Source: Cyclobacteriaceae bacterium (GTDB taxonomy: Bacteria; Bacteroidota; Bacteroidia; Cytophagales; Cyclobacteriaceae). Taken from it: 64,000 bases of DNA. Location of the stretch: contig JAIBBC010000001.1 of NCBI GenBank assembly GCA_019694875.1, forward strand, positions 558,001 through 622,000, read 5' to 3'. This document shows, piece after piece, positions 1 to 64,000 of this stretch. The position numbers and the translations under genes are program-made. Below the pieces are notes generated by a model, which searched no databases, had not been told where the DNA came from, and saw nothing but the letters and a program-made list of their open reading frames with translations. How positions within the stretch are numbered: position 1 is the first letter of the stretch; the number at the start of each line of letters is the position of its first letter.

Positions 1-1
1 C

Positions 2-418
2 ATGAAGGGTTTGCTTTACGAAGAGCCAGGTTACGGAAGCTTGCACAACCACCTTGGCTGGGCTTACATGTATTATTCAAGTGCGGATGGCATGGCCGAG
101 TTGCACTTGAAGATGGCGATCAAGTTCAACAGGGAATTTGCACCAGCCTATCTTCACCTGGGTACGTTGCTGATCCGAACCGGCCGGTATGATGAGGCGT
201 TGGGTTACCTGGAAACAGGATTAACGAAGTTCAATGCAAACCGTACGATGCTGCTGGAAAAAATCGCAAGCGTGTATGAATTGAAAAAGGATTACACAAA
301 AGCGATCCGCATGTATAAAGAGGCATTGGCTTCAACAGCCGGCTTCGATGCAAACACCTATACCGAAGCAATTAAACGTTGCCGTAAGAAAAGATGGGTG
401 TTGATGTTCACATTTTAA
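2..418 (+). CDS. TPR-repeat protein, C-terminal part (5' end outside window)
   Basis: The frame is open at the left edge, so this is the C-terminal part of a longer protein. About 138 residues are visible and they form helical pairs with tetratricopeptide spacing, for example the stretch around FAPAYLHLGTLLIRTGRYDEAL, followed by a second pair around YTKAIRMYKEAL. The protein ends in a short basic tail. TPR units act as protein-protein interaction scaffolds; the partner cannot be deduced here. The fragment may belong to a regulator with an upstream sensor or kinase part, but that is not visible. The call as TPR is firm; the function is open. Confidence 0.75.
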   Translation: MKGLLYEEPGYGSLHNHLGWAYMYYSSADGMAELHLKMAIKFNREFAPAYLHLGTLLIRTGRYDEALGYLETGLTKFNANRTMLLEKIASVYELKKDYTKAIRMYKEALASTAGFDANTYTEAIKRCRKKRWVLMFTF

Positions 419-420
419 TC

Positions 421-510
421 CCTGGTCTGTGTGACACAGACCAGGGAAGTGTGACGCAGACCAAGGGAATGTGTGACACGGACCAGGGAAGTGTGACGCA
501 GACCAGGGAA
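421..510. repeat. Four tandem ~20-bp repeats preceded by a 25-bp palindrome
   Basis: Directly after the TPR gene, 421-445 is a near-perfect palindrome (CCTGGTCTGTGT-G-ACACAGACCAGG). Its right half is the first of four head-to-tail units with consensus GTGTGACRCRGACCAGGGAA at 429-448, 449-470, 471-490 and 491-510. The units differ at one or two positions and the second carries a small insertion. There are no spacers. The hairpin could terminate the TPR transcript, but there is no following T run. Confidence 0.85.
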
Positions 511-825
511 GGAGATCAAGCTAACTAAGTAGAAGCATAGCTCTGAAAAAGCTAAGGATCCGGAGCGTTACCGGGGGTCTCCACATAGGGCAAGACGCTA
601 TAATTTGTAGATGATCAGTGCCGGTGGTACGATAGCATAGTCGCTGACAAATGCGCTTTGACGGCAATCGTCAAGGAGATCGAGGTTAAAGCCCTCCGTA
701 CCACAGAATAATTTTTTGCGTTGGCCTCTGACGGCAGACTCACAGAATCGCATTTAAATGCATGTCCCGGTTTATGGAAAACGGTAGCCCGTAGCATCTT
801 ACAAGCACTACCAGCCGAAAAAACC
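511..825. other. Intergenic stretch without a supported gene
   Basis: No reading frame here has convincing coding features. A frame is open from 712 into the next gene but lacks a good start before 826. I see nothing else except the repeat array just upstream. Confidence 0.5.
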
Positions 826-1248
826 ATGAAAAACCCGGTTTCACTCACAATTCCCAAGCCCGGACTGGCAAAATGGGGAAACTTCAATCACACCACGCTG
901 GTGCGGGCCGAACTGTTCCGCGGAAGCGAAAATGACAAGGTTGCCGTAAAAAGCATTGAAGGAATGGTGCGCTCAGCGCACGATTTGTCGGCACTGCCCG
1001 GAATTTCAGTAAAACTTAAAGGCACAAACCTCGAAGCGCAAACCGACTCCAACGGCTGGTTCTCCATACTGATTGAAAAACCATCCTCCACCGATATTCT
1101 TGTATTTACCTCAGAGGGTTTCAGAACAACACACCTCGCGATCGATAACGAAGATTTTTTGCATGTCAATCTGAAAGTTGCCGAACAGGAAAAAATTTCC
1201 AGGCGCTCAAGGTTAAAGCAATTCTTTTCGTTTAAAAAGAATTTCTAA
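826..1248 (+). CDS. Small protein with carboxypeptidase-regulatory-like domain
   Basis: This 140-residue product carries a CarboxypepD_reg-like beta-sandwich (roughly residues 45-115), shown by ALPGISVKLKGTNLEAQTD followed by NGWFSI and a hydrophobic strand LVFTSEGF. The N-terminus, SLTIPKPGLAKW, resembles a Bacteroidota family that begins with IPxPCxxxW and has a Cys-containing segment, but the cysteines are absent here. There is no signal peptide. The frame stays open up to 712, but the ATG at 826 matches where that family starts. The tail is basic. It meets the small membrane-protein gene tail to tail with a 4-bp overlap. Function unknown; it may be a decayed family member. Confidence 0.6.
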   Translation: MKNPVSLTIPKPGLAKWGNFNHTTLVRAELFRGSENDKVAVKSIEGMVRSAHDLSALPGISVKLKGTNLEAQTDSNGWFSILIEKPSSTDILVFTSEGFRTTHLAIDNEDFLHVNLKVAEQEKISRRSRLKQFFSFKKNF

Positions 1249-1430
1249 ATCTCGTCTGTGTCGCGTCTTCGTTTCAGTAAGCCAATACCTGAAACAAAAA
1301 AGATAAATCCAAGAATAGCGAGTGCCCATGGGCTCAACGTAACGATGTTGGGTCCGAAAATTCCCAGTACGCCCATAATCAGTCCGATGATGCCGATCAC
1401 AACCAGCACCATTGCCAATATTTTAATCAT
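1245..1430 (-). CDS. Small two-helix membrane protein
   Basis: The product has 61 residues. Two hydrophobic helices (about residues 3-25 and 34-53) are separated by a short loop, and the C-terminus is basic then acidic (KRRRDTDEI). No family is recognised. It lies 11 bp downstream of the M28 peptidase gene on the same strand, so it is probably co-transcribed with it. The compact hydrophobic pattern and this spacing support it as a real gene; the function is unknown. Confidence 0.6.
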   Translation of the reverse strand: MIKILAMVLVVIGIIGLIMGVLGIFGPNIVTLSPWALAILGFIFFVSGIGLLKRRRDTDEI

Positions 1431-1441
1431 ATGTCTGCCGT

Positions 1442-3163
1442 TTATTTTTCAAGCCAGCCCTTCAGCTCTTCGAGCTTTTTCTGAAGGTCAGCCTTTGCGG
1501 CAGCAATTTTTGTGTCAATCTTCTTCGTTGTGCCTTTTACAGGGATTTCGGTCATTTTATCAAGCGCACCAGTGTAGTAGGAAGTCCACACTTCTAAAAT
1601 GTGTTGCTCGTCAGCGGCCTTCCCGCCCTTCCCAACAGCCTCCTTGCTCAGCGCAAATTCAACTTCAAGCCGGTCAATCGCATTCTTCCTGATTTCATCA
1701 ATCAGTGTAAGCGTGGTGCTTTCATCGGCAGCAGCAAGTACATACGCGGTAGCCAGTGCACTTACACCCACATTCTTCATTTCATCCTGTGAGGTCATGT
1801 CGAGGCGGTCGCCATCGGTATGATAAAACACATCGGTAAAGTGCCACATCAACAATCCCGGAATCTTCGCTTCAAGAAAAGGTGTGTGATCACTGCCACC
1901 TTCGAACGGATTTGTATTGACTACCCAGCCGTTAAACTTCGACTGTTGCAGGCATCGGTTTAATAACAAGTCATTAAAATAATGCGGAACCATTTGTGAT
2001 TCTTTGAGCACGCTTCCGCCCCACTCTGTATGTTTTTCTTTGCCACGCGTCCAGATCGCGGATGGATCGGGCATTTTTTCAATAAGAAACGAACCACCCG
2101 TTTTTGAAACGTCTTCTCCCACCATGTCGAGGCTCAGTCCCCACTTGATGCCCCTGGCGCGATTTGCGTCATCTTTAATGTAGCGGTCGGTTGATACAAT
2201 TTCATCACCCCACAAGAATGTGATAGTTCGCTGTGGAGTAAACTTTTTTTCCTGGATAAGCTTTGCGGTAGTTCGCGCCATTTCGGTCAGCGTGGCCACA
2301 CCGGTAGCATTGTCATTGGCGCCCGGTTCCTGTACGTGCGCACTGTACACAAATCGTTCATCAGGTTTTACTGTGCCCCTCGCATTTGCTACCAGCGTCA
2401 GTTCATCTGCCTTGTAAATTCTGGTTGCAACTTTTACAGTTACGCGAACTGTTCCTTTTGCAAGCGCAGCTTTGAGTTTTTCTTTTGCCTGATACGAAAG
2501 CATGATTGCCCATTTCTGGTTCACAGAATCGGTGTATGCAATACTTTGAAACTGAATTGAGTTTACATTTTTTTCGGGCTGCGTGTATTTGGGAAGCGAA
2601 TAAGCCAAAACACCAATAGCACCTTTCTCGATAGCCTGCCGGTAAAGTTGATAAGCGCCTGCCTCTGCCAATACAATTTTTCCTTTCAGATCCTTATCTG
2701 CAAAATCTTCTTTCTTTCCACGACCTACGTCAACAACGTCTGCCGTTACGCCTTCAGCAGGTGTGCTGGCGGAATAAGTTGCAATCATATTCCGATTGGT
2801 TGCAAATTTCAAAAATGGTATCGCCTCACCCTCGAAGCTTAGCGATGCATCCACCGGTTCCCAGGTGGGACGTTTCATCTTACGCGTTTCAATCCGGTAG
2901 GTCAGCGGGCCATCAGCCTCACCTTTCACTTCCTTTTTATAACCGGCTTCCTGGAGAATCTTTTCAACGTAATAAATGCTTTCGTCAAACCCCTTGTTTC
3001 CGGCCAGTCGCCACCGCTGCTCAACAAATGCGGTTGTGGTGTGCGTATGATCGGCCGAAAATTCATTGCGGATATTGGTGTAATAGCTTTCGAATGCCTG
3101 TTGCGCCCGGGCAGACTGTGCGCTTACGAGCGTGATGATTACGAGCGGGAGAAATTTCTTCAT
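1442..3163 (-). CDS. Secreted M28-family metallopeptidase with PA domain
   Basis: A 573-residue exported zinc peptidase of the M28 aminopeptidase type. The signal peptide ends near SARAQQ (about residue 21). Residues about 120-240 look like a protease-associated (PA) insert. The two-zinc site is readable: H276 in YSAHVQEPGAND, D284 in the same motif, E321 in WGDEI, D346 in LSLDMVGED, and H426/H448 in GGSDHTPF and FYHTDGD. The usual EE pair is reduced to a single Glu after WGD. It probably acts in the periplasm or outside the cell, releasing N-terminal residues from peptides. The small membrane-protein gene follows it. The family call is firm; the substrate is unknown. Confidence 0.88.
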   Translation of the reverse strand: MKKFLPLVIITLVSAQSARAQQAFESYYTNIRNEFSADHTHTTTAFVEQRWRLAGNKGFDESIYYVEKILQEAGYKKEVKGEADGPLTYRIETRKMKRPTWEPVDASLSFEGEAIPFLKFATNRNMIATYSASTPAEGVTADVVDVGRGKKEDFADKDLKGKIVLAEAGAYQLYRQAIEKGAIGVLAYSLPKYTQPEKNVNSIQFQSIAYTDSVNQKWAIMLSYQAKEKLKAALAKGTVRVTVKVATRIYKADELTLVANARGTVKPDERFVYSAHVQEPGANDNATGVATLTEMARTTAKLIQEKKFTPQRTITFLWGDEIVSTDRYIKDDANRARGIKWGLSLDMVGEDVSKTGGSFLIEKMPDPSAIWTRGKEKHTEWGGSVLKESQMVPHYFNDLLLNRCLQQSKFNGWVVNTNPFEGGSDHTPFLEAKIPGLLMWHFTDVFYHTDGDRLDMTSQDEMKNVGVSALATAYVLAAADESTTLTLIDEIRKNAIDRLEVEFALSKEAVGKGGKAADEQHILEVWTSYYTGALDKMTEIPVKGTTKKIDTKIAAAKADLQKKLEELKGWLEK

Positions 3164-3218
3164 GAGGATCGTTATTACTCCGCCAAGTTAAACCGGAAAA
3201 CCGGAATCCAAACAAATA

Positions 3219-3244
3219 AAAAAGATCCCCGAAAGGATCTTTTT
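3219..3244 (-). terminator. Hairpin terminator after the DUF2541 gene
   Basis: A perfect 10-bp stem (AAAAAGATCC / GGATCTTTTT) with a six-base loop lies between the stop of the DUF2541 gene at 3271 and the start of the M28 gene at 3163. The flanking A/T runs allow it to work in both directions. Confidence 0.85.
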
Positions 3245-3270
3245 CATAATCGCAGAAGAATACTCAGGAC

Positions 3271-3681
3271 TTATTTCCTGGCCCAAACTTCTACCATTGC
3301 CTTTTCGTTGTTCTTATTTTCTGTATCGTACCAGAACGTTACTTTTTCAATTATCCGTTTGTTACCTGCCAGATCAATCAATTTTCCATCGTTATCTTTT
3401 CCCAGCACTTCCGGTAACTCTACATCCTGTTTGTCGCCATTGGCGAAGTGAACCGTTGCTTTGTGAACGTTCAATGTTCCGTTAATAACTTTGATTTTAA
3501 GTGCAGTATAGGTCTGCTGACTCTTATTCAGCGAAACCACATCATGATCAATGGTATAGTCAACCGTTTCGGTGCCGATTTTATCCCATGTTAACTTGTT
3601 TTGTGCCGCTGCTGAGTAGCCTGCAATCAGAAAAGCCAATACAAACACGCTTGCTACTTTTTTAATAAGTTGATTTTTCAT
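3271..3681 (-). CDS. Exported DUF2541-type protein
   Basis: A 136-residue secreted protein. The ATG at 3681 gives a clean signal peptide (MKNQLIKK, hydrophobic core, then SAAAQN). The mature part is an all-beta domain with the DUF2541 pattern: YTALKIKVINGTLNVHKATVHF, ANGDKQDVELP, KLIDLAGNKRIIEKVTFWY and a final VEVWARK strand. The family has no known enzymatic role. The frame stays open up to 4017, but that extension would overlap the divergent gene at 3920 and bury the signal peptide, so I reject it. A strong hairpin follows the gene. Confidence 0.8.
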   Translation of the reverse strand: MKNQLIKKVASVFVLAFLIAGYSAAAQNKLTWDKIGTETVDYTIDHDVVSLNKSQQTYTALKIKVINGTLNVHKATVHFANGDKQDVELPEVLGKDNDGKLIDLAGNKRIIEKVTFWYDTENKNNEKAMVEVWARK

Positions 3682-3919
3682 ATCGAGTTGTTTTTTCACG
3701 ATTCCCCGGAAAAAACATGCCACAAAAACCCTTTGCAGAAAATCACGTATACCCATTTCGTCCGGGGAGATTGTGGAATTTTTTCCCACAAATTGTTTCG
3801 ATTTCACGGTTTTTGACCGAATCGTTTCTCCAAAAGCATCACTGGCATGATGTTTCCTTAGCATTACCCGGGTACACGAAAACCTATTCCTTCTTAAGGT
3901 TTGCTGTAACACAAATTTT

Positions 3920-4384
3920 ATGAAAAAGACTATTGCAATTTTTATATTGATGTTAGTGATGATTCCGCGCGTGGCGACATCGCGCGTAAATGGTGGTGGG
4001 TCGATAAAACTATACATTCCTGAAGGTGTTCCGGTAACACTTGACGCGTTAACGATCTATCATCCTTCGAAGAAACAATGCGACAGCGCTCCGCTAATCA
4101 CGGCCAGCAATTCACGCATTAATCCGGAAAAATTAAAAAACCAACAGCTCAGATGGATGGCACTTTCCCGCGACTTGTTAAAACGCTGGAAAGGTGACTT
4201 TCATTATGGAGATACAGTGTTGGTGACTGCAAACGATCCGGCAATTGACGGACTGTGGGTGATTAAAGACACGATGAACAAACGCTTTAAAAAGCGTGGC
4301 GATTTATTGTTCGATCAATCTGTTCGCAAATCCGGAAAGTGGAGAAATGTGGAGGTTACCCGCGTTATGCAGGTCACTGTCTAA
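3920..4384 (+). CDS. Exported 3D/RlpA-like double-psi barrel protein
   Basis: A 154-residue protein with an N-terminal signal segment (MKKTIAIFILMLVMIPRVATS). The C-terminal half, from ITASNSRINPEKL through RWMALSRDLLKRW, FHYGDTVLV and GLWVIKDTMNKRFKKRGDLLF, matches the 3D/RlpA-like double-psi beta-barrel pattern, with Asp in IKDTMN and in GDLLFD. Barrels of this class bind or cleave peptidoglycan glycans, so a cell-wall role is likely but inferred. It is divergent from the DUF2541 gene and is followed by a hairpin terminator. Confidence 0.65.
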   Translation: MKKTIAIFILMLVMIPRVATSRVNGGGSIKLYIPEGVPVTLDALTIYHPSKKQCDSAPLITASNSRINPEKLKNQQLRWMALSRDLLKRWKGDFHYGDTVLVTANDPAIDGLWVIKDTMNKRFKKRGDLLFDQSVRKSGKWRNVEVTRVMQVTV

Positions 4385-4413
4385 AACACCATTTCCTTCT
4401 GAAATTTTGAAGT

Positions 4414-4450
4414 AACAACCTCTTCCTCTTCGGAAGGGCGTTGTTATTTT
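4414..4450 (+). terminator. Imperfect hairpin terminator
   Basis: AACAAC plus CTTCC pair with GGAAG plus GTTGTT around a short loop, with a small internal asymmetry, followed by ATTTTGTTTT. It lies 30 bp after the stop at 4384. Confidence 0.65.
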
Positions 4451-4486
4451 GTTTTCACCCATAGCCCGCGAATCACAGTGAATGGC

Positions 4487-4494
4487 TATCTTTG
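4487..4494 (+). promoter_or_regulatory. Bacteroidota -7 element (TATCTTTG)
   Basis: TATCTTTG matches TAnnTTTG exactly and lies 25 bp before the ATG at 4519. I do not see a good -33 TTTG at the usual spacing, so this is a one-box match. Confidence 0.55.
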
Positions 4495-4518
4495 CAATTC
4501 ATTGTTGGTTAATCGGTT

Positions 4519-6432
4519 ATGAAGTTGAAGTTTTTAGTCGCGTTGGCTGTGCTTGGCATGGCTGCCACCCCCCTTACAGCGCAAAAAGTAGACGAAAATT
4601 TGCGGACCGAAGCATTGCGATTGAAGTCGATTTATAAAGACGAAGAAATCGTTGCGCTTCAGGCTTCAGATACGTATGACTTCCAGGTTAACCGGAACAA
4701 TGCTCTGATCGTTAAGGAAAAAACCAGTGAGCAATATCTCGCGCTCAAGGCCAATTCATTTTTCACTATTCGAAGCTATTTCAGCGATCAATCTCGTATT
4801 GAAAATTATTCACTGCGGACAGACAACGGACGTACCGTTGTACACGATAAGTATTGCGGCCACATTCAGGAAGGTGACATCTTCTATTCAGATGCTCAGG
4901 TTTGTGCCTATCGATTCAGACTCGAGTTGCCCGGGCAAAGCGTTTTCTATAACTCCACCACCACGTATGACGATCCGAGATATGTAACGAAAGCGATGTT
5001 TCATTCTGAAATACCGGTAAGCGACCGAAAGATTATCATTAATGTGCCGGTTTGGGCTACCGTTGAGCTGCGAGAGATAAATTTTTCGGGCTACGATATA
5101 AAGAAAACAACCGAACAGAAAAACGGAATAATCTCCTACACATACACCATACGCGATCTGAAAGCATATCCGTCAGACAAAAATCTTCCCGGTTCTCTTC
5201 ATTTTATACCCCACATTCTGATTCTCACTAAATCGTACACGATCAACGGAAAAAAAACCACCGTTCTTTCTTCCACGGACGATTTATATAACTGGTACGC
5301 CTCGCTGACCGCATTGGTTGCTGAGGACTATACATCACTTAAGCCAATTGTTAACCAGTTGACCAAAGATGTTACCAACAGCGATGATAAGATAAAAGCG
5401 ATTTACTACTGGGTTCAGGACAATATCAAATACATAGCTTTTGAAGACGGGCTTGCAGGCTTTAAGCCTGAACCTGCCCACCAGGTGTTTTATAAACGTT
5501 ATGGCGATTGTAAAGGCATGGCAAATCTTACCAAAGCGATGCTTTCCCTTGCGGGTATTGATGCGCGCCTCACCTGGGTAGGTACTCAGCGAATACCGTA
5601 TTCGTATGAAATTCCTTCGCTCGCAGTCGATAACCACATGATTTGTACTGTGTTCGAGAACAATCAGCAAAAATACATTCTCGACCCTACCGAGAACTTT
5701 AATCCGTTTAAAATCAATAGCGAGAATATCCAGGGAAAACAGATTATGATTGAGAACGGAAAATCATACATCATCAGCACGGTAAATGAAGAGCCGATTG
5801 AAAAATATCTGAATGAGTCCAGGTGGAATTTTACAATCAATAACAACGTCTTGCTGGGCACGGGTAAAACTTCCCTGGACGGAGAAGTCAAAAAAATCCT
5901 GTTCAACGTTTCCGATAACATCAAAAAGGAGGATTTGGATAAATTTTTACGTCAGGTAATTGCCGGAAACAGCAACCCCGACAATTTCAAGGTGATGAAG
6001 TATTCAGCCTTCGACCGGGATAATCTGTGGGACATCAGTTACGACATCAATCTCAAGAATCAGGTCTATCAAAACAACAAGGAACTATACCTCGATGTTG
6101 ACTTCGAAAAGGATTATAAGAATGAAAAAGTGGAAAAGGATCGTAAGGTTCCTTATAAATTCATCAGCCGGTCATTCAAAAAGACCGTTGCTGAAGTGGA
6201 GATTCCCAAAGGATATAAAATCGATTATTTGCCCGAACCTTACCGTGTGGCGAACAGCTACTTCGCATTCGATATGAAATATAGCCTGGTGGATAACAAG
6301 ATTGTTTACACCAAAGAAATCAAAATACTCAAGAGCATTTTACCCACTTCCGAATTTTCGAACTGGAACACTGCTATTGAAGGCCTCAACAAATTTTACA
6401 ACGATCAGATAATTCTACGGTCCAATGACTAA
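4519..6432 (+). CDS. Exported DUF3857 / transglutaminase-like protein
   Basis: A 637-residue secreted protein with a signal peptide ending at LTAQ (about residue 22). The N-terminal half is a DUF3857-type beta domain. The middle is a transglutaminase-like papain fold with a readable triad: C331 in YGDCKGMAN, H373 in VDNHMICT and D389 in ILDPTE. The C-terminal about 200 residues are beta-rich. In Bacteroidota this architecture is widespread and exported; its substrate is not established. A TATCTTTG box lies 25 bp upstream. Its last 8 bp overlap the next gene, which encodes a related protein, so the two are translationally coupled. Confidence 0.88.
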   Translation: MKLKFLVALAVLGMAATPLTAQKVDENLRTEALRLKSIYKDEEIVALQASDTYDFQVNRNNALIVKEKTSEQYLALKANSFFTIRSYFSDQSRIENYSLRTDNGRTVVHDKYCGHIQEGDIFYSDAQVCAYRFRLELPGQSVFYNSTTTYDDPRYVTKAMFHSEIPVSDRKIIINVPVWATVELREINFSGYDIKKTTEQKNGIISYTYTIRDLKAYPSDKNLPGSLHFIPHILILTKSYTINGKKTTVLSSTDDLYNWYASLTALVAEDYTSLKPIVNQLTKDVTNSDDKIKAIYYWVQDNIKYIAFEDGLAGFKPEPAHQVFYKRYGDCKGMANLTKAMLSLAGIDARLTWVGTQRIPYSYEIPSLAVDNHMICTVFENNQQKYILDPTENFNPFKINSENIQGKQIMIENGKSYIISTVNEEPIEKYLNESRWNFTINNNVLLGTGKTSLDGEVKKILFNVSDNIKKEDLDKFLRQVIAGNSNPDNFKVMKYSAFDRDNLWDISYDINLKNQVYQNNKELYLDVDFEKDYKNEKVEKDRKVPYKFISRSFKKTVAEVEIPKGYKIDYLPEPYRVANSYFAFDMKYSLVDNKIVYTKEIKILKSILPTSEFSNWNTAIEGLNKFYNDQIILRSND

Positions 6433-8587
6433 AAAAATCCCCCTTACCCTCTCCCTCATCTTACTGGCCAGTGCTTTATTCGCTGCTTCCGGCATTAATC
6501 AAAACAAAAAACGAGCGGAAGAAATCAAACAAATGCACTGGAAGACCAGCGACAAAAATTTTGCCGAACGTACGATACCTGAAAAATGGAAAAATGAATC
6601 GGCTGTAATCATTGCCAAGTCGAATATGCTTTCCTATAAAAAAGAAATACTCGCTGGCTATCTGAATTATGATTCGTACGATCACTACCGGATTATGCTT
6701 TTGGATAACAGCGCACTGGAGAAGTACGCACAATTTTCCATTCCCGGAAGTGGGTTGTTCGGCAATACGCGTGCAGATATGTATGCGGGGTTTAAGATTA
6801 TCAAACCAGACGGACGGGAAATTGAAATATCGCTCGATGATGCAGTTCTTGAAAAGCAAAAGGTGAACGACAAAGGGTACGATATGTATAAACTCGCCAT
6901 CCCAAATCTTCAACTTGGTGACATTATCGACTACTACCTGTGTGAAGAGCAGAATATCGGATTGACCACCAAATACTACGCGTTTAAACCTGTAATCATT
7001 CAACTCAATGACGATTATCCGATAATGAAGCAAAAAATTTCATTTGAAATTCTGCGGAGATGCTACATCAACTTAAAATCATTGAACGGAGCTCCTCAGT
7101 TTAAGCTGACAGAAGATAAAGAAACAGAGAGAAGTTACTACGCTCTTGAGGATGGCGACCGGGAAAGTGTAAAGGACATTCGCTGGTTATATCCATACCG
7201 CGAACTGCCAACCATAAAATTTAAGATTATCTATGCTTCAAATTCTGTTGCAGGTTTTATTCCTGGATTTATTGGTCAGCCGGGAGTAATCAAATCCTCT
7301 GTTGCCTTGTCTGAAATCACTGATTTGTTCGGATACATATTTACGGATCAAGCCGGGTTTGAGCTCCGATTGCAAATGAATAAAAAATACAAAACGCTAA
7401 CCGACAAAAATAAACTTGCCCGGCAGGCATTCTACGTTGCCCGTAACATTTACCGTACCGACAATGCGGAATACTGGTTGATCAATGGCACTGACCCGAA
7501 TCCCGATGACGACTACCTCCAATACATTGTAGCTCTCTCGGCATACTATCGGTATAAAAAAATTAATCATGAGATTTTGATCGGTATCCCGCGTCAGATT
7601 TCACCCCTCGAGGATTTGATCCTTGAAAACGAACTAACCGTCATGTTGAAAGTTAACACACCTACACCTTTTTACATCGGCCGGTTAGATAACAATGCAA
7701 TGCCCGGTGAAATCGACATCGATATGCAAGGCATTACAGCGTACACAGCCAACGGACTTTTCTTACCGAAAGCCTGGACCCTGAAAAAAGTGCAAATCCC
7801 CGTTTCACCTGCAACGGAAAATGCACTGAATACACGCTACGACCTTAATATCACCGATCTTAACGAGGGTAAAATTGAAGCCAAAGCTTCGAAAGCTGTT
7901 ACCGGGGTGTTACGGTTGTACCCACAAAACATGCTGATGGATTTTTACGATTATCAGGACGAAGAAAATTCGAAAGTCACACCTGATGTTGTCAAGAAGT
8001 CAAAAAAGACGCAGCAGAAAAACAACAAATTAAAAGAAAGCTATCTGGCAACGCGCGAGGATAACCGCCTAAAGCGCCTTAAGACCTTAATTGAAAATGA
8101 TTTCGAGCTGGAATTTGACGACCCTGCCGATCTGAAAATCCAGCAGGCCGGACGTTTTGAGGAAACCCCTGCCTTTCAGTATAGCTATACAACTACATTC
8201 AAAAATGTTATTAAGCGGGCCGGGCCGAACTATTTGGTTGACATCGGCAAGTTTATCGAGTCGCAAGCCGAGGTTAAAAATGATGAGAAGGAACGTAAAT
8301 ACAATGTTTACCGTCCGTACGCAGCAACATTCTCTGTAACGGTAAATTTGAAAATACCCGAGGGGTATACCGTTCAAGGGATCGAAAAATTAAACTCCAG
8401 TGTGGAGAATGCCACCGGAGGCTTTACAAGCAAAGCCCGAATTGAGAATAACGCCCTTATTATTGAAGTGATCAAAAACTATAAAACGAATTTCGAGAAG
8501 AAAGCCAACTGGCCATTGATGGTGAGCTTCATGGAGGCTGCTCATAGTTTCAATCAACAGCAAATTTTACTTGAGAAAATTCGCTGA
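6425..8587 (+). CDS. Exported DUF3857-type protein without the catalytic Cys motif
   Basis: A 720-residue secreted protein with signal peptide MTKKIPLTLSLILLASALFAAS. The order of segments parallels the upstream gene: an N-terminal DUF3857-like beta domain (YDHYRIMLLDNSALEKYAQF), a central helical transglutaminase-like region, and a beta-rich C-terminus. The central region has no GDCK motif, so I expect no transglutaminase activity. A Lys-rich stretch (KKSKKTQQKNNKLK) lies around residue 525. The start overlaps the end of the upstream gene by 8 bp. The pair probably acts together, one catalytic and one not. This is inferred from context. Confidence 0.78.
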   Translation: MTKKIPLTLSLILLASALFAASGINQNKKRAEEIKQMHWKTSDKNFAERTIPEKWKNESAVIIAKSNMLSYKKEILAGYLNYDSYDHYRIMLLDNSALEKYAQFSIPGSGLFGNTRADMYAGFKIIKPDGREIEISLDDAVLEKQKVNDKGYDMYKLAIPNLQLGDIIDYYLCEEQNIGLTTKYYAFKPVIIQLNDDYPIMKQKISFEILRRCYINLKSLNGAPQFKLTEDKETERSYYALEDGDRESVKDIRWLYPYRELPTIKFKIIYASNSVAGFIPGFIGQPGVIKSSVALSEITDLFGYIFTDQAGFELRLQMNKKYKTLTDKNKLARQAFYVARNIYRTDNAEYWLINGTDPNPDDDYLQYIVALSAYYRYKKINHEILIGIPRQISPLEDLILENELTVMLKVNTPTPFYIGRLDNNAMPGEIDIDMQGITAYTANGLFLPKAWTLKKVQIPVSPATENALNTRYDLNITDLNEGKIEAKASKAVTGVLRLYPQNMLMDFYDYQDEENSKVTPDVVKKSKKTQQKNNKLKESYLATREDNRLKRLKTLIENDFELEFDDPADLKIQQAGRFEETPAFQYSYTTTFKNVIKRAGPNYLVDIGKFIESQAEVKNDEKERKYNVYRPYAATFSVTVNLKIPEGYTVQGIEKLNSSVENATGGFTSKARIENNALIIEVIKNYKTNFEKKANWPLMVSFMEAAHSFNQQQILLEKIR

Positions 8588-8708
8588 TTACACAGCGGAA
8601 ATTTTCGAAGCCCAAACGTCATCCGTAGTAACACCGTGAGCAATATCCGTGTAAGCGGGTATTGAGGCACGCGTGAGGCTCGTATAGTTTTACCATAAAT
8701 TCTATGGC

Positions 8709-9479
8709 ATGAAAACTATCCACCTTACGCTGCTGTTGGCCTGCACTTCCCTGTTAGCAACCGCTCAAAGCTTCAGCGAACTCAACAACAATAAAGGCGA
8801 CAACGCATTTATCAGCAACTGGATTCATCCCATGGTCCGGTTCACATCCGTTTCACCCAAATACACAGAAGCGTACAGCGGCTTCACCGTAAACCTGTCG
8901 TTTCACAAAAACGATTATGAGAAGTTTTCATGGCGCTACGATTTCGAAAATCCAACCTTGGGCGACTTGATATTCCTGCTGTTTAACATCAAGGAGATGG
9001 ACGGCCGGAAAACAGAGCAGGCGTTTGGAAGCGGCTTCCTGGGCTGGCATCAAACATACCTCAACGTTGTAGCCACCGACAGGCTGCTGGTTGCACCCGG
9101 CCTGAGTTTCGGAGATTACATTTTTGCATCGAAGCGTGAAGACAACGGCACGCAGGCTGCCCGCATCGTTGACCCGGCCGGATATTTTCTTCACGTGGGC
9201 CCGGCGGTTAAGGCATCGTATGTGATCACAAACTCGATGTGGGTGGATGCGTTCGCAACCTATGACATCGGATTTCAGGTTGGCAAGCCAAGTGCAGAAT
9301 ATAAGGCAACAAAAGGTTATCCGAATCCGGGTTTCTTAAACGTGGGCGCCAAAATTCACCATGCAAAGCTTCGCCTTTTCGGCGGAATCCGGGCGACACA
9401 GTTACTGGATAGCGGAGAAAACAACGATGGCGGAACCCGCATGGATGTATCCGTCGGGTATATGATGGGCAACCGGTAA
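8709..9479 (+). CDS. Exported protein, probably outer-membrane beta-barrel
   Basis: A 256-residue protein with a clear signal peptide ending at LLATAQ (residue 20). The rest alternates short amphipathic strands and glycine/aromatic turns (FLHVGPAVKASYVI, MWVDAFATYDIGFQV, LRLFGGIRATQLL), and it ends near an aromatic strand (VSVGYMMGNR). This suggests a small outer-membrane barrel, but I do not recognise the family. It converges on the SRPBCC gene with a 2-bp gap. It stands as its own unit after a 121-bp spacer. Confidence 0.55.
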   Translation: MKTIHLTLLLACTSLLATAQSFSELNNNKGDNAFISNWIHPMVRFTSVSPKYTEAYSGFTVNLSFHKNDYEKFSWRYDFENPTLGDLIFLLFNIKEMDGRKTEQAFGSGFLGWHQTYLNVVATDRLLVAPGLSFGDYIFASKREDNGTQAARIVDPAGYFLHVGPAVKASYVITNSMWVDAFATYDIGFQVGKPSAEYKATKGYPNPGFLNVGAKIHHAKLRLFGGIRATQLLDSGENNDGGTRMDVSVGYMMGNR

Positions 9480-9481
9480 CC

Positions 9482-9862
9482 TTACGGTTGATAGAAGTCT
9501 ATCAGCGAACCGAAGTATTCTTCGTTCCACCCGGAGACCATGTCGTCATAATCCTCATCGGGGATGTTGGTGTGCCTGAGCTCGGCAGACGTTCCCTGCG
9601 GATGAGGATGAAGTTTTATTGTCACAACCGATGCTTCGGGCTGGTCGCCAAAGTACCATTGCTGAACAATTTTCTTCCCGGGCACGAACTCGAGATTCTT
9701 ACCTACAATACTGCCATCCCACAGCGAAAATTCTGTTCCCGGCTCGGGTTTCATATCCGCTTTGTCGCCCGTCCATAGCATAAGTGTTGGCTCGAATGTA
9801 AGCGCCAGATACACTTCTTCTGGTGATGCCGGAATGGTGTAGTATTTTTTAAAGTCTTTCAC
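9482..9862 (-). CDS. SRPBCC (AHSA1-like) domain protein
   Basis: A 126-residue cytoplasmic protein with the START-like helix-grip fold of the AHSA1 family. The N-terminus YYTIPASPEEVYLALT is the typical first strand and helix; LWDGSIVGKNLEFVPGKKIVQQW and a final amphipathic helix (DYDDMVSGWNEEYFGSLIDFY) complete the fold. The cavity probably binds a small hydrophobic ligand or a protein partner; neither is known. It is divergent from the PNPOx-like gene at 10006. Confidence 0.8.
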   Translation of the reverse strand: MKDFKKYYTIPASPEEVYLALTFEPTLMLWTGDKADMKPEPGTEFSLWDGSIVGKNLEFVPGKKIVQQWYFGDQPEASVVTIKLHPHPQGTSAELRHTNIPDEDYDDMVSGWNEEYFGSLIDFYQP

Positions 9863-10005
9863 CGCGTAATTATCTCTACAAAATATCTCCAGTTTGTTTA
9901 AGCCAATAGTGATCTCACATGCAGCCTTATTGCCCGGGATTGAACAAAAGTAAGAAAACCTCTTTGGAATATTATTTGAACTGCCTGCCCTAAAACCAAA
10001 ACGGT

Positions 10006-10545
10006 ATGGAAAACAAGTCAGCAGACAGTCAGAAGGCTTCTTCCGAGGTAAAAAATCTTACCCAGCAGGAAGCCATTGATAAATTTAAAGAACTCGTTAA
10101 ACACGAATCAACATGTTTATTTACCACTCAGTTAACGCGTGTGCCGCTGATGACGCGGCCGATGAGTGTTCAAAAAGTATGCGACCAGGGAAACTTCTGG
10201 TTTTTGAGCTCTTCAGACAGTGAGAAGAATGCAGAGATTGCGATCGATGATCGCGTTCAATTGTTTTTTATTAACACAGGCGATTCCGAGTTCCTTTCGG
10301 TGTACGGAACGGCTACCATCTCCCGCGATCAGCAAAAAATTGATGAGTTGTGGACTCAAATTGCCAACGCATGGTTTGATGGTAAAGATGATCCGCGCGT
10401 AACGGTGATTAAAGTAACTCCGCAGGAAGGATTTTACTGGGATACGAAGAACGGAAAACTGGTTTCGATGGTAAAAATTCTTGCGTCTGCCGTGTCAGGC
10501 AAGACGTTACAGGAAGGAGTTGAAGGAACAATATCTGTTAAATAG
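10006..10545 (+). CDS. Pyridoxamine 5'-phosphate oxidase-like (general stress) flavoprotein
   Basis: A 179-residue protein of the split-barrel FMN-binding family often called general stress protein 26-like. Recognisable parts are STCLFTTQLTRVPLMTRPM (strands that contact the flavin), NFWFLSSSDSEKNAEI and VQLFFINTGDSEFLSVYGTATI. No signal peptide. It probably binds FMN or a related cofactor; the physiological substrate is unknown. A box resembling TAnnTTTG with one extra spacer base (TATTATTTG) lies about 30 bp upstream. It converges on yicC with a 2-bp gap. Confidence 0.82.
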   Translation: MENKSADSQKASSEVKNLTQQEAIDKFKELVKHESTCLFTTQLTRVPLMTRPMSVQKVCDQGNFWFLSSSDSEKNAEIAIDDRVQLFFINTGDSEFLSVYGTATISRDQQKIDELWTQIANAWFDGKDDPRVTVIKVTPQEGFYWDTKNGKLVSMVKILASAVSGKTLQEGVEGTISVK

Positions 10546-10547
10546 AA

Positions 10548-11426
10548 TCAGAGCACATTGTTCAATTGCTCTTTGATTTTTTCAAGTTCTTCCTTCATGG
10601 CCACCACATGTTTTTGAATTTCAGCATCATTGGCTTTCGAGCCGATGGTGTTGATTTCGCGGCCAATTTCCTGCGAAAGGAATGCTAATTTTTTTCCATT
10701 CGATTGCTTCTCTTCCAGAATCTGCAAAAAATAGTCAAGGTGTGTTTTCAGACGAACACGCTCTTCATGTATGTCGAGCTTTTCGATATAGAAAATAATT
10801 TCCTGTTCAAGCCGGTTTTTGTCATAACCTTCTTCCCCAAAGAAGTTCGTTACATTTCCGCGGATGCGTTCCCGGATTTTCTGCACACGCTTCGGGTCGA
10901 GTTCAATAACCTTGCTTAACGCCTGATCAATTACCGAAATATATTCTTTCAGTTTAACCGCCAGCGATTTGCCTTCCGCCTTCCGGAATTCATCGCACTG
11001 ATTGATCGCGATCAGTAACACCCCGTTAATCTTGTTCCAGTCTTCCTCAATACTTTCTGATTCGAGGCGGGTTTGAATAACATCCGGTGAATTGAGGGCC
11101 AACTCAAAAATATTGTTCGCAAGTGTTTTTGAAGACGCTTCCAGTTTCTTGAGATTCTCAAGGTAGGTAAGAAACAATTTTTCGTTGTAAACCTGCTTTA
11201 CCTCCTGTTGGCCATACCGTTCCCACTCGATCGATATCGATATTTTTCCACGCTCAAGCTTATCGTTGATGAGGTTTCGAAGGTCAAGTTCCTTTTCAGA
11301 AAACTGTTTCGGAAACTTGAGCCCCAGATCGAGGTACTTTGAATTCAGGCTTTTCACCTCAACATTGATGCGGAGTGCTCCGTCATCATGTCGGGCTTGC
11401 CCGAAGCCGGTCATGGATTTAATCAT
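10548..11426 (-). CDS. yicC: YicC-family endoribonuclease
   Basis: 292 residues, the usual length for YicC. The N-terminus MIKSMTGFGQA is the family signature, followed by VEVKSLNSKYLDL. The C-terminal part carries RLEQEIIFYIEKLDIHEE, LKTHLDYF and GKKLAFLSQEIGREINTIGSKAND, which match the conserved C-terminal domain. YicC-type proteins are RNA-cleaving enzymes linked to small-RNA turnover in other bacteria. It is transcribed in the same direction as the TolB-like gene upstream (33-bp gap), so an operon is possible. Confidence 0.92.
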   Translation of the reverse strand: MIKSMTGFGQARHDDGALRINVEVKSLNSKYLDLGLKFPKQFSEKELDLRNLINDKLERGKISISIEWERYGQQEVKQVYNEKLFLTYLENLKKLEASSKTLANNIFELALNSPDVIQTRLESESIEEDWNKINGVLLIAINQCDEFRKAEGKSLAVKLKEYISVIDQALSKVIELDPKRVQKIRERIRGNVTNFFGEEGYDKNRLEQEIIFYIEKLDIHEERVRLKTHLDYFLQILEEKQSNGKKLAFLSQEIGREINTIGSKANDAEIQKHVVAMKEELEKIKEQLNNVL

Positions 11427-11459
11427 ACTGCAGATTTACGGCTCGAAATTACACCTTTA

Positions 11460-14400
11460 TTAGAAATCGAAGCCAAGTGTAATAAGCCAGCTGGCGTTAC
11501 CCACTTCATAGTTTTTGACCGGCCAGGCAACGTCAACTTTCAGGTAATAACCAAGCATGGTCGATCGCATGCCCACACCATAACTGTAAAGCCACGGGTT
11601 GAGGTAGTTTTTGATCCGAACCTCGAACGGCTTGCTCTTGATTTCTTCGTAGTTAACACTGCCATTCTCACCAAACGGTGGCCGGCCCGACCAGCTTGTT
11701 CCGATATCATAAAAACCAACAAACTGCAGGTGGCGAAGGAACGTTGAGGTTATTGGACTGTTGGTAAACACCTGGATTATCGGAATACGCAGTTCTGCAT
11801 TTAATAACAGCACGTTGTTTCCGAACAGGGTAGCATAGTTAAATCCGCGAAGATTCGTAGCAAATTCAGCAAACAGAATTCCTTCGTTCAGCGAATCCAG
11901 TCCAAGCGGATTATGTTCACCTGTCGCGGTTATACCGCCATACTTACTTTTGTTAAACGCCCAGTTATCCATTCCGCCCAGCAAGTACTGCTTTGGCGAT
12001 TTGCCATAGAATGATCCACCGAAACCGCGAACAGCAAAAATGATGGTCTTGTAAATTTTCTGATAATGCCTGATATCGGCCGATACCTGACTGAAGCTGT
12101 TATTGCTGTTATTAAGGCCCTGGTAATGCTGATAAGAAATTTTAACACGGGTACCTTCCGTTACATTCATGCCGGTAGCAATGGAATTGTCGTACACAAA
12201 CTCAGACCGGAAACCACCATAAAAATTGTTAACCGGCTCGGGTGACTGTTCTTTCTTGCTGGTTAACGACCGACCCAGATGTACCGAGCGTGTGAACGCT
12301 CCGAAAGGCTTTACACTGAACCGGATTCGTTCGCTGATGGGCAATGACATTCCGAATTCAAGCCTGTTAAGTGCATACTTGTAGGCAATGTCATTTACAA
12401 ACGTTTCCTTCCGGATACCCCTGCGATCGAAACGAACGCTGAAATCCACCAGCTTCGGCAAATACTGAGCCTCTGCATAAAAATCTCCATTCTTCAGATC
12501 GAGCGAGGTCATGAAACCACCCAGAAACCGATAGTTTTCAAGCATGTCATTCATTTGCTGATGAACGGACGCACCCCATCCCCGGATCGGGTCGATCACC
12601 ATCGCTGTGATAAGGTTATCTGCGCTGAAGCGCGATTCGTACGGAAACGGCCCGAGTACTTTGGCCTTGTCGCGTGCTTTAACGTAACGATTCAGGAACG
12701 ATTCGCTCGGCTGAGTCTGCTTGACTGCTTCATCTTCGAAAACATAGTTGTCGGTATTGACGGTAGGAACTGATTTAGTTTTGGTTGTGTCCCGAACTTG
12801 CAGATTATCGGGTTGCGCTTTCACACTATCAGCCGGATTGTCGAGCGTATCTTTTTTGGATTGTTCCAAGCGGGAATTGATCAAATCCTTCAGGCTCATG
12901 TTTTTACTTTCCTGCTGCTGTCGCTTTTCACGAATAATCCGGGATTGCTGAAGTTCCTTTCTTCGCGTTGATGGCGTAAAAATTTGCCGGTTTGTGTTGA
13001 ACCCCCGATGCACGTGAATTTCATCACGCATCTTCCGGTTGGTGACCATGGCCAATGTGCTCTGCGGGATATTCAGATCGTAATTTTTGATTCCCGAAGA
13101 GAAGTTGGAAATCTGCGTATAAATTCCGGTTGAACGATCGAACTTGAAGAGGTTTACAATCCCGCGCTGATCGCTCAGGTAAAAGAATACGTTGTTATTG
13201 AGCGCGATCGGCTGAAAATCTTTGCTCACTGTGTTCGTAAGACGCTGGACCCTGGTTTTGGTTGTATCCAGGTCAAAAACATAAAGGCTGTAATTATCGG
13301 TTAAGCTTGAGAGTGGAACTTTTACTTTCGAATTCAGTGAATCAGTAGTACGGTTTGACGAGAAAACAATTTTATTGGTATTCGGAATGAAGCTTGGATC
13401 AAGATCGTCATATGCATCGTTGGTTAACCGCCTGATGCGGTCGCGTCTGGAGCTGATCAGATACAAGTCATTTTTGCCCTCATAGTCCGCACTCAGTACC
13501 GCAAGCCGGCCGTTGCTCGAAAAACTAATGCTGCGAACGTTGTTAAACTTGTCGAGTTCGCGCGGTAGTTTGGTGTGCGAGTTCATATCGTACAGCCAAA
13601 ACGTGTATTCCCCGTTTCGCACCGCTATCACGCCCAGGGTACTGGCATCCGACCAGCCGATGATGGGCAAGCGATAGTCAACTTCCTGTCCGATTACTTT
13701 GCTTCCGTGTGTTAATATGGTTGTCTCTTTTCCGTTCTGAAGCGACCGCACTTTCACGATGTAGCGGCCGCGGTCGTTTTCCGCGTACGCGAGGTACTTT
13801 CCATCGGGACTAACTTTTAACGTGGTGAATTGAGTTGTGCTGTTATGGCGGAGACGAACCTTTGTAGAATCAGGGTGGTTGATATACGATTTGCTCACCT
13901 GAGACTCCATTTCCGAATAGTATTGCTGCCATTCGCGGATTACCTGCTTGTAACTTACGCCCAGCGTGATCAACACACTTTGTTCTTCCTTTCGTGTTAT
14001 GCGCGTATAGTTTAAAATATTGGAGATGCTGCTCTTGCCGTATTTTTCCGCGATAAAATTCCAGAACGATTGACCAACCACTGCAGCTTCTCTGCCCGTT
14101 AACCGGAAAATTTTATTGACACGCTTGCTGCGGATAATTTCACGTACATAGTCATCCATTTCGGAAGTCCATCCTTTTGCAACGTATTCCGATGCACCTT
14201 TTACAAACCATTCCGAAAGGTTCATCAACAATGCGCTTTGGAAAATTTCTTTCAGGTTACCTCCGTACATCATCTCATTGATCATCAGATCCGAAACTTT
14301 GTACAAAAGCTCGCGCTTAAATTCCTGCGAAGTGCCCAGGTACGACACTTCGATGTAGGGCTTTACAAATTCAATTTCTCCGTTTACGGTATACTCCGTC

Positions 14401-14723
14401 CGGTTCAATCCAACGTTGCTCTGGCGCTGGTCGGCCAGGGAGTTGTATAAAAATATTCTCGCTTTATAATATGGAGCGTATCCGATCAGGTCTGTTATGC
14501 GATCGAATTCCGATTCGAGGTATTGCAGTGCTTCGGTAGCAACGGCTCTTCGACCGTCATAATAATAAACGTCAAAATTTTCGCCACTGATGTAAACCCA
14601 GTCGAACGACCGGTACTGAATCCGGTTTTTACCAAAAACTTCATTGGCCCGCTGGGCGGTCGCTTCAGGGAAGAAGTACAATAAAACCAGGCCAAATACT
14701 AATAAGCGCGCACTAAATCTCAT
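11460..14723 (-). CDS. TolB-type propeller protein with C-terminal outer-membrane barrel
   Basis: A 1087-residue exported protein with a signal peptide ending at EATAQR (about residue 24). Residues about 40-280 look like a peptidase-MA-type domain: WFVKGASEYVAKGW matches the WFxEGxAEY segment, but the expected HExxH helix reads LLYKVSDLMINEM and has no metal ligands. Residues about 290-600 are PD40/TolB propeller blades (LKVSPDGKYLAYAEND, FIPNTNKIVFSSN). A charged linker follows (about 610-700). The rest is a beta barrel with Omp85-like features, ending in WLITLGFDF with a terminal Phe. It overlaps the end of the FAD oxidoreductase gene by 4 bp. Role unknown; probably envelope biogenesis. Confidence 0.72.
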   Translation of the reverse strand: MRFSARLLVFGLVLLYFFPEATAQRANEVFGKNRIQYRSFDWVYISGENFDVYYYDGRRAVATEALQYLESEFDRITDLIGYAPYYKARIFLYNSLADQRQSNVGLNRTEYTVNGEIEFVKPYIEVSYLGTSQEFKRELLYKVSDLMINEMMYGGNLKEIFQSALLMNLSEWFVKGASEYVAKGWTSEMDDYVREIIRSKRVNKIFRLTGREAAVVGQSFWNFIAEKYGKSSISNILNYTRITRKEEQSVLITLGVSYKQVIREWQQYYSEMESQVSKSYINHPDSTKVRLRHNSTTQFTTLKVSPDGKYLAYAENDRGRYIVKVRSLQNGKETTILTHGSKVIGQEVDYRLPIIGWSDASTLGVIAVRNGEYTFWLYDMNSHTKLPRELDKFNNVRSISFSSNGRLAVLSADYEGKNDLYLISSRRDRIRRLTNDAYDDLDPSFIPNTNKIVFSSNRTTDSLNSKVKVPLSSLTDNYSLYVFDLDTTKTRVQRLTNTVSKDFQPIALNNNVFFYLSDQRGIVNLFKFDRSTGIYTQISNFSSGIKNYDLNIPQSTLAMVTNRKMRDEIHVHRGFNTNRQIFTPSTRRKELQQSRIIREKRQQQESKNMSLKDLINSRLEQSKKDTLDNPADSVKAQPDNLQVRDTTKTKSVPTVNTDNYVFEDEAVKQTQPSESFLNRYVKARDKAKVLGPFPYESRFSADNLITAMVIDPIRGWGASVHQQMNDMLENYRFLGGFMTSLDLKNGDFYAEAQYLPKLVDFSVRFDRRGIRKETFVNDIAYKYALNRLEFGMSLPISERIRFSVKPFGAFTRSVHLGRSLTSKKEQSPEPVNNFYGGFRSEFVYDNSIATGMNVTEGTRVKISYQHYQGLNNSNNSFSQVSADIRHYQKIYKTIIFAVRGFGGSFYGKSPKQYLLGGMDNWAFNKSKYGGITATGEHNPLGLDSLNEGILFAEFATNLRGFNYATLFGNNVLLLNAELRIPIIQVFTNSPITSTFLRHLQFVGFYDIGTSWSGRPPFGENGSVNYEEIKSKPFEVRIKNYLNPWLYSYGVGMRSTMLGYYLKVDVAWPVKNYEVGNASWLITLGFDF

Positions 14724-15796
14724 CTCGGGATATTTCCACCATAATTATAGTGTTTATAACGCTCAATATCCACCTCTTTGTTTATTGGACCCCGATTTTC
14801 AATCCATGCTGCTAAAACCGCTGAAAAATACGGTGCAAGGCTCACACCCTTCGTGCCCAACCCGTTAAAAACTATTGCCTGCGGCCATTCAGGGTGCGGC
14901 CCGAGGATGGGCCTCCGGTCGGGCGTAGTCGGGCGTATCCCCCAATCTTGGGTAATAATCCGATAAGGAAATGAAATCAGCTCATCGAGTTTACCTTGAA
15001 GTTCTTCACGTGCAGCCGTAGTGATTGCAGGCTCGAGATCGTTAGGCTGATAGGTAGCTCCAACTTTCCAGATACCGGGAACAACAAAAACTCCGCGGTT
15101 AAAAATGGCTTCAGCATTTACCTCGGTTTGAAGCGTAAGTGTTTCGCCCTTCAAGGGTTTGATCGGCAACCACGAAAACAATTTACTTTTCAACGCCTTC
15201 ACGCCCTGGCAAAAAATTATTTTGCGGGCACGGTAATTCAGGTAATGAACTTCACCGTTGATGAGTTTAAGGTTCTCGTCATCAAATTTGCCGTCAAGGA
15301 AAATTCCGTTTTGCGAGAGATAGTTCCTGACTGCTTTTGTGAACTTCATGGTATCCAGCCACCCGGCATTTTTTAAAGTCAGGCCGCCATACGGATTCCT
15401 GACCATACCCGGATTAACTTCATGCGTATGCACGGCATCAATATATTTTTCAAGCCCGGCATGCGCACTCTTTCCCATCCATTCATTCTGCTCTTCGATA
15501 GAAAGAAACGGCCGGTACAACGGCATTGGATGAAAAAATCTTTCGCCCGTTAGCGTTTCCGCATCGCGATAGAAATCATGCAGATAAGGAAACAGAACAT
15601 CGGCCTTCCAGGTTTTTGTCATAACCCGGCCCGTGATCGGGTTGAACAACCCGGCCGCTACCTGTGTGGCAGCATGTTCATCGAACTCATCGATCGCTAC
15701 AATTCGTTTATTCTCTTGGAGAAGCTGAAGCGCCAGGCACGAGCCGGCAAGGCCCTGCCCAACAATGATGTAGTCAACTGAAGTTTGCGAATTCAC
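14720..15796 (-). CDS. FAD-dependent oxidoreductase (DAO family)
   Basis: 358 residues, the size of glycine/D-amino-acid oxidases. The N-terminal Rossmann motif is VDYIIVGQGLAGSCLALQLL, with the acidic residue of strand 2 in VAIDEFDEHAA. The C-terminal FAD-contact region reads RPTTPDRRPILGPHPEW and NGLGTKGVSLAP. No signal peptide is seen. The substrate is probably an amine or amino acid, but no residue here decides it. Its stop overlaps the start of the TolB-like gene (14720-14723), so the two are translationally coupled. It is divergent from the MBL hydrolase. Confidence 0.85.
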   Translation of the reverse strand: MNSQTSVDYIIVGQGLAGSCLALQLLQENKRIVAIDEFDEHAATQVAAGLFNPITGRVMTKTWKADVLFPYLHDFYRDAETLTGERFFHPMPLYRPFLSIEEQNEWMGKSAHAGLEKYIDAVHTHEVNPGMVRNPYGGLTLKNAGWLDTMKFTKAVRNYLSQNGIFLDGKFDDENLKLINGEVHYLNYRARKIIFCQGVKALKSKLFSWLPIKPLKGETLTLQTEVNAEAIFNRGVFVVPGIWKVGATYQPNDLEPAITTAAREELQGKLDELISFPYRIITQDWGIRPTTPDRRPILGPHPEWPQAIVFNGLGTKGVSLAPYFSAVLAAWIENRGPINKEVDIERYKHYNYGGNIPR

Positions 15797-15808
15797 CGCG
15801 GAATCAGA

Positions 15809-15837
15809 TTTGCAACCAAAAGTCCGACTTATTTTTG
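15809..15837 (+). promoter_or_regulatory. Bacteroidota promoter, TTTG-N17-TATTTTTG
   Basis: TTTG at 15809-15812 and TATTTTTG at 15830-15837 are separated by 17 bp and match the -33/-7 consensus of the Bacteroidota primary sigma factor. The ATG of the MBL gene is at 15856. A second TAATTTTG at 15844-15851 sits only 4 bp before that ATG. Confidence 0.7.
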
Positions 15838-15855
15838 AATTCTTAATTTTGCGGA

Positions 15856-16503
15856 ATGCTTCAGATCAAAAAATTCACATTCAACCCGTTTGCCGAAAAT
15901 ACGTATGTGCTTTTCGATAATTCGAAAGAATGCGTAGTCATCGATCCGGGTTGTTACGAAAAGTCTGAGCAACAGGAACTGATCGAATTCATTGAATCAA
16001 ACGGGCTTGTTGTAAAAAAGCTGCTCAACACCCATTGCCACATCGATCACGTGTTGGGCAATGCATTCGTGAAGCGAAAATTTAATGTCGGGCTGTTTAT
16101 CAATCCGATCGAAGAAGCCATGCTGCGTGCTGTAAAAAGCTACGCTTCCAACTACGGCTTTTTCCAATACGAGGATTCGGTGGCCGATGGATTTTTAACC
16201 GAAAAAGATGTGGTTGAGTTTGGGGAACAGCGGCTTAAAATCTTGTTCGTGCCCGGACATAGTCCCGGCCACCTTGCATTTTACGATCAACACTCCAGGA
16301 GCCTGATCGGAGGCGATGTTTTATTTGAGAACAGCATCGGCCGAACCGATTTGCCCGGAGGAAACTTTAATACATTAATCGCAAGCATCCACGAAAAATT
16401 TTTCACGTTACCCGATGATGTTACCGTATATTGCGGGCACGGAAAAGAAACCAGTATCGGGTTTGAAAAGCGGACAAATCCTTTTTGTGCAATAACATCA
16501 TGA
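15856..16503 (+). CDS. MBL-fold metallohydrolase (glyoxalase II-like)
   Basis: 215 residues with the full metallo-beta-lactamase set: THCHIDH (about residues 57-63), a distal His in VPGHSPGH, Asp in LIGGDVLF and His in VYCGHGKETS. The family hydrolyses thioesters such as S-D-lactoylglutathione or related metabolites; which one applies here is not visible. It is cytoplasmic, with no signal. Its last bases (ATGA at 16500-16503) overlap the start of the phosphatidylserine synthase gene, which indicates coupled translation. The promoter is described separately. Confidence 0.88.
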   Translation: MLQIKKFTFNPFAENTYVLFDNSKECVVIDPGCYEKSEQQELIEFIESNGLVVKKLLNTHCHIDHVLGNAFVKRKFNVGLFINPIEEAMLRAVKSYASNYGFFQYEDSVADGFLTEKDVVEFGEQRLKILFVPGHSPGHLAFYDQHSRSLIGGDVLFENSIGRTDLPGGNFNTLIASIHEKFFTLPDDVTVYCGHGKETSIGFEKRTNPFCAITS

Positions 16504-17177
16504 TCACACGGCATATCCCCAACTTCCTGACATGCTGCAACCTGTTGTGCGGATGCATCGGCATTGTGTTTGTCACATCCGGGAACCTCAACGCGGCCGC
16601 GTATTTTGTCTGGATTGCATGTGTGTTTGATTTCTTCGATGGGTTTGCTGCCCGGATGTTGAAGGTGAGTTCACCAATCGGCAAGGAACTGGATTCGCTG
16701 GCCGACATGGTAAGCTTCGGATTGCTTCCTTCTATGGTAATGTATGTTATGTTGCAGGATGCCACACAATCAGAATACCTTCCCTATCTGGCCTTCTCGA
16801 TTGCAGTTTTCTCGGCATTGCGTTTGGCGATTTTCAACATTGATGAAACGCAAAGCGATTCCTTCAAAGGATTACCCACACCCGCCAACGCATTATTTAT
16901 TACATCACTTCCGTTGTTAACCGGCTCACTGGCGATTGCACTTTTCGAACCCTGGATTGTTATTACAATCGTGATTATATCATCCTACCTGCTCGTTTCA
17001 GGCATTCCGCTGTTCGCGCTTAAATTCAAAAACTTTAGCTGGAAGGAAAACAAGGTCCGGTTTACTTTCCTTACTGTTTCCGTATTGCTGCTGGCAACGC
17101 TTAGAATCACTGCCATTCCGCTAATCATACTATTATATATAGCCCTGTCGTTAGGGGTTAAGGCTGTTTCAAAATAG
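16500..17177 (+). CDS. pssA: CDP-diacylglycerol-serine O-phosphatidyltransferase
   Basis: A 225-residue integral membrane enzyme of the CDP-alcohol phosphatidyltransferase family. The active-site motif DG-x2-AR-x8-G-x3-D-x3-D is present as DGFAARMLKVSSPIGKELDSLAD, shown here in two parts: DGFAAR, then G-KELDSLAD. N-terminal ITRHIPNFLTCCNLLCGCIG is typical of Bacteroidota phosphatidylserine synthases. About six to eight hydrophobic helices follow. It would condense CDP-diacylglycerol with serine for phosphatidylethanolamine synthesis. I chose the ATG at 16500, which overlaps the MBL stop as ATGA, over a TTG at 16485. Confidence 0.86.
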   Translation: MITRHIPNFLTCCNLLCGCIGIVFVTSGNLNAAAYFVWIACVFDFFDGFAARMLKVSSPIGKELDSLADMVSFGLLPSMVMYVMLQDATQSEYLPYLAFSIAVFSALRLAIFNIDETQSDSFKGLPTPANALFITSLPLLTGSLAIALFEPWIVITIVIISSYLLVSGIPLFALKFKNFSWKENKVRFTFLTVSVLLLATLRITAIPLIILLYIALSLGVKAVSK

Positions 17178-17180
17178 GCG

Positions 17181-17188
17181 TATTTTTG
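17181..17188 (+). promoter_or_regulatory. Bacteroidota -7 element before porU (TATTTTTG)
   Basis: TATTTTTG matches TAnnTTTG and lies 22 bp before the TTG start of porU at 17210. This placement supports that start over a later ATG at 17279. Confidence 0.55.
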
Positions 17189-17209
17189 CCATTCTAATCT
17201 GGCGGGTAG

Positions 17210-20200
17210 TTGAAAAACATTCCGGAAAAACACTTTTCACTTTGCTGCATTCTTATTCTGATAGGAATTGGAATTTCCATGCCTGCGCGCGCTCAATCTG
17301 TGCTCGCTACCGGAAAGTGGTACAAGGTTGCGGTTGAGAAAAACGGAGTTTACAAAATCTCCTACAAGGCGTTCAAAAAGATGGGGTTTGATATTTCAAA
17401 AACCGATCCCCGGAAGATCAAAATTTATGGCAACGAAGGAGGTATGCTGCCGCAGCCGAATCAAACTCCGCGACCCGAAGACCTTGTTGAAAATGCCATT
17501 CTCGTGAATGGCGAAGCTGACGGGAAATTCAATTCCAACGACTTCATTCTCTTCTATGCTCAGGGTGCAGACAAATATTATTTCGATCAATCGAAAGAAG
17601 TTTTCTCGTACGAAAAAAACCTGTATGCCGACAAAAACTATTATTTCATAACCGTTGCAGAAACCAATGGCAAACGCATTGCGACAGATGCGGCCGTGCC
17701 GGGAAATTTACCGGTGATTAATTCCTTTGAGAATTTTTTCTATCATGAATTAGATGAGTACTCCGAACTTAAGTCAGGCCGTGAATGGTTTGGGGAACGA
17801 TTTGACCTGACACCGGAACTCACGCTGGATGCAGACATAAAAAATGTTGTTCCCGGTTCCACGCTCAAGTTTGTTTCAGGCGTTATGGCGAAAGCGTTCG
17901 CCACATCTTCATTTTCGGTTTCGGTTAACGGCACTCAATCATTGGTTCAAAGTGTTCCGCCCATTCCAAACGACCGGTACGCAGTGAAGGGTGCAGTGCG
18001 GAATGACACTGTTTCGATAAGCGCTGACGCTGTCTCCGCTCCGGACAAGAGCATTCAAAAAATTAAATACACCTATACGAAAGCTCCCTCGGGGCAGTCG
18101 GTGGGTTTTCTCAACTTTGTTTTGCTGCAGGCAACCCAACAACTTAAGCTTGACGGATCACAAACCATTTTCAGGTCGTCAGGCAGTCTGGTGAACCCGG
18201 CTTCACGGTTCGAGATCGCTAGTTCATCGTTAAGTGCTTCTGTTTGGGATATCAGCAATCCCTACGAGCCGATTTTAATTCCATCAACGTTTAATAATTC
18301 AACTACTTCGTTCAATGCCGTAACAAGCGTGTTGAAAGAATTTGTTGTTTTTACAACAGATGTTCCGACACCGGAGTTTGTAGGCAAGATTGAGAACCAG
18401 AATTTACACGGCTTGCCCACACCGCGTCTCCTGATTATTACCCATCCCGACTTTAAATCGGAGATCGAACGTCTCGCAGAATATCGTAATTCAAAAAACA
18501 TCTCAACGGCTGTCGTTACTACAGAACAGATTTATCATGAATTCTCCAGTGGCCGTCAGGATGTCACCGCGCTCCGCGACTTCATAAAATTTCTTTACGA
18601 TAAAAGTCCGTCAACGCTTAAAAGTGTTTTGCTCGCAGGCAAAGGATCGTATGACTACAAAAAGCGCGTAATCGATAACATAAACTTCGTTCCGGTATAT
18701 GAATCGCGTAATTCACTTCACCCGGTAGATTCATATTCGTCTGACGATTATTACGGTTTTCTGGAAAACAATGAAGGGCTGTGGAGTGAAAGTCCGGCAA
18801 TCAATCACACGATGGATATTTCCGTTGGCCGGATTCCGGTAAAAAGTGTTAAAGAAGCAAGACACGTAGTTGATAAAATTATCCGATATGAATCGGAGGC
18901 AGAATTACAGGGTTACTGGCAAAAAGAAATTGCATTTGTTGCTGACGATGGTGATGGCAATCTACATCAGGACGATGCAGATGATTTGGCTGAGTCAATT
19001 GATGAAGATCATTCGGAGTTCGATGTTTCAAAGATTTATCTCGATCAGTTTCCACAGATATCAAAGCCCGGAGGCGAAGTTTCGCCCGAAACAAACGAAG
19101 CCATCCGGCAACGGATTAATAAAGGAGCATTGATTTTTAACTACACCGGGCATGGTGGCGAACGTTTGCTCGCGCAGGAGCGAATCTTCGATGATATTAT
19201 GGTCAGCAAGCTTGAAAATGAACGTTTACCCGTTTTCGTAACAGCTACTTGTGAATTCGGAAAGGCAGACGACCCGCTGGTTATTTCAGGTGGTGAACTT
19301 TGCCTTTTGCAGGAAACCGGTGGGGCGATAGCGCTCGTTACTACCGGACGACCTGTTGAGGCCGGAACAAACTTTATTCTTAACCAGGCTTTTTACAATG
19401 CATTTTTTCAGCGCGAGGATAACAAGCCGTTAACGCTGGGAGAAATTTTCAGAAGAACAAAGAACAGCAGCGTCAGCGGAGTATCGAATCGAAACTTCTC
19501 GTTAATCGGTGATCCCGAATTGCAGCTCGCACTGCCTTCGCGGAATATCATCGTCACCGAAATCGAAACCGAAGCGGGATCATCAAACTTAAAATCCCTT
19601 TCGAAAGTAGTTGTAAAAGGAGAAGTGCGTGACGAAAATGGAGTTGACGACGATTTCAACGGAGTAATGGAAGCTGTCTTGTTCGACAAACAGGTTTCGT
19701 TTCAAACACTGGGTAATGAAAATCCACCGTTCTCGTATCAACAATGGTACAATCGCCTGTTTCGCGGCCAGGCAAAAGTTGTAAACGGGCTTTTTGAATT
19801 CAGCTTTGTTGTGCCGAAGAATATTGCTTTTCAAATCGCGGAAGGAAAAGTAAGTCTTTATGCGCGCGACTCCGTACAGCAGATTACAGCATCCGGCTAT
19901 TCAAAGAGCTTTACCATCGGCTCAAGTGAATCAAATCCCGAAGCCGATACAACGCCTCCACAAATTTCGCTGTTCGTTGGTGATACTACATTCATCGATA
20001 ACGGAATTGCAAATCCAAACACACAATTAGTTGCCAGGCTGTACGATCTGCACGGTATCAACATATCAGGTTACGGAATTGGAAACAGTTTAACGGCTGT
20101 ACTCGATGGCGAATCGTTTGTGGTAAATGACTACTACGTTGCTGATCCGAATAATCATACACGTGGTACAGTGACGTTTCCGCTAGAAAATCTTTCATCC

Positions 20201-20602
20201 GGAAAACATACACTTACATTAAAGGCATGGGATACCTATAATAACCCGGCACAATCAACTATTGAATTTACTGTAACCGATAGCGAGAGTCTGGTGATCC
20301 ATTCGTTCGGCAATTACCCGAATCCATTTCGCAGCTCAACAAAGATTACGTTTACGCACAACCGGTCGGGCGATGACCTTGCCGGAACACTTATAATTTA
20401 TGATATCACGGGCTCTATACTTAAAACCTTCGATTTCAGCGTTCCTGCGAGCAGCTATCAGGTAGAACTCCCCGAACTCATTACCGGAGTTAATTTGCCA
20501 AAAAATCAGGGCGGGGGTCTATACTTTGCGCGACTTTCACTTCGTTCTTTAACGAATGGCTCTAAAAACGAGCAGGTTACAAAACTTATTCTTTCGAATT
20601 AA
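17210..20602 (+). CDS. porU: Type IX secretion system sortase PorU
   Basis: A 1130-residue gingipain-type (C25) cysteine protease that removes the C-terminal sorting signal of T9SS cargo at the cell surface. The signal peptide runs to MPARAQS. The C25 catalytic pair is visible: H648 in NYTGHGGER and C681 in VTATCEFGKADD. The protein ends in its own sorting-type domain: FGNYPNPFRSSTKI, then an Ig-like fold, and KLILSN at the end. The start is TTG; the next ATG at 17279 would cut off the signal peptide. porV follows after 28 bp, the conserved order in Bacteroidota. Confidence 0.93.
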   Translation: MKNIPEKHFSLCCILILIGIGISMPARAQSVLATGKWYKVAVEKNGVYKISYKAFKKMGFDISKTDPRKIKIYGNEGGMLPQPNQTPRPEDLVENAILVNGEADGKFNSNDFILFYAQGADKYYFDQSKEVFSYEKNLYADKNYYFITVAETNGKRIATDAAVPGNLPVINSFENFFYHELDEYSELKSGREWFGERFDLTPELTLDADIKNVVPGSTLKFVSGVMAKAFATSSFSVSVNGTQSLVQSVPPIPNDRYAVKGAVRNDTVSISADAVSAPDKSIQKIKYTYTKAPSGQSVGFLNFVLLQATQQLKLDGSQTIFRSSGSLVNPASRFEIASSSLSASVWDISNPYEPILIPSTFNNSTTSFNAVTSVLKEFVVFTTDVPTPEFVGKIENQNLHGLPTPRLLIITHPDFKSEIERLAEYRNSKNISTAVVTTEQIYHEFSSGRQDVTALRDFIKFLYDKSPSTLKSVLLAGKGSYDYKKRVIDNINFVPVYESRNSLHPVDSYSSDDYYGFLENNEGLWSESPAINHTMDISVGRIPVKSVKEARHVVDKIIRYESEAELQGYWQKEIAFVADDGDGNLHQDDADDLAESIDEDHSEFDVSKIYLDQFPQISKPGGEVSPETNEAIRQRINKGALIFNYTGHGGERLLAQERIFDDIMVSKLENERLPVFVTATCEFGKADDPLVISGGELCLLQETGGAIALVTTGRPVEAGTNFILNQAFYNAFFQREDNKPLTLGEIFRRTKNSSVSGVSNRNFSLIGDPELQLALPSRNIIVTEIETEAGSSNLKSLSKVVVKGEVRDENGVDDDFNGVMEAVLFDKQVSFQTLGNENPPFSYQQWYNRLFRGQAKVVNGLFEFSFVVPKNIAFQIAEGKVSLYARDSVQQITASGYSKSFTIGSSESNPEADTTPPQISLFVGDTTFIDNGIANPNTQLVARLYDLHGINISGYGIGNSLTAVLDGESFVVNDYYVADPNNHTRGTVTFPLENLSSGKHTLTLKAWDTYNNPAQSTIEFTVTDSESLVIHSFGNYPNPFRSSTKITFTHNRSGDDLAGTLIIYDITGSILKTFDFSVPASSYQVELPELITGVNLPKNQGGGLYFARLSLRSLTNGSKNEQVTKLILSN

Positions 20603-20630
20603 CTATCTTTAAACCCTTGAAAAAATCCAG

Positions 20631-21791
20631 ATGAAGTTCGTTTTAATCGTAGTTGGCGTCCTTTTTTGTGCAAATGTGGCCTTAGGACAAACGATCCTTG
20701 GAGCAGACGATAAATTCCGACCGATCACCACCGCTGTTCCTTTTTTGCTGATTACTCCTGACGCGCGTCATGCTGCCCTGGGTGATGCCGGTGTAGCCAG
20801 CTCACCTGATGCAAACTCAACTTACTGGAACCCAGCGAAGCTTACCTTTATTGAAAGTCCTTACGGAGCGTCATTTGCCTATACCCCGTGGCTTGGAAAG
20901 ATCACAAACGACATGTCGATCTTTTATCTGAACGGATATTATAAGATTACACGCGAACAGACTGTTGCTCTCAGTATGAAGTATTTCGACATGGGCGATT
21001 TCTTCGCACGCAGCAACAACAATGTGGATGAGGGAACATTTCATCCGCGCGATTTCAGCTTTGATCTTACGTATTCACGCCTTCTTACCGAAAACCTGAG
21101 TGTTGGTTTATCCGGGCGGTTCATCCATTCAAATCTTCTCGGGCAGTATAACGGAAGCTCAATCATTGATGCGAAGCCGGGCAACAGCGTGGCGGCCGAC
21201 ATCGGTATCTTCTATTTCACGGAATTAAAAGGCGCCAAAACAAACACTCTTTCATTAGGTGCAGTGATCTCAAACATCGGTCCGAAGCTTTCAAATTCAA
21301 ACGACAATAACCGTAGCCCGTTACCAACAAATTTGCGCGTTGGTGGTGCTTACAAAATCGATCTTGATCCGTACAACTCATTCACATTCCTGCTTGACTT
21401 CAACAAACTGATGGTTCCGTCACCTCAATTGCAGGGCGATACGTTGATGATTATCCCGAATAAGTCGCTGATCAGCGGTATGTTCTCATCTTTTACTGAT
21501 GCCCCCGATGGCTTTTCGGAAGAAATAAAAGAGATCATCGTTAACACCGGTGTTGAATACTGGTATAACAACACCTTTGCCGGCCGTGTAGGATATTTCT
21601 CAGAAGCAAAACTGAAAGGAAACCGCAAGTACATGACTATCGGTTTGGGATTTAAGAAAAACAAATTCGCGTTCGACATCGCATATTTGGTTCCAACCAA
21701 CAAGCGCGAACACCCGCTGGCCGAAACAATCCGTTTCGGAGTTCTCTTCCAGATGCCTGCGAAAGCACGGGAAGACACTGTCACCGATTAA
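20631..21791 (+). CDS. porV: Type IX secretion system outer-membrane protein PorV
   Basis: 386 residues with signal peptide MKFVLIVVGVLFCANVALGQ. It is a FadL-like 14-strand barrel that receives cargo from the T9SS translocon and passes it to PorU. Family markers are FLLITPDARHAALGDAGVA and SPDANSTYWNPAKL near the N-terminus, then repeated barrel strands ending at ETIRFGVLFQMP. It is located 28 bp after porU and 1 bp before an M16 gene, which indicates one operon. Confidence 0.94.
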   Translation: MKFVLIVVGVLFCANVALGQTILGADDKFRPITTAVPFLLITPDARHAALGDAGVASSPDANSTYWNPAKLTFIESPYGASFAYTPWLGKITNDMSIFYLNGYYKITREQTVALSMKYFDMGDFFARSNNNVDEGTFHPRDFSFDLTYSRLLTENLSVGLSGRFIHSNLLGQYNGSSIIDAKPGNSVAADIGIFYFTELKGAKTNTLSLGAVISNIGPKLSNSNDNNRSPLPTNLRVGGAYKIDLDPYNSFTFLLDFNKLMVPSPQLQGDTLMIIPNKSLISGMFSSFTDAPDGFSEEIKEIIVNTGVEYWYNNTFAGRVGYFSEAKLKGNRKYMTIGLGFKKNKFAFDIAYLVPTNKREHPLAETIRFGVLFQMPAKAREDTVTD

Positions 21792-21792
21792 C

Positions 21793-23052
21793 ATGCTCGA
21801 CAGAACCGTTCAGCCGGCTTTTCAAAAAAGCGCTGCGTTTGATCTTATCCGGCCGGAAACAATTGCACTTAAAAATGGTATCCCGGTTATCGTTGTTCGC
21901 GGAGGCGATCAGGCCGTAGTCAAAATCGAATTCGTATTCGATGCCGGAAAATGGGATGAACCACAGCCGGGCGTTTCGTATTTCACCGCTCACCTGCTTC
22001 AAAAAGGAACGGCCTCCAGAAACAGCTATGAAATTTCGAATGAAGCAGAGAAACGCGGAATTCATTTCGAAGTCAGCCCGGGCCACGACTTCACAAGCCT
22101 TGCACTTTTCGGACTCACAAAAAATATCGGGGAGATTTTTGAGCTGACGCGCGAGATCATCACCGCTCCGGTCTTCCCGCAATATGAACTTGATCAGATG
22201 CGGGCGATCTACACGCAAAGCCTGAAAATCAACCTGGAAAAAACAAGCTATATCGCTTCGCTTGAGCTTCGAAAAAAACTCTTTGGCAGTGAACATCCTT
22301 ATGGTCGCGATGCCGGTCTTGATGAAATAAACGCCCTTGATCGTGACTGGCTGTTGAACTTTCACCGGGTACGCTTCGGGAATTTCAGAATCATCTGCTC
22401 CGGGAAAATAACGGATGAATTATTGCGTTCGCTGATTTCATATTTCGAAACGGTTGACCTTCACACTGCAGAACCAAAAACGTTCGAAGCGGCTATTACA
22501 ACAGTCTCGTCCGACTTCATCGAAAAGGAATCCAGCGTTCAATCATCGTTGCGGCTGGGCCGGAAAGCAGTAGACCGGCTTCACCCCGACTACGCTGCTG
22601 TACTCTTGCTCAACCATATCTTTGGCGGATACTTCGGCTCGCGCCTGATGAAAAATATTCGTGAAGAAAAGGGTCTGACTTACGGCATCAGTTCATCCGT
22701 TGCCGCGTTGAAACGGGCAAGCTACATCACCGTTGGAACCGATGTCAATAAAGAGAATCGTGAGATTGCGATGCAGGAGATTAAGAATGAAATGACGGCT
22801 TTGTGCGATGTTATCGTTGGAAAAAACGAACTGGAGATATCCAGAAATCATTTTATCGGTAGCCTGCAATCAGAAATTACAACTCCGTTCGCGCACGCGG
22901 ATAAAATCAAGAATCTTACTTTATTTGGCCTTCCGGCAGATTACTATCAGCAGTTGATTCACAAGATTGATGCGTTAACGGCAGCTGATCTGCAACAGGC
23001 TGCTAATACCTATCTCAGTCCACAATCATTTACCACGGTGGCAGTGGGCTAG
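21793..23052 (+). CDS. M16-family peptidase homolog, catalytic motif lost
   Basis: 419 residues with the two-domain M16 (insulinase/pitrilysin) layout. At the place of the zinc motif HxxEH the sequence reads YFTAH (residues 63-67), so the first His and the catalytic Glu are replaced. The second domain keeps the substrate-binding loop: GGYFGSRLMKNIREEKGLTYG with its Arg/Tyr pair. No signal peptide is seen. Inactive M16 subunits usually pair with an active one; none is encoded nearby. It starts 1 bp after porV, so it is probably in the porU-porV operon. Confidence 0.85.
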   Translation: MLDRTVQPAFQKSAAFDLIRPETIALKNGIPVIVVRGGDQAVVKIEFVFDAGKWDEPQPGVSYFTAHLLQKGTASRNSYEISNEAEKRGIHFEVSPGHDFTSLALFGLTKNIGEIFELTREIITAPVFPQYELDQMRAIYTQSLKINLEKTSYIASLELRKKLFGSEHPYGRDAGLDEINALDRDWLLNFHRVRFGNFRIICSGKITDELLRSLISYFETVDLHTAEPKTFEAAITTVSSDFIEKESSVQSSLRLGRKAVDRLHPDYAAVLLLNHIFGGYFGSRLMKNIREEKGLTYGISSSVAALKRASYITVGTDVNKENREIAMQEIKNEMTALCDVIVGKNELEISRNHFIGSLQSEITTPFAHADKIKNLTLFGLPADYYQQLIHKIDALTAADLQQAANTYLSPQSFTTVAVG

Positions 23053-24195
23053 TTACTGTCGGAGCAACTCGCGCGAAATAACCATCTTCTGGATTTCGGT
23101 AGTGCCCTCGTATATCTGGGTGATTTTCGCATCGCGCATTAAACGTTCAACATGATACTCTTTCACGTATCCGTATCCGCCATGAATTTGAACAGCTTCG
23201 GTCGTGACCTCCTGCGCGATTTGTGACGCAAACAGTTTAGCCTGTGCGGCAGCTTTCACAAAATCTTTGTTTTGATCTTTAAGGTAAGCCGCATTCCAAA
23301 CCAACAGACGCGCGGCATCAATTTTTGTAGCCATGTCGGCCAGCTTGAATTGAATTGCCTGATGTTGAGAAAGTTCTTTGTTGAACGCTTTACGTTCCTT
23401 TGAATATTTTAGTGCCAGTTCATAGGCGCCTGCAGCGATGCCCAAAGCCTGTGAAGCAATCCCGATTCTGCCACCGTTAAGGGTAGTCATCGCAAACGTA
23501 AAACCAAAACCCTCATCACCGATGCGGTTTGCTTTGGGCACTTTAACATCCGTAAACATTAACGAATGCGTATCCGATCCGCGAATACCCATCTTGTCTT
23601 CCTTCTTACCAACAACGAAACCCGGCATTCCTTTTTCCACGATCAGCGCGTTGATGCCCTTATGTCTTTTTTCAGCATCGGTTTGTGCTATCACAATGTA
23701 AACACTTGCGCTGTTGCCGTTGGTGATCCAGTTCTTTGTACCGTTTAACAGGTAGTAATCACCTTTATCTTCTGCAGTTGTTCGCTGACTGGTCGCGTCC
23801 GATCCTGCTTCCGGCTCTGAAAGGCAGAACGCACCGATAACTTCGCCTGTTGAAAGCTTCTTCAAATACTTTTCTTTTTGTTCCTCGGTACCAAAGCGTT
23901 CCAAACCCCAGCATACCAACGAATTGTTAACTGACATACACACGGAAGCCGATGCATCGATCTTGGAAATCTCCTCCATCGCCAGCACGTATGAGATTGA
24001 ATCCATGCCTCCGCCATTGTATTTCGGATTAACCATCATGCCCATGAAACCGAGCTCGCCCATTTTTTTGATTTGCTCAGCCGGGAATTTCTGATGGGTA
24101 TCACGTTCGATAACACCCGGGAGCAATTCGTTTTGAGCAAAATCACGTGCTGCCTGTTGTACAGCTAATTGTTCTTCGGTAAGCTGAAAGTTCAT
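23053..24195 (-). CDS. Acyl-CoA dehydrogenase
   Basis: 380 residues, the normal length for short-chain type acyl-CoA dehydrogenases. Signatures are GAFCLSEPEAGSDA, the FAD-binding WITNGNSASVYIV and the C-terminal QIHGGYGYVKEYHVERLMRDAKI. The catalytic base is the Glu of QIYEGTTEIQ near the C-terminus, the position seen in short-chain and butyryl-CoA dehydrogenases. It oxidises a fatty acyl-CoA to the 2-enoyl-CoA; the chain length is not decided here. It converges on the M16 gene without any gap, which is tight for two separate terminators. Confidence 0.93.
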   Translation of the reverse strand: MNFQLTEEQLAVQQAARDFAQNELLPGVIERDTHQKFPAEQIKKMGELGFMGMMVNPKYNGGGMDSISYVLAMEEISKIDASASVCMSVNNSLVCWGLERFGTEEQKEKYLKKLSTGEVIGAFCLSEPEAGSDATSQRTTAEDKGDYYLLNGTKNWITNGNSASVYIVIAQTDAEKRHKGINALIVEKGMPGFVVGKKEDKMGIRGSDTHSLMFTDVKVPKANRIGDEGFGFTFAMTTLNGGRIGIASQALGIAAGAYELALKYSKERKAFNKELSQHQAIQFKLADMATKIDAARLLVWNAAYLKDQNKDFVKAAAQAKLFASQIAQEVTTEAVQIHGGYGYVKEYHVERLMRDAKITQIYEGTTEIQKMVISRELLRQ

Positions 24196-24327
24196 GGGGT
24201 AAGATTAAATAGATTCTCAGGAAAAGTATAAAATTCACAGATAAGCAAAAGCCTGTTTTACTCAACTAGACGCGTTATGTGTTCTCAGAAATTTCTACTT
24301 AGATGTTGAAAAAATGACCACAAACTT

Positions 24328-25341
24328 TCATTCTTTATCTCGAAGTATTCTGTCGATGTATTCAGAGATGTTCTTTACATCAAAGGTTCCAAAATACTCT
24401 CTATTGTCAATTAACAACGTAGGTGTGTAAACGATACCAGTTCTCTTTAGTTCATTCAAGGATTCCCCAATAGCGACAGTTAATTCCTCTTTACGGCTGT
24501 GAACACAACTTCTAATCGCGGATTCATTAAGGTTAAGTTTTTGAGAAACCTCAATATAATTAATCGTGTCTGACTCGATGCTCTCAAACATCGCTTTAAA
24601 GATGTTGTAGAAACTTGCTTCACGGGATGCACATTCAGTAAACAACATTGAAAAGCTTACTGAGTCTGAAAGATGAGCAAGTTTAAAGGAAACTCTATCT
24701 TTGTACTTTTCAACAATGTCTTTGATGACAGGATATTCCTCCCTACACATAGAACAGTTAAAATCAGAAACTATTATAATTTCCACCAGGCTTTTGCTTT
24801 CATTGAGGCGGTGTGAACTAATTTTACTCAAGTCAAAAGGTGGCGGCAAAGGTTCATACAACATTACCCTTGTATGATATTTTACCTTCAATCGTTCGAT
24901 CAGGTCACGTTTCGTTTTTCGAAAAAAAACGCCTTTTAAGTGTTCTTTGGTTCGGTCAGATTTTAGATCCATTATTTTGCCGGGTGCCATAGGATCCGGT
25001 ACCCCTCTAGTTAGATCGTTTTCTTCAATCATCTGCGCCATAGCGGCATCAGAGAGCTTATCATAAACCTCTATTTTTATAAGGCTGTCAACAGAGATAT
25101 GTCTGCTGACAGCCTCCTTTTCTATGAGCTTTTGACCCAAAATTTCTTCTAGCGTATTCAATCGTATCTTGTATACTTCATACAGTTTTGCATACAAGCG
25201 GTTTTGAATTATGCCGTCCACTTCTGCTGCCGGAATTGCTTCACCGTCAATTTCAGCAATAATTTCTTCCTTCTGCGAAGAGCACTGCAGTAGTGAAATA
25301 AGAAAAACAAAAGGTGCTAGACGAAACCTGGCCACGTTCAA
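24328..25341 (-). CDS. Lipoprotein with SurA-like N-terminus and DsbA/thioredoxin-like domain
   Basis: A 337-residue lipoprotein with lipobox SLLQC (Cys20). Residues about 27-160 look like a SurA/PpiC-type N-terminal chaperone helix bundle (IIAEIDGEAIPAAEVDGIIQN). Residues about 185-335 are a DsbA-type thioredoxin fold with the active site C196-SM-C199 in DFNCSMCREEYP and the cis-proline in VYTPTLLIDN. It would act in the periplasm on disulfides. Its start lies 6 bp after the stop of the Cys-containing lipoprotein gene at 25348, so the two form an operon. The partner is plausibly its substrate, by inference only. Confidence 0.78.
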   Translation of the reverse strand: MNVARFRLAPFVFLISLLQCSSQKEEIIAEIDGEAIPAAEVDGIIQNRLYAKLYEVYKIRLNTLEEILGQKLIEKEAVSRHISVDSLIKIEVYDKLSDAAMAQMIEENDLTRGVPDPMAPGKIMDLKSDRTKEHLKGVFFRKTKRDLIERLKVKYHTRVMLYEPLPPPFDLSKISSHRLNESKSLVEIIIVSDFNCSMCREEYPVIKDIVEKYKDRVSFKLAHLSDSVSFSMLFTECASREASFYNIFKAMFESIESDTINYIEVSQKLNLNESAIRSCVHSRKEELTVAIGESLNELKRTGIVYTPTLLIDNREYFGTFDVKNISEYIDRILRDKE

Positions 25342-25347
25342 GAAAAG

Positions 25348-26238
25348 TTAAAAGTTGCCTAAGATTTTAAACGTTGTATTATTATTCCCTGACAACAAAC
25401 TCTCTCCCGAATCATCGCCATCTTGTCTTGCCCCACCATTGACCTTCCAGTAGTTCTGGTTATTGTCATCTTCGTCATCTGTATAGTAGGTGAACTTAGT
25501 TTTACCGGTTGGCGATTCGTTTGACAATATAAAAAATTGATAACCTTGGGGAGAATACGGAATCGGATCATACCCACCAGCGCTGGCGGCATAAACAAGA
25601 AAAGTAAGAGTCGTGTTAGCCCCTTGTGAGTTAATTCCTTTCTCTCCGGTCCAGCTATTGTTCGATCCCCCATCATCTTCGTTATCAAAGTAGCGTAGTA
25701 AAGTTTTGGCTGGAGCCGCACCTGGCGGATTTAATGTCCCAAGCTTTAAAACCGCATGTCTATAAATCGTTACAGGAGCCACTGGGGTACCACCGTTTGA
25801 AGCAATCCGACAAAAGAACATCTTTATGTTTTTATTTGGGGTGACTTGCCAAGGCCCACCAGCAGTTCCGGACGTGCTTGCACCATTGTCTTCACAATCC
25901 ATATAGATAGTAATTACTTCATTTGCTGCACAGCCTGCATAACCGCCTTCATTAGTTACTGTGGCATACTCGTAATCTCCAACAGCTGCTGTGCGCGCCC
26001 TATCTCTCAATGCATTCTGCGCATCTAGATCGGATTGCTTTTCAGCAAAATCGATCATCCATGCAGGGGCTTTAGTTTCAATTTTTGGAATTCTTGCAGG
26101 ACCTTCTACTTTCACAAAGCCAGCTTTGTACTGGTTTTCAATTTTCTGCAGACGGGCGGTAACATCCGTCTGATCTTCGCTGCAACTGATAAAGTACAGT
26201 GCCACCAGCACCATAGCTAAATAATTTTTCAACCTCAT
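25348..26238 (-). CDS. Lipoprotein of unknown function, Gly/Asn-rich
   Basis: A 296-residue lipoprotein with lipobox YFISC (Cys19). The N-terminal 70 residues are helical and charged; the rest is Gly/Asn/Asp-rich and beta-like, with acidic clusters (NEDDGGSNNSW, TDDEDDNNQN). It has three cysteines after the lipid-anchored one (AGCAANE, MDCEDNG, MFFCRIA). No known family is recognised. It is the first gene of a pair with the DsbA-like lipoprotein (6-bp gap), which suggests that its cysteines may need oxidation or isomerisation. Confidence 0.65.
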   Translation of the reverse strand: MRLKNYLAMVLVALYFISCSEDQTDVTARLQKIENQYKAGFVKVEGPARIPKIETKAPAWMIDFAEKQSDLDAQNALRDRARTAAVGDYEYATVTNEGGYAGCAANEVITIYMDCEDNGASTSGTAGGPWQVTPNKNIKMFFCRIASNGGTPVAPVTIYRHAVLKLGTLNPPGAAPAKTLLRYFDNEDDGGSNNSWTGEKGINSQGANTTLTFLVYAASAGGYDPIPYSPQGYQFFILSNESPTGKTKFTYYTDDEDDNNQNYWKVNGGARQDGDDSGESLLSGNNNTTFKILGNF

Positions 26239-26420
26239 AATGAATAGGGATTAGTTTTAACGAAAATAAGCAATTTTTCGAAAACTTAAATTCTTGCTCA
26301 AGAGATCGCCTTTGAGAATAATTACCCAAGCTGAAATTAAAAATCTAACCTTGGTATCTGGTTCGTAGGAGAAAAATTGGCTTACAGAATTTTAGTTACA
26401 TTTAGTAGAAGCAAGCTACT

Positions 26421-27125
26421 TTAATCTCGTCTGCCGAGGAAAATCATAACGTAGTACAGCAGCATGGTGATCGCTCCGATAGCCGCCACTACGTATGTCA
26501 TGGCAGCCCACTTAAGCGCGTCTTTCGCCATGTCATGCTCCTGGCGGGTTACAATACCACGATTATCGATCCACGCGAGTGCACGCTTGCTGGCGTCAAA
26601 TTCTACCGGAAGAGTAATCAATGCGAACAACGCGAAAACACCGTAACACGCGATGATAATCATCAATGCAAGTTCCGGGCTAAAGATACTCTTGAACGCA
26701 AAAGCACCGAACATCATCGCCAGGAATACAAAGTTGATAACCTTTGCGCTGATATTCTGAATGGGAACCATCGCCGAGCGTAGTTCAAGCATGCTGTATG
26801 CTTTTGCATGTTGCACTGCGTGACCACATTCGTGCGCGGCAACGGCCGTAGCCGCTGCATTGCGGCCGTGATAGACAGCCTCACTCAGATTAACTGTTTT
26901 ATTGGCAGGATTGTAGTGATCCGTCAGCTGCCCCTCCACGGAAATAACCTGAACGTTGCTCAGGCCATGGTCGGCAAGCATAAGTCGCGCCACCTCTGCA
27001 CCGGTTAAATTTTTGGTAAGATGAACTTCTGAATATTGTTGAAACTTGCCCTTCAGGCGTGAACTCACAATCCAGCCCACAAGCATGAAAAAACCCGTAA
27101 TTAAAAGAGGTCCGAAGCCAATCAT
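26421..27125 (-). CDS. Membrane zinc metallopeptidase (YugP-like)
   Basis: 234 residues of the neutral zinc metallopeptidase family. An N-terminal helix (LLITGFFMLVGWIVSS) is followed by a cytoplasmic-type catalytic stretch with the zinc motif HECGH in VAAHECGHAVQHAKA (about residues 97-101). Downstream are two or three membrane helices and the conserved LPVEFDASKRALAW with its third ligand region. Substrate unknown. It is separated from the flippase-like gene by 106 bp. Confidence 0.87.
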   Translation of the reverse strand: MIGFGPLLITGFFMLVGWIVSSRLKGKFQQYSEVHLTKNLTGAEVARLMLADHGLSNVQVISVEGQLTDHYNPANKTVNLSEAVYHGRNAAATAVAAHECGHAVQHAKAYSMLELRSAMVPIQNISAKVINFVFLAMMFGAFAFKSIFSPELALMIIIACYGVFALFALITLPVEFDASKRALAWIDNRGIVTRQEHDMAKDALKWAAMTYVVAAIGAITMLLYYVMIFLGRRD

Positions 27126-27231
27126 AGATTTCTAATTTTTTTCAAATCAAATATGCAAGGTTTGATCCAATTTCGAAAAACTGCCAAAACGGCAAACCTT
27201 TGTTAGTAAACGTAAATCACAGGAAAAAGAC

Positions 27232-28245
27232 TCAACCAGCAACAGATTTCTTTTTCACAATCCAGGATGTGACAACGAGCGCAATTGCCCCCGAAACTAT
27301 CATGATCAGTGTTTGCCAGGCGTGGAAAACGAATGTGAAGGCAACGGCATCGCTTTGGGGAATTGCATACAGAAAAACCAATCCGGCCGGAACCAGCGTG
27401 TGATAAGATCCCGCTCCGCCCGGCAGCGGGGCCGCCATGGCAATGGCACCAATTGCAAAAAGCGAAAGCACCGCGGTAATTCCCAAAACGCTCGTTTCTT
27501 TAAACGCCATTACCACACAGTAACTCATCAAAAAGTAAAGCGTCCAGATGGCAACAGAATACCCAATGAACAGGAATTTGCGTTCGAGTTTGAATATGGC
27601 TGCAAGGCCTTGTTTGAACCCCAGCCACGTGCGCTGCAAGAAGTCTCCAAGCTTCTGATTTCTCTTCGCGTACCACGATACAAAGAAGCCGGCAACAAGA
27701 AGAAAGATCAACACTACAGCAACAATTAACAACTTCCCGCTGAGGCCATTTGCCTGAATCGGGAGTGTGGAAATAAAAGCAAACAGCTTCTCCGATTCAA
27801 CCGCGAATGACAAAGCAACAAGAATAACCAGGCACAATAAGTCGATGATCCGCTCGATAACAACCGTACCAAACGAAATTTCGACAGGGCTTTTATTGAG
27901 CTTGTACAGATAATAACATCTTGAAACTTCGCCTCCACGCGGAATAACAAGGTTAACCAGATATCCGATTAGCGTAGCCAGAAAGCTGTGATAGAAGGTT
28001 GCCTTGTATCCGGTAGGTTCCATCAGCATGCGCCACCGCTCAGCGCGAATGGCCTGACCCAGCATAAAAATTCCCGCCATCGCCAACAGCCAACCTTTAT
28101 CAGCTGCCTGCCAGGTGTGATATAAGTATTGCCATTTATTTTCACCTTCTTTGACGTGCAGCGTACTCAGTGAAAACCAGATAAGCAGAGCAGTAAGTCC
28201 AAAGATGAACAGATATTGAACAGCCGTTTTTATTGCTGAAGGCAC
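27232..28245 (-). CDS. Lysylphosphatidylglycerol synthase-TM/flippase-like membrane protein
   Basis: 337 residues with about eight hydrophobic helices, of the UPF0104 / LPG-synthase TM family. Typical segments are LIGYLVNLVIPRGGEVSRCYYLYK and the C-terminal GAIAMAAPLPGGAGSYHTLVPAGL. The family includes flippase-like domains for lipids, but the substrate is not shown. The gene starts 3 bp after the panD stop, so it is probably the third gene of a panC-panD operon. The link to pantothenate synthesis is only positional. Confidence 0.83.
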   Translation of the reverse strand: MPSAIKTAVQYLFIFGLTALLIWFSLSTLHVKEGENKWQYLYHTWQAADKGWLLAMAGIFMLGQAIRAERWRMLMEPTGYKATFYHSFLATLIGYLVNLVIPRGGEVSRCYYLYKLNKSPVEISFGTVVIERIIDLLCLVILVALSFAVESEKLFAFISTLPIQANGLSGKLLIVAVVLIFLLVAGFFVSWYAKRNQKLGDFLQRTWLGFKQGLAAIFKLERKFLFIGYSVAIWTLYFLMSYCVVMAFKETSVLGITAVLSLFAIGAIAMAAPLPGGAGSYHTLVPAGLVFLYAIPQSDAVAFTFVFHAWQTLIMIVSGAIALVVTSWIVKKKSVAG

Positions 28246-28248
28246 GCG

Positions 28249-28596
28249 TCAGGCAAGTTTATTATCAGGTGAAGGGAAAATTATGGTCGGCTTGAATTTC
28301 TTTGCCTCTTCAAAATCCATCGAAGCATACGAAAACACGATCACAACATCACCAATCTGGGCTTTCCGGGCAGCAGGTCCGTTTAATGTAACAACGCCTG
28401 AACCACGTTCGCCCTTAATGATATACGTCTCCAGTCGTTCACCGTTACTCACGTTCACCACAGTCACCTTCTCACCCTCGATCATATTGGCGGCATCCAG
28501 CAAATCTTCATCGATAGAAATACTTCCAACATAATGCAGTTCTGCCTGCGTGATTTTAATACGATGAATCTTTGACTTTAAAACTTCAATAAACAT
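28249..28596 (-). CDS. panD: Aspartate 1-decarboxylase
   Basis: 115 residues, a pyruvoyl enzyme that makes beta-alanine for pantothenate. The self-cleavage site Gly-Ser is visible in [11 protein letters not shown]. The N-terminus [18 protein letters not shown] is the family signature, and [29 protein letters not shown] is the conserved core. I place the start at the ATG at 28596, which matches the family N-terminus; a GTG at 28614 would add six residues. It lies 31 bp after panC. Confidence 0.94.
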
Positions 28597-28627
28597 ACTT
28601 CTCAAAAGAGTCACAAAAATAAGGGAA

Positions 28628-29470
28628 TCACAAGAACATATTGTCGATCAATCTTACATCGCCAACAAAAACTGCGATGCATAAAATCGGTCGCGCAGAT
28701 TCTGTAACGTTATTTAACAACGTTAAGTTTTCGCTGTCGGCAACTTCAAAATATTCAACGGTAAAGCCGGCTTCTGTCTGAAGTTTTTCTGTTACCATTT
28801 TCTTAACATCATGAATTGCAGCTCCGCCCTTCAGTTTGTCAACTGCCCATTGCAACATCTGACTTATTAAACCGGCCTTTTCACGATCTGCACTACTCAA
28901 CCGTGCGTTGCGTGACGACATGGCGAGGCCATTTGCCTCACGAAGGGTTTGAACACTTTTCAATGTAACATTAAACTTAAGTTCAGAAACAAGCTGACGG
29001 ATGATGGCGAATTGCTGCCAGTCTTTCTGACCGAAATAGGCGATATCGGGTTCAACGATGTGAAACAGCTTTGAAACCACCAATGCTACTCCGCTAAAAT
29101 GGCCGGGGCGAAACTGTCCTTCCATCACCTTGTCAAGCTGGCCAAAATCAAATCTAAGCCTGCTTTCCTGATTATACATGGTATCCACTTCAGGGCAAAA
29201 AAGGGCGTCACATCCCGTTTCCGTAAGCATCAAAATGTCTTTTTCCAGCGTCCTGGGGTATTTCTGCAAATCGGCCGGATTGTTAAACTGGGAGGGGTTT
29301 ACAAAAATGGAACAAATCGTGGTGGAATTGTCGTTCCGGGAGTCGCGAACGAGCTTCAAATGGCCTTCGTGGAGGGCCCCCATGGTAGCCACAAAACCGA
29401 TGGTATTGCCCTGCTTCCGCTTTTCAACTAAAAATGCCTTTAAAGGGCCGATTTCCTTGAAAATCTGCAT
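28628..29470 (-). CDS. panC: Pantothenate synthetase
   Basis: 280 residues, the usual size. It joins pantoate and beta-alanine using ATP. Markers are [15 protein letters not shown] with the nucleotidyl-transferase HxGH motif (HEGH), [26 protein letters not shown] and [10 protein letters not shown]. It is cytoplasmic. It is followed by panD and a flippase-like gene in the same direction. It is divergent from the GT5-like gene; the 121 bp between the two starts hold both promoters and a GCCTTT/AAAGGC inverted repeat near 29480. Confidence 0.95.
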
Positions 29471-29546
29471 GTTGTAACGGCCTTTAAAAAGGCTGGTAAA
29501 GGTAGGCTTATTACGGAAAGAAGTTGAATAAGGGGGGCGAATTTTG

Positions 29547-29554
29547 TACTTTTG
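29547..29554 (+). promoter_or_regulatory. Bacteroidota -7 element (TACTTTTG)
   Basis: TACTTTTG matches TAnnTTTG and lies 37 bp before the ATG at 29592. A TTG about 20 bp upstream could be the -33 box. Its position excludes the TTG at 29544 as the translation start. Confidence 0.6.
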
Positions 29555-29591
29555 TGGTTCATTTCTCGTTCAAATCATTAATCCAAGAACT

Positions 29592-30395
29592 ATGTCAAAA
29601 CTCAGAATTCTCTATGTGGCCAGTGAGATAAATCCTTTCCTGCAAACCTCTGAAGTTGCTGACTTTGTCCGCAAGCTTCCGCAAGCCATGCAGGAGAAAG
29701 GAATGGAGATCAGGATTCTGGTGCCCCGTTTTGGAATTATCAATGAAAGAAAGAATCGACTGCATGAAGTGGTTCGCTTGTCCGGAATAAACATTGCCGT
29801 AGGCGATGAAGAGAAGCCGCTGACCATCAAGGTGGCGTCTATCCCGAATGCCAAGCTGCAGGTGTATTTTATCGATAACGAAGACTATTTCCACCGCAAG
29901 TCTGTTTTCCACGATAAGGAAAACCGCTTTTATGCCGACAATGACGAGCGGGCTATTTTCTTCTGCAAGGGTGCCATTGAAACCGTGCGTAAGCTCGGAT
30001 GGGCTCCTGATGTGGTCCACTGCAACGACTGGATCACCAGCTTTATTCCGTTGTACCTGAAAACCACGTACAAAAACGATCCTTTGTTCAAAAACACAAA
30101 AACTGTATTCACAATTTATAATAACAGCTTCAACTTTAAGTTTAAAGACGACATCATGACTAAAGTCAAGATGATCGATATCGAAGACAAGATGCTCGGC
30201 AACCTGAAAACTGCCGATTATGAAGGGTTTATCAAAATGGGCGTTGAATTTTCAGATGCTGTGATTACCGCGGGTGAAAACAAAAAGCTCGAAGGCCTCT
30301 TTAAAAAGATGAAGGAAAAGAAAGTTGAATCGATCGACAAAGACGCAGACTATACGGAATCTTACTATAACTTATATAATGAACTTGTGGGCTAA
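29592..30395 (+). CDS. Glycogen/starch synthase-like protein, GT5 N-terminal domain only
   Basis: 267 residues matching the N-terminal Rossmann domain of GT5 glycogen synthases (LRILYVASEINPF, VDVVHCNDWITS as PDVVHCNDW, TVFTIYNNSF). The C-terminal domain of the family (about 200 residues) is absent. The ADP-glucose-binding KTGGL motif is replaced by QTSEV. Together this argues against glycogen synthase activity; a sugar-binding or structural role is possible. Such short homologs next to panC are common in Bacteroidota. The ATG at 29592 is chosen because a -7 box lies at 29547. Its end overlaps the DUF4270 gene. Confidence 0.75.
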   Translation: MSKLRILYVASEINPFLQTSEVADFVRKLPQAMQEKGMEIRILVPRFGIINERKNRLHEVVRLSGINIAVGDEEKPLTIKVASIPNAKLQVYFIDNEDYFHRKSVFHDKENRFYADNDERAIFFCKGAIETVRKLGWAPDVVHCNDWITSFIPLYLKTTYKNDPLFKNTKTVFTIYNNSFNFKFKDDIMTKVKMIDIEDKMLGNLKTADYEGFIKMGVEFSDAVITAGENKKLEGLFKKMKEKKVESIDKDADYTESYYNLYNELVG

Positions 30396-32004
30396 GCGAG
30401 CCGGACTGCTGTTTTCTGCAGCAGTCCTGATTTTTTTGATATCGTGTGAGGACGATTCTTATCTTTTAGGATTTAAAGGCAAAACAAAATTTAAAGGCAG
30501 ATACCAGGAGCTAGTTTTTGACGGTGACAAAAGTTCCGTATTCCTGATCGACTCCGTGTTTACGGATCAGTTCACACTTTCGGCCTCGCCAGTTGATCCG
30601 GGTACATACCGATATATGATCGGAAATTACTTTGATCCGGACTTCGGAACCGTAAGTGCCCACTTTTATGCTCAGTTTCTGCCTAACAATGGGCTGACAG
30701 AGTTAAGCAAAACGTATTTCAACAGAGACAATGAAAACATCAACACCATTGTTCTCGACTCAACTACGGTTCAATTAATGCTGGATTACTACGCATATGG
30801 GCCGGAGGTGACAATTGATGAGGTGGTCAACGTTTATTCGTTAATTAAAGACAGCCGCGACTCGTTGAATTTTTATGATCGGTATATTAATTCAACAACT
30901 TTAGCCTACGATCCGATCCTTATCGGGCGTTTAGGTATTAAAAAGTTTAGCAGGGCTTATTCAGGAAGCAGTAAATTCCGGCCCATCGATCTTACTCCAA
31001 TCAAATTTGAATTACAGACCGACTTGGGCGAAGGCAGCCGTGACACCATCATGCTGCAGGGCAAACTGGATGAGGAATTTGCGTTCAGAATCTTTAATTG
31101 GATTGCTACAAAAGGTGACACCGCGCTTGTCTATGACAGTTTGATCGCTGTTTTTAGGAAGGAGTTTCCGGGATTAGCGTTTATTCCGACCAAAACAAGC
31201 CGAATAATTGGAGTCAACCCACTGAATGGATTCAGTCGGTTTACATTCCACTATCATACACCCTCGAAAGATTCTGTTACCACATCGTTGTATTTTACTC
31301 CCTTGCCGTATGTTTTCTCAAGCGGTTTCACTAGCATAACAACCAGCCGGTCAGGAGACTTAAGTGGCATTAGTGTTCCGCAGGAGCGCTTTTTCCCAGC
31401 GAGTGGTGAACGGTACGTTCAGGATGGCGCGGGAGTAATTACCGAATTGGATATGAGCGATTTCTACAACTTTATTGATACCCTTGAGGACATCGTCATC
31501 AACTCAGCAGAAATTACCATGGATGTAAAAGCTTTTCCATCCGGAATGTCACCAGTGCCGAGCATGTATGGGGTAATCATGAAGCTTGATGGCAATAAAC
31601 TGGTTGCATTGGATTCAACCGTGGAGGAGGACTTTGATAAAATGACCGAGTTTGTCGGCAATGTTTATACCGACTTGAGCAATTTTGGGATCGCGACCGA
31701 ACTCTCGGCCGCCAGCCCGTTTAAGCTTACGTACGATAATAGCAGCATGCAATACAAAGGGTTTGCCACGCTCTTTTTTCAACGCATGTTTGATAACAAA
31801 GACAAACCGGAACTAAATATCGAGCACATCGCGTTTTACCCGGCAACAGCTACCACCTTAAAAGTTTTGTATGAAAACAACAATACTGGTTACCCTGTGC
31901 TGAAAGGGGGTACCGGTAACAGTGTTAATCGAGCAATTATTAAGCCGAGCGGCATAAAACTTAAACTTTATTATACAGTCCCCAATAAGCCTAACCTGGA
32001 ATAA
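30379..32004 (+). CDS. DUF4270 family lipoprotein
   Basis: A 541-residue lipoprotein with lipobox FLISC (Cys23). It shows the DUF4270 layout: an N-terminal region with DSVFTDQF and FSLSA-type segments, then beta-rich repeats and a C-terminal IIKPSGIKLKLYYT strand. The role of the family is unknown, though the gene is regularly found beside the GT5-like gene and glmS. The ATG at 30379 overlaps the end of the upstream gene and gives the signal peptide; the earlier in-frame start at 30325 would add 18 non-signal residues. glmS begins 3 bp after its stop. Confidence 0.85.
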   Translation: MNLWAKRAGLLFSAAVLIFLISCEDDSYLLGFKGKTKFKGRYQELVFDGDKSSVFLIDSVFTDQFTLSASPVDPGTYRYMIGNYFDPDFGTVSAHFYAQFLPNNGLTELSKTYFNRDNENINTIVLDSTTVQLMLDYYAYGPEVTIDEVVNVYSLIKDSRDSLNFYDRYINSTTLAYDPILIGRLGIKKFSRAYSGSSKFRPIDLTPIKFELQTDLGEGSRDTIMLQGKLDEEFAFRIFNWIATKGDTALVYDSLIAVFRKEFPGLAFIPTKTSRIIGVNPLNGFSRFTFHYHTPSKDSVTTSLYFTPLPYVFSSGFTSITTSRSGDLSGISVPQERFFPASGERYVQDGAGVITELDMSDFYNFIDTLEDIVINSAEITMDVKAFPSGMSPVPSMYGVIMKLDGNKLVALDSTVEEDFDKMTEFVGNVYTDLSNFGIATELSAASPFKLTYDNSSMQYKGFATLFFQRMFDNKDKPELNIEHIAFYPATATTLKVLYENNNTGYPVLKGGTGNSVNRAIIKPSGIKLKLYYTVPNKPNLE

Positions 32005-32006
32005 TT

Positions 32007-33842
32007 ATGTGCGGAATAGTTGGTTATGTTGGCCATCGCGATGCCCAACAAGTCATCATCAAAGGCCTTAAGCGGCTTGAGTACCGCGGCTACGACAGCG
32101 CTGGTATTGCACTCTTAAACAAAGGTCTTAACGTTTACAAAAAGAAGGGTAAAGTTTCGGAACTTGAAGAGTATCTGAAAGGAAAAGACCTCACCAGCAC
32201 AATTGGCATCGGCCACACGCGCTGGGCTACGCACGGAGAGCCAAACGATGTGAATGCCCACCCGCATTACTCATCATCCAAAAAACTGGCCATCATTCAC
32301 AACGGAATTATCGAGAACTACAGTTCGCTGAAACAGGAGCTGATCAACAAAGGTCATTCCTTCACAAGCGAAACAGATACCGAGGTTCTGATTCATTTTA
32401 TAGAGGACATTCAGGAAAACAATCAATGTCCGCTTGACGAGGCGGTACGTCTGGCATTAACAAAAGTTGTTGGTGCGTATGCGATTGTGATTATGTCACT
32501 GGAAGATCCCGATTTGTTGATTGCTGCACGAAAAGGAAGTCCGTTGGTTATTGGTGTCGGTAAGGATGAATACTTCATTGCTTCCGATGCTACGCCTATC
32601 ATTGAATATACCAACGAGGTTGTTTACCTGAACGACTTTGAGATTGCTGTGATCAACGATGGAAAACTCAAGATAAAAACCGTTGAGGATGCCCCGATGA
32701 CGCCTTACATCCAGAAACTGGAGATGGAACTTGAGGCGATCGAGAAAGGCGGGTTTGATCATTTCATGCTCAAAGAAATTTGTGAGCAACCCCGATCTAT
32801 TAAAGACTGTCTGCGCGGACGTTTGGATTCTCAATCGGGAAGATTGGTTTTGGGAGGAATTCGTGAGTATGTAAACAAACTCGCCAATGCCGATCGCATC
32901 ATCATTCTTGCGTGCGGAACATCGTGGCATGCAGGTCTTGTAGCCGAATACATGTTCGAAGAGTTTTGCCGCATCCCGGTAGAGGTTGAATATGCTTCGG
33001 AATTCCGTTATCGTAATCCAATCGTACGTGAAGGCGACATGGTTATTGCTATTTCACAATCCGGTGAAACTGCCGATACACTTGCCGCTATTGAATTGGC
33101 AAAATCAAAGGGCGCTACAATCTTTGGCGTGTGCAACGTAGTGGGCTCGTCCATTGCGCGCGCTTCACATGCGGGTTCTTATACACACGCTGGTCCGGAG
33201 ATCGGGGTGGCAAGTACCAAGGCATTTACAGCACAGCTTACTGTGCTGAGCATGATTTGTTTGATTGTTGCTCAAAAGAAGGGCACCATCACCGATCAGA
33301 AATTCCATGAAATGCTGGTTGAGCTTGAGAATATTCCGGCTAAAGTTGAGAAAACACTGAAGCTTAACGACCAGATTCGTGAGATTGCTTATACATTTAA
33401 AGACGCAACAAACTTTTTATACCTCGGTCGGGGATTCAACTTCCCGGTTGCGCTGGAAGGTGCGTTAAAGCTGAAAGAAATTTCCTACATCCACGCAGAA
33501 GGATATCCCGCTGCAGAAATGAAGCACGGCCCGATTGCGCTGATCGATGAAGAAATGCCGGTAGCGTTCATAGCCACACGCGACAGCTCATACGAAAAAA
33601 TTGTATCCAACATTCAGGAGGTTAAGGCACGCAAAGGCCGCGTTATTGCAGTGGTAACGGAAGGCGACAAACTTATTCCGACTATGGCAGAGTTTACTGT
33701 TGAGGTGCCGGCTGTTCATGAAACATTAATGCCAATTGTGTCGGTTATTCCATTGCAGTTGCTTTCATATCACATTGCCGTGATGCGCGGCTGTAACGTT
33801 GACCAGCCGAGAAATTTGGCGAAGTCGGTTACCGTGGAGTAA
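32007..33842 (+). CDS. glmS: Glutamine-fructose-6-phosphate aminotransferase (isomerising)
   Basis: 611 residues, full length. It makes glucosamine-6-phosphate, the entry to peptidoglycan and lipopolysaccharide precursors. The N-terminal glutaminase starts CGIVGYVG with the catalytic Cys2, and contains TRWATHGEP and HNGIIENY. Two SIS domains follow (ACGTSWHAG, ISQSGETADT; then YLGRGFNFPVALEGALKLKEIS). The C-terminus ends NLAKSVTVE as in other GlmS. It is the third gene of the 29592-33842 operon. A terminator hairpin and a set of short repeats lie downstream. Confidence 0.97.
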   Translation: MCGIVGYVGHRDAQQVIIKGLKRLEYRGYDSAGIALLNKGLNVYKKKGKVSELEEYLKGKDLTSTIGIGHTRWATHGEPNDVNAHPHYSSSKKLAIIHNGIIENYSSLKQELINKGHSFTSETDTEVLIHFIEDIQENNQCPLDEAVRLALTKVVGAYAIVIMSLEDPDLLIAARKGSPLVIGVGKDEYFIASDATPIIEYTNEVVYLNDFEIAVINDGKLKIKTVEDAPMTPYIQKLEMELEAIEKGGFDHFMLKEICEQPRSIKDCLRGRLDSQSGRLVLGGIREYVNKLANADRIIILACGTSWHAGLVAEYMFEEFCRIPVEVEYASEFRYRNPIVREGDMVIAISQSGETADTLAAIELAKSKGATIFGVCNVVGSSIARASHAGSYTHAGPEIGVASTKAFTAQLTVLSMICLIVAQKKGTITDQKFHEMLVELENIPAKVEKTLKLNDQIREIAYTFKDATNFLYLGRGFNFPVALEGALKLKEISYIHAEGYPAAEMKHGPIALIDEEMPVAFIATRDSSYEKIVSNIQEVKARKGRVIAVVTEGDKLIPTMAEFTVEVPAVHETLMPIVSVIPLQLLSYHIAVMRGCNVDQPRNLAKSVTVE

Positions 33843-33880
33843 TTACTCGTTCGAAAAATTCAAACCTGTGAATAACCCCA

Positions 33881-34025
33881 AAAGTCTTTAACTTAATTCC
33901 TTAAAGCCTTTAACTGGTAACTCAAAAGTCTTTAACAAGCCCTAAGCGATGAAGTTTAGGGCTTATTTTTGTGACTGTAGATTAAAGTTTTGGACAGTTT
34001 CACGAAAGTCCTGGACGGTTCACAA
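33881..34025. repeat. Five imperfect ~22-bp repeats around a terminator
   Basis: The core AAAGTCTTTAAC recurs at 33881, 33903 (one change) and 33925, exactly 22 bp apart. After the hairpin, two related units of 21 bp start at 33984 and 34005 with the core AAAGTYYTGGACRGTT. All five fit AAAGYYYTKRAC. Confidence 0.75.
33937..33970 (+). terminator. glmS terminator
   Basis: AAGCCCTAA pairs with TTAGGGCTT (9 bp, 10-base loop) and is followed by ATTTTT. It lies about 95 bp after the glmS stop. Confidence 0.85.
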
Positions 34026-34046
34026 ATAGTTTCGGATTACAACTTT

Positions 34047-34089
34047 AAGGCCTCAAAACGACTTCATTTCGGGGCTTTTTCTTTTTTTT
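34047..34089 (+). terminator. Second terminator-like hairpin
   Basis: AAGGCCTC pairs with GGGGCTT with one bulge and one G-T pair, followed by a long T tract (TTTTTCTTTTTTTTT). It marks the end of the core-type operon just before the convergent HEPN gene. Confidence 0.55.
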
Positions 34090-34098
34090 TGGAAGTCG

Positions 34099-35031
34099 CT
34101 ACCTTTCTTCATACACAACATTCATCTTTTTGCGAATCGCATCACTAATTGCGTTCTTCGCGTCAAGAATCTGCACGGAGGAATACATTCTGTATTCAAC
34201 ATCGGAATTCAATTTCGACTTGAAATTCTCTATCAGATTGATTTCTTCTTCACTCAAGTCATTTGTTAAGAAAACGAATCCATTACCTAATGAAAAATCT
34301 ATCTTATTTCTCACAACCGTTAAGCCTTCCAGGGGGCATTCAAACACTAAAGGAGCCTTTGATTTTTTCTCACTGAGGTCGAACAAGGGTAACAAGCTGA
34401 AATAGCATAGATTTGGATTTAGTCTGTTCTCGATTTTCAATGGTCCCATGTCGTAAACATAGTAAACGGAATTTAAGGCAATCACCTTTCCGCCCTTTTC
34501 TAAAAATGACTCAAGCTTAGTTCCCCAATTAGTGGTTGATTCCCAGCGCTCCTTCCTTACTTCAACGTCATCATAAAGTCCGTTGATCAAATCAACAATA
34601 GTGTGAATCAGAGGTAAACCAGCAGTTCCAGCAAAATGATGACCTTTAGGATGAGTCATGTGATTCCGAATTCGTCTGATATAATCTAACAGCCTTGGAT
34701 CTTTAACTTCAAAAAGTGAGTTTTTAGCAAACCATTTGGTTAACTCAAATAATGGATACTTCTTTAAATCCCACTCTTCGCCATTATTCAACTCTTTGTA
34801 GCGAATACAAAGCGCCATTTCCATAATATGTAAAGCCTTTGTGACTGCAACATCCAGAAACAAATACTCATAGTAAGAATGAAGAAGTAATTTTTGAACT
34901 ACTTTAAAAGCATCTGTTATGTCCTTGTTAACCTGCTTAGCAAACACAACTTTTGGGATTTTCTTATCCACAAATTCATCGACGGAAATATTTCCATAGA
35001 ATATTTCCCATCGTGTATCTCTCTTTATCAT
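34099..35031 (-). CDS. HEPN-like protein
   Basis: 310 residues. The N-terminal half is helical and carries the HEPN ribonuclease motif R-x4-H as R122-NHMT-H127 in RRIRNHMTHPKGHH. The upstream helices (residues about 30-80) fit the HEPN four-helix bundle. The C-terminal half is a mixed alpha/beta domain that I do not recognise. HEPN proteins are often RNases in toxin or anti-phage systems. A WYL-type palindrome lies 76 bp upstream, so it probably belongs to the same regulon as the Panacea pair. The RNase role is inferred from the motif. Confidence 0.65.
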   Translation of the reverse strand: MIKRDTRWEIFYGNISVDEFVDKKIPKVVFAKQVNKDITDAFKVVQKLLLHSYYEYLFLDVAVTKALHIMEMALCIRYKELNNGEEWDLKKYPLFELTKWFAKNSLFEVKDPRLLDYIRRIRNHMTHPKGHHFAGTAGLPLIHTIVDLINGLYDDVEVRKERWESTTNWGTKLESFLEKGGKVIALNSVYYVYDMGPLKIENRLNPNLCYFSLLPLFDLSEKKSKAPLVFECPLEGLTVVRNKIDFSLGNGFVFLTNDLSEEEINLIENFKSKLNSDVEYRMYSSVQILDAKNAISDAIRKKMNVVYEER

Positions 35032-35106
35032 ATGTTGAAAGTTCCGTATCTAACTAACCCTTTTTAACCACAGCCATGCCATCAAACCCAAGATAGCTAG
35101 GGAGGG

Positions 35107-35123
35107 ATGACATCTACAGTCAT
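35107..35123 (-). promoter_or_regulatory. WYL-type operator 3 (ATGACATCTACAGTCAT)
   Basis: A 17-bp inverted repeat, ATGAC-N7-GTCAT, 76 bp before the HEPN gene start. It matches the two GTGAC-N7-GTCAC sites at 35805 and 36992 in spacing and in most positions. Confidence 0.5.
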
Positions 35124-35131
35124 TGAGTAAA

Positions 35132-35161
35132 GTAAGGAGCCGAGAGATTTCGGCTCCTTAC
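35132..35161 (-). terminator. Strong terminator hairpin for the yegP-like/small-protein unit
   Basis: A perfect 12-bp stem (GTAAGGAGCCGA / TCGGCTCCTTAC) with a six-base loop lies 3 bp after the stop of the 46-residue gene. It separates that unit from the HEPN gene. Confidence 0.88.
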
Positions 35162-35164
35162 CCA

Positions 35165-35305
35165 TTAACTTGCTAACCTTTTGAGCAACGCAACACCGGC
35201 ACTTATGACGATGATCCAAGCCAAAACATTTCCAAGTTCTCCACCAACTGTGAGGCAGGTGTCACCCTTGCACACAGTTACTGGGTTCTGTTTTGAAGAA
35301 CTCAT
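35165..35305 (-). CDS. 46-residue single-pass membrane protein
   Basis: A short frame, ATG at 35305 to TAA at 35165. The product starts MSSSKQNPVTVCKGDTC, has a hydrophobic helix at about residues 25-40 (NVLAWIIVISAGVALL) and a basic end (KRLAS). The two cysteines are five residues apart (Cys12 and Cys17). It starts 57 bp after the YegP-like stop and ends 3 bp before a perfect terminator, and this tight placement supports a real gene. The function is unknown; a membrane-active toxin-like or regulatory peptide is possible. Confidence 0.65.
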   Translation of the reverse strand: MSSSKQNPVTVCKGDTCLTVGGELGNVLAWIIVISAGVALLKRLAS

Positions 35306-35362
35306 AACTATAGATTTTAATTTAACAATCCTGCCACTTAACCTTCGGCAGACTAAGGTTCC

Positions 35363-35698
35363 TTAGGACAGATCCTCCGTTGGAGCATTAGGCGCGTCAC
35401 GTTTGACGGCTTCGATTCCGTTTTCTCTAGCAGCACGCGAGTCATATCTTTCGCTGTTTCCAAGAATTTTACCATTAGCTGCCTCAAGATTAAATGTGTA
35501 ATTGAAGACTGCATCTCTTCGATTATACCTAGAATCAAAAGGTGCGTTTGCCTTCACAGCTTCAATACCATTCCGGCAACCTTGATTTGTAAGATAGGTT
35601 TCACTGGCTTTAAGAATTACTTCACCATTCCTTGCCTTAAGCACAAAGTGAAATTGATTATTTGCAGTACGGTTGATTTGAAATTTTGGGTTATCCAT
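35363..35698 (-). CDS. YegP/DUF1508-type protein, two repeats
   Basis: 111 residues made of two DUF1508 units: FHFVLKARNGEVILKASETY with NGIEAVKANAP, and YTFNLEAANGKILGNSERYDS with NGIEAVKRDAP. YegP is a small cytoplasmic fold of unknown biochemical role. It heads a two-gene unit with the 46-residue membrane protein. A WYL-type palindrome lies 107 bp upstream, between this gene and the toxin-like gene. The family call is firm. Confidence 0.87.
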   Translation of the reverse strand: MDNPKFQINRTANNQFHFVLKARNGEVILKASETYLTNQGCRNGIEAVKANAPFDSRYNRRDAVFNYTFNLEAANGKILGNSERYDSRAARENGIEAVKRDAPNAPTEDLS

Positions 35699-35804
35699 AA
35701 AAGTGGTGTTTACGTTTTTAGTTAACTATTAAGCAAAGTTTTCTCATCACGCAGGTTTAATCGCGCATTTGACTACTTTGATAATGTGAAGGTATTTGAG
35801 AGGA

Positions 35805-35821
35805 GTGACATCTTACGTCAC
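35805..35821 (-). promoter_or_regulatory. WYL-type operator 2 (GTGACATCTTACGTCAC)
   Basis: A 17-bp inverted repeat with arms GTGAC/GTCAC; the match extends two bases each side to GAGTGAC/GTCACTC. It lies 107 bp upstream of the YegP-like start and after the toxin-like stop at 35834. It differs from operator 1 at one inner base. Confidence 0.65.
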
Positions 35822-35833
35822 TCAAGGGGAAAG

Positions 35834-36313
35834 CTATCTCGAGGTGGCCCTTTTAAGTTTTTTAACTACTGGAGCAATTGCTTCCCGAATTCCACGAGGC
35901 ACAAACTGACTTTTGGCAATACATTGTAGAAGTTTTTTATACTCCGAAGTTGTCAGTTCATCTAACAATTCAACCTTATCTTTTGCTTGATATTTCGTTT
36001 TCAGATATGAAATACTTCTTTTCATCAGATTTCCCTGTACTTGAATATAGGTATCCAATGGAAACATAAATCCTTTTTTTCCCACCTTCAGTTTAGTTGG
36101 AATGCAATAGCAATGAAGCCTTGAAGGAACATCTTCTACGCAGCGCTTACCTTTATGGTTATCAGGAATGTAATCCTGAGAAGTAGTAAGCGGAGCAATG
36201 ATTGTATCAGTAGAGGTTTTCAAGATAACAACCATGTATTTTGGCTTCGGGGCTGTGCCCTCTCGCTCAAAATCAAAATCATCGATCTTTAAAATGTTAG
36301 GGGGTGAAAACAC
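35834..36313 (-). CDS. Putative toxin of a Panacea toxin-antitoxin pair
   Basis: 159 residues, starting at GTG 36313, 3 bp after the stop of the Panacea gene. The region YMVVILKTSTDTIIAPLTTSQDY, followed by beta-like segments with IPTKLKVGKKGFMFPLDTYI, suggests a small MazF/PemK-like barrel, but the match is weak. The C-terminal part is helical and basic (VVKKLKRATSR). Genes directly after a Panacea antitoxin are usually its toxin, which is the main support. The two probably form one operon with a promoter at 36908-37021. Confidence 0.55.
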   Translation of the reverse strand: MFSPPNILKIDDFDFEREGTAPKPKYMVVILKTSTDTIIAPLTTSQDYIPDNHKGKRCVEDVPSRLHCYCIPTKLKVGKKGFMFPLDTYIQVQGNLMKRSISYLKTKYQAKDKVELLDELTTSEYKKLLQCIAKSQFVPRGIREAIAPVVKKLKRATSR

Positions 36314-36316
36314 AGA

Positions 36317-36907
36317 TTAAAGCTTACGTGATGCCTGAGCTGTTTTGTAAGCAGTCAGCTTTTGCGGATCGTTTTTTAATAACTCTTTAAAATCTATTCG
36401 ATGAACTGAAGTATTCTCAGTCTTAAATAATTCCTCAAGGCCTTCGGCCTTTACAATGTCGCACCACAAACTACCTTCCTCATGAAGCAACTTGATTAGT
36501 TCATCTTTCTGATAATAGCCGTATTCGTCAATTATGCGGTCAATTAATTCCATTTCATAATCGGAAAATTCAGAATCATCGAATCTATTAACAGATTTGA
36601 TTTGAGCAGAATCACCACCAGTTTTCGCCTCTGCAAAACTGGACAATTTATCGGAGTTTTCGTGCTTTAAATCCTTATAAACATCATAAGCAACTGGTCC
36701 CATTTTCCAAACACGGTATTCCAGTCCAGTCACCGAAACTCCGGTTTCTTTAACAGAAGTCTCATCAATTATATAAAGAAGTTTGAGAAGCTTTGTAAGG
36801 TAAAGAGGTTGACGATGCCGTCTCTTAATTTCATCTACCAGATAGATGATCAGATTACCGATCTTCTCCACGTTGGGCATGGAACTATCGTTAATTACTA
36901 TGGGCAT
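36317..36907 (-). CDS. Panacea (DUF4065/SocA-like) domain antitoxin
   Basis: 196 residues. The N-terminal Panacea domain is recognisable from IGNLIIYLVDEIKRRHRQPLYLTKLLKLLYIIDE and ...TGLEYRVWKMGPVAYDVYKDL, then a helical region with LIDRIIDEYGYY. Panacea proteins are antitoxin modules that neutralise unrelated toxins. The adjacent gene fits as toxin. The start at 36907 is shared with a later ATG at 36880 that would also fit the family. Operator 1 lies 85 bp upstream, which suggests control by the divergent WYL protein. Confidence 0.8.
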   Translation of the reverse strand: MPIVINDSSMPNVEKIGNLIIYLVDEIKRRHRQPLYLTKLLKLLYIIDETSVKETGVSVTGLEYRVWKMGPVAYDVYKDLKHENSDKLSSFAEAKTGGDSAQIKSVNRFDDSEFSDYEMELIDRIIDEYGYYQKDELIKLLHEEGSLWCDIVKAEGLEELFKTENTSVHRIDFKELLKNDPQKLTAYKTAQASRKL

Positions 36908-36991
36908 AAAACGGGGTTAAACGCATAGCCTCATTCAGGGGTTGAATAAAATTAGCGCTTTTAAATTGTTTTACAAAGATCGTACTTAGTA

Positions 36992-37008
36992 GTGACATTT
37001 TACGTCAC
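36992..37008. promoter_or_regulatory. WYL-type operator 1 (GTGACATTTTACGTCAC)
   Basis: A 17-bp inverted repeat with arms GTGAC/GTCAC. It lies 13 bp before the WYL gene ATG at 37022 and 85 bp before the Panacea start, so it can serve both divergent promoters. It is the reference copy for the two other sites. Confidence 0.65.
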
Positions 37009-37021
37009 AACCCCAAAATCA

Positions 37022-38014
37022 ATGCCAGCCACCAAAAATCAAGGATTACGGCTTGAATACTTGGATCAGCTGCTCTCCGGTCAAAAACTTACTGTGGATC
37101 AATTACTCAGTAAGATTAACAACCAGCTCGGAGAGGAAAAACCGATTACAAAGCGGACGCTGTTTAGAGACATAGATGACCTGATTAAGGAAAAAGACGC
37201 CCCTATTCACCGGCCGAACAAAAAGGATAATCGGTATTATTATACTGAAAGATTCTCCATCAAGAACATTCCGCTGGATGAAGAAGATTTAGGCACTCTC
37301 AAGCAGGCGGTTCAGATTCTAAAACAGGTTGAAAACTTCACACTGTTAAAAGATGTTGAAGATGTAATTCAAAAGCTTGAGAACCGGATTCAAACTCCGT
37401 CCGCTACAGAAGCAATATTGCTACAATTCGAGAAGCATACAACTGCTGACGGAACTCAGTATATCAACGACCTATTGACTTCAACTAAGGATAAAAACAC
37501 GCTGCGGATTTCGTATCAACCTTATACCCATAAACAAGCAACCGAGTATATTGTTCATCCCTACCTCTTGAAGGAGTTTCGAAATCGTTGGTTCTTGCTA
37601 GGTCGTGAAGGCAACACTACTCGTGTGACAATCTATGGACTGGATCGAATAAAGAAAATCAGAAATTCAAACGTAGATTTTATTGAGAATGACTTATTCA
37701 ATCCAGACGACTACTTTAAATACTTGATTGGTGTTTCCGTATCTCCTGATTCAAAACCTGAAATTGTAGAGATAAAGGTAAACAAACAGCAGGCTCCTTA
37801 TATACTTTCAAAGCCAATTCATTCTAATCAAGAGAAAATAAAAGAGTATAAAAATGGTAACATTCTTATCAGACTGAAATTGATTATCAATTACGAGTTA
37901 AAATCCGTTCTTTTAAGTTATAACAAGGGAATAAAAATTACGAAACCGAAAGGATTAGTATCAGAAATGAAACTTCTCATATCAGAAATGAAGCAACTGT
38001 ACAATGTTGAATAG
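37022..38014 (+). CDS. WYL-domain transcriptional regulator
   Basis: 330 residues. The N-terminal about 75 residues are a winged-helix DNA-binding part (LEYLDQLLSGQKLTVDQLLSKIN, KPITKRTLFRDIDDLI). Then comes a WYL domain (LRISYQPYTHKQATEYIVHPYLLKEFRNRWFLLG) and a C-terminal extension. WYL regulators often control phage-defence operons, where ligand binding lifts repression. I chose the ATG at 37022 because the frame upstream runs through the operator at 36992. The palindromes near this gene and three neighbours suggest it represses them and itself; this is inference. Confidence 0.85.
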   Translation: MPATKNQGLRLEYLDQLLSGQKLTVDQLLSKINNQLGEEKPITKRTLFRDIDDLIKEKDAPIHRPNKKDNRYYYTERFSIKNIPLDEEDLGTLKQAVQILKQVENFTLLKDVEDVIQKLENRIQTPSATEAILLQFEKHTTADGTQYINDLLTSTKDKNTLRISYQPYTHKQATEYIVHPYLLKEFRNRWFLLGREGNTTRVTIYGLDRIKKIRNSNVDFIENDLFNPDDYFKYLIGVSVSPDSKPEIVEIKVNKQQAPYILSKPIHSNQEKIKEYKNGNILIRLKLIINYELKSVLLSYNKGIKITKPKGLVSEMKLLISEMKQLYNVE

Positions 38015-38178
38015 AGTTATCGATACCTCACAAATTAGGTAATGAGCTAATCTTAGACTGACGAATAATAAAACACTGGAATATCAATTCTCAGAAAATC
38101 TTGACTTTGCTCTCAAAAAAAGTAAAAATAAATACGACAAGAGTATAGGCGCCGCATAGTCTCAGAACTACCTGCATC

Positions 38179-41100
38179 TTGGCGAAAGATTTAACAGCCT
38201 TACAAGTGTTCAATGACGAAATTCACTCTTATACCATAACTTCGAATGACCACCCTATGGCAATCTCAAACAAAGCCGTTGATAAAGTTCGTGCGTCGCG
38301 GGACGGGCATCAGTTTCATGAAACGTGGGCCGCAGGCCGAACGCTTGAGCTACTGTTACCTAAAGATTCCCTACTGGCGATAGCTGTTGAAGGCATCTCC
38401 CCGACTGATTCTTCGGAGGCTTCATCTGACTTAACCGAAATCGCAGACCTCACGCTTTATTACGGTATCGGTCACAACTTTGATGTTGCGTCCAGGATCG
38501 CGATCGTGCAGTTCAAGTATTCCATCGGGAGCGCCAGCAAACCATACCGAGTAACTGATGCCAGGAAAACATTAAACAAGTTTGCTTCATCATTCAAAAG
38601 TCTCATTAGGCAACATGGGACTGACGCGGTTACGGACAAAGTAACCTTTGAGATCATTACCAACCGGCCCATTGCCTCGGAATTTATTCAGGCCGTTGAA
38701 CTTCTTGGCTTTGGCAAACGGATTACCGACCGTAAGTTGAAATCTATTGCTGATCAGATAAAATCGGCCACAAAACTTACCGGAACGCAGCTAAAAATTT
38801 TTACCGGCAAGTTGCAGCTTACGGGTACAGCCGGGTCACTTGAGAAAAATAGTATTCAGCTTAGACATACCATCGTCAATTGGTCTCTACAAGCTGTTGA
38901 TGCAAGGGCAAGGTTAGGTGACCTTAAAGACTTGGTTCGAAAAAAAGCGGGCTCTGCCGGGGAGCATAACAACCTGATTACACGGGAAGACTTGCTGGAA
39001 GTGCTCAGCCTTGCCGATGAAACAGCGTTGTTGCCTTGCCCTGAAAGCTTTCCTGTTGTTCCGCACGTTGTTGCCCGCGAGCAGCTGGACGAAATCGTTA
39101 CACGTGTTCCCGCGCTGACCAAACCGTTGATCATTCATGCTTCAGGTGGCGTTGGTAAAACTGTCTTTCTTCAATCCCTTGCTTCACGGTTGGCCGAACA
39201 CCATGAAGTTGTGTTGTTCGACTGTTTCGGTGGTGGTGCGTACCGCGCGTTCGAGGATAACCGTCACCATGTCAAGCGAGGCTTGTTGCATATTGTTAAC
39301 AAACTTGCGTGTGCCGGGTTATGCGACTTAATCTTGCCGGGTAGCGCTGATACGCAAGATGTTTTTTCAGCAGCACGCTCCCGCCTCGAACAAGCAGCAA
39401 GTGCGATCCAACGAACAGCACCAGGCCGGAAGCTCGTGTTGCTGCTCGATGCGATTGATAATGCTGCCACGATAGCTGAACAGAAAAAAGATGACGCATT
39501 TCCTACACTGTTACTCGAAAGCATAACTTTTGGTGGAAGCATTCCCGACTTGTGCATTGTTGCCAGCACGCGAACTGAACGTAAAGACAAGGCAATCCGG
39601 CAGGCAGCGTGTGAGTCACTCCTGCTACGGCCGTTTTCGAAAGCTGAAACCACGCTTTACATCAAGAGCCATATCCCGAGCATAACCGACAGCGAAATAG
39701 ATGTAGCTTTTTCAAGATCGAACGGCATTGGCCGCGTACTTGAACATTTGATCGCAGATCCGGATAACCTGTTAGCGCCTTCGGGACTCAATCAAACCAT
39801 TGAACTGGATGAGTTATTGCAGGCTAAAATTGATGCTGCAATCCAGGAATCATTATTGCGTGGCCATTCGCAGCAAACGATCGATACTTTTCTTGCAGGG
39901 CTGTCTGTATTGCCTCTTCCTATTCCGGTCGCCGAGTATGCAAATGCACTCGGACTGCCGCCTTCTGAAGTAGACAGTTTCACAGTTGATTTATATCCGT
40001 TGCTCGAGCAAACGTCTTACGGGCTTATGTTTCGGGATGAACCCACGGATACACTGATGCGTACGCGGTACGGAAGTCAGCTGGCTAATCTTACCAGCCT
40101 CGTCACAAATTTAAGAACCGCACAATCAACCTCTGAGTATGCAGCGCGCGCACTCCCGTCGCTTCTTGTGACGCTGGACGATGCACCGGCACTGGTGGCA
40201 CTCGCATTCAGTACCGATTTTCCAGCTACGATCAAGAGTAAAGTTGGGAAACAAAACGTTCGGTATTCGCGCGTGATGGCCGCGCTGAAGCATTGCATCT
40301 TACAAAAGAAGTACAACGAAGTACTCTCGCTCGTGGTTGAATTATCAACCGTTGCTGCAGGCAACAGCCGGGTTGCGGAATATATTCTGGCCAACCCGGA
40401 ACTCATCATTGCCTCAAACGACAGCGATTCAAAACGACGACTGTTTGAAATCAAAACATCGTGGCAAGGCACACGGCACAGCCGGTTGGCGGTAGCGCAT
40501 TTTCTTGCCGGCGAAACCGGTGATGCATTTCCGCATGTAGTCAAGTCCTCGCGCTGGATGGAGCATTATTTCAGGCAGCCGGATGAAGAGCGGTTCAGAA
40601 ATCGTGAAGGACGCCCCGATCATATTGATATTGCTGTAACACCGCTCGGGTTAATTTATCAACATCGTTATAAAGTTGCGTTCCGGTTTATCGATTCCCG
40701 TTGGAAAAAATGGTATGCGTTTAATGTTGCTGAATATTGTTTCGGCACAGTCGCCACTGCCAATGCGCTCAACCCCGGCACGCATGATGTAAAAAAGATC
40801 TTAGCTGCACTTCCGCTGAGTATTCCGGTTTGTGCCGCTGCCCTCCAGTTGAACTTACCAGCTGCTTTACAAAAGGCAATCGTTGTGAAGCTGGCCAAAG
40901 CATGTCAGGCAAAACCAGACACACTTAAAGAACGGGAACTTGGACACGAAGTGCCTAACATTGTTATGGGACTGCTGGACGCAGCGGGAATTGCCATCCA
41001 GCATAAGCAACTTAAGCAAGCAAAATCAATTTGTGCGGCAACACCTATTGAAGTTCCGAGCAACTGGACGTTTACCCGGTCGTATTGGGACAATCGGATC

Positions 41101-44100
41101 GCTGTATTCGTTCTGCATGCTTGTCTTGCAAAAACGGCAGCCGGAAAGAACCCTGGTGTTATTGATTTTTTATCAAAAGACCTCGTTGGGATCGTACCTC
41201 CTGACGCCGACTTAACACCGGAAACTTATCGCAGCAAGATCAAAGAATATATCGCTGCCCATGCGAAACTTGTTAACGAACGCGAACGCAAGTCTGAGGA
41301 CAAAACAAAACGGTATACCTATGAAGATCAAAAATCGTCCGAACAGTTCGTGGACAATCACCTTGGGTTTCTGCTGGAGGTCAGCAACGTATTTACAAGT
41401 TTGCTGTCAGCTTCAACGCGGACTGTAGGCAAACGTCTTGATGCGTTTATCAAATTCTGGCGCGAAGGGGCAAAAGTTAAGACCAACTATGGTACCTGGG
41501 ATGAAGGCTTTGCAGAACCGTTATGCCGGGATCTTTTTCTATACATTCTGCATACCCGAAAAGATTTACCCGTTTCGGTCGGTGGTCAGGTAATGCAGCT
41601 AATCAATGAAGACAAGCTTAAGACTACCCGGAACCTGATTGCAATTGTCAGCCGGTTCGCGCAACAAGATATCTTTCATTCCTTCGCCGGAGAAATTGCT
41701 ATAAAAGTCGCTGCGAAAATTGAAAATCAAAATAACGTTGACGACCGTTCGAGGTTGTATGCTGATCTGGCAAAGGCGATCATGCCCGCCAGCAAGCAGG
41801 AAATGGCAGCCTACTTTCACAAGGGACTTGAACAAGTTGAACTGATCGGTTCGGGAGACTATAACTACGCACGTTCGCTGTTAACCTTTGCCGGCGGCGT
41901 GAAAGGCAAGACGCTTGAAAACCGGGACTTTCATACCCTCAGTAACCTGGCTGAATTAAACCTGGATGAAAGTGATAAGTTTCCGTGGTACCAGTTTGGT
42001 CTTGGAATGTCGAACGTGGGTGGACTCAATGTTCTCGCGAAGATTTCACGTTGGGATGATCGCGATAAAGTAAGCCTGACGTACACACTTCTGCCCTGCC
42101 TGATTGGCCTGATGAAGCATAAGAAAATCGAAGCGCGGCATGCATTAGTTCTTATTCATCTTTCTGTCGCATATGGTGCGCAAGACTGGGACTTTGTTTC
42201 GCTTGCCGAAGAAATCTTTGCCGAAGCGAAGACCAACACGGAAGAATTGATGGATGCAGTATTGCTGAAATTTGAAAAAGACAGTCACGATCTGGCATAT
42301 GAAAGCAGTATCAAAAGCCTTAAGCAACTTGTTGATCGCGCTAAGGGAAGCTCCTCGCCGGAGTCCAAACGGTTAGCCGGGATACTGGTCGCAGCCACTG
42401 AATCACGCGCGGAGAAAAACGAGCCTGCGATGCGGTCTGTCCGCAAAGCCCGGGAAAACTCACCCTTTCACGTTACACACAAAAAGCTTATTGCCGAGTT
42501 GCTGCGCGAAACTGATCCGACCAACACCGAGCAACTTGCGAATGCGTTCCGAACACTTCATGAAGCCGGAAGTTTCTATGGAAACGACGTTGAGTTGTTC
42601 TTCGAGAAACTCAGGTTCAAGGTTGCCTATGGCGACCGCGGGAAGTATATAGCCACGGTGGCTTCTTTCCCGGAAAAAATTCATGTCAAGCTGAAGGAAC
42701 TTGACACCTGCCAGGAATTGTGGAGGAACTCATCGACCGGATTACAGGCGGTACTTAAATCCCATGCGCCTTCGTTGGTCAGCAATCACATCAGCGATCT
42801 GATCCACTATGACTTAACTTACCTCGATGAAAAAGACCTGAACGAGCTGTCACGGATTACCGGGACATCTATGCAAGACGTCATTATCCAACTGATCACC
42901 AGTTTAATCAACGGAGGTCATTCACTTGACGGTTCGTTGTGGCTGGCCATCGCGAGCATGCTCGCGCCGGATATTGATGGTGAGACAACCCAGGCAGCGT
43001 TAGTACGTTTGCTGCGGGGTGAAACGGCTACGTTGTCGGCGAGTGTTGGAGATGGAACATACCACGAAAACCTCTACCCTTCTACGGATGAAGCGGATAT
43101 TGTTGCCACGTTTATCTGGAAACAACTGGGGTCAGAGAATTCAATCTCACGCTGGCGGGCAGCGCACAGTGTACGGATGTTAGTTAAGCTTGATTGTATC
43201 TCCGTGCTGGATGCATTGATCGAAAAACTAAACTCTCAAAAAGCAGGCGGTCTTCAGGCAAATGAACTTCCGTTTTTTCATTTACATGCGAAGCTTTGGT
43301 TATCGATTGCACTTGCACGGATAGCGGTGGACCGTCCCGACATTATTACCCGTCACTTGACGGTCCTTCAGGAAGCTGCCATGTCAACCAAACACGTGTC
43401 GATGCGGCATTTCATCGGGCAAGCAATCCTTCACGCGTTGCCCGATACGCTTACTGAAGAGCAACAAAAGCTGAAGCAGCAGCTTGATCATGTTAACATC
43501 TCGCAGCACGAGCCGATCGATGAAGAGACGGCTGAAGCACGTTTGGCCTTACTGCCAAAATCTTCTGCTTCGCAAGAGTTCTTTATGGATTGGGATTTTG
43601 AAAAGTATTTTATCACTCCTTTGGCAGAGGTTTTCGGACTACGATCCACGACGGTAGAGCACAGAGTCGCGGAACGCGTGAAGCAATACGATCCGAATGT
43701 GGAGAGTATGTTTGAAAATGGTGGCCGGAATGTGAGTCATGACAAGACCGACGGAATGTCTCCGCTTGTTCATCGTTATGGATATTACTTATGCTGGCAC
43801 GCCATTCAGGAAGTTGCGGGAGAGTTATTGCAGGAATACCCGATCGTGATCGATCAATTCACGGAAGATTCCTGGAACAACTGGTTGTCGGCCTTTATGC
43901 TGACACGGGTCGATGGTTTATGGCTGGCCGATGGAACCGATCTTTATCCGATTGAAGTGCGGGGCCATCTGCTTGATCGTAAAGGCAAGAACTTGATTGT
44001 CACCGGAAACCCGGATAAGCTTCGGGCGATAGCCGGAGTTGACGGAACAAAGATTACGAAACGGTTAGTCGTGAGCGGCCAATGGAAATCCGGCGATGGT

Positions 44101-44700
44101 ATTGATGTACGCGTTTCATCCGCCTTACTTCCCCGACGGGGATCGACTGCGTTTTCAAAAAAACTTGCCGGGTTAAAACCTTACCGTGCGTGGCTGGCAT
44201 CCTTTGAAGAATCCCAAGGACATGAATATTCGCATCACAGATCGAAAGATCTTGATTATACGCCATGGATCACTGTTCCGGGCGGCGAAGCCGGACTGGA
44301 TGAAAATGATCCATACGGCGTGCGAACCGCTGACCGGCGAAGGAAACTCAGTGAATCTTTCCGCGCTAACTACAGGTTGACCAAGGGTGATCCTTTTGGC
44401 AAGAACTGGATCAATAGCAAGAACACCTTGATCGCTGAATCAGAAGCTTGGGGAGTGAAGTCTTATCATCGTGATCGTAACGAAGAAAGTTCGCGCTTGT
44501 CGTTAATACCTGAATTCCTAAAGGAAGTACTGACAACCGAAAAGAAAAACCTGGTAGTGTTGATCAAACTGGAGCGATACGAACCACATTCTCGGTATGA
44601 TTATAAACCGAGTAAACATACCAACACAACGGCCGTATTGCACATTGATAGCAACTTGAAGATTACCTATTTGCCAGGGCCGGTGAACAAAGAGCATTAA
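38179..44700 (+). CDS. Giant STAND NTPase with N-terminal nuclease-like domain (Avs-like)
   Basis: 2173 residues. The N-terminus (about 1-200) resembles a Cap4/DUF4297-type PD-(D/E)xK nuclease, with a core QxK in RIAIVQFKYS (about residues 107-116). A STAND NTPase follows: Walker A SGGVGKTVF near residue 322-330 and Walker B LVLLLDAIDNA near 418-428. The remaining about 1500 residues look like helical repeats. This is the architecture of Avs (AVAST) anti-phage sensors, in which the C-terminal repeats bind a phage protein and trigger the nuclease. The start is TTG at 38179; the next ATG is 38257. The match to a specific Avs type cannot be made here. Confidence 0.72.
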   Translation: MAKDLTALQVFNDEIHSYTITSNDHPMAISNKAVDKVRASRDGHQFHETWAAGRTLELLLPKDSLLAIAVEGISPTDSSEASSDLTEIADLTLYYGIGHNFDVASRIAIVQFKYSIGSASKPYRVTDARKTLNKFASSFKSLIRQHGTDAVTDKVTFEIITNRPIASEFIQAVELLGFGKRITDRKLKSIADQIKSATKLTGTQLKIFTGKLQLTGTAGSLEKNSIQLRHTIVNWSLQAVDARARLGDLKDLVRKKAGSAGEHNNLITREDLLEVLSLADETALLPCPESFPVVPHVVAREQLDEIVTRVPALTKPLIIHASGGVGKTVFLQSLASRLAEHHEVVLFDCFGGGAYRAFEDNRHHVKRGLLHIVNKLACAGLCDLILPGSADTQDVFSAARSRLEQAASAIQRTAPGRKLVLLLDAIDNAATIAEQKKDDAFPTLLLESITFGGSIPDLCIVASTRTERKDKAIRQAACESLLLRPFSKAETTLYIKSHIPSITDSEIDVAFSRSNGIGRVLEHLIADPDNLLAPSGLNQTIELDELLQAKIDAAIQESLLRGHSQQTIDTFLAGLSVLPLPIPVAEYANALGLPPSEVDSFTVDLYPLLEQTSYGLMFRDEPTDTLMRTRYGSQLANLTSLVTNLRTAQSTSEYAARALPSLLVTLDDAPALVALAFSTDFPATIKSKVGKQNVRYSRVMAALKHCILQKKYNEVLSLVVELSTVAAGNSRVAEYILANPELIIASNDSDSKRRLFEIKTSWQGTRHSRLAVAHFLAGETGDAFPHVVKSSRWMEHYFRQPDEERFRNREGRPDHIDIAVTPLGLIYQHRYKVAFRFIDSRWKKWYAFNVAEYCFGTVATANALNPGTHDVKKILAALPLSIPVCAAALQLNLPAALQKAIVVKLAKACQAKPDTLKERELGHEVPNIVMGLLDAAGIAIQHKQLKQAKSICAATPIEVPSNWTFTRSYWDNRIAVFVLHACLAKTAAGKNPGVIDFLSKDLVGIVPPDADLTPETYRSKIKEYIAAHAKLVNERERKSEDKTKRYTYEDQKSSEQFVDNHLGFLLEVSNVFTSLLSASTRTVGKRLDAFIKFWREGAKVKTNYGTWDEGFAEPLCRDLFLYILHTRKDLPVSVGGQVMQLINEDKLKTTRNLIAIVSRFAQQDIFHSFAGEIAIKVAAKIENQNNVDDRSRLYADLAKAIMPASKQEMAAYFHKGLEQVELIGSGDYNYARSLLTFAGGVKGKTLENRDFHTLSNLAELNLDESDKFPWYQFGLGMSNVGGLNVLAKISRWDDRDKVSLTYTLLPCLIGLMKHKKIEARHALVLIHLSVAYGAQDWDFVSLAEEIFAEAKTNTEELMDAVLLKFEKDSHDLAYESSIKSLKQLVDRAKGSSSPESKRLAGILVAATESRAEKNEPAMRSVRKARENSPFHVTHKKLIAELLRETDPTNTEQLANAFRTLHEAGSFYGNDVELFFEKLRFKVAYGDRGKYIATVASFPEKIHVKLKELDTCQELWRNSSTGLQAVLKSHAPSLVSNHISDLIHYDLTYLDEKDLNELSRITGTSMQDVIIQLITSLINGGHSLDGSLWLAIASMLAPDIDGETTQAALVRLLRGETATLSASVGDGTYHENLYPSTDEADIVATFIWKQLGSENSISRWRAAHSVRMLVKLDCISVLDALIEKLNSQKAGGLQANELPFFHLHAKLWLSIALARIAVDRPDIITRHLTVLQEAAMSTKHVSMRHFIGQAILHALPDTLTEEQQKLKQQLDHVNISQHEPIDEETAEARLALLPKSSASQEFFMDWDFEKYFITPLAEVFGLRSTTVEHRVAERVKQYDPNVESMFENGGRNVSHDKTDGMSPLVHRYGYYLCWHAIQEVAGELLQEYPIVIDQFTEDSWNNWLSAFMLTRVDGLWLADGTDLYPIEVRGHLLDRKGKNLIVTGNPDKLRAIAGVDGTKITKRLVVSGQWKSGDGIDVRVSSALLPRRGSTAFSKKLAGLKPYRAWLASFEESQGHEYSHHRSKDLDYTPWITVPGGEAGLDENDPYGVRTADRRRKLSESFRANYRLTKGDPFGKNWINSKNTLIAESEAWGVKSYHRDRNEESSRLSLIPEFLKEVLTTEKKNLVVLIKLERYEPHSRYDYKPSKHTNTTAVLHIDSNLKITYLPGPVNKEH

Positions 44701-44712
44701 ATCGTCCTTGTT

Positions 44713-44729
44713 ATAGGAGTTACTCCTAT
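44713..44729 (+). promoter_or_regulatory. 17-bp palindrome, copy 1 (ATAGGAGTTACTCCTAT)
   Basis: A perfect inverted repeat with 8-bp arms and one centre base. It lies 53 bp before the ATG at 44783, after the Avs-like stop. The same 17 bases recur at 54057 and 61712. Confidence 0.75.
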
Positions 44730-44782
44730 TACGCACGTTCACAAGTTGCAAGGAGTTGTATCTTTTTGCCAAAATCACCCCC

Positions 44783-45160
44783 ATGATTTACGCACTTGAT
44801 TCAGAAGAAGAAATTAAGACGATTCCCCATGCACGAGATTACGATCGCTGGCGCAAAGGACTTACCGATGCCGAACACGAAGCCATCCTGGAAGCGTTGA
44901 CGAAAAAGATCAGCGACACCGAAGTACAAACGTCAAGTTGGATGCCGGGTAAGTCGTGGGCGAATACACCCTATGAGCCAATCTATACGAAAGCGTGCAA
45001 TAAAAGTTATGAGCAGGCAGCGTTGTTCTTCGGGCAACTCGTATGGGAAGCGTTTATGAATCATTCGGATTACTGGGCATTCGGCAGGTACACATTGAAT
45101 GATGTTCCGCTGAAAGGTCTTACTTACTTTAAAGTTTATCCTAGGTTCCATAAATCTTAA
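44783..45160 (+). CDS. Unknown protein, first gene of a pair
   Basis: 125 residues from the ATG at 44783 (MIYALDSEEEIK). It is acidic at the N-terminus, with a helix DAEHEAILEALTKKI and aromatic segments (WMPGKSWANTPYEPIY, FFGQLVWEAFMNHSDYWAFGRY). I do not recognise the family. It starts 54 bp after the palindrome at 44713 and ends 3 bp before the PD-(D/E)xK-like gene, so the two probably form one operon. A TTG at 44756 in the same frame would start inside a likely promoter. Function unknown. Confidence 0.65.
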   Translation: MIYALDSEEEIKTIPHARDYDRWRKGLTDAEHEAILEALTKKISDTEVQTSSWMPGKSWANTPYEPIYTKACNKSYEQAALFFGQLVWEAFMNHSDYWAFGRYTLNDVPLKGLTYFKVYPRFHKS

Positions 45161-45163
45161 TCT

Positions 45164-46057
45164 ATGTCAAGCCTTCGAGCTTTCGTCCAGGCGATACAGC
45201 CGCATGCAAATCGTATTGTGCATGCTTCCATGAGCTCATGGAATCGGATTGATTTCAACCAGCACGAGCCGGACATCCTTTTAGAGTATTTATCTGGCCA
45301 AGGTAAAGGCGTTGACTACCTGAATGAGCATCTGGCTGCCCCGCTTACGCGCGAAACAGATTTCGTGGTTAAGTTTTGTTCTATCCTTGCTCATCAAAAG
45401 CCACGCGTGCATCGGACCCGCCATAATCAACGGGCTTGTGTTTCACCTGTGCCACAAAGCTGTGAACTGGGTGATCTGATAATTCAGTTCCTGCTGATTG
45501 ATCAAGACAAGAAGCCGATGTTCATGAGTGCGTTGATCTTGCAAGCAAAGAAAGGTCTATCCCCCGATAACCTGACCCAACAGTGTTTGTATGAGCACGA
45601 TGACCGGTTAATCTTTCCGAACTACTTTGGAACACCCAATGAGGAGTGTCTCCTGCCCGGCTATGAAGACCAAAGAACGCACGCACTAGCGTACCTCTTC
45701 CTTCAAGATTCATTTACCGGAATTGGTCAAATCCCGAATTGCGCTGCATTGCGATTTCCATATAGTCATTTGTTTCTGAAAATTCTTACAACTGATTTTG
45801 GTAAACAATTCCAGTATGCAGAGAGTAACTTTAACAACGACTGGGACAAACTGATCAGCAAGGTCACTTTGAAGCTTGCAGAATCAACCTATCGTGGAAC
45901 AAACCGGGTTGTCGGACTTGACTTCTTCCTCGAGCAGTTTAACGACTACTACTACCACCCTGAATACTTGTACCGAAGCGAAGCTGAAGGGTTGAACATA
46001 ATTCAGATTATTGTTCAACCAAAAAAGAAATTATTTGACAGCGGACCGCTTTCATAG
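45164..46057 (+). CDS. PD-(D/E)xK-like nuclease of unknown family, second gene of a pair
   Basis: 297 residues. The middle reads SCELGDLIIQFLLID, then KPMFMSALILQAKKG; a Glu/Asp in the first and a QxK in the second is the pattern of a PD-(D/E)xK-type nuclease core. The surrounding fold is not recognised. It starts 3 bp after the 125-residue gene, which suggests co-translation and a shared role. The pair sits between the Avs-like gene and a lipoprotein pair inside the island. The nuclease assignment rests on motif spacing only. Confidence 0.5.
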   Translation: MSSLRAFVQAIQPHANRIVHASMSSWNRIDFNQHEPDILLEYLSGQGKGVDYLNEHLAAPLTRETDFVVKFCSILAHQKPRVHRTRHNQRACVSPVPQSCELGDLIIQFLLIDQDKKPMFMSALILQAKKGLSPDNLTQQCLYEHDDRLIFPNYFGTPNEECLLPGYEDQRTHALAYLFLQDSFTGIGQIPNCAALRFPYSHLFLKILTTDFGKQFQYAESNFNNDWDKLISKVTLKLAESTYRGTNRVVGLDFFLEQFNDYYYHPEYLYRSEAEGLNIIQIIVQPKKKLFDSGPLS

Positions 46058-46347
46058 CTTTCCTTTCAGGTGTGCTCTTCAAATGACGTTGAACTAGTGC
46101 CCGTATATCATCCCATGGCATACAAAATTACACCACCCAGTTTAAAGTGCTTAATCATTAAGTAAGCGATCTGTGGATGAAAATAAACCGAATATAACCT
46201 GATCGTTGGCTATTGTTTTGGAGACGAAATTGAGATTCGCTCGAAAGGTAGCTTTAATCGCATCTCAATGTGAGTTCTCACGTTAGTTCATCCTCGCAAC
46301 CACGGAAAAAAAATGAAAAATTAAAAAGCAACATTTTTAACATTGAA
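46058..46347. other. Intergenic stretch with small inverted repeats
   Basis: No gene is supported here. ATTGAGAT at 46229-46236 pairs with ATCTCAAT at 46262-46269, followed by GTGAG/CTCAC at 46271-46282; these could be transcription end signals for the 45164 gene. The spacer ends in an A-rich stretch. Confidence 0.5.
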
Positions 46348-46797
46348 TCAATTGAACCCGGATTGCCTTGAAAATTGTGAGAAATCGATTTTAGGAAAAT
46401 CTACCTCGGTGACATTCCATCCGGGAATTATTTCGATCATGATTGAATTTTGTTTTACGAAAAGCCGAACCTTAAAGAACTTGCCAAGCGCGATTTCATA
46501 ACCATCAAAAAGAGTCTTGTCGAAAACTCGCTCCTCAGTTATCATCTTCTCGGCATCCTTAACGATTTCGAGTAAAACCGAATCGTCTGAAATCGAAATA
46601 ATTCTACTTGGGAATGAGTCCTTTAATTTCCAGCCTTGAGACATCGGTGCTGAAATGAAACTCCCTGGCATTTGATTAGCATCTATCCCTAGGCTTGACG
46701 GTTCATCGAAAGCAATTAGATCACCATTGATCACTTGTTTCGGTTCGTTACAGTCGTACGTACCGGTGAATTTCCCGTCTAAAATAGAATGCACCAT
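46348..46797 (-). CDS. Unknown protein
   Basis: 149 residues from the ATG at 46797. The frame is open up to 46902, but that would overlap the lipoprotein gene by 68 bp, so I take the internal ATG. The product is mixed alpha/beta, acidic (IDDSVLLEIVKDAEKMI-like segments), and has no signal peptide. No family is recognised. It lies 37 bp after the lipoprotein gene on the same strand, so the two may be co-transcribed. Function unknown. Confidence 0.45.
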   Translation of the reverse strand: MVHSILDGKFTGTYDCNEPKQVINGDLIAFDEPSSLGIDANQMPGSFISAPMSQGWKLKDSFPSRIISISDDSVLLEIVKDAEKMITEERVFDKTLFDGYEIALGKFFKVRLFVKQNSIMIEIIPGWNVTEVDFPKIDFSQFSRQSGFN

Positions 46798-46834
46798 AGT
46801 TGACTTTATTAAATCGTCTTTGCCGAAATTATGT

Positions 46835-47482
46835 TTATCGATACAACACTCTTGCAAGCTCGAGCTTTTTTGTAATAAAGTTAATATGCGATTGAGCAAC
46901 ATTCTTTTGATCTGGATCTTTCAATTTTGTTTCCCATTCGTGTATCTGTGCATTATAGAAATCCTCCAACAACTTACCCTCGTCAAACGGCACAATAACT
47001 TTGAAATACAATATTCTATTTTTTTCATTCAGATATAGTGGGTTGGATTGTAATGAAGGGAGATCTGATGCATTCATAAACCTTTTTTCTAACCCCAGGA
47101 CGCGACCAGTCGAGCAGTTAATGATTTGGCCGACCATTCGACTTGGTCCGAAGGAGAACTCCAACGTATCGCCCTTGACCTGAAAATCGCGCATGTCGTA
47201 GATCCTCTCCTGTTTTAACTGCGCGATGATGTTTATGTAGTTGTTATAGGTGATACGCATTTGCCCCTTTATGAGATCGGTTTGAGCTTCCTGAAAGACC
47301 TTTATCTTGATCGGCATCAGATCATTGAAGTAAATTCTGTTAAAACGCTTACCCTCTACGCCCTTTAGCGCTTGTGAATAAGCCGTGGTATGGTCTCCAA
47401 TGAAATCTTTTAACTGTGATTTTCGGGCACAAGAACTGAGCAGACATAAAAAGCTGGCTAAGAACACGAAACTGGTTTTCAT
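46835..47482 (-). CDS. Lipoprotein of unknown function
   Basis: 215 residues with a lipobox LLSSC (Cys18) after MKTSFVFLASFLCLLSS. The mature part is helical at both ends with a central beta portion (LEFSFGPSRMVGQIINC). No family is recognised. It is followed by the 149-residue gene and is divergent from the XRE regulator at 47597, whose 16-bp palindrome lies between them. It could be a periplasmic partner of a nearby system, but nothing in the sequence names one. Confidence 0.65.
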   Translation of the reverse strand: MKTSFVFLASFLCLLSSCARKSQLKDFIGDHTTAYSQALKGVEGKRFNRIYFNDLMPIKIKVFQEAQTDLIKGQMRITYNNYINIIAQLKQERIYDMRDFQVKGDTLEFSFGPSRMVGQIINCSTGRVLGLEKRFMNASDLPSLQSNPLYLNEKNRILYFKVIVPFDEGKLLEDFYNAQIHEWETKLKDPDQKNVAQSHINFITKKLELARVLYR

Positions 47483-47546
47483 ACTAATAGTTTTACGACA
47501 ATCCGGGAATTGAAATTAAAATCAATTTACGTGTTCGGGCTCAATT

Positions 47547-47562
47547 GAGCACTATAGTGCTC
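47547..47562. promoter_or_regulatory. 16-bp perfect palindrome (GAGCACTATAGTGCTC)
   Basis: Arms of 8 bp without a gap, 34 bp before the XRE start and 65 bp before the divergent lipoprotein start. Such sites usually bind small XRE regulators; self-control is likely. Confidence 0.7.
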
Positions 47563-47596
47563 GAATAAATTTGACGGACACCGATAGCTTGAAGCT

Positions 47597-47842
47597 GTGG
47601 AAAGCAATGTTCGATTGAGGCAAGTTTTCGGGAAAGTCCTTCAAAAGCTGCGGGGTGAAAGAGGTGTAAGCCAGCAAGAGGTGGCCGACTACTGTGATTT
47701 GGAGAGAGCTTACATATCGAGATTAGAACGAGGGCTAGTGCAGCCAACGATTACCACTATTTTTAAACTAGCGGAATTTTTGGATTTAGAACCGGGGGAA
47801 TTTATAACTATGGTTTATACTGCCTTAAAAAGGAAAAAATAG
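47597..47842 (+). CDS. XRE-family HTH regulator
   Basis: 81 residues, starting at GTG 47597. The HTH is typical: FGKVLQKLRGERGVSQQEVADYCDLERAYISRLERGLVQPTITTIFKLAEFLDL. The length and fold resemble controller proteins of restriction-modification systems and small phage-type repressors. A perfect 16-bp palindrome lies 34 bp upstream and is its likely operator. No restriction or methylase genes are near. It could control the lipoprotein gene on the other strand as well as itself. Confidence 0.85.
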   Translation: MESNVRLRQVFGKVLQKLRGERGVSQQEVADYCDLERAYISRLERGLVQPTITTIFKLAEFLDLEPGEFITMVYTALKRKK

Positions 47843-47866
47843 TGCGGTGTTTCGTCTTTCATTAAC

Positions 47867-47900
47867 CGGACAAAAGATCTTCATCGACAAATCTTGTCCG
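47867..47900 (+). terminator. Terminator-like hairpin after the XRE gene
   Basis: CGGACAA-AAGAT pairs with ATCT-TGTCCG with a small bulge and a 12-base loop, 25 bp after the XRE stop. Confidence 0.5.
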
Positions 47901-48020
47901 CAGTTTAAATCTGCCACTGTTCCGGAAATCCTTCCCATTCATAATTTAATCTTCGACACTAGCTGTCACACATTCTGTTCACGGGGGATTGACAAGTAAT
48001 TTAAGTTCTCCCCAACTTAC

Positions 48021-48392
48021 GTGAAAATCGTAAGCACAGTGAGACAGGATTACAAGGAAGGCATGCGGCTTAAGCATATGAATCATGGTCGTGCCGGCGT
48101 GATTTTGAGAGCGGAGAAACAATCGTTTGGGGTCTATCATTACGTTGTACTATTGGACGGCGAGACAGTACCACAATTATTTAACTGGAATGAGATTGCC
48201 CCGGAAGATCACCCCTGGCATGAAAAGATGAAAGAGTGGCGAGCTGAAGGCTTAAGACGTGGTTTTACTAGTATAGTAATTGGAACAAGCAAAACGGGCT
48301 ATAGGGTATTCTATTGCAACAATAGTATCGGTTATAATAATCTAGTCCGAGACAATCCAGAAATTCGCATGCAATATTACTGGAGACTTTAG
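48021..48392 (+). CDS. Unknown small protein, beta-barrel-like N-terminus
   Basis: 123 residues from GTG 48021. The N-terminal part (YKEGMRLKHMNHGRAGVI, then VVLLDGETVPQLFNW) looks like a small SH3-type beta barrel; the C-terminus is basic and aromatic (YRVFYCNNSIGYNNLV). I do not recognise the family. It is convergent with the SRAP gene, with a 6-bp gap. The SRAP and endonuclease III neighbours suggest a nucleic-acid role, by context only. Confidence 0.5.
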   Translation: MKIVSTVRQDYKEGMRLKHMNHGRAGVILRAEKQSFGVYHYVVLLDGETVPQLFNWNEIAPEDHPWHEKMKEWRAEGLRRGFTSIVIGTSKTGYRVFYCNNSIGYNNLVRDNPEIRMQYYWRL

Positions 48393-48398
48393 CGACCA

Positions 48399-49478
48399 CT
48401 AACTCATTGAAAGCTCCGGTTTTATATCTTGAGCGGCCGCAAGTTGAAGGTGGCTTTCATTTACCTTCTCAGCACTAATGGCATTTTTAAAAGCCTCCAT
48501 TGCGCGTTTCTTCTCACCGTTCTCTAGAAATGCGCTGGCCTCCTGAATGGCCGCGTTATAGTTAAACGGCGCCAGGACCTCAGGTACGTTTGGATTAATT
48601 CCTCGGGTTGTAAGCAACTTCGAAATAGTGTATGCCCGCATACTGGGGTCATTGTAGGGCTGACACAATTCTACGATATCCTCCTTCTTTGAGGATGGAT
48701 TAAGCCAGTCCTTGTAATTCTCTTTATCAATGAATACCGGCATTCGCTTTTTCGAGTTGTGAACATATTCCATTATCGAATTTGCCGGGCATGTCAAAAG
48801 CGTATAGCTGTAGTAGTATTCGCCCGTGCTGGGATCTTTCCATCGGCTATAAAGGCCGGCCATTGACCTTAATTTTTGATCCCGAAACGTAACGTAGTAG
48901 GGAATCTTTACCGTCCCCGCATCATCAAGCCAACGCCATTCGTAAAATCCCGTGACAGGGATTAGACAGCGCTGTCCATTTTTTACTGCATCGCGATATG
49001 ACGGTTTGTCCCACATCTCTTCCGATATGCAATTAAGAGTGTTTGGCCGGAGTTGCATCGCCTTCTCCCGCTCCTTGTGAAAAAACGGCACAAGTCCCCA
49101 ATTGAACGCCTTCAGTTTATCTGGCGCCCCCGCCGTGACGATATGCGTTGGGAAGTAATCAAACCCGTTTTCGAAATACCGTTCGTAAGCACCCTCAGTT
49201 CTCCAAGCACTCAGATATCTGTCGTACCAACGAAGCAGGGTCAGTTCTTGTTTTGTAAGACTGGAGGGCTCAGAACCTTTCTCTGAGTATTTCAAAATTT
49301 GTGATCCCAGTTCGCTACTATTCCTTGTTCCAATCTCCCGAAGTTGATGATCCTTTCTAATCAGTTCCTCGAATTTTTCCTGGATAGGTTCAATATCTTC
49401 AGACAACGATTCGAAGGCTGCATGATAGTGTTCCAAAAGGTCATTTAGCCTTTGTACTTCCGATTTGTAATAACACAT
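48399..49478 (-). CDS. SOS response-associated peptidase (SRAP)
   Basis: 359 residues. The SRAP domain is readable: catalytic Cys2 in MCYY after Met removal, LIPVTGFYEWRW with its Glu, and CPANSIMEYVHNSKKRMPVFI with the active His. SRAP proteins form a thiazolidine bond between Cys2 and abasic sites in single-stranded DNA and shield them. Residues before the core form a long helical insert (about 5-90), longer than in short SRAPs. The C-terminal about 60 residues are helical. It is divergent from endonuclease III, which also acts on abasic or damaged bases. Confidence 0.9.
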   Translation of the reverse strand: MCYYKSEVQRLNDLLEHYHAAFESLSEDIEPIQEKFEELIRKDHQLREIGTRNSSELGSQILKYSEKGSEPSSLTKQELTLLRWYDRYLSAWRTEGAYERYFENGFDYFPTHIVTAGAPDKLKAFNWGLVPFFHKEREKAMQLRPNTLNCISEEMWDKPSYRDAVKNGQRCLIPVTGFYEWRWLDDAGTVKIPYYVTFRDQKLRSMAGLYSRWKDPSTGEYYYSYTLLTCPANSIMEYVHNSKKRMPVFIDKENYKDWLNPSSKKEDIVELCQPYNDPSMRAYTISKLLTTRGINPNVPEVLAPFNYNAAIQEASAFLENGEKKRAMEAFKNAISAEKVNESHLQLAAAQDIKPELSMS

Positions 49479-49572
49479 AGCTAAAAGAAAAAATTAAAGA
49501 CGACTAGCCAACATTTGGCCATGTAAAGATTGTCAATAAAAATCTTAATTTTTGAGGACAAATGCTTTGCTA

Positions 49573-50334
49573 ATGCCAACAGTCAATTGGACCAAAGAAT
49601 TCAAACCTTTAATTAAGAAATACAAAGGTAAACCCCACCCATTGGAGTATAAGAGTCCGTACCAGTTGGTGATCATGGTCGTACTCGCCGCCCAGGATTC
49701 GGACCGCAACATTAACAAGGTTTCGATACCGCTATTTGAAGCTTATCCAACCTTTGACAAATTGGGGAAAGCTGACTACGACAATGTGCTACCGTTTCTT
49801 TCAAGCGTGCGGGGAGGTCGGAAAAAGACGAAATGGATCCTGGATATCGCCAAGACGATTAAAACAGAAAAGAATATTCCGCAAACAATGGCTGAACTCA
49901 CTGAGCTACCCGGCATTGGGAGGAAGTCGGCGAGCGTGATCATGAGAGAACTCGGTGCACCGGCAGAAGGGATAATTGTGGACCTTCACGTTGTCCGGGT
50001 CGCTCCTCGTATAGGAGTTGCATCAGGAAACGATCCGAAGAAAATCGAGAAACAGTTGATGGAAGCCATTGATAAGAACGACTGGGGAGATGTCGGAATG
50101 GCTATCTCCCACCTTGGACGCGAAATCTGTCGTCCAACGGATCCAAAGCATGAACTCTGCGTAATGAATGAGGTTTGTGCTTATTGTAATGGAACCACAG
50201 CACACCTTTTATCCACAAAGGCTAACAGAAAAAGATTAAAGGGTACTAAAGCACAGGAAAAGTCAGGTAATGTTGTTAAAAAAAGCAATCTCAGCGGGCA
50301 GCGTAGCCTAAAACCAACCTTGAAAAAACGGTAG
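49573..50334 (+). CDS. nth: Endonuclease III-type DNA glycosylase
   Basis: 253 residues from ATG 49573. The HhH-GPD core is clear: ELPGIGRKSASVIM with catalytic K118 and VDLHVVRVAPRIG with D137. The [4Fe-4S] loop fits C-x6-x-x2-C-x5-C, but its second ligand is His: CRPTDPKHELC then VMNEVC. An extra Cys follows (AYC). The C-terminal 50 residues form a basic tail (KRLKGTKAQEKSGNVVKK). The ATG at 49573 follows a TAATTTTTG box. The enzyme would remove oxidised pyrimidines and cut abasic sites. It sits divergent from SRAP. Confidence 0.9.
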   Translation: MPTVNWTKEFKPLIKKYKGKPHPLEYKSPYQLVIMVVLAAQDSDRNINKVSIPLFEAYPTFDKLGKADYDNVLPFLSSVRGGRKKTKWILDIAKTIKTEKNIPQTMAELTELPGIGRKSASVIMRELGAPAEGIIVDLHVVRVAPRIGVASGNDPKKIEKQLMEAIDKNDWGDVGMAISHLGREICRPTDPKHELCVMNEVCAYCNGTTAHLLSTKANRKRLKGTKAQEKSGNVVKKSNLSGQRSLKPTLKKR

Positions 50335-50344
50335 TCGCTTTGCT

Positions 50345-50593
50345 TTGATAGAATTCAATCACGAAATATGGAATAGCTGGATATTGGAAGGATACAGGTT
50401 TATCCGTTACCGCCGCATCGATGGCAATAGCGTGGCATTAAAACCGTACAAAGAAGTTGATCAAGAAAACGATTTAAATGAGGAAGTCTGCTTTTTCGGC
50501 ATAAGAGAGGACGAAGTAAGTGAATGGGCAGACAATGACATTGATTTGCTGGAAGACTTTAGGTTTTATGTCGAAGCAGGGTTTGAAGAATGA
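50345..50593 (+). CDS. Small acidic protein of unknown function
   Basis: 82 residues from TTG 50345. The product is strongly acidic in the second half (NEEVCFFGIREDEVSEWADNDIDLLEDF) with an N-terminal IWNSWILEGYRFIRYRRIDG. No family is recognised. It lies 10 bp after the nth stop, in the same direction, so it is probably co-transcribed with it. The TTG start and the short length keep confidence moderate. Confidence 0.5.
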   Translation: MIEFNHEIWNSWILEGYRFIRYRRIDGNSVALKPYKEVDQENDLNEEVCFFGIREDEVSEWADNDIDLLEDFRFYVEAGFEE

Positions 50594-50708
50594 TTACTAA
50601 TCACCGTCTAACAACTGGTCGGTGGATGTATTATTAGGTCATCTTTTAAATAAGGCTGCTGCCTTTCTTGTCAGGAAAAGGTGGTGATTAATTTTTAAAA
50701 ACAAGTAA

Positions 50709-51215
50709 ATGAACGGAATTCAGGATCTGATATTGATAGGTGAGGTTGCACTTCAATCAAAAATCGCACAGCGGGCAGCTGAGCGTTTACAGGCGACTCA
50801 CGACAGTTTCGATCACATTGAGGTTTGGTCCTCGATCCAATCGATTCTTTGCGCTACCGCAAATGTTTCCAAGATTCTTTGGCCAAATTATAGGTTTCAA
50901 GCTCGAGGCGAGCGATTACGGAAGATACTCAATGTGAAAGACGACAATCTTCTGGCGAACAGAAAATTCCGTAATCACTTTGAACACTATGACGAACGGG
51001 TTGACGAATGGTTCAGCACGCAGTCGCAGGGACTGTATGTAGATTTATCTATGAATCCATCTTTACGCGGGGACTCTGCTTCTGGAGATCACAGGGGTTA
51101 CAATTCGTTTAATAATACCGTCGTATTTCGGGGTGAAGAGCTAGACCTGAATGAGTTATTGAAAGCGCTTGATGAGATATTTGTCAGGTGTGAGCCGTAC
51201 ACTCTGAGATATTAA
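50709..51215 (+). CDS. HEPN-like protein, second copy in the island
   Basis: 168 residues, mostly helical. The HEPN motif is R88-NHFE-H93 in RKFRNHFEHYDERVDEW. Upstream helices (IAQRAAERLQATHDSFDHIEVWSSIQSIL) fit the bundle. The C-terminus is partly beta-like (NTVVFRGEELDLNELLKAL). It is unrelated in its C-terminal half to the HEPN protein at 34099. HEPN RNases often act as toxins; no obvious antitoxin partner is adjacent. It starts 115 bp after the small acidic gene. Confidence 0.6.
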   Translation: MNGIQDLILIGEVALQSKIAQRAAERLQATHDSFDHIEVWSSIQSILCATANVSKILWPNYRFQARGERLRKILNVKDDNLLANRKFRNHFEHYDERVDEWFSTQSQGLYVDLSMNPSLRGDSASGDHRGYNSFNNTVVFRGEELDLNELLKALDEIFVRCEPYTLRY

Positions 51216-51228
51216 GACTGCGTTAAAG

Positions 51229-51627
51229 TTAGACTGCGTATTTCTTCTGCAACATTTCATACCGTTCACGCATTTCCGGTCCCGCCTCTTGCGTACGCGA
51301 CAATTCAATCTCATTAATGATTGTTTCTGCTGTTCGCGGCAGGCCTGCCTGAAGCATACTGCGGATGGTCATGGCCATACCGGCAATTTCAAATCCCTGT
51401 GCGATTGGGTTCTTCGCTGGCTCAATCATAAACCGGATAACCATGTGATTGATTATTTCTTCGGGATCCAACTCTACACCTTCCAAACCAATAATTAGCT
51501 GCGGACTATCGGCCTGCACTTCTACAACGTTAAATTTGTAGCCGCATGCTTCCAACGCAAGTTGAAGTTCGGCCGCGTCTTCCGGAGAAAACACCTCTAA
51601 GTGAAATGACAAATGGTTTAATTCCAT
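51229..51627 (-). CDS. Unknown protein, second gene of a pair
   Basis: 132 residues. The N-terminus is beta-like (LNHLSFHLEVFSPEDAAEL), with a central acidic part (EGVELDPEEIINHMVIRFM) and a C-terminal helix ending MQKKYAV-like. No family is recognised. It overlaps the end of the upstream gene by 10 bp, so it is coupled to it. No signal peptide. Function unknown; the overlap suggests a two-protein unit. Confidence 0.55.
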   Translation of the reverse strand: MELNHLSFHLEVFSPEDAAELQLALEACGYKFNVVEVQADSPQLIIGLEGVELDPEEIINHMVIRFMIEPAKNPIAQGFEIAGMAMTIRSMLQAGLPRTAETIINEIELSRTQEAGPEMRERYEMLQKKYAV

Positions 51628-51983
51628 AACGGTAGTTGCCTATTCAGGTGAACATATTTCCTCAAAACGCGCTCAATCTCCGTAAAAAAAATACTCTCAT
51701 GTGAACGGGCTGGTTCTTCACTTTGCGCCTGCTTCACGGATTCCACAACGTTTCGATATTCCGGAAGCTTTGTATGGCCGCAGTCGAGTAGCTCTGAAAG
51801 CTCGCGTTGGATATTCTGCACGTTTGCAGCAGTAATCTCTTCAGGCTGACACTGCGAAACCAGGTACGGCACCAGCACATTATTGTCGGTGAATCTCCGG
51901 ATCAGATTCCTTCTTACCGCCAACACAATGCCTTGGGCGAGTATCGTCTTATTCCACCCCTTCGCTAAAAAACCTTCTTTCAT
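51618..51983 (-). CDS. Unknown protein, first gene of a pair
   Basis: 121 residues, mainly helical, with a basic N-terminus (KGWNKTILAQGIVLAVRRNLIRRF) and acidic middle. No signal peptide or known motif is seen. It overlaps the next gene by 10 bp. The pair is divergent from the small gene at 52125; the 141 bp between them hold a consensus -7 element for the plus-strand gene. Function unknown. Confidence 0.55.
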   Translation of the reverse strand: MKEGFLAKGWNKTILAQGIVLAVRRNLIRRFTDNNVLVPYLVSQCQPEEITAANVQNIQRELSELLDCGHTKLPEYRNVVESVKQAQSEEPARSHESIFFTEIERVLRKYVHLNRQLPLWN

Positions 51984-52091
51984 GGCATTTTACGTTAAAG
52001 TTTACTATAGAATGCGAGCAGAGCAGCCTGCTCTCCAACAAAGAAAAACTAATATTTTTAGTATTTCAACAATACCGTTAACTAAAATTTT

Positions 52092-52099
52092 TAGCTTTG
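52092..52099 (+). promoter_or_regulatory. Bacteroidota -7 element (TAGCTTTG)
   Basis: TAGCTTTG matches TAnnTTTG and lies 26 bp before the ATG at 52125. No clear -33 box is seen. Confidence 0.55.
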
Positions 52100-52124
52100 C
52101 TTTTTGGCTTCAAAGCACGCATTT

Positions 52125-52337
52125 ATGAAGGAATTGGGGGAAAGCCGGACTGTCGAAGTTGAGTGTGCGTACGGCTTGATGCAAGCATTTAATGCGATCA
52201 ATGAGGAACGCAGCACGCTGGTCTTCGTCTACAACGGTATAAGGTTCTGGCGGGAAAACAATACGTTTATGGTAGAATGTCGCTCGATAAACGCTTCTGC
52301 CAAACTTTGTACTCGGCATAATAAGGCATCTTATTAA
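52125..52337 (+). CDS. Small protein of unknown function
   Basis: 70 residues from ATG 52125 (MKELGESRTVEVECAYGLM). A mixed alpha/beta pattern (LVFVYNGIRFWRENNTFMVECRS) suggests a small folded protein; three Cys are present. A consensus -7 element lies 26 bp upstream, which supports it as a real gene. It ends 36 bp before the stop of the convergent PDAG lipoprotein gene. No family is recognised. Confidence 0.45.
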   Translation: MKELGESRTVEVECAYGLMQAFNAINEERSTLVFVYNGIRFWRENNTFMVECRSINASAKLCTRHNKASY

Positions 52338-52372
52338 TGACCTCTCTATCGTTTATTGAATAAATCATGTTA

Positions 52373-53611
52373 TTACGGTCGTGGAGGTTCTGTAGGGTTA
52401 CCCGGGTCATTTGGTGGAACACCGGAGCCGGGTCTTACCAGGTCTAGTATTAGCGGACCATACGTTGTATTCTGTTCTCGTTTATCCCTCGGAGCAGGGA
52501 TTGGAAACACAATCAATGCATTTTTAATTTTCTTATCAGGGTCTGTTGTGAGAATGATTGGACCGTTCGGATCCGCACCGATGATTGGATTATCATTGTC
52601 TTCCGGACGAGGGACATCAGGGCCAGTGCGGGAAACGTCACCTCCTTTTATTTTATACCAAATTCTATCGAAATCTTCTTTCGTAATAAAAACAACACTT
52701 GTACCATCAGGCTCACCTGTCGTATAGTCATCATTATCATCATCATCTGTTCCAGCATCAGGATTTCCGCCATCAGGTTTTCCAGCATCAGGCTTTCCAG
52801 CATCGGGGGTTTCACTATCTGGTTTCGAATCACTACTAAACACGTTACTTACCCAATCTTTGAATGATTGCCACGAACTTTTTTCAGCAGGTTCGGTAGG
52901 CTGCGGAGCCGGATTAGGTCTTCCGGCATCAGGTGTACCGGCATCGGGTTTAGCCGGCCCAGGTGGTGGATTATTCTGTCTATCCCCCATTGGTCCGAAT
53001 ATTTTGCTTGGGTCTTTCAGTTTCTGAATATCAGCATATCCATCATCGTCCTGCGATATAGTACCCAAATCAATACCACCAATTTTTATCCTTGGCGGAG
53101 CATCTTTCGCAGGTGATCCCGTTGCTGGTTTTTCGAGCGGGGGCAATGCGGTCAATAATGTAAATCCGGTATCAAAATTTAGTCCATACTTTGACAAGGT
53201 TTTCTCCGTAATACCAAGTTTTCCAAGAGCATTAGACTTATAGCCGCTGATTGCAGTTGAACCAAAATCAAGTGTACTGCCATCCGGAGCTTTCCCGGGT
53301 AGAATAACCAATTTACTATAACCCATTTTGAAACTCTGGAGTGTCCCTTTGCCAATCTCTTCAATGAATTGAAGTGCACCGGGATAACTTTTCGGGTCGT
53401 ACGGGTTAGTGCCTATTGTCTTTTCATCTTCATCACTAAAACCGTCCCAATCACTATCATTCACTGATCGAGTATAAACCAGGCATATACCGCTTTCGCA
53501 CCTGGACAACCCGATCATTTCAACGGTTTCGATTTGTTTCTTTTCTTCACACGCGAATACCGTGAGGAGCAATCCTGAAAGGATCATGCATTTACCAAGA
53601 TCTATTTTCAT
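52373..53611 (-). CDS. Lipoprotein with PDAG repeats and calcium-type motif
   Basis: 412 residues with lipobox TVFAC (Cys21). Near the N-terminus, DSDWDGFSDEDEKTIGTNPYDP is a thrombospondin type-3-like calcium-binding loop. Residues about 220-290 hold repeats of PDAG and PDxGKPDAG with Pro-rich linkers. The C-terminus is Pro/Asp-rich. The low-complexity repeats suggest an extended surface-exposed linker. The family is not known. It stands alone on its strand. Confidence 0.7.
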   Translation of the reverse strand: MKIDLGKCMILSGLLLTVFACEEKKQIETVEMIGLSRCESGICLVYTRSVNDSDWDGFSDEDEKTIGTNPYDPKSYPGALQFIEEIGKGTLQSFKMGYSKLVILPGKAPDGSTLDFGSTAISGYKSNALGKLGITEKTLSKYGLNFDTGFTLLTALPPLEKPATGSPAKDAPPRIKIGGIDLGTISQDDDGYADIQKLKDPSKIFGPMGDRQNNPPPGPAKPDAGTPDAGRPNPAPQPTEPAEKSSWQSFKDWVSNVFSSDSKPDSETPDAGKPDAGKPDGGNPDAGTDDDDNDDYTTGEPDGTSVVFITKEDFDRIWYKIKGGDVSRTGPDVPRPEDNDNPIIGADPNGPIILTTDPDKKIKNALIVFPIPAPRDKREQNTTYGPLILDLVRPGSGVPPNDPGNPTEPPRP

Positions 53612-54056
53612 AGGCTTACGATTATTAAATCAACTTGAGTATTCGTGTGACCTGAACGCTCACCTGCGTTACCATCCCAGCCTCTGCAAAACGTCCCAGG
53701 CTTACCCCGTTTTCTTTGATAAAGTCCGTCAGTTCCTTGTCTTTGATCCAATGAATTCTGATTCCAACACATCGCTTGTCCAGCCCGTTTTAAATTTACC
53801 GTCCGTACACTTCGCACGTTCGACCGATGAATTTTTGAGCAATAAAGTTATTAGGCCACTGAATCAAGCGGGGCAACTTTGTCCACCATATTGGATGACC
53901 ACTAGCACCGCAATGTCCTGATCCGTCAGTTGACTGACTTGCTAGTGACAGTGACGATGAGAGCCTTTACCAAAGTAAAGATTTTGGAAGTCGTTTAAAA
54001 TTAAATCGTGTTAACTTTTCAGGAATTGAGGAAAGGGCGAAAAAACAGCCCTGTCA
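53612..54056. other. Long intergenic stretch, possible gene remnant
   Basis: On the minus strand, 53625-53789 is open without a start codon and reads like a helix-rich C-terminus (ELTDFIKENGVSLGRFAEAG), blocked by a stop at 53790-53792. It could be the end of a decayed small DNA-binding protein. A short hairpin AGGGC/GCCCT lies at 54034-54052. Otherwise nothing is recognised. Confidence 0.3.
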
Positions 54057-54073
54057 ATAGGAGTTACTCCTAT
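54057..54073 (+). promoter_or_regulatory. 17-bp palindrome, copy 2 (ATAGGAGTTACTCCTAT)
   Basis: Identical in all 17 bases to copies at 44713 and 61712. It lies 107 bp before the KAP NTPase start, next to a TAATATTTG sequence at 54077-54085 that could be a -7 box. Confidence 0.75.
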
Positions 54074-54180
54074 CGCTAATATTTGAAATGTTTTTTCCAG
54101 CCCTTCGCAAGCATTTTGGTCGAATCGGTTCGGATCAAATTCAATAAACGTTACCTTGAATTCCCCATCCTCCAGTATCT

Positions 54181-57100
54181 ATGATGAACATAAGCGCCAC
54201 GTTGGACAGTCTAAAAACCGTGTCTAAAAATCAGTGGCAAAAACTACGCGGTCGTGTCACGTTTGATAAGGCTACCTATTTCCGACTGATTAAACGAAAA
54301 GCGCGACATGCTGGCGCAAGCCTGGCCTGTGAGTTTGGTATCTCGGGCAAGCCACATCCGGCCAGAGTTGTTTCCGAAATTCTTAAGTATACAAAAATAT
54401 TGATAGCAGCACTCGTTACCTATGTCTTGTATCGTTACCTCCTATTATCCGCGCTAACGCCTGAACGTCTAAAAACCGATGAAACCGTTTTACACCAAGT
54501 TGTCGATCAGGTATACGATCAGAATTTTTTTGAATTGATTTTTCTGATTGCGCTTACGGGGCTTGTGACAAGTTCCGTAATCCGGTTTGTGAGGCCGATC
54601 CGGTTCACCGCGACGCTTCACTGGATTATGCTCGGATGCTTTGGATTGTATCTCTTGGAAAAATACCACCTGCACGATTTTAAATTTTTTACTTCCAAGG
54701 TCTTCAAACTCGATTATTGTTTGTTCCTCGGGCTTCCCCTGATGCTCGAAGTAATACTTAGAATATACTATGCATTAAGAAAACCGAAATTGGTTAACGC
54801 GTCCCTTTTTCTGGAGAACCGCCCTATCCGGGATGATGACGAGGATAAGACAACCCGAAAACTTACGACGAACCTGATTGCGAAACATATTAACCAAGCG
54901 CCATTTTCACAGTCTTACTCCATCGGCATTGTAGGCGATTGGGGCGTAGGTAAAACATCCTTCTTCAACAGCTTGGAAATAAAAATCAGCAAGTCGACCA
55001 TTATCATTCATTTTAATCCTTGGCTTTCCACCGGTAAGAATTCGCTTCTTCAGGAATATATCGATTCCCTTAAAGATGAACTGGGTCAATATGATAAGTC
55101 GCTTTCTGCTGAACTTGACAGCTACCTGAATTCCTTGATTGAGCTTGAAAAGAATGCCAAGACCAACATTACCGGTATGATCGATAATATGTTCCGCTCA
55201 ACACATTCGTCCAGCGTAGAACTGGAAAAAGTGAAGCGCTCAATTGAGCGGATCGGGAAGAAAATTGTGATCATCATTGACGACCTGGACCGGCTTGATA
55301 AGACCGAAATCATTGAGGTGCTTAAGCTCATCCGGAATACAGGAGACTTTCCAAATACCGTATATATCTCCTGCTACGACAAGGTATTTCTGCTGCATGC
55401 GTTACAGAATTTCAGCAAGCGGAACATCAGCATTCAGCTTGACAAATTCTTTGACATTGAAATTCCGCTCGCCCCCTTCCCTCCGATGACGCTCTCGCAG
55501 TATATCTCCGAACAATTCTTTACTCCGTATTCAATATCGGAAAAAGAGTCTGCCGTGATACTAGAGAGCGTTGGAAACACCACGTTCCGGCAGTTTCGGG
55601 AAACTAAAAAATTCATCTCCTCTTTGCGACTTAACTATAACCTTTACGGAAAGAGCTTGTATCTGCATGACTTCTTCATCCTGGAAGTATTGAAAGTCAA
55701 GTACCCTTTTTTGCCGGATCTGCTGTGGCGCGACAAACACCGGTATCTGGCCGGAGAAGGTTCCCCTGCCATTATGAAGCTTCTCACTGCTGAGACTGAA
55801 GCCGATGAAAAGGCGGTTGACTGTATCGAAACTGAGCTGATCAGCAAGGAAAAAGATGAGTTTGCCAAACACTTTCTAGGGAACGAAGATCACCTGCTCA
55901 TTATGAGGCTGCTAAAGATATTGTTTCCCGGTAAACCGTATGGACATGTCTACGCGATCCAAGAGCCCAATTTCTTTGAGAGCTATTTCTATAATCAGAT
56001 ACCCGATTCCAAGACCGGGATTTCGAACTGGTACGCATCAATCCTTTCCAACACTTACCTGGATGACCCGTTCTTTCAAGAGCCCTACGATGCAAAAAAA
56101 GCTGAGACTATTTTTGATGCTCTATTTACCAATCCCGAGCAGTACAAGGCTACGTTCGGTACGCAGGATGCATTGATCTTTCATTTTCTCCGGCATCTGG
56201 TAGATTGGTCTATGGGCAAGGTACCAATAACCCCGTTCATCAAAGCATTTCAGCATTCATCCGAGGCTGACAAGAAGCTTTACTTTTCTATCCTGATGGT
56301 TGCCGGAAAATTAACGAAGGATCAAATTGAAGCGCGAACCACATTCTTCGGTACAATCATCCGAAGCTTGATTTATGAACCGCAGATCACCATCGAGTTT
56401 ACAGATCTCGAGAGCATTAAGATCCACAACCTCTCACTCTGTGAGACCTACTTCAGGGATCTCGACGAGTTCACTAACCAGGCCTTTACAATTTTTCACA
56501 ATCAAATTGACACAATCTCCGATGCGCGCAAAGTCTCATTACATCCCCGATCATTCAATATGCTAAAGGCATTTGTTGAGAAAGATCCCGTTGGATATCT
56601 GGACTTGCTGATCCGGGCAGCGAGTCTGCCGAATTTTAGCTTGTGGTTCGCGTTGGAGCCGATGACCTTTCCGCAACTGTTCGAAACCAAAGAGAAGTTT
56701 ATTGACTTTATCAAGTCTGCCAAGCAGTACCCGGAATTCAGAAAGAAGATCCTGTTGGAATATGTGACCCGATCGAAAAAAGACGAGGCATACGGAAGAT
56801 ATCAATTTGTCATTGACCCGGATCAATTGGCCCAAATGCCGGCTGAGTTCAGGAACGCGTGGGTCTCTGTTCCCAAAGCTATCAAGGATCGCCTACAGAG
56901 CACCGATGTGTTTTTCCAGACAAGATTAACAAACCAGCCACCGCCAAATGAAAAACCGGATGACAATGATCACGTGCTGAACCAAGTGTTTGAAATAGAT
57001 GAAGGTGAGCTCGAAGTTGTTATAACGCCCTCTAAACTTTCAAAATTCTGGCGGCTGGGATTCAAGTTCTCAGCTGACAAGGATTTTATCAAACTTCAGC

Positions 57101-57504
57101 TTCCACGACATAGCCCTCAATATCCGGATGTGTGCATCACTGTGGGACAACCTACAAAGGGAAACGTCAGGTTATGGACTGATTATAATATTCTCGACTT
57201 GGTAGAAGTCTATAAGCTTGATCCACAACTCAACTATTTTACGCGCGATCTAAAATATGACGGTGGGCCCGTGTCAGTAAGAATCAAAATGACAAAGGTC
57301 CCGGAAAATTATATCACGTTCGAGTTGGAGAATGGAGGAAGATCGTTCGGGGTTAAAGGGTATCCGTTAAAGACACTGAAGTACTTCAGGATTGCGGCCT
57401 GGTGCGATCAACAGGATTTTGAACTTCAGTTGGATATTCGGATAAAAATGAGAATTGACGGAAAAGTTGTTGAAGCACAGAAACTCGCGTTAGAGCAGCG
57501 CTAG
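54181..57504 (+). CDS. KAP-family P-loop NTPase with four TM helices
   Basis: 1107 residues. Four membrane helices lie at about residues 67-90, 115-137, 142-161 and 176-196, before the KAP domain. Walker A is GDWGVGKTSFF (about residue 252-262) and Walker B is IVIIIDDLDRLD (about 362). KAP NTPases with TM insertions anchor to the inner membrane and are known in phage-exclusion genes such as pifA. The C-terminal about 500 residues (helical, then beta-rich after 930) are not recognised. A 17-bp palindrome lies 107 bp upstream. It converges on the 992-residue gene. Confidence 0.82.
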   Translation: MMNISATLDSLKTVSKNQWQKLRGRVTFDKATYFRLIKRKARHAGASLACEFGISGKPHPARVVSEILKYTKILIAALVTYVLYRYLLLSALTPERLKTDETVLHQVVDQVYDQNFFELIFLIALTGLVTSSVIRFVRPIRFTATLHWIMLGCFGLYLLEKYHLHDFKFFTSKVFKLDYCLFLGLPLMLEVILRIYYALRKPKLVNASLFLENRPIRDDDEDKTTRKLTTNLIAKHINQAPFSQSYSIGIVGDWGVGKTSFFNSLEIKISKSTIIIHFNPWLSTGKNSLLQEYIDSLKDELGQYDKSLSAELDSYLNSLIELEKNAKTNITGMIDNMFRSTHSSSVELEKVKRSIERIGKKIVIIIDDLDRLDKTEIIEVLKLIRNTGDFPNTVYISCYDKVFLLHALQNFSKRNISIQLDKFFDIEIPLAPFPPMTLSQYISEQFFTPYSISEKESAVILESVGNTTFRQFRETKKFISSLRLNYNLYGKSLYLHDFFILEVLKVKYPFLPDLLWRDKHRYLAGEGSPAIMKLLTAETEADEKAVDCIETELISKEKDEFAKHFLGNEDHLLIMRLLKILFPGKPYGHVYAIQEPNFFESYFYNQIPDSKTGISNWYASILSNTYLDDPFFQEPYDAKKAETIFDALFTNPEQYKATFGTQDALIFHFLRHLVDWSMGKVPITPFIKAFQHSSEADKKLYFSILMVAGKLTKDQIEARTTFFGTIIRSLIYEPQITIEFTDLESIKIHNLSLCETYFRDLDEFTNQAFTIFHNQIDTISDARKVSLHPRSFNMLKAFVEKDPVGYLDLLIRAASLPNFSLWFALEPMTFPQLFETKEKFIDFIKSAKQYPEFRKKILLEYVTRSKKDEAYGRYQFVIDPDQLAQMPAEFRNAWVSVPKAIKDRLQSTDVFFQTRLTNQPPPNEKPDDNDHVLNQVFEIDEGELEVVITPSKLSKFWRLGFKFSADKDFIKLQLPRHSPQYPDVCITVGQPTKGNVRLWTDYNILDLVEVYKLDPQLNYFTRDLKYDGGPVSVRIKMTKVPENYITFELENGGRSFGVKGYPLKTLKYFRIAAWCDQQDFELQLDIRIKMRIDGKVVEAQKLALEQR

Positions 57505-57680
57505 TGAGCGGAACTTACACAATTCCAAGATTCCACAGATTGCACCAAATTTATTTAGTGGGAAGGGATTTCCTGAGGGGCTGTATACTAACCTTTGATG
57601 GTCGGAATCTACGGCTCGAAGTTATAAAGCCATTACCAAACAACGAATAACGCTCAATCCCTGGGATACTTTCAAAATCA

Positions 57681-60659
57681 TTACGTTCTATATCGTTGAA
57701 ATATCTCCTTCTGGAACAGGTATCCGTTTATCCCCAATTTATTACAAAACATATCTGCCAATTCCTTTGAACCATGTTCGTACGTAAATTCAATCAGCTT
57801 CAAGATTTGTTTTTCAACAATTGTAAAGTACGAATTCAAGGCAAGTGCATTTAGTATTTTCCCAATATAATCAGCATTTCGAACAACATCACCCCTATCC
57901 TTTAACTCAATCAAGTGATTTACCAACTCATGTGTGTTAAAACTCCTATCTGTATAACTCACAGTTTTCACCAGTATCTCTGTACGCCTATCGTCCAGTA
58001 CATCAATATATCCAATTAATCCACTCAGGTCAGACAGCATACGCTGATAATCTTCTTGTTCATCGTCTCCATACATATTAATCAGAAATTCCCAAAGATC
58101 TATCACCAACGATGCATACCTGTTCCATTCGCCTTTATCCAGTTTTTTAAGATGTGCCTGCTGAATTCTCATAAATCGAACCAGCTCATCAATATTTTTC
58201 GGAGTTGATCGAGTCAGGAATTGATAGATCAACGTATTTGCTTCCAATCGACCATAGCCACGCAAGTAAAATACACCAATGTGCGCAGCCATGTTTCTTT
58301 CCTGGAGGGTTCTTTCCGGCAACACGTTACTATCAATCGCACGAACATATAATGGAGCGGCTAGTTCATAAACCTGCTTGTTAAATGGGGCGTTTGCAAA
58401 GAAAAGTCCTCCCATGAATGCAAGCCATAACTCCTGATCCAACTCATAAAATTCTCTGAACTTTCCTGCTATCCATTCTTCATCTAGATAATAGAATTGC
58501 TGATAGTACATCCCGGTTAGAATGTAAGCGTCTAACACTTTGCGCTCCAAGCTAGACTCGAACAGGTACTTCATATCGGCGTCCCAAGAACCTATCGTTG
58601 GGTTGTTGTTCTCTATCCTTGAAATGCGGAGCGAATAATCAATCAAAGCCCGAAGAACCCTACCTGAAGTTGAGTTAATGACGTACGTAACATAGTCCAT
58701 GTTAGAACTCTTAAATCTATCACGTGGACTTACTTGAGGCGCGAGTTTGACAAGGATTCTCTTTGCAAGTGGCAAAAAAATAGGATCAAACGCATGCGAA
58801 TCAGACTGCGTACCATCGGTTATCAAATACCCAATTGATCCTGTCACAAATGTGTGATCTGCCCGCCATCCATCCTGATCAAGCTTCAATGCATCTGTTC
58901 CAAATTGTTCACGGGAAACATAACGCTCACAAAATTGCAACACCTTTTCCCATGAAAATTCCTTCTTGTTTTTCCATGCATCCCGAAATCCTTCCAGAAC
59001 ATGATACGCGTAGGTATACGGGAGCTCATCGAAACATTCAAGATTTTCCGAAAAATGCGCAGGTGAATTTTTAACAGCTTGCTCCAGCGCCCGAGAAAAA
59101 CCTTCTAAAGAAGGTTCCCGCAAATTTCTTTCCGGGATAAAGTTTGCGATCGCAACTGCGATTTCTGAAAGATCCATCTCCTGCAACGTTTCTGCCGCAT
59201 AAGGCGATTCAAACTCGTGGATTGATGCAATGCTTCGCCCGCTTTGCTCCGCTTCCTCATACGAATAGTTCAATTTTTCAGAAAGGCTTCGATACTCAAT
59301 AGCAAAGGCTTCATTCTCCCGCAAGGCCGTCAGCATTCGTAATTTCCAATATTCATTTCGTTCAGGACTCTCAGGGTCAACTTTCTCTGCAATAACTTGT
59401 TTTAGTTTTTCAATTTCATTTTCCTTAAAAAACTTCGCATGAGCCTTTAATACTCTTAATATTTCCGCTTCAAACTTATCATCCTTTAAATAATCTTCAT
59501 CCTTAGTATCCACCATCTTCCAAAAGAAAATACGGCCTTCGTCTGCCGGATTTACAGCCAACGCATCAAGCACAAGTCTTTTGAAATATGCTATTCGATA
59601 TCGCTTATCGTAAATCAACGTCTTGAAGAGTTTCGTTATCTGATCCGGGAACAGCCTGACTTTCTCACGAAGCATCTGCCTGAGAATACGCGCGAATACA
59701 TGCTGGATATCTTCCCTACCATACATTTCGTCATCGAGATCGGCTATATCTTCCCGCAGGTATAATGAAGTAAAATCGATATTGAGTCGCTCAATCATCA
59801 TCTGAAGCTCAGCTTCATCTATATTCTGAATACCATCATCTTCAACAACTTTTCGAATTATCGCAAGCAAACTCTGTTCTTCTATTGATTCATAGGCTTC
59901 GACTATAGTCTTGTCCTTTGGCAAATCGTTTCCGAATCTGGAAGAAACCACCAGTCGTTCTCCAGAAATTGTCAGTCGGAGCAAATAGTCATCAGGTTCT
60001 GATTTTAAGCGACCTACAATGGCGGGTGTATTCAGCAGGACAAGTTTCAAGTTTCTCGCCAAAAACAGTATCGTCTTATCAGAACAATGCCCGACAATCT
60101 TTTTGACGAGATCTTTGTCAATCAAGGAAGCACGAAGAAAATATAGCCTTACTGTAGTATAGTATAGGATTTCATTACTTTCAAAATCCCGTTTGACTTC
60201 ATCCGGATCGCGTTCCCGAATTGCAAACAGGTGCTTCAAGATCAGTTCGGCTTTACCAATATCCTCCTGGGTAGGCGAATCATTTAAGAATTTGGGAAGG
60301 AGGTTATCACAAAGCTCCGCTGTTTGGAGTGTGGTGTCATAATCGCTATCCAACCACGTATGAACATGATTAAACACGGTTATGGGAATTCGATCATTTG
60401 GCAGATTGCCAAGAATCTTGATGAATGCATGCCAGGTTGCATAGTTATCACGTGGATTGTTTGAAACATCAATGATAATCTTAATTATCTTATCGATGTA
60501 TTCGGTATGCTTCCCCTCCTTAATTTGCAGTGACATTTTCTCCAGATAAATCAATGCATCCCATCTGGGAATAGAAGTCCCCTCCTTTTCCCTTACAGGA
60601 ATTGGATTTGCTTCGGGTGCGAAGTACCCTTCCTGTTCGAGGAAGTCAAACCAAACCAT
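57681..60659 (-). CDS. 992-residue helical-repeat protein, partner of a PIN protein
   Basis: 992 residues with no recognised family. It is rich in amphipathic helices, with alpha-solenoid-like stretches (AELILKHLFAIRERDPDEVKR, LQEMDLSEIAVAIANF) and no signal peptide or TM helix. Its start shares one base with the stop of the PIN gene (TGATG at 60659), so translation is coupled and the pair is very likely one system. The solenoid probably binds a partner or target. Function unknown. Confidence 0.7.
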   Translation of the reverse strand: MVWFDFLEQEGYFAPEANPIPVREKEGTSIPRWDALIYLEKMSLQIKEGKHTEYIDKIIKIIIDVSNNPRDNYATWHAFIKILGNLPNDRIPITVFNHVHTWLDSDYDTTLQTAELCDNLLPKFLNDSPTQEDIGKAELILKHLFAIRERDPDEVKRDFESNEILYYTTVRLYFLRASLIDKDLVKKIVGHCSDKTILFLARNLKLVLLNTPAIVGRLKSEPDDYLLRLTISGERLVVSSRFGNDLPKDKTIVEAYESIEEQSLLAIIRKVVEDDGIQNIDEAELQMMIERLNIDFTSLYLREDIADLDDEMYGREDIQHVFARILRQMLREKVRLFPDQITKLFKTLIYDKRYRIAYFKRLVLDALAVNPADEGRIFFWKMVDTKDEDYLKDDKFEAEILRVLKAHAKFFKENEIEKLKQVIAEKVDPESPERNEYWKLRMLTALRENEAFAIEYRSLSEKLNYSYEEAEQSGRSIASIHEFESPYAAETLQEMDLSEIAVAIANFIPERNLREPSLEGFSRALEQAVKNSPAHFSENLECFDELPYTYAYHVLEGFRDAWKNKKEFSWEKVLQFCERYVSREQFGTDALKLDQDGWRADHTFVTGSIGYLITDGTQSDSHAFDPIFLPLAKRILVKLAPQVSPRDRFKSSNMDYVTYVINSTSGRVLRALIDYSLRISRIENNNPTIGSWDADMKYLFESSLERKVLDAYILTGMYYQQFYYLDEEWIAGKFREFYELDQELWLAFMGGLFFANAPFNKQVYELAAPLYVRAIDSNVLPERTLQERNMAAHIGVFYLRGYGRLEANTLIYQFLTRSTPKNIDELVRFMRIQQAHLKKLDKGEWNRYASLVIDLWEFLINMYGDDEQEDYQRMLSDLSGLIGYIDVLDDRRTEILVKTVSYTDRSFNTHELVNHLIELKDRGDVVRNADYIGKILNALALNSYFTIVEKQILKLIEFTYEHGSKELADMFCNKLGINGYLFQKEIFQRYRT

Positions 60660-61528
60660 CAGGGTTGCATTTTACTGAATACATATCTACGGTAGCTTGG
60701 ATGACTTTGCATCAAGGTGTTCAGCATTGTCTTCTCAAAACCCGTTGGGCTTTGTTTTGAAAGTATGCTATCTATATAGGGTAAATGATCCAAAAACTCA
60801 TTGTCCAAATCTTCATGCAAGAATGGAGCAACTGCTTTATCCCGTACTTCCAAGCTTGCCTGCTTTAATCGTTGCTCTTTAAGGAAATCCAGATAGCTCG
60901 GCATGGTACTCCGCAACTTGTCCAATAATACCCGTATCTCACAGGTGTATGCTAAACCAACGCTATCGAAATGATCTTTCAGTTGTCCATGTAACTTACT
61001 TTTAGCGGTAGGGTCACTAAAATCTTTAGAGTTCTCAGAGACGAAATGGCAATTTGTATACCCTTTGCTTTTAATGAAGCTTATCAAAGATAGGATATTC
61101 ACTGTGTCGCGAAAACTGTCAGATGTATGATTCGGTGCCAGGACCGCAAGATTTCTCTTCCCGGCTTCCAATAGAAGTTCGTCTGATATAGGAGCAACTT
61201 CGGATAGTGAGAAAATATTATCCAACCTTGCAATCCGGTCTAAGGCTATTGCTTCAAACTTATCAGGACTCACTGCCTCGCGAAGTGCTTTACTATCTTT
61301 TATTACTTGCGACACACTTTTTTGAAATTCAAGCAATTTCTTTTTTGCCTGTTCGATTTTCTTGCTTTTTGAACGCTCCCACTCATCTTTAATGTTCTGC
61401 GGTAAAATGCACTTGACTGCACCTTTATCCATCCAGAAAAGTAATTCCCCAAGCATACTGTGTTCGCCCTCATCTAATTGAGACAAAATGGCTAACCACG
61501 AATCCGTATCAAGCGTAAGGTATATCAA
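60659..61528 (-). CDS. PIN-domain protein (DUF4935-like), first gene of a pair
   Basis: 289 residues. The N-terminal PIN domain has an acidic set expected for a nuclease: D7/D9 in YLTLDTDSW, E49 in DEWERSK, D141 in SFRDTVNI and D169 in SENSKDFSD. The C-terminal about 90 residues are helical and charged. PIN domains cleave RNA, often as toxins; in this case the large solenoid partner is not an antitoxin family. Overlap by one base with that gene supports a two-gene unit. Catalytic activity is inferred. Confidence 0.75.
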   Translation of the reverse strand: MIYLTLDTDSWLAILSQLDEGEHSMLGELLFWMDKGAVKCILPQNIKDEWERSKSKKIEQAKKKLLEFQKSVSQVIKDSKALREAVSPDKFEAIALDRIARLDNIFSLSEVAPISDELLLEAGKRNLAVLAPNHTSDSFRDTVNILSLISFIKSKGYTNCHFVSENSKDFSDPTAKSKLHGQLKDHFDSVGLAYTCEIRVLLDKLRSTMPSYLDFLKEQRLKQASLEVRDKAVAPFLHEDLDNEFLDHLPYIDSILSKQSPTGFEKTMLNTLMQSHPSYRRYVFSKMQP

Positions 61529-61711
61529 TTGATCATGGGTATAAACCTAAATTTCTATAAATTCTGAATTTAAGCCAATCTTATACAAGCATTATGAAAA
61601 TGGTAGACTTATGGCGAACGGAAATCGTGCAGCCATCCAAATCCAACTCGTTGCCTCGCACTTCAATATTATGGTCAAATTAGGTCGTTTTTGTATTCTA
61701 GGCCAGTTTCG

Positions 61712-61728
61712 ATAGGAGTTACTCCTAT
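61712..61728 (+). promoter_or_regulatory. 17-bp palindrome, copy 3 (ATAGGAGTTACTCCTAT)
   Basis: Identical to copies at 44713 and 54057. It lies 42 bp before the HlyD-type gene start at 61771, on the far side of the PIN gene. Confidence 0.75.
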
Positions 61729-61770
61729 AAAATACCTGGTAACCAAAAAACTTTTCATACATAGCATAAT

Positions 61771-63057
61771 ATGCAAGCGACGAAAAGTCCCTCAAACATC
61801 GAACAACCTTACTTGCAAAGCGAGGAAGTACAAGACATTATTGGCCATGTCCCAAGCTGGATCATTCGCTGGGGTATAACTGTCATCTTTGGGGTATTTG
61901 TAATAATGGTATTTGTTAGCTGGCTGGTAAGATATCCTGACATAATTAATGCTAAAGTTCTTCTCACGACGTCTCCTGCAGTTACAACGATATCGTCACG
62001 ATCATCGGGCACGCTAGTTTTACTAAAAAAGGACAATGTGCGCGTAGAAACTGGCGACCACATTGCCTATTTACTTACTAATGCAGTGCTTGAAGATGTA
62101 TTGAAATTGGAGAATTACATAAAAGCATTAGGTGAACCTGGAAATGTCAGTAACCCCGGCCGTCTTGTACTTGGTGAACTTCAGCAACCCTACAATGATG
62201 TCCTTAGTGCGTTGGAGAATCTTGATAATTATAGGAAATTTCAAAAAACAACCGTTAGAGTAAATCAACTCAAACACCAACTTGCTGTTCACATAAGACT
62301 TCGACAAATTTTAGTTGAACAAGTGAGTTTATTAAAAGAAGAGGCAAGTTTAGCTCACAGTAGGTACGCGATGGATTCTGCATTATTCGCTCAAAAGCTA
62401 GCGCCTCCGTCCGAGCATATCGCCGCAAAAATGTCGTACCTGCAGAATGTTCGCGGCAATAGGGGTATTGAAATGACTATTGCTGATGAAGATGTTCAAC
62501 TTGCCTCTCTAAAAAGTCAAATCATTGAATTGGAGTTGAACGACCAGGAACAACTGGCAACGCTCACATTAGCGTACACTAATGCCTTACGGTTATTAAC
62601 AATGCGCATTGAACAATGGAAAACGGAGAAAATTCTCACTAGCCCGGTTATTGGCACTGTCGCATTTTTGGGATTTCTGGAAAACAATATGTTTATAGAA
62701 CCAAACAAACCATTGTTTTCGATAATACCAGAAGCGGGGAGCATCTATGCGCAGGCGGAATTACCAATTGCGGGATCCGGTAAGATAATGGAAGGTCAAA
62801 GAGTCAACATTAGGCTAGAAAACTACCCTTCAGAACAATTTGGAATTTTATATGGTAAAGTGAAAGAAGTGTCTGTATTGCCGAGCGGTGACAAATATTT
62901 AGCGAAAATTGAACTCCCCGATGGGCTGAAAACATCTTACAACACGAAGTTGCCTTTTAAGCAACATCTTAAAGGAGAGACTGAAATAATAACCGAAGAT
63001 TTAAGGCTTTTGGAACGAGTTTTTTATCAGTTCAGAAATTTGATACAAGTCAATTGA
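61771..63057 (+). CDS. HlyD-family secretion adaptor for peptide export
   Basis: 428 residues. One membrane helix (about 33-54, WGITVIFGVFVIMVFVSWLV) near the N-terminus, a biotinyl-lipoyl-like part (VTTISSRSSGTLVLLKKDNVRVETGDHIAY), coiled-coil hairpin, and a second beta part (EKILTSPVIGTVAFLG). This is the periplasmic adaptor of a type I/ABC peptide exporter. It precedes a double-glycine peptide gene by 117 bp, so it probably exports that peptide. The C39 peptidase/ABC gene is not in the window. A 17-bp palindrome lies 42 bp upstream. Confidence 0.85.
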   Translation: MQATKSPSNIEQPYLQSEEVQDIIGHVPSWIIRWGITVIFGVFVIMVFVSWLVRYPDIINAKVLLTTSPAVTTISSRSSGTLVLLKKDNVRVETGDHIAYLLTNAVLEDVLKLENYIKALGEPGNVSNPGRLVLGELQQPYNDVLSALENLDNYRKFQKTTVRVNQLKHQLAVHIRLRQILVEQVSLLKEEASLAHSRYAMDSALFAQKLAPPSEHIAAKMSYLQNVRGNRGIEMTIADEDVQLASLKSQIIELELNDQEQLATLTLAYTNALRLLTMRIEQWKTEKILTSPVIGTVAFLGFLENNMFIEPNKPLFSIIPEAGSIYAQAELPIAGSGKIMEGQRVNIRLENYPSEQFGILYGKVKEVSVLPSGDKYLAKIELPDGLKTSYNTKLPFKQHLKGETEIITEDLRLLERVFYQFRNLIQVN

Positions 63058-63174
63058 TTCCAATATCATTGGAACACACTGTTATAGCTTTAGCATACAT
63101 CACGTCTCAACATGACGATGGCGCGGAAGCCGAAAAGCGGATAGAGTAGGCAGAATGATTAATTATTTCTTATT

Positions 63175-63411
63175 ATGCTAAAAAACTTTAAAAACGCTCT
63201 CTCATCAACAGAAATGAGAAGCATCAAGGGTGGCGTGGAAGACGGAGGTTCAGGAACCTGTGGTTTTTCAGTCAATGTAAGTGGTGTACAAGTAGTAGGC
63301 TGTAACGTGACTAAGGCTCAGGCGCAGCAAAACGTTGCAAATTACGGTGGTCACTGGTGTTGCGACAGCTGCCCTACTACGTCATACTGCGGAAACGGGG
63401 GACCAGCTTAA
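63175..63411 (+). CDS. Double-glycine leader peptide, six-Cys
   Basis: 78 residues. The leader MLKNFKNALSSTEMRSIKGG ends in GG at residues 19-20, followed by VEDGGSGT. The mature part is Gly/Asn-rich with six Cys (in GTCG, VGCN, HWCC, DSC, SYC). The leader pattern (LSxxEMxxIxGG) is that of ABC-exported bacteriocin-type or natural-product precursors in Bacteroidota. The HlyD gene upstream and the lipoprotein downstream form its context. Antimicrobial activity or modification is not shown. Confidence 0.8.
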   Translation: MLKNFKNALSSTEMRSIKGGVEDGGSGTCGFSVNVSGVQVVGCNVTKAQAQQNVANYGGHWCCDSCPTTSYCGNGGPA

Positions 63412-63467
63412 TAATTGATAATTTTGTGAGTTCCATCTAAGATGGGACTCACTTTAAACACTACTGC

Positions 63468-64000
63468 ATGCGTACTTTTTTTTTCCTGCTTACACTAGCG
63501 AGTTTCATTCTTTCCTGCACAGAGTCCAGTCAAAAGACAAGCGCTACCACAACCAATCCTCAGATAACATTAATTTTAGTTCAGCCAAAAGTTCACCGGA
63601 TGGCGAAGACTCCTACGGGAATGACCACAGGTATCGGAGCGCCAGGCGAAGAGCTTTCTGTAATGGATAGCAATTATGTCTTCCGGGCAATCACAGTTAA
63701 GTACTCACCCGAAAATGACACCGTAAGAATCAATTTGGGACGAAGTTCTACTCAAGTGAATTTTAGATATAAGGCATTTGATGAGCTTCACTTTTTACTA
63801 AAAGAGGGTGACACTGCAATCGTTAACTATGATAGTGGCCAAATCATGACTCGAATAACTAACCGGGCCACTAAACCTTTGGATTTAAATCTTGATCTAT
63901 ATCTCCGGAACAAATTATACAACAATGATTACCCTTCATTAGCAAAAGCGATATATACATGGTTCTTAGTTCCTTTGAAAGGTCCATCTGACCTTGGCCC
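63468..64000 (+). CDS. Lipoprotein, partial (runs off window)
   Basis: ATG at 63468, open to the end of the window. The signal peptide MRTFFFLLTLASFILSC has a lipobox FILSC at Cys17. About 177 residues are visible, beta-rich, without a known motif (VFRAITVKYSPEND, LHFLLKEGDTAIVNY). In some Bacteroidota peptide-export loci such lipoproteins continue into a thioredoxin-like domain; whether that holds here lies beyond the window. It is 56 bp after the peptide gene, so it is likely co-transcribed. Confidence 0.65.
   Translation, partial: MRTFFFLLTLASFILSCTESSQKTSATTTNPQITLILVQPKVHRMAKTPTGMTTGIGAPGEELSVMDSNYVFRAITVKYSPENDTVRINLGRSSTQVNFRYKAFDELHFLLKEGDTAIVNYDSGQIMTRITNRATKPLDLNLDLYLRNKLYNNDYPSLAKAIYTWFLVPLKGPSDLG

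Follow-up and report, generated by a model that had tools for sequence, protein, structure and literature searches.

The window analysed here, a stretch of 64,000 nucleotides from a Cyclobacteriaceae bacterium, carries the palindromic 17-mer ATAGGAGTTACTCCTAT at three places, 44713-44729, 54057-54073 and 61712-61728. All three matches are exact, as the initial annotation had stated, and it was also right that the window holds no further copy: even with up to three mismatches only six matches were obtained, i.e. the three places on both strands (0.09 expected from shuffled sequences). The distance to the following start on the plus strand, given there as 42-107 bp, is 53 bp at the first site (ATG at 44783), 107 bp at the second (54181) and 42 bp at the third (61771).

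At the first site (44713..44729, plus strand) a -7 box, TATCTTTT, begins 29 bp past the palindrome (44759..44766, plus strand; p=0.005 versus the arm background), and an ATG follows 16 bp after this box. The first gene is an ORF of 125 aa (44783..45160, plus strand); in its longer reading, 44756-45160, neither Pfam nor PADLOC gave a match. The second ORF, of 297 aa (45164..46057, plus strand), had been labelled PD-(D/E)xK, which was not confirmed, as Pfam and PADLOC were without match here as well. The second palindrome (54057..54073, plus strand) lies 107 bp before the gene for a KAP-family P-loop NTPase of the PifA-like kind (54181..57504, plus strand; Pfam KAP_NTPase, 1.8e-36; PADLOC PifA, 9.9e-41). 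Distance and protein thus agree with the proposed assignment of this palindrome to a KAP NTPase, but no good -7 box is present at +29 on the plus arm, which is the KAP side; a weak CAATTCCT was seen at +28 on the minus arm. This site may be weak, may use another spacing or may act in a different mode.

The third palindrome (61712..61728) is situated between divergent units. On the minus arm, TAATTTGA lies at offset 29 (61675..61682, minus strand; p=0.001) and faces a unit composed of a PIN-domain protein of 289 aa (60659..61528, minus strand; Pfam PIN_12, 2.1e-16) and, as the second gene, a Dsr1-like defence protein of 992 aa (57681..60659, minus strand; PADLOC Dsr1, 1.1e-100; no match in Pfam). 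On the plus arm there is a weak -7-like word, TACATAGC, at offset 29 (61758..61765, plus strand; p=0.15), followed by the gene for an HlyD-like membrane fusion protein of 428 aa (61771..63057, plus strand; Pfam HlyD_D23, 9.1e-5, which is below the curated cut-off). Behind this gene lies a small cysteine-rich ORF of 78 aa with a KGG motif (63175..63411, plus strand; a reading of the sequence, Pfam being without match), which we take to resemble a double-glycine leader peptide. The palindrome had been assigned to this HlyD/peptide locus. The start 42 bp downstream is in agreement with that, but the good box faces the PIN/Dsr1-like unit and the HlyD side is weak.

In the whole genome (4.68 Mb, five contigs) the 17-mer occurs in 15 exact copies, as compared to none for the reversed control. 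With up to two mismatches, a hand count of unique places gave 36, namely 15 exact ones, 13 with one mismatch and 8 with two. This limit was used because the reversed control gives 21 matches at up to three mismatches. The perfect conservation of all 17 bases initially described holds among the three window copies, whereas copies elsewhere in the genome and in relatives vary. Outside the window, in the same genome and in relatives, the variants often change symmetrically (ATGGGAGTTACTCCCAT, GTAGGAGTTACTCCTAC, ATAGCAGTTACTGCTAT). The palindrome consists of the half-sites TAGGAGT and ACTCCTA with one central base, T, between them. Conservation ends at the dyad: the 17 strong positions are followed on either side by weaker ones, which symmetrically read nGAA in the outward direction, and the conserved part is limited to 17-23 bp. 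Such flanks would fit binding by a dimer. At orthologous promoters the palindrome is kept despite differing flanks. Neighbouring copies in the window genome appear to lie 7-10 kb apart, an interval of which we make no claim.

Among 17 genomes of the genus (window genome included), ten carry a copy with at most one mismatch, while the control gave one match in one genome. A sample reaching from the genus to the order (99 genomes including the window genome) has exact copies in five genomes, all from the genus. In the family sample (390 genomes, 84 genera) the exact 15-bp core was found in 17 genomes of five genera, with 85 matches as counted by eye. Since 15 of the 390 genomes each yield a single match to the reversed control as well, a lone copy in another genus is about what chance would give, and any lone copy is weaker evidence for this reason; multiple copies are restricted to genera g1 and g18. 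The exact 17-mer is also borne by four viral contigs (L139-L142). In a wider collection of genome contigs 55 stretches match, some of them far outside Bacteroidetes, where about 30 exact chance matches are expected by an estimate from the size of the collection.

Although 86% of the examined stretches of the window genome are coding, only four of the 36 sites fall within an ORF of 100 aa or more, the other 32 being outside such ORFs. The 104 site instances with up to two mismatches from 16 genomes were merged into 80 loci at a flank identity of at least 45 per 100 bases. Of the 80 loci, 16 have a TAnnTT on the pattern arm that begins at a distance of exactly 29 bp from the palindrome (expected 0.46, p=2.8e-20; at most 3 loci at any other offset). 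On the other arm the same offset is found in 6 of the 80 (expected 0.53, p=1.6e-5; at most 4 loci at any other offset). Counting both arms, no more than 21 of the 80 loci have a perfect TAnnTT at +29; with laxer de-duplication it is found in 13 of 34 exact sites. In Flavobacterium psychrophilum the -7 box of the phylum, TAnnTTTG, sits at -12 to -5 (PMC9723704). By its TAnnTT part this box is present at +29; the final TG is weak, and TAnnTTnG does no better there than elsewhere. Because the box starts 29 bp past the palindrome, the centre of the dyad would lie at about -50, a position typical of an activator.

A -33 TTTG has been deduced in Bacteroides and was not found in F. johnsoniae (PMC7366714). 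In the 42 arms with TA at +29 we found no TTG at a fixed place (at most 3 at any offset from 0 to 26). The missing -33 box would fit the need for an activator; by itself this is weak evidence, since no -33 motif was identified in F. johnsoniae either (PMC7366714). A box model was built on 47 loci from other genomes and applied to 26 sites of the window genome, where offset 29 ranked first on the opposite arm (z 3.4) but third on the pattern arm (z 2.4). As it ranks first on one arm only, the promoter signal is weaker within the window genome alone. With respect to the central T, the 34 exact sites have a gene on the T strand only in 18 cases, on the other strand only in 3, on both in 11 and on none in 2, and in 41 exact loci TAnnTT lies on the same arm as the T in 12 and on the opposite arm in 2. 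This bias is real for exact copies but weak for variants, and we do not claim an asymmetric site. Judged from spacing and placement, the palindrome is almost certainly a true operator of a promoter class.

Pfam and PADLOC were run on chosen neighbours of the sites, the 20 proteins scanned with PADLOC having been picked as likely defence genes. Defence-type genes behind the sites of the window genome encode a KAP/PifA-like NTPase, a Dsr1-like protein, AriAB (PARIS type), two Thoeris ThsB proteins, an OLD/Toprim ATPase, a type I methyltransferase and a Upx-like protein. Export is represented by a C39-type ABC exporter and an HlyD-like protein. Signalling and regulatory genes comprise CHASE3/PAS kinases, single receivers and an ECF sigma factor, and the remainder a UDG-like protein, an M23 peptidase, a weak RHS match and many genes without match. 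A strong PADLOC match was obtained in the unit adjoining 8 of the 36 sites (one of them via its duplicate), which is a minimum and not a rate, because the scanned proteins were selected for likely defence. The initial description, "defence and peptide export", is too narrow for the regulon in view of the kinases, receivers, ECF sigma factor, UDG-like protein, peptidase and unmatched genes. It looks mostly accessory, consisting of anti-phage systems, exporters, kinases, receivers and unannotated proteins.

Some sites have peculiar surroundings. In L040 (G000:C1:1193000-1211000; G000 is the window genome) the type I methyltransferase region is tandemly duplicated over about 8.7 kb, and each copy has a palindrome variant before hsdM and the compensated ATGGGAGTTACTCCCAT 400 bp away. 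At L053:3221, L066:3747 and L079:3894 three genomes keep the palindrome between convergent genes, one of them DUF2911; it therefore possibly drives an unannotated small transcript. Similar leaders, of about the form TTAGCTTCATTTCAGCATTCGGGG...TTTTGTCTCC, were seen at L037:3482 and 11097, L062:1208 and L083:4084, some 270-300 bp before the gene; this common leader is possibly a structured RNA.

A candidate for the protein that reads the palindrome is encoded in an operon with the conserved order A-B-C-D. D is a response regulator with a receiver domain (PF00072, 7.3e-23 or better) and a GerE helix-turn-helix (PF00196, 9.4e-9 to 1.5e-11; both for G007, G395, G014 and G422), a composition called REC-GerE in the following. 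The solved chains that match it are VraR (the closest, E 2e-24), NarL, DevR and RcsB. C is a kinase, with HisKA_3 (4.1e-10) and HATPase_c (1.2e-8) in G007, and relatives of C lie beside D in other genomes. B is hydrophobic and, by its sequence, apparently membrane-spanning; Pfam gave no match. A is a small protein with or without a lipoprotein-like signal, ends with CPxxC in 16 of 16 alignment rows (e.g. L076:3924-4400) and had no Pfam match where scanned. Possibly, A is the sensor or the signal.

In all 11 genomes of the discovery set the operon has the palindrome, or a variant with one or two mismatches, at its head (in G002 the head and D are on two contigs, joined by synteny with G009, and G014 has an extra ORF between A and B). 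The prediction was then borne out in five of five previously unseen genomes with D, whose heads are ATAGGAGTTTCTCCTAT in three cases and ATAGGAGATTCTCCTAT and ATAGCAGTTACTGCTAT in one each. Thus all 16 readable heads have the palindrome; that of the 17th genome, G116, lies off the contig. Several heads have merely box-like words at +29. Directly behind a palindrome variant in G395, G014 and G116 there are REC-GerE genes with TACCTTTG, TACCTTTT and TACCTTTA, respectively, at exactly +29 and an ATG few bases after the box; those of G395 and G014 are gene D of the operon, and the variant of G116 has three mismatches. Upstream of D2-type paralogs, the palindrome was found in none of 18 loci (14 with a recognisable B or C; L238 and L240 scanned to two mismatches; L247 with only 140 bp upstream of A), and in four of these upstream regions there was no other palindrome of note. 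Strong relatives of D (E 1e-75 or better) are present in 17 of the 390 family genomes, the exact 15-bp core likewise in 17, and both together in nine (p=1e-9 with the samples taken as one set). Within the genus, co-occurrence is significant with p=0.006 (Fisher), or with p=0.002 if the window genome is counted as having D. Genomes without a strong D may have one or two copies (G008, G016, G261, G320, G328, G331, G358 and G400).

Other REC-GerE regulators are also found within palindrome-headed units (L047, L081, L174). Furthermore, proteins of 82-95 aa consisting of GerE only adjoin palindromes or variants at L056:3274-3561 and L045:3165-3413 in the window genome and at L076:6541-6807, L235:6327-6587 and L250:298-558; they could compete with D or assist it.

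In one genome, G422, D and the palindrome have changed jointly at the level of single residues. The recognition helix starts with SEKT in 16 of the 17 D proteins and with TQHT in G422 alone, and G422 has the sole head among the 16 readable ones with GCAG instead of GGAG on both arms (ATAGCAGTTACTGCTAT). In this genome (84% complete) the ATAGCAGTTACTGCTAT version is present in two exact and three one-off places, one of the latter being mixed (GCAG left, CTCC right), whereas ATAGGAGTTACTCCTAT is absent; the control gave one match. In an alignment of ranges of equal length the lysine of SEKT coincides with residue 180 of RcsB. In the structure of RcsB with DNA, K180 and S184 are the only residues with direct base contacts and form hydrogen bonds with G-8, A-9 and A-6 of TTAGGAA (PMC5829831). 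Placed on the common TAGGA core, G-8 is the base altered in G422. The changed residue and the changed base are thus the pair that the RcsB structure would predict; this is a single evolutionary event and not a series.

A full-length D was not found in the window genome, although the whole genome was searched. Both the end of contig C4 and the start of contig C5 fall within a D-type GerE domain, and its helix is the same as in D of G009. The two ends (L231 5763-6000 and L058 1-555) have 127 bp in common, starting at most three bases from the receiver junction, and no third copy of this region is present in the assembly. The receiver joined to GerE here stands alone as a gene in both G009 and G002. 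If the two contigs are joined, the sequence encodes a receiver-GerE fusion of 221 aa that adjoins a CHASE3 kinase, on the far side of which there is another palindrome (C5:2436). In G009 this place is occupied by the A-B-C-D operon, which a search of the contig ends for A, B and C did not find here. Since the overlap starts within three bases of the fusion point, the D-type regulator may exist in two forms. Either the receiver was swapped by deletion or the joint reflects mixed strains.

The initial annotation had held that many genome-wide copies in unrelated places would point to a dispersed repeat. The motif search of the genome did find many, and a short mobile element of the REP type landing in intergenic DNA would account for 15 exact palindromic copies at unrelated loci. 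However, this reading fails because the copies are tied to promoters: a constant 29 bp to the -7 box at unrelated loci is not expected of promoter-independent insertion, conservation is confined to the dyad, orthologous promoters keep the palindrome between differing flanks, and the letter change of G422 is common to several copies. An RNA hairpin, acting after transcription as a terminator or leader element, would explain the perfect dyad with its compensated variants and the copy conserved between convergent genes. Yet the dyad is not followed by a T-tract (no T enrichment at offsets 0-8), the -7 box is found on either arm, and, as it lies 29 bp downstream, the palindrome is upstream of the transcript. 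Both explanations are very improbable; dispersed repeat, terminator and RNA hairpin were dropped after these positional tests.

More weight has to be given to the idea that the operator is real but is read by another transcription factor, e.g. the REC-GerE protein behind the PAS kinase at L047/L081, with D merely one of its targets. Several kinases, receivers and other REC-GerE proteins do lie behind palindromes, some genomes have copies without a strong D, and the assembly of the window genome lacks a full-length D. Against this, the palindrome heads the D operon wherever the head is readable, D2-type loci are without it, and in G422 the altered operator letter goes along with an altered D helix. 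We therefore regard this alternative as unlikely, and D as probably the protein that reads the palindrome. The initially proposed specific regulator common to the sites is hence supported by the +29 spacing, the intergenic placement, the conservation at orthologous promoters and the palindrome-headed operon of a candidate regulator, with the binding itself being predicted.

The most probable mechanism is that D would bind as a dimer to the two half-sites (TAGGAGT), with the centre of the dyad some 50 bp ahead of the transcription start, and would then recruit sigma-A RNA polymerase to promoters that have a -7 box and no visible -33 box. Because D, together with C, B and A, sits behind the same palindrome, the circuit should be self-reinforcing. 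The operator, the fixed spacing of the box, the operon linkage and the one helix covariation are apparent from the sequence, whereas the direct binding of D, an activating instead of a repressing role, its phosphorylation and the signal are inferred. For the model as a whole, i.e. that D, a regulator of the NarL/FixJ type, activates the palindrome promoters of a broad, mostly accessory regulon including anti-phage systems, we estimate a probability of roughly 0.8.

Similar arrangements are known. The kinase of NarL is of the HisKA_3 type, and NarL sites are spaced 7-2-7. D shares with NarL, the nitrate response regulator of E.coli, the REC-GerE composition with a kinase partner and, by prediction, heptamer half-sites starting with TA (TACYYMT for NarL, PMC4886647) and the many promoters. 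It differs in its predicted half-site TAGGAGT with only one base between the halves, in the operon partners A and B and in the phylum. The RcsB half-site TTAGGAA of the RcsAB box has the same TAGGA core, and 16 of the 17 D proteins have the lysine aligned with K180; unlike in the RcsB system, the neighbour of D is a short HisKA_3 kinase and not a phosphorelay, and different defence systems lie directly behind the operator. VraR, the closest solved chain by sequence, and LiaR answer cell-wall stress in Firmicutes, whereas the partners A and B of the palindrome operon have no Pfam match. DevR/DosR, whose chain also matched D, belongs to the NarL type too and has a palindromic box that precedes many promoters of the dormancy regulon; this box differs from the present one, as do host and partner genes.

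A link of the NarL family to immunity is already known in another form, as in E.coli RcsB-BglJ switches on leuO, which in turn acts on cas genes (PMC10013973). The core word AGGAGTTACTCCT was not found in the literature searched, and the matches listed in these searches contained no paper on such a regulon in Cyclobacteriaceae. It is conceivable, though we advance this only tentatively, that immunity and social functions are both under the master control of one two-component system, with a single palindrome and regulator over unrelated anti-phage systems, exporters and sensor kinases, and that the regulon of the window genome was moved under another kinase by the receiver change.

Many bacteria hold several anti-phage systems. 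With an operator that is readable from the sequence, it can be predicted which genes for defence, export and signalling would be under a common switch, and a candidate protein can be named together with its kinase. The variant of G422 offers a contrast in specificity, lysine to histidine versus G to C. Wherever a genome carries D, its regulon can be listed by a motif search for the palindrome.
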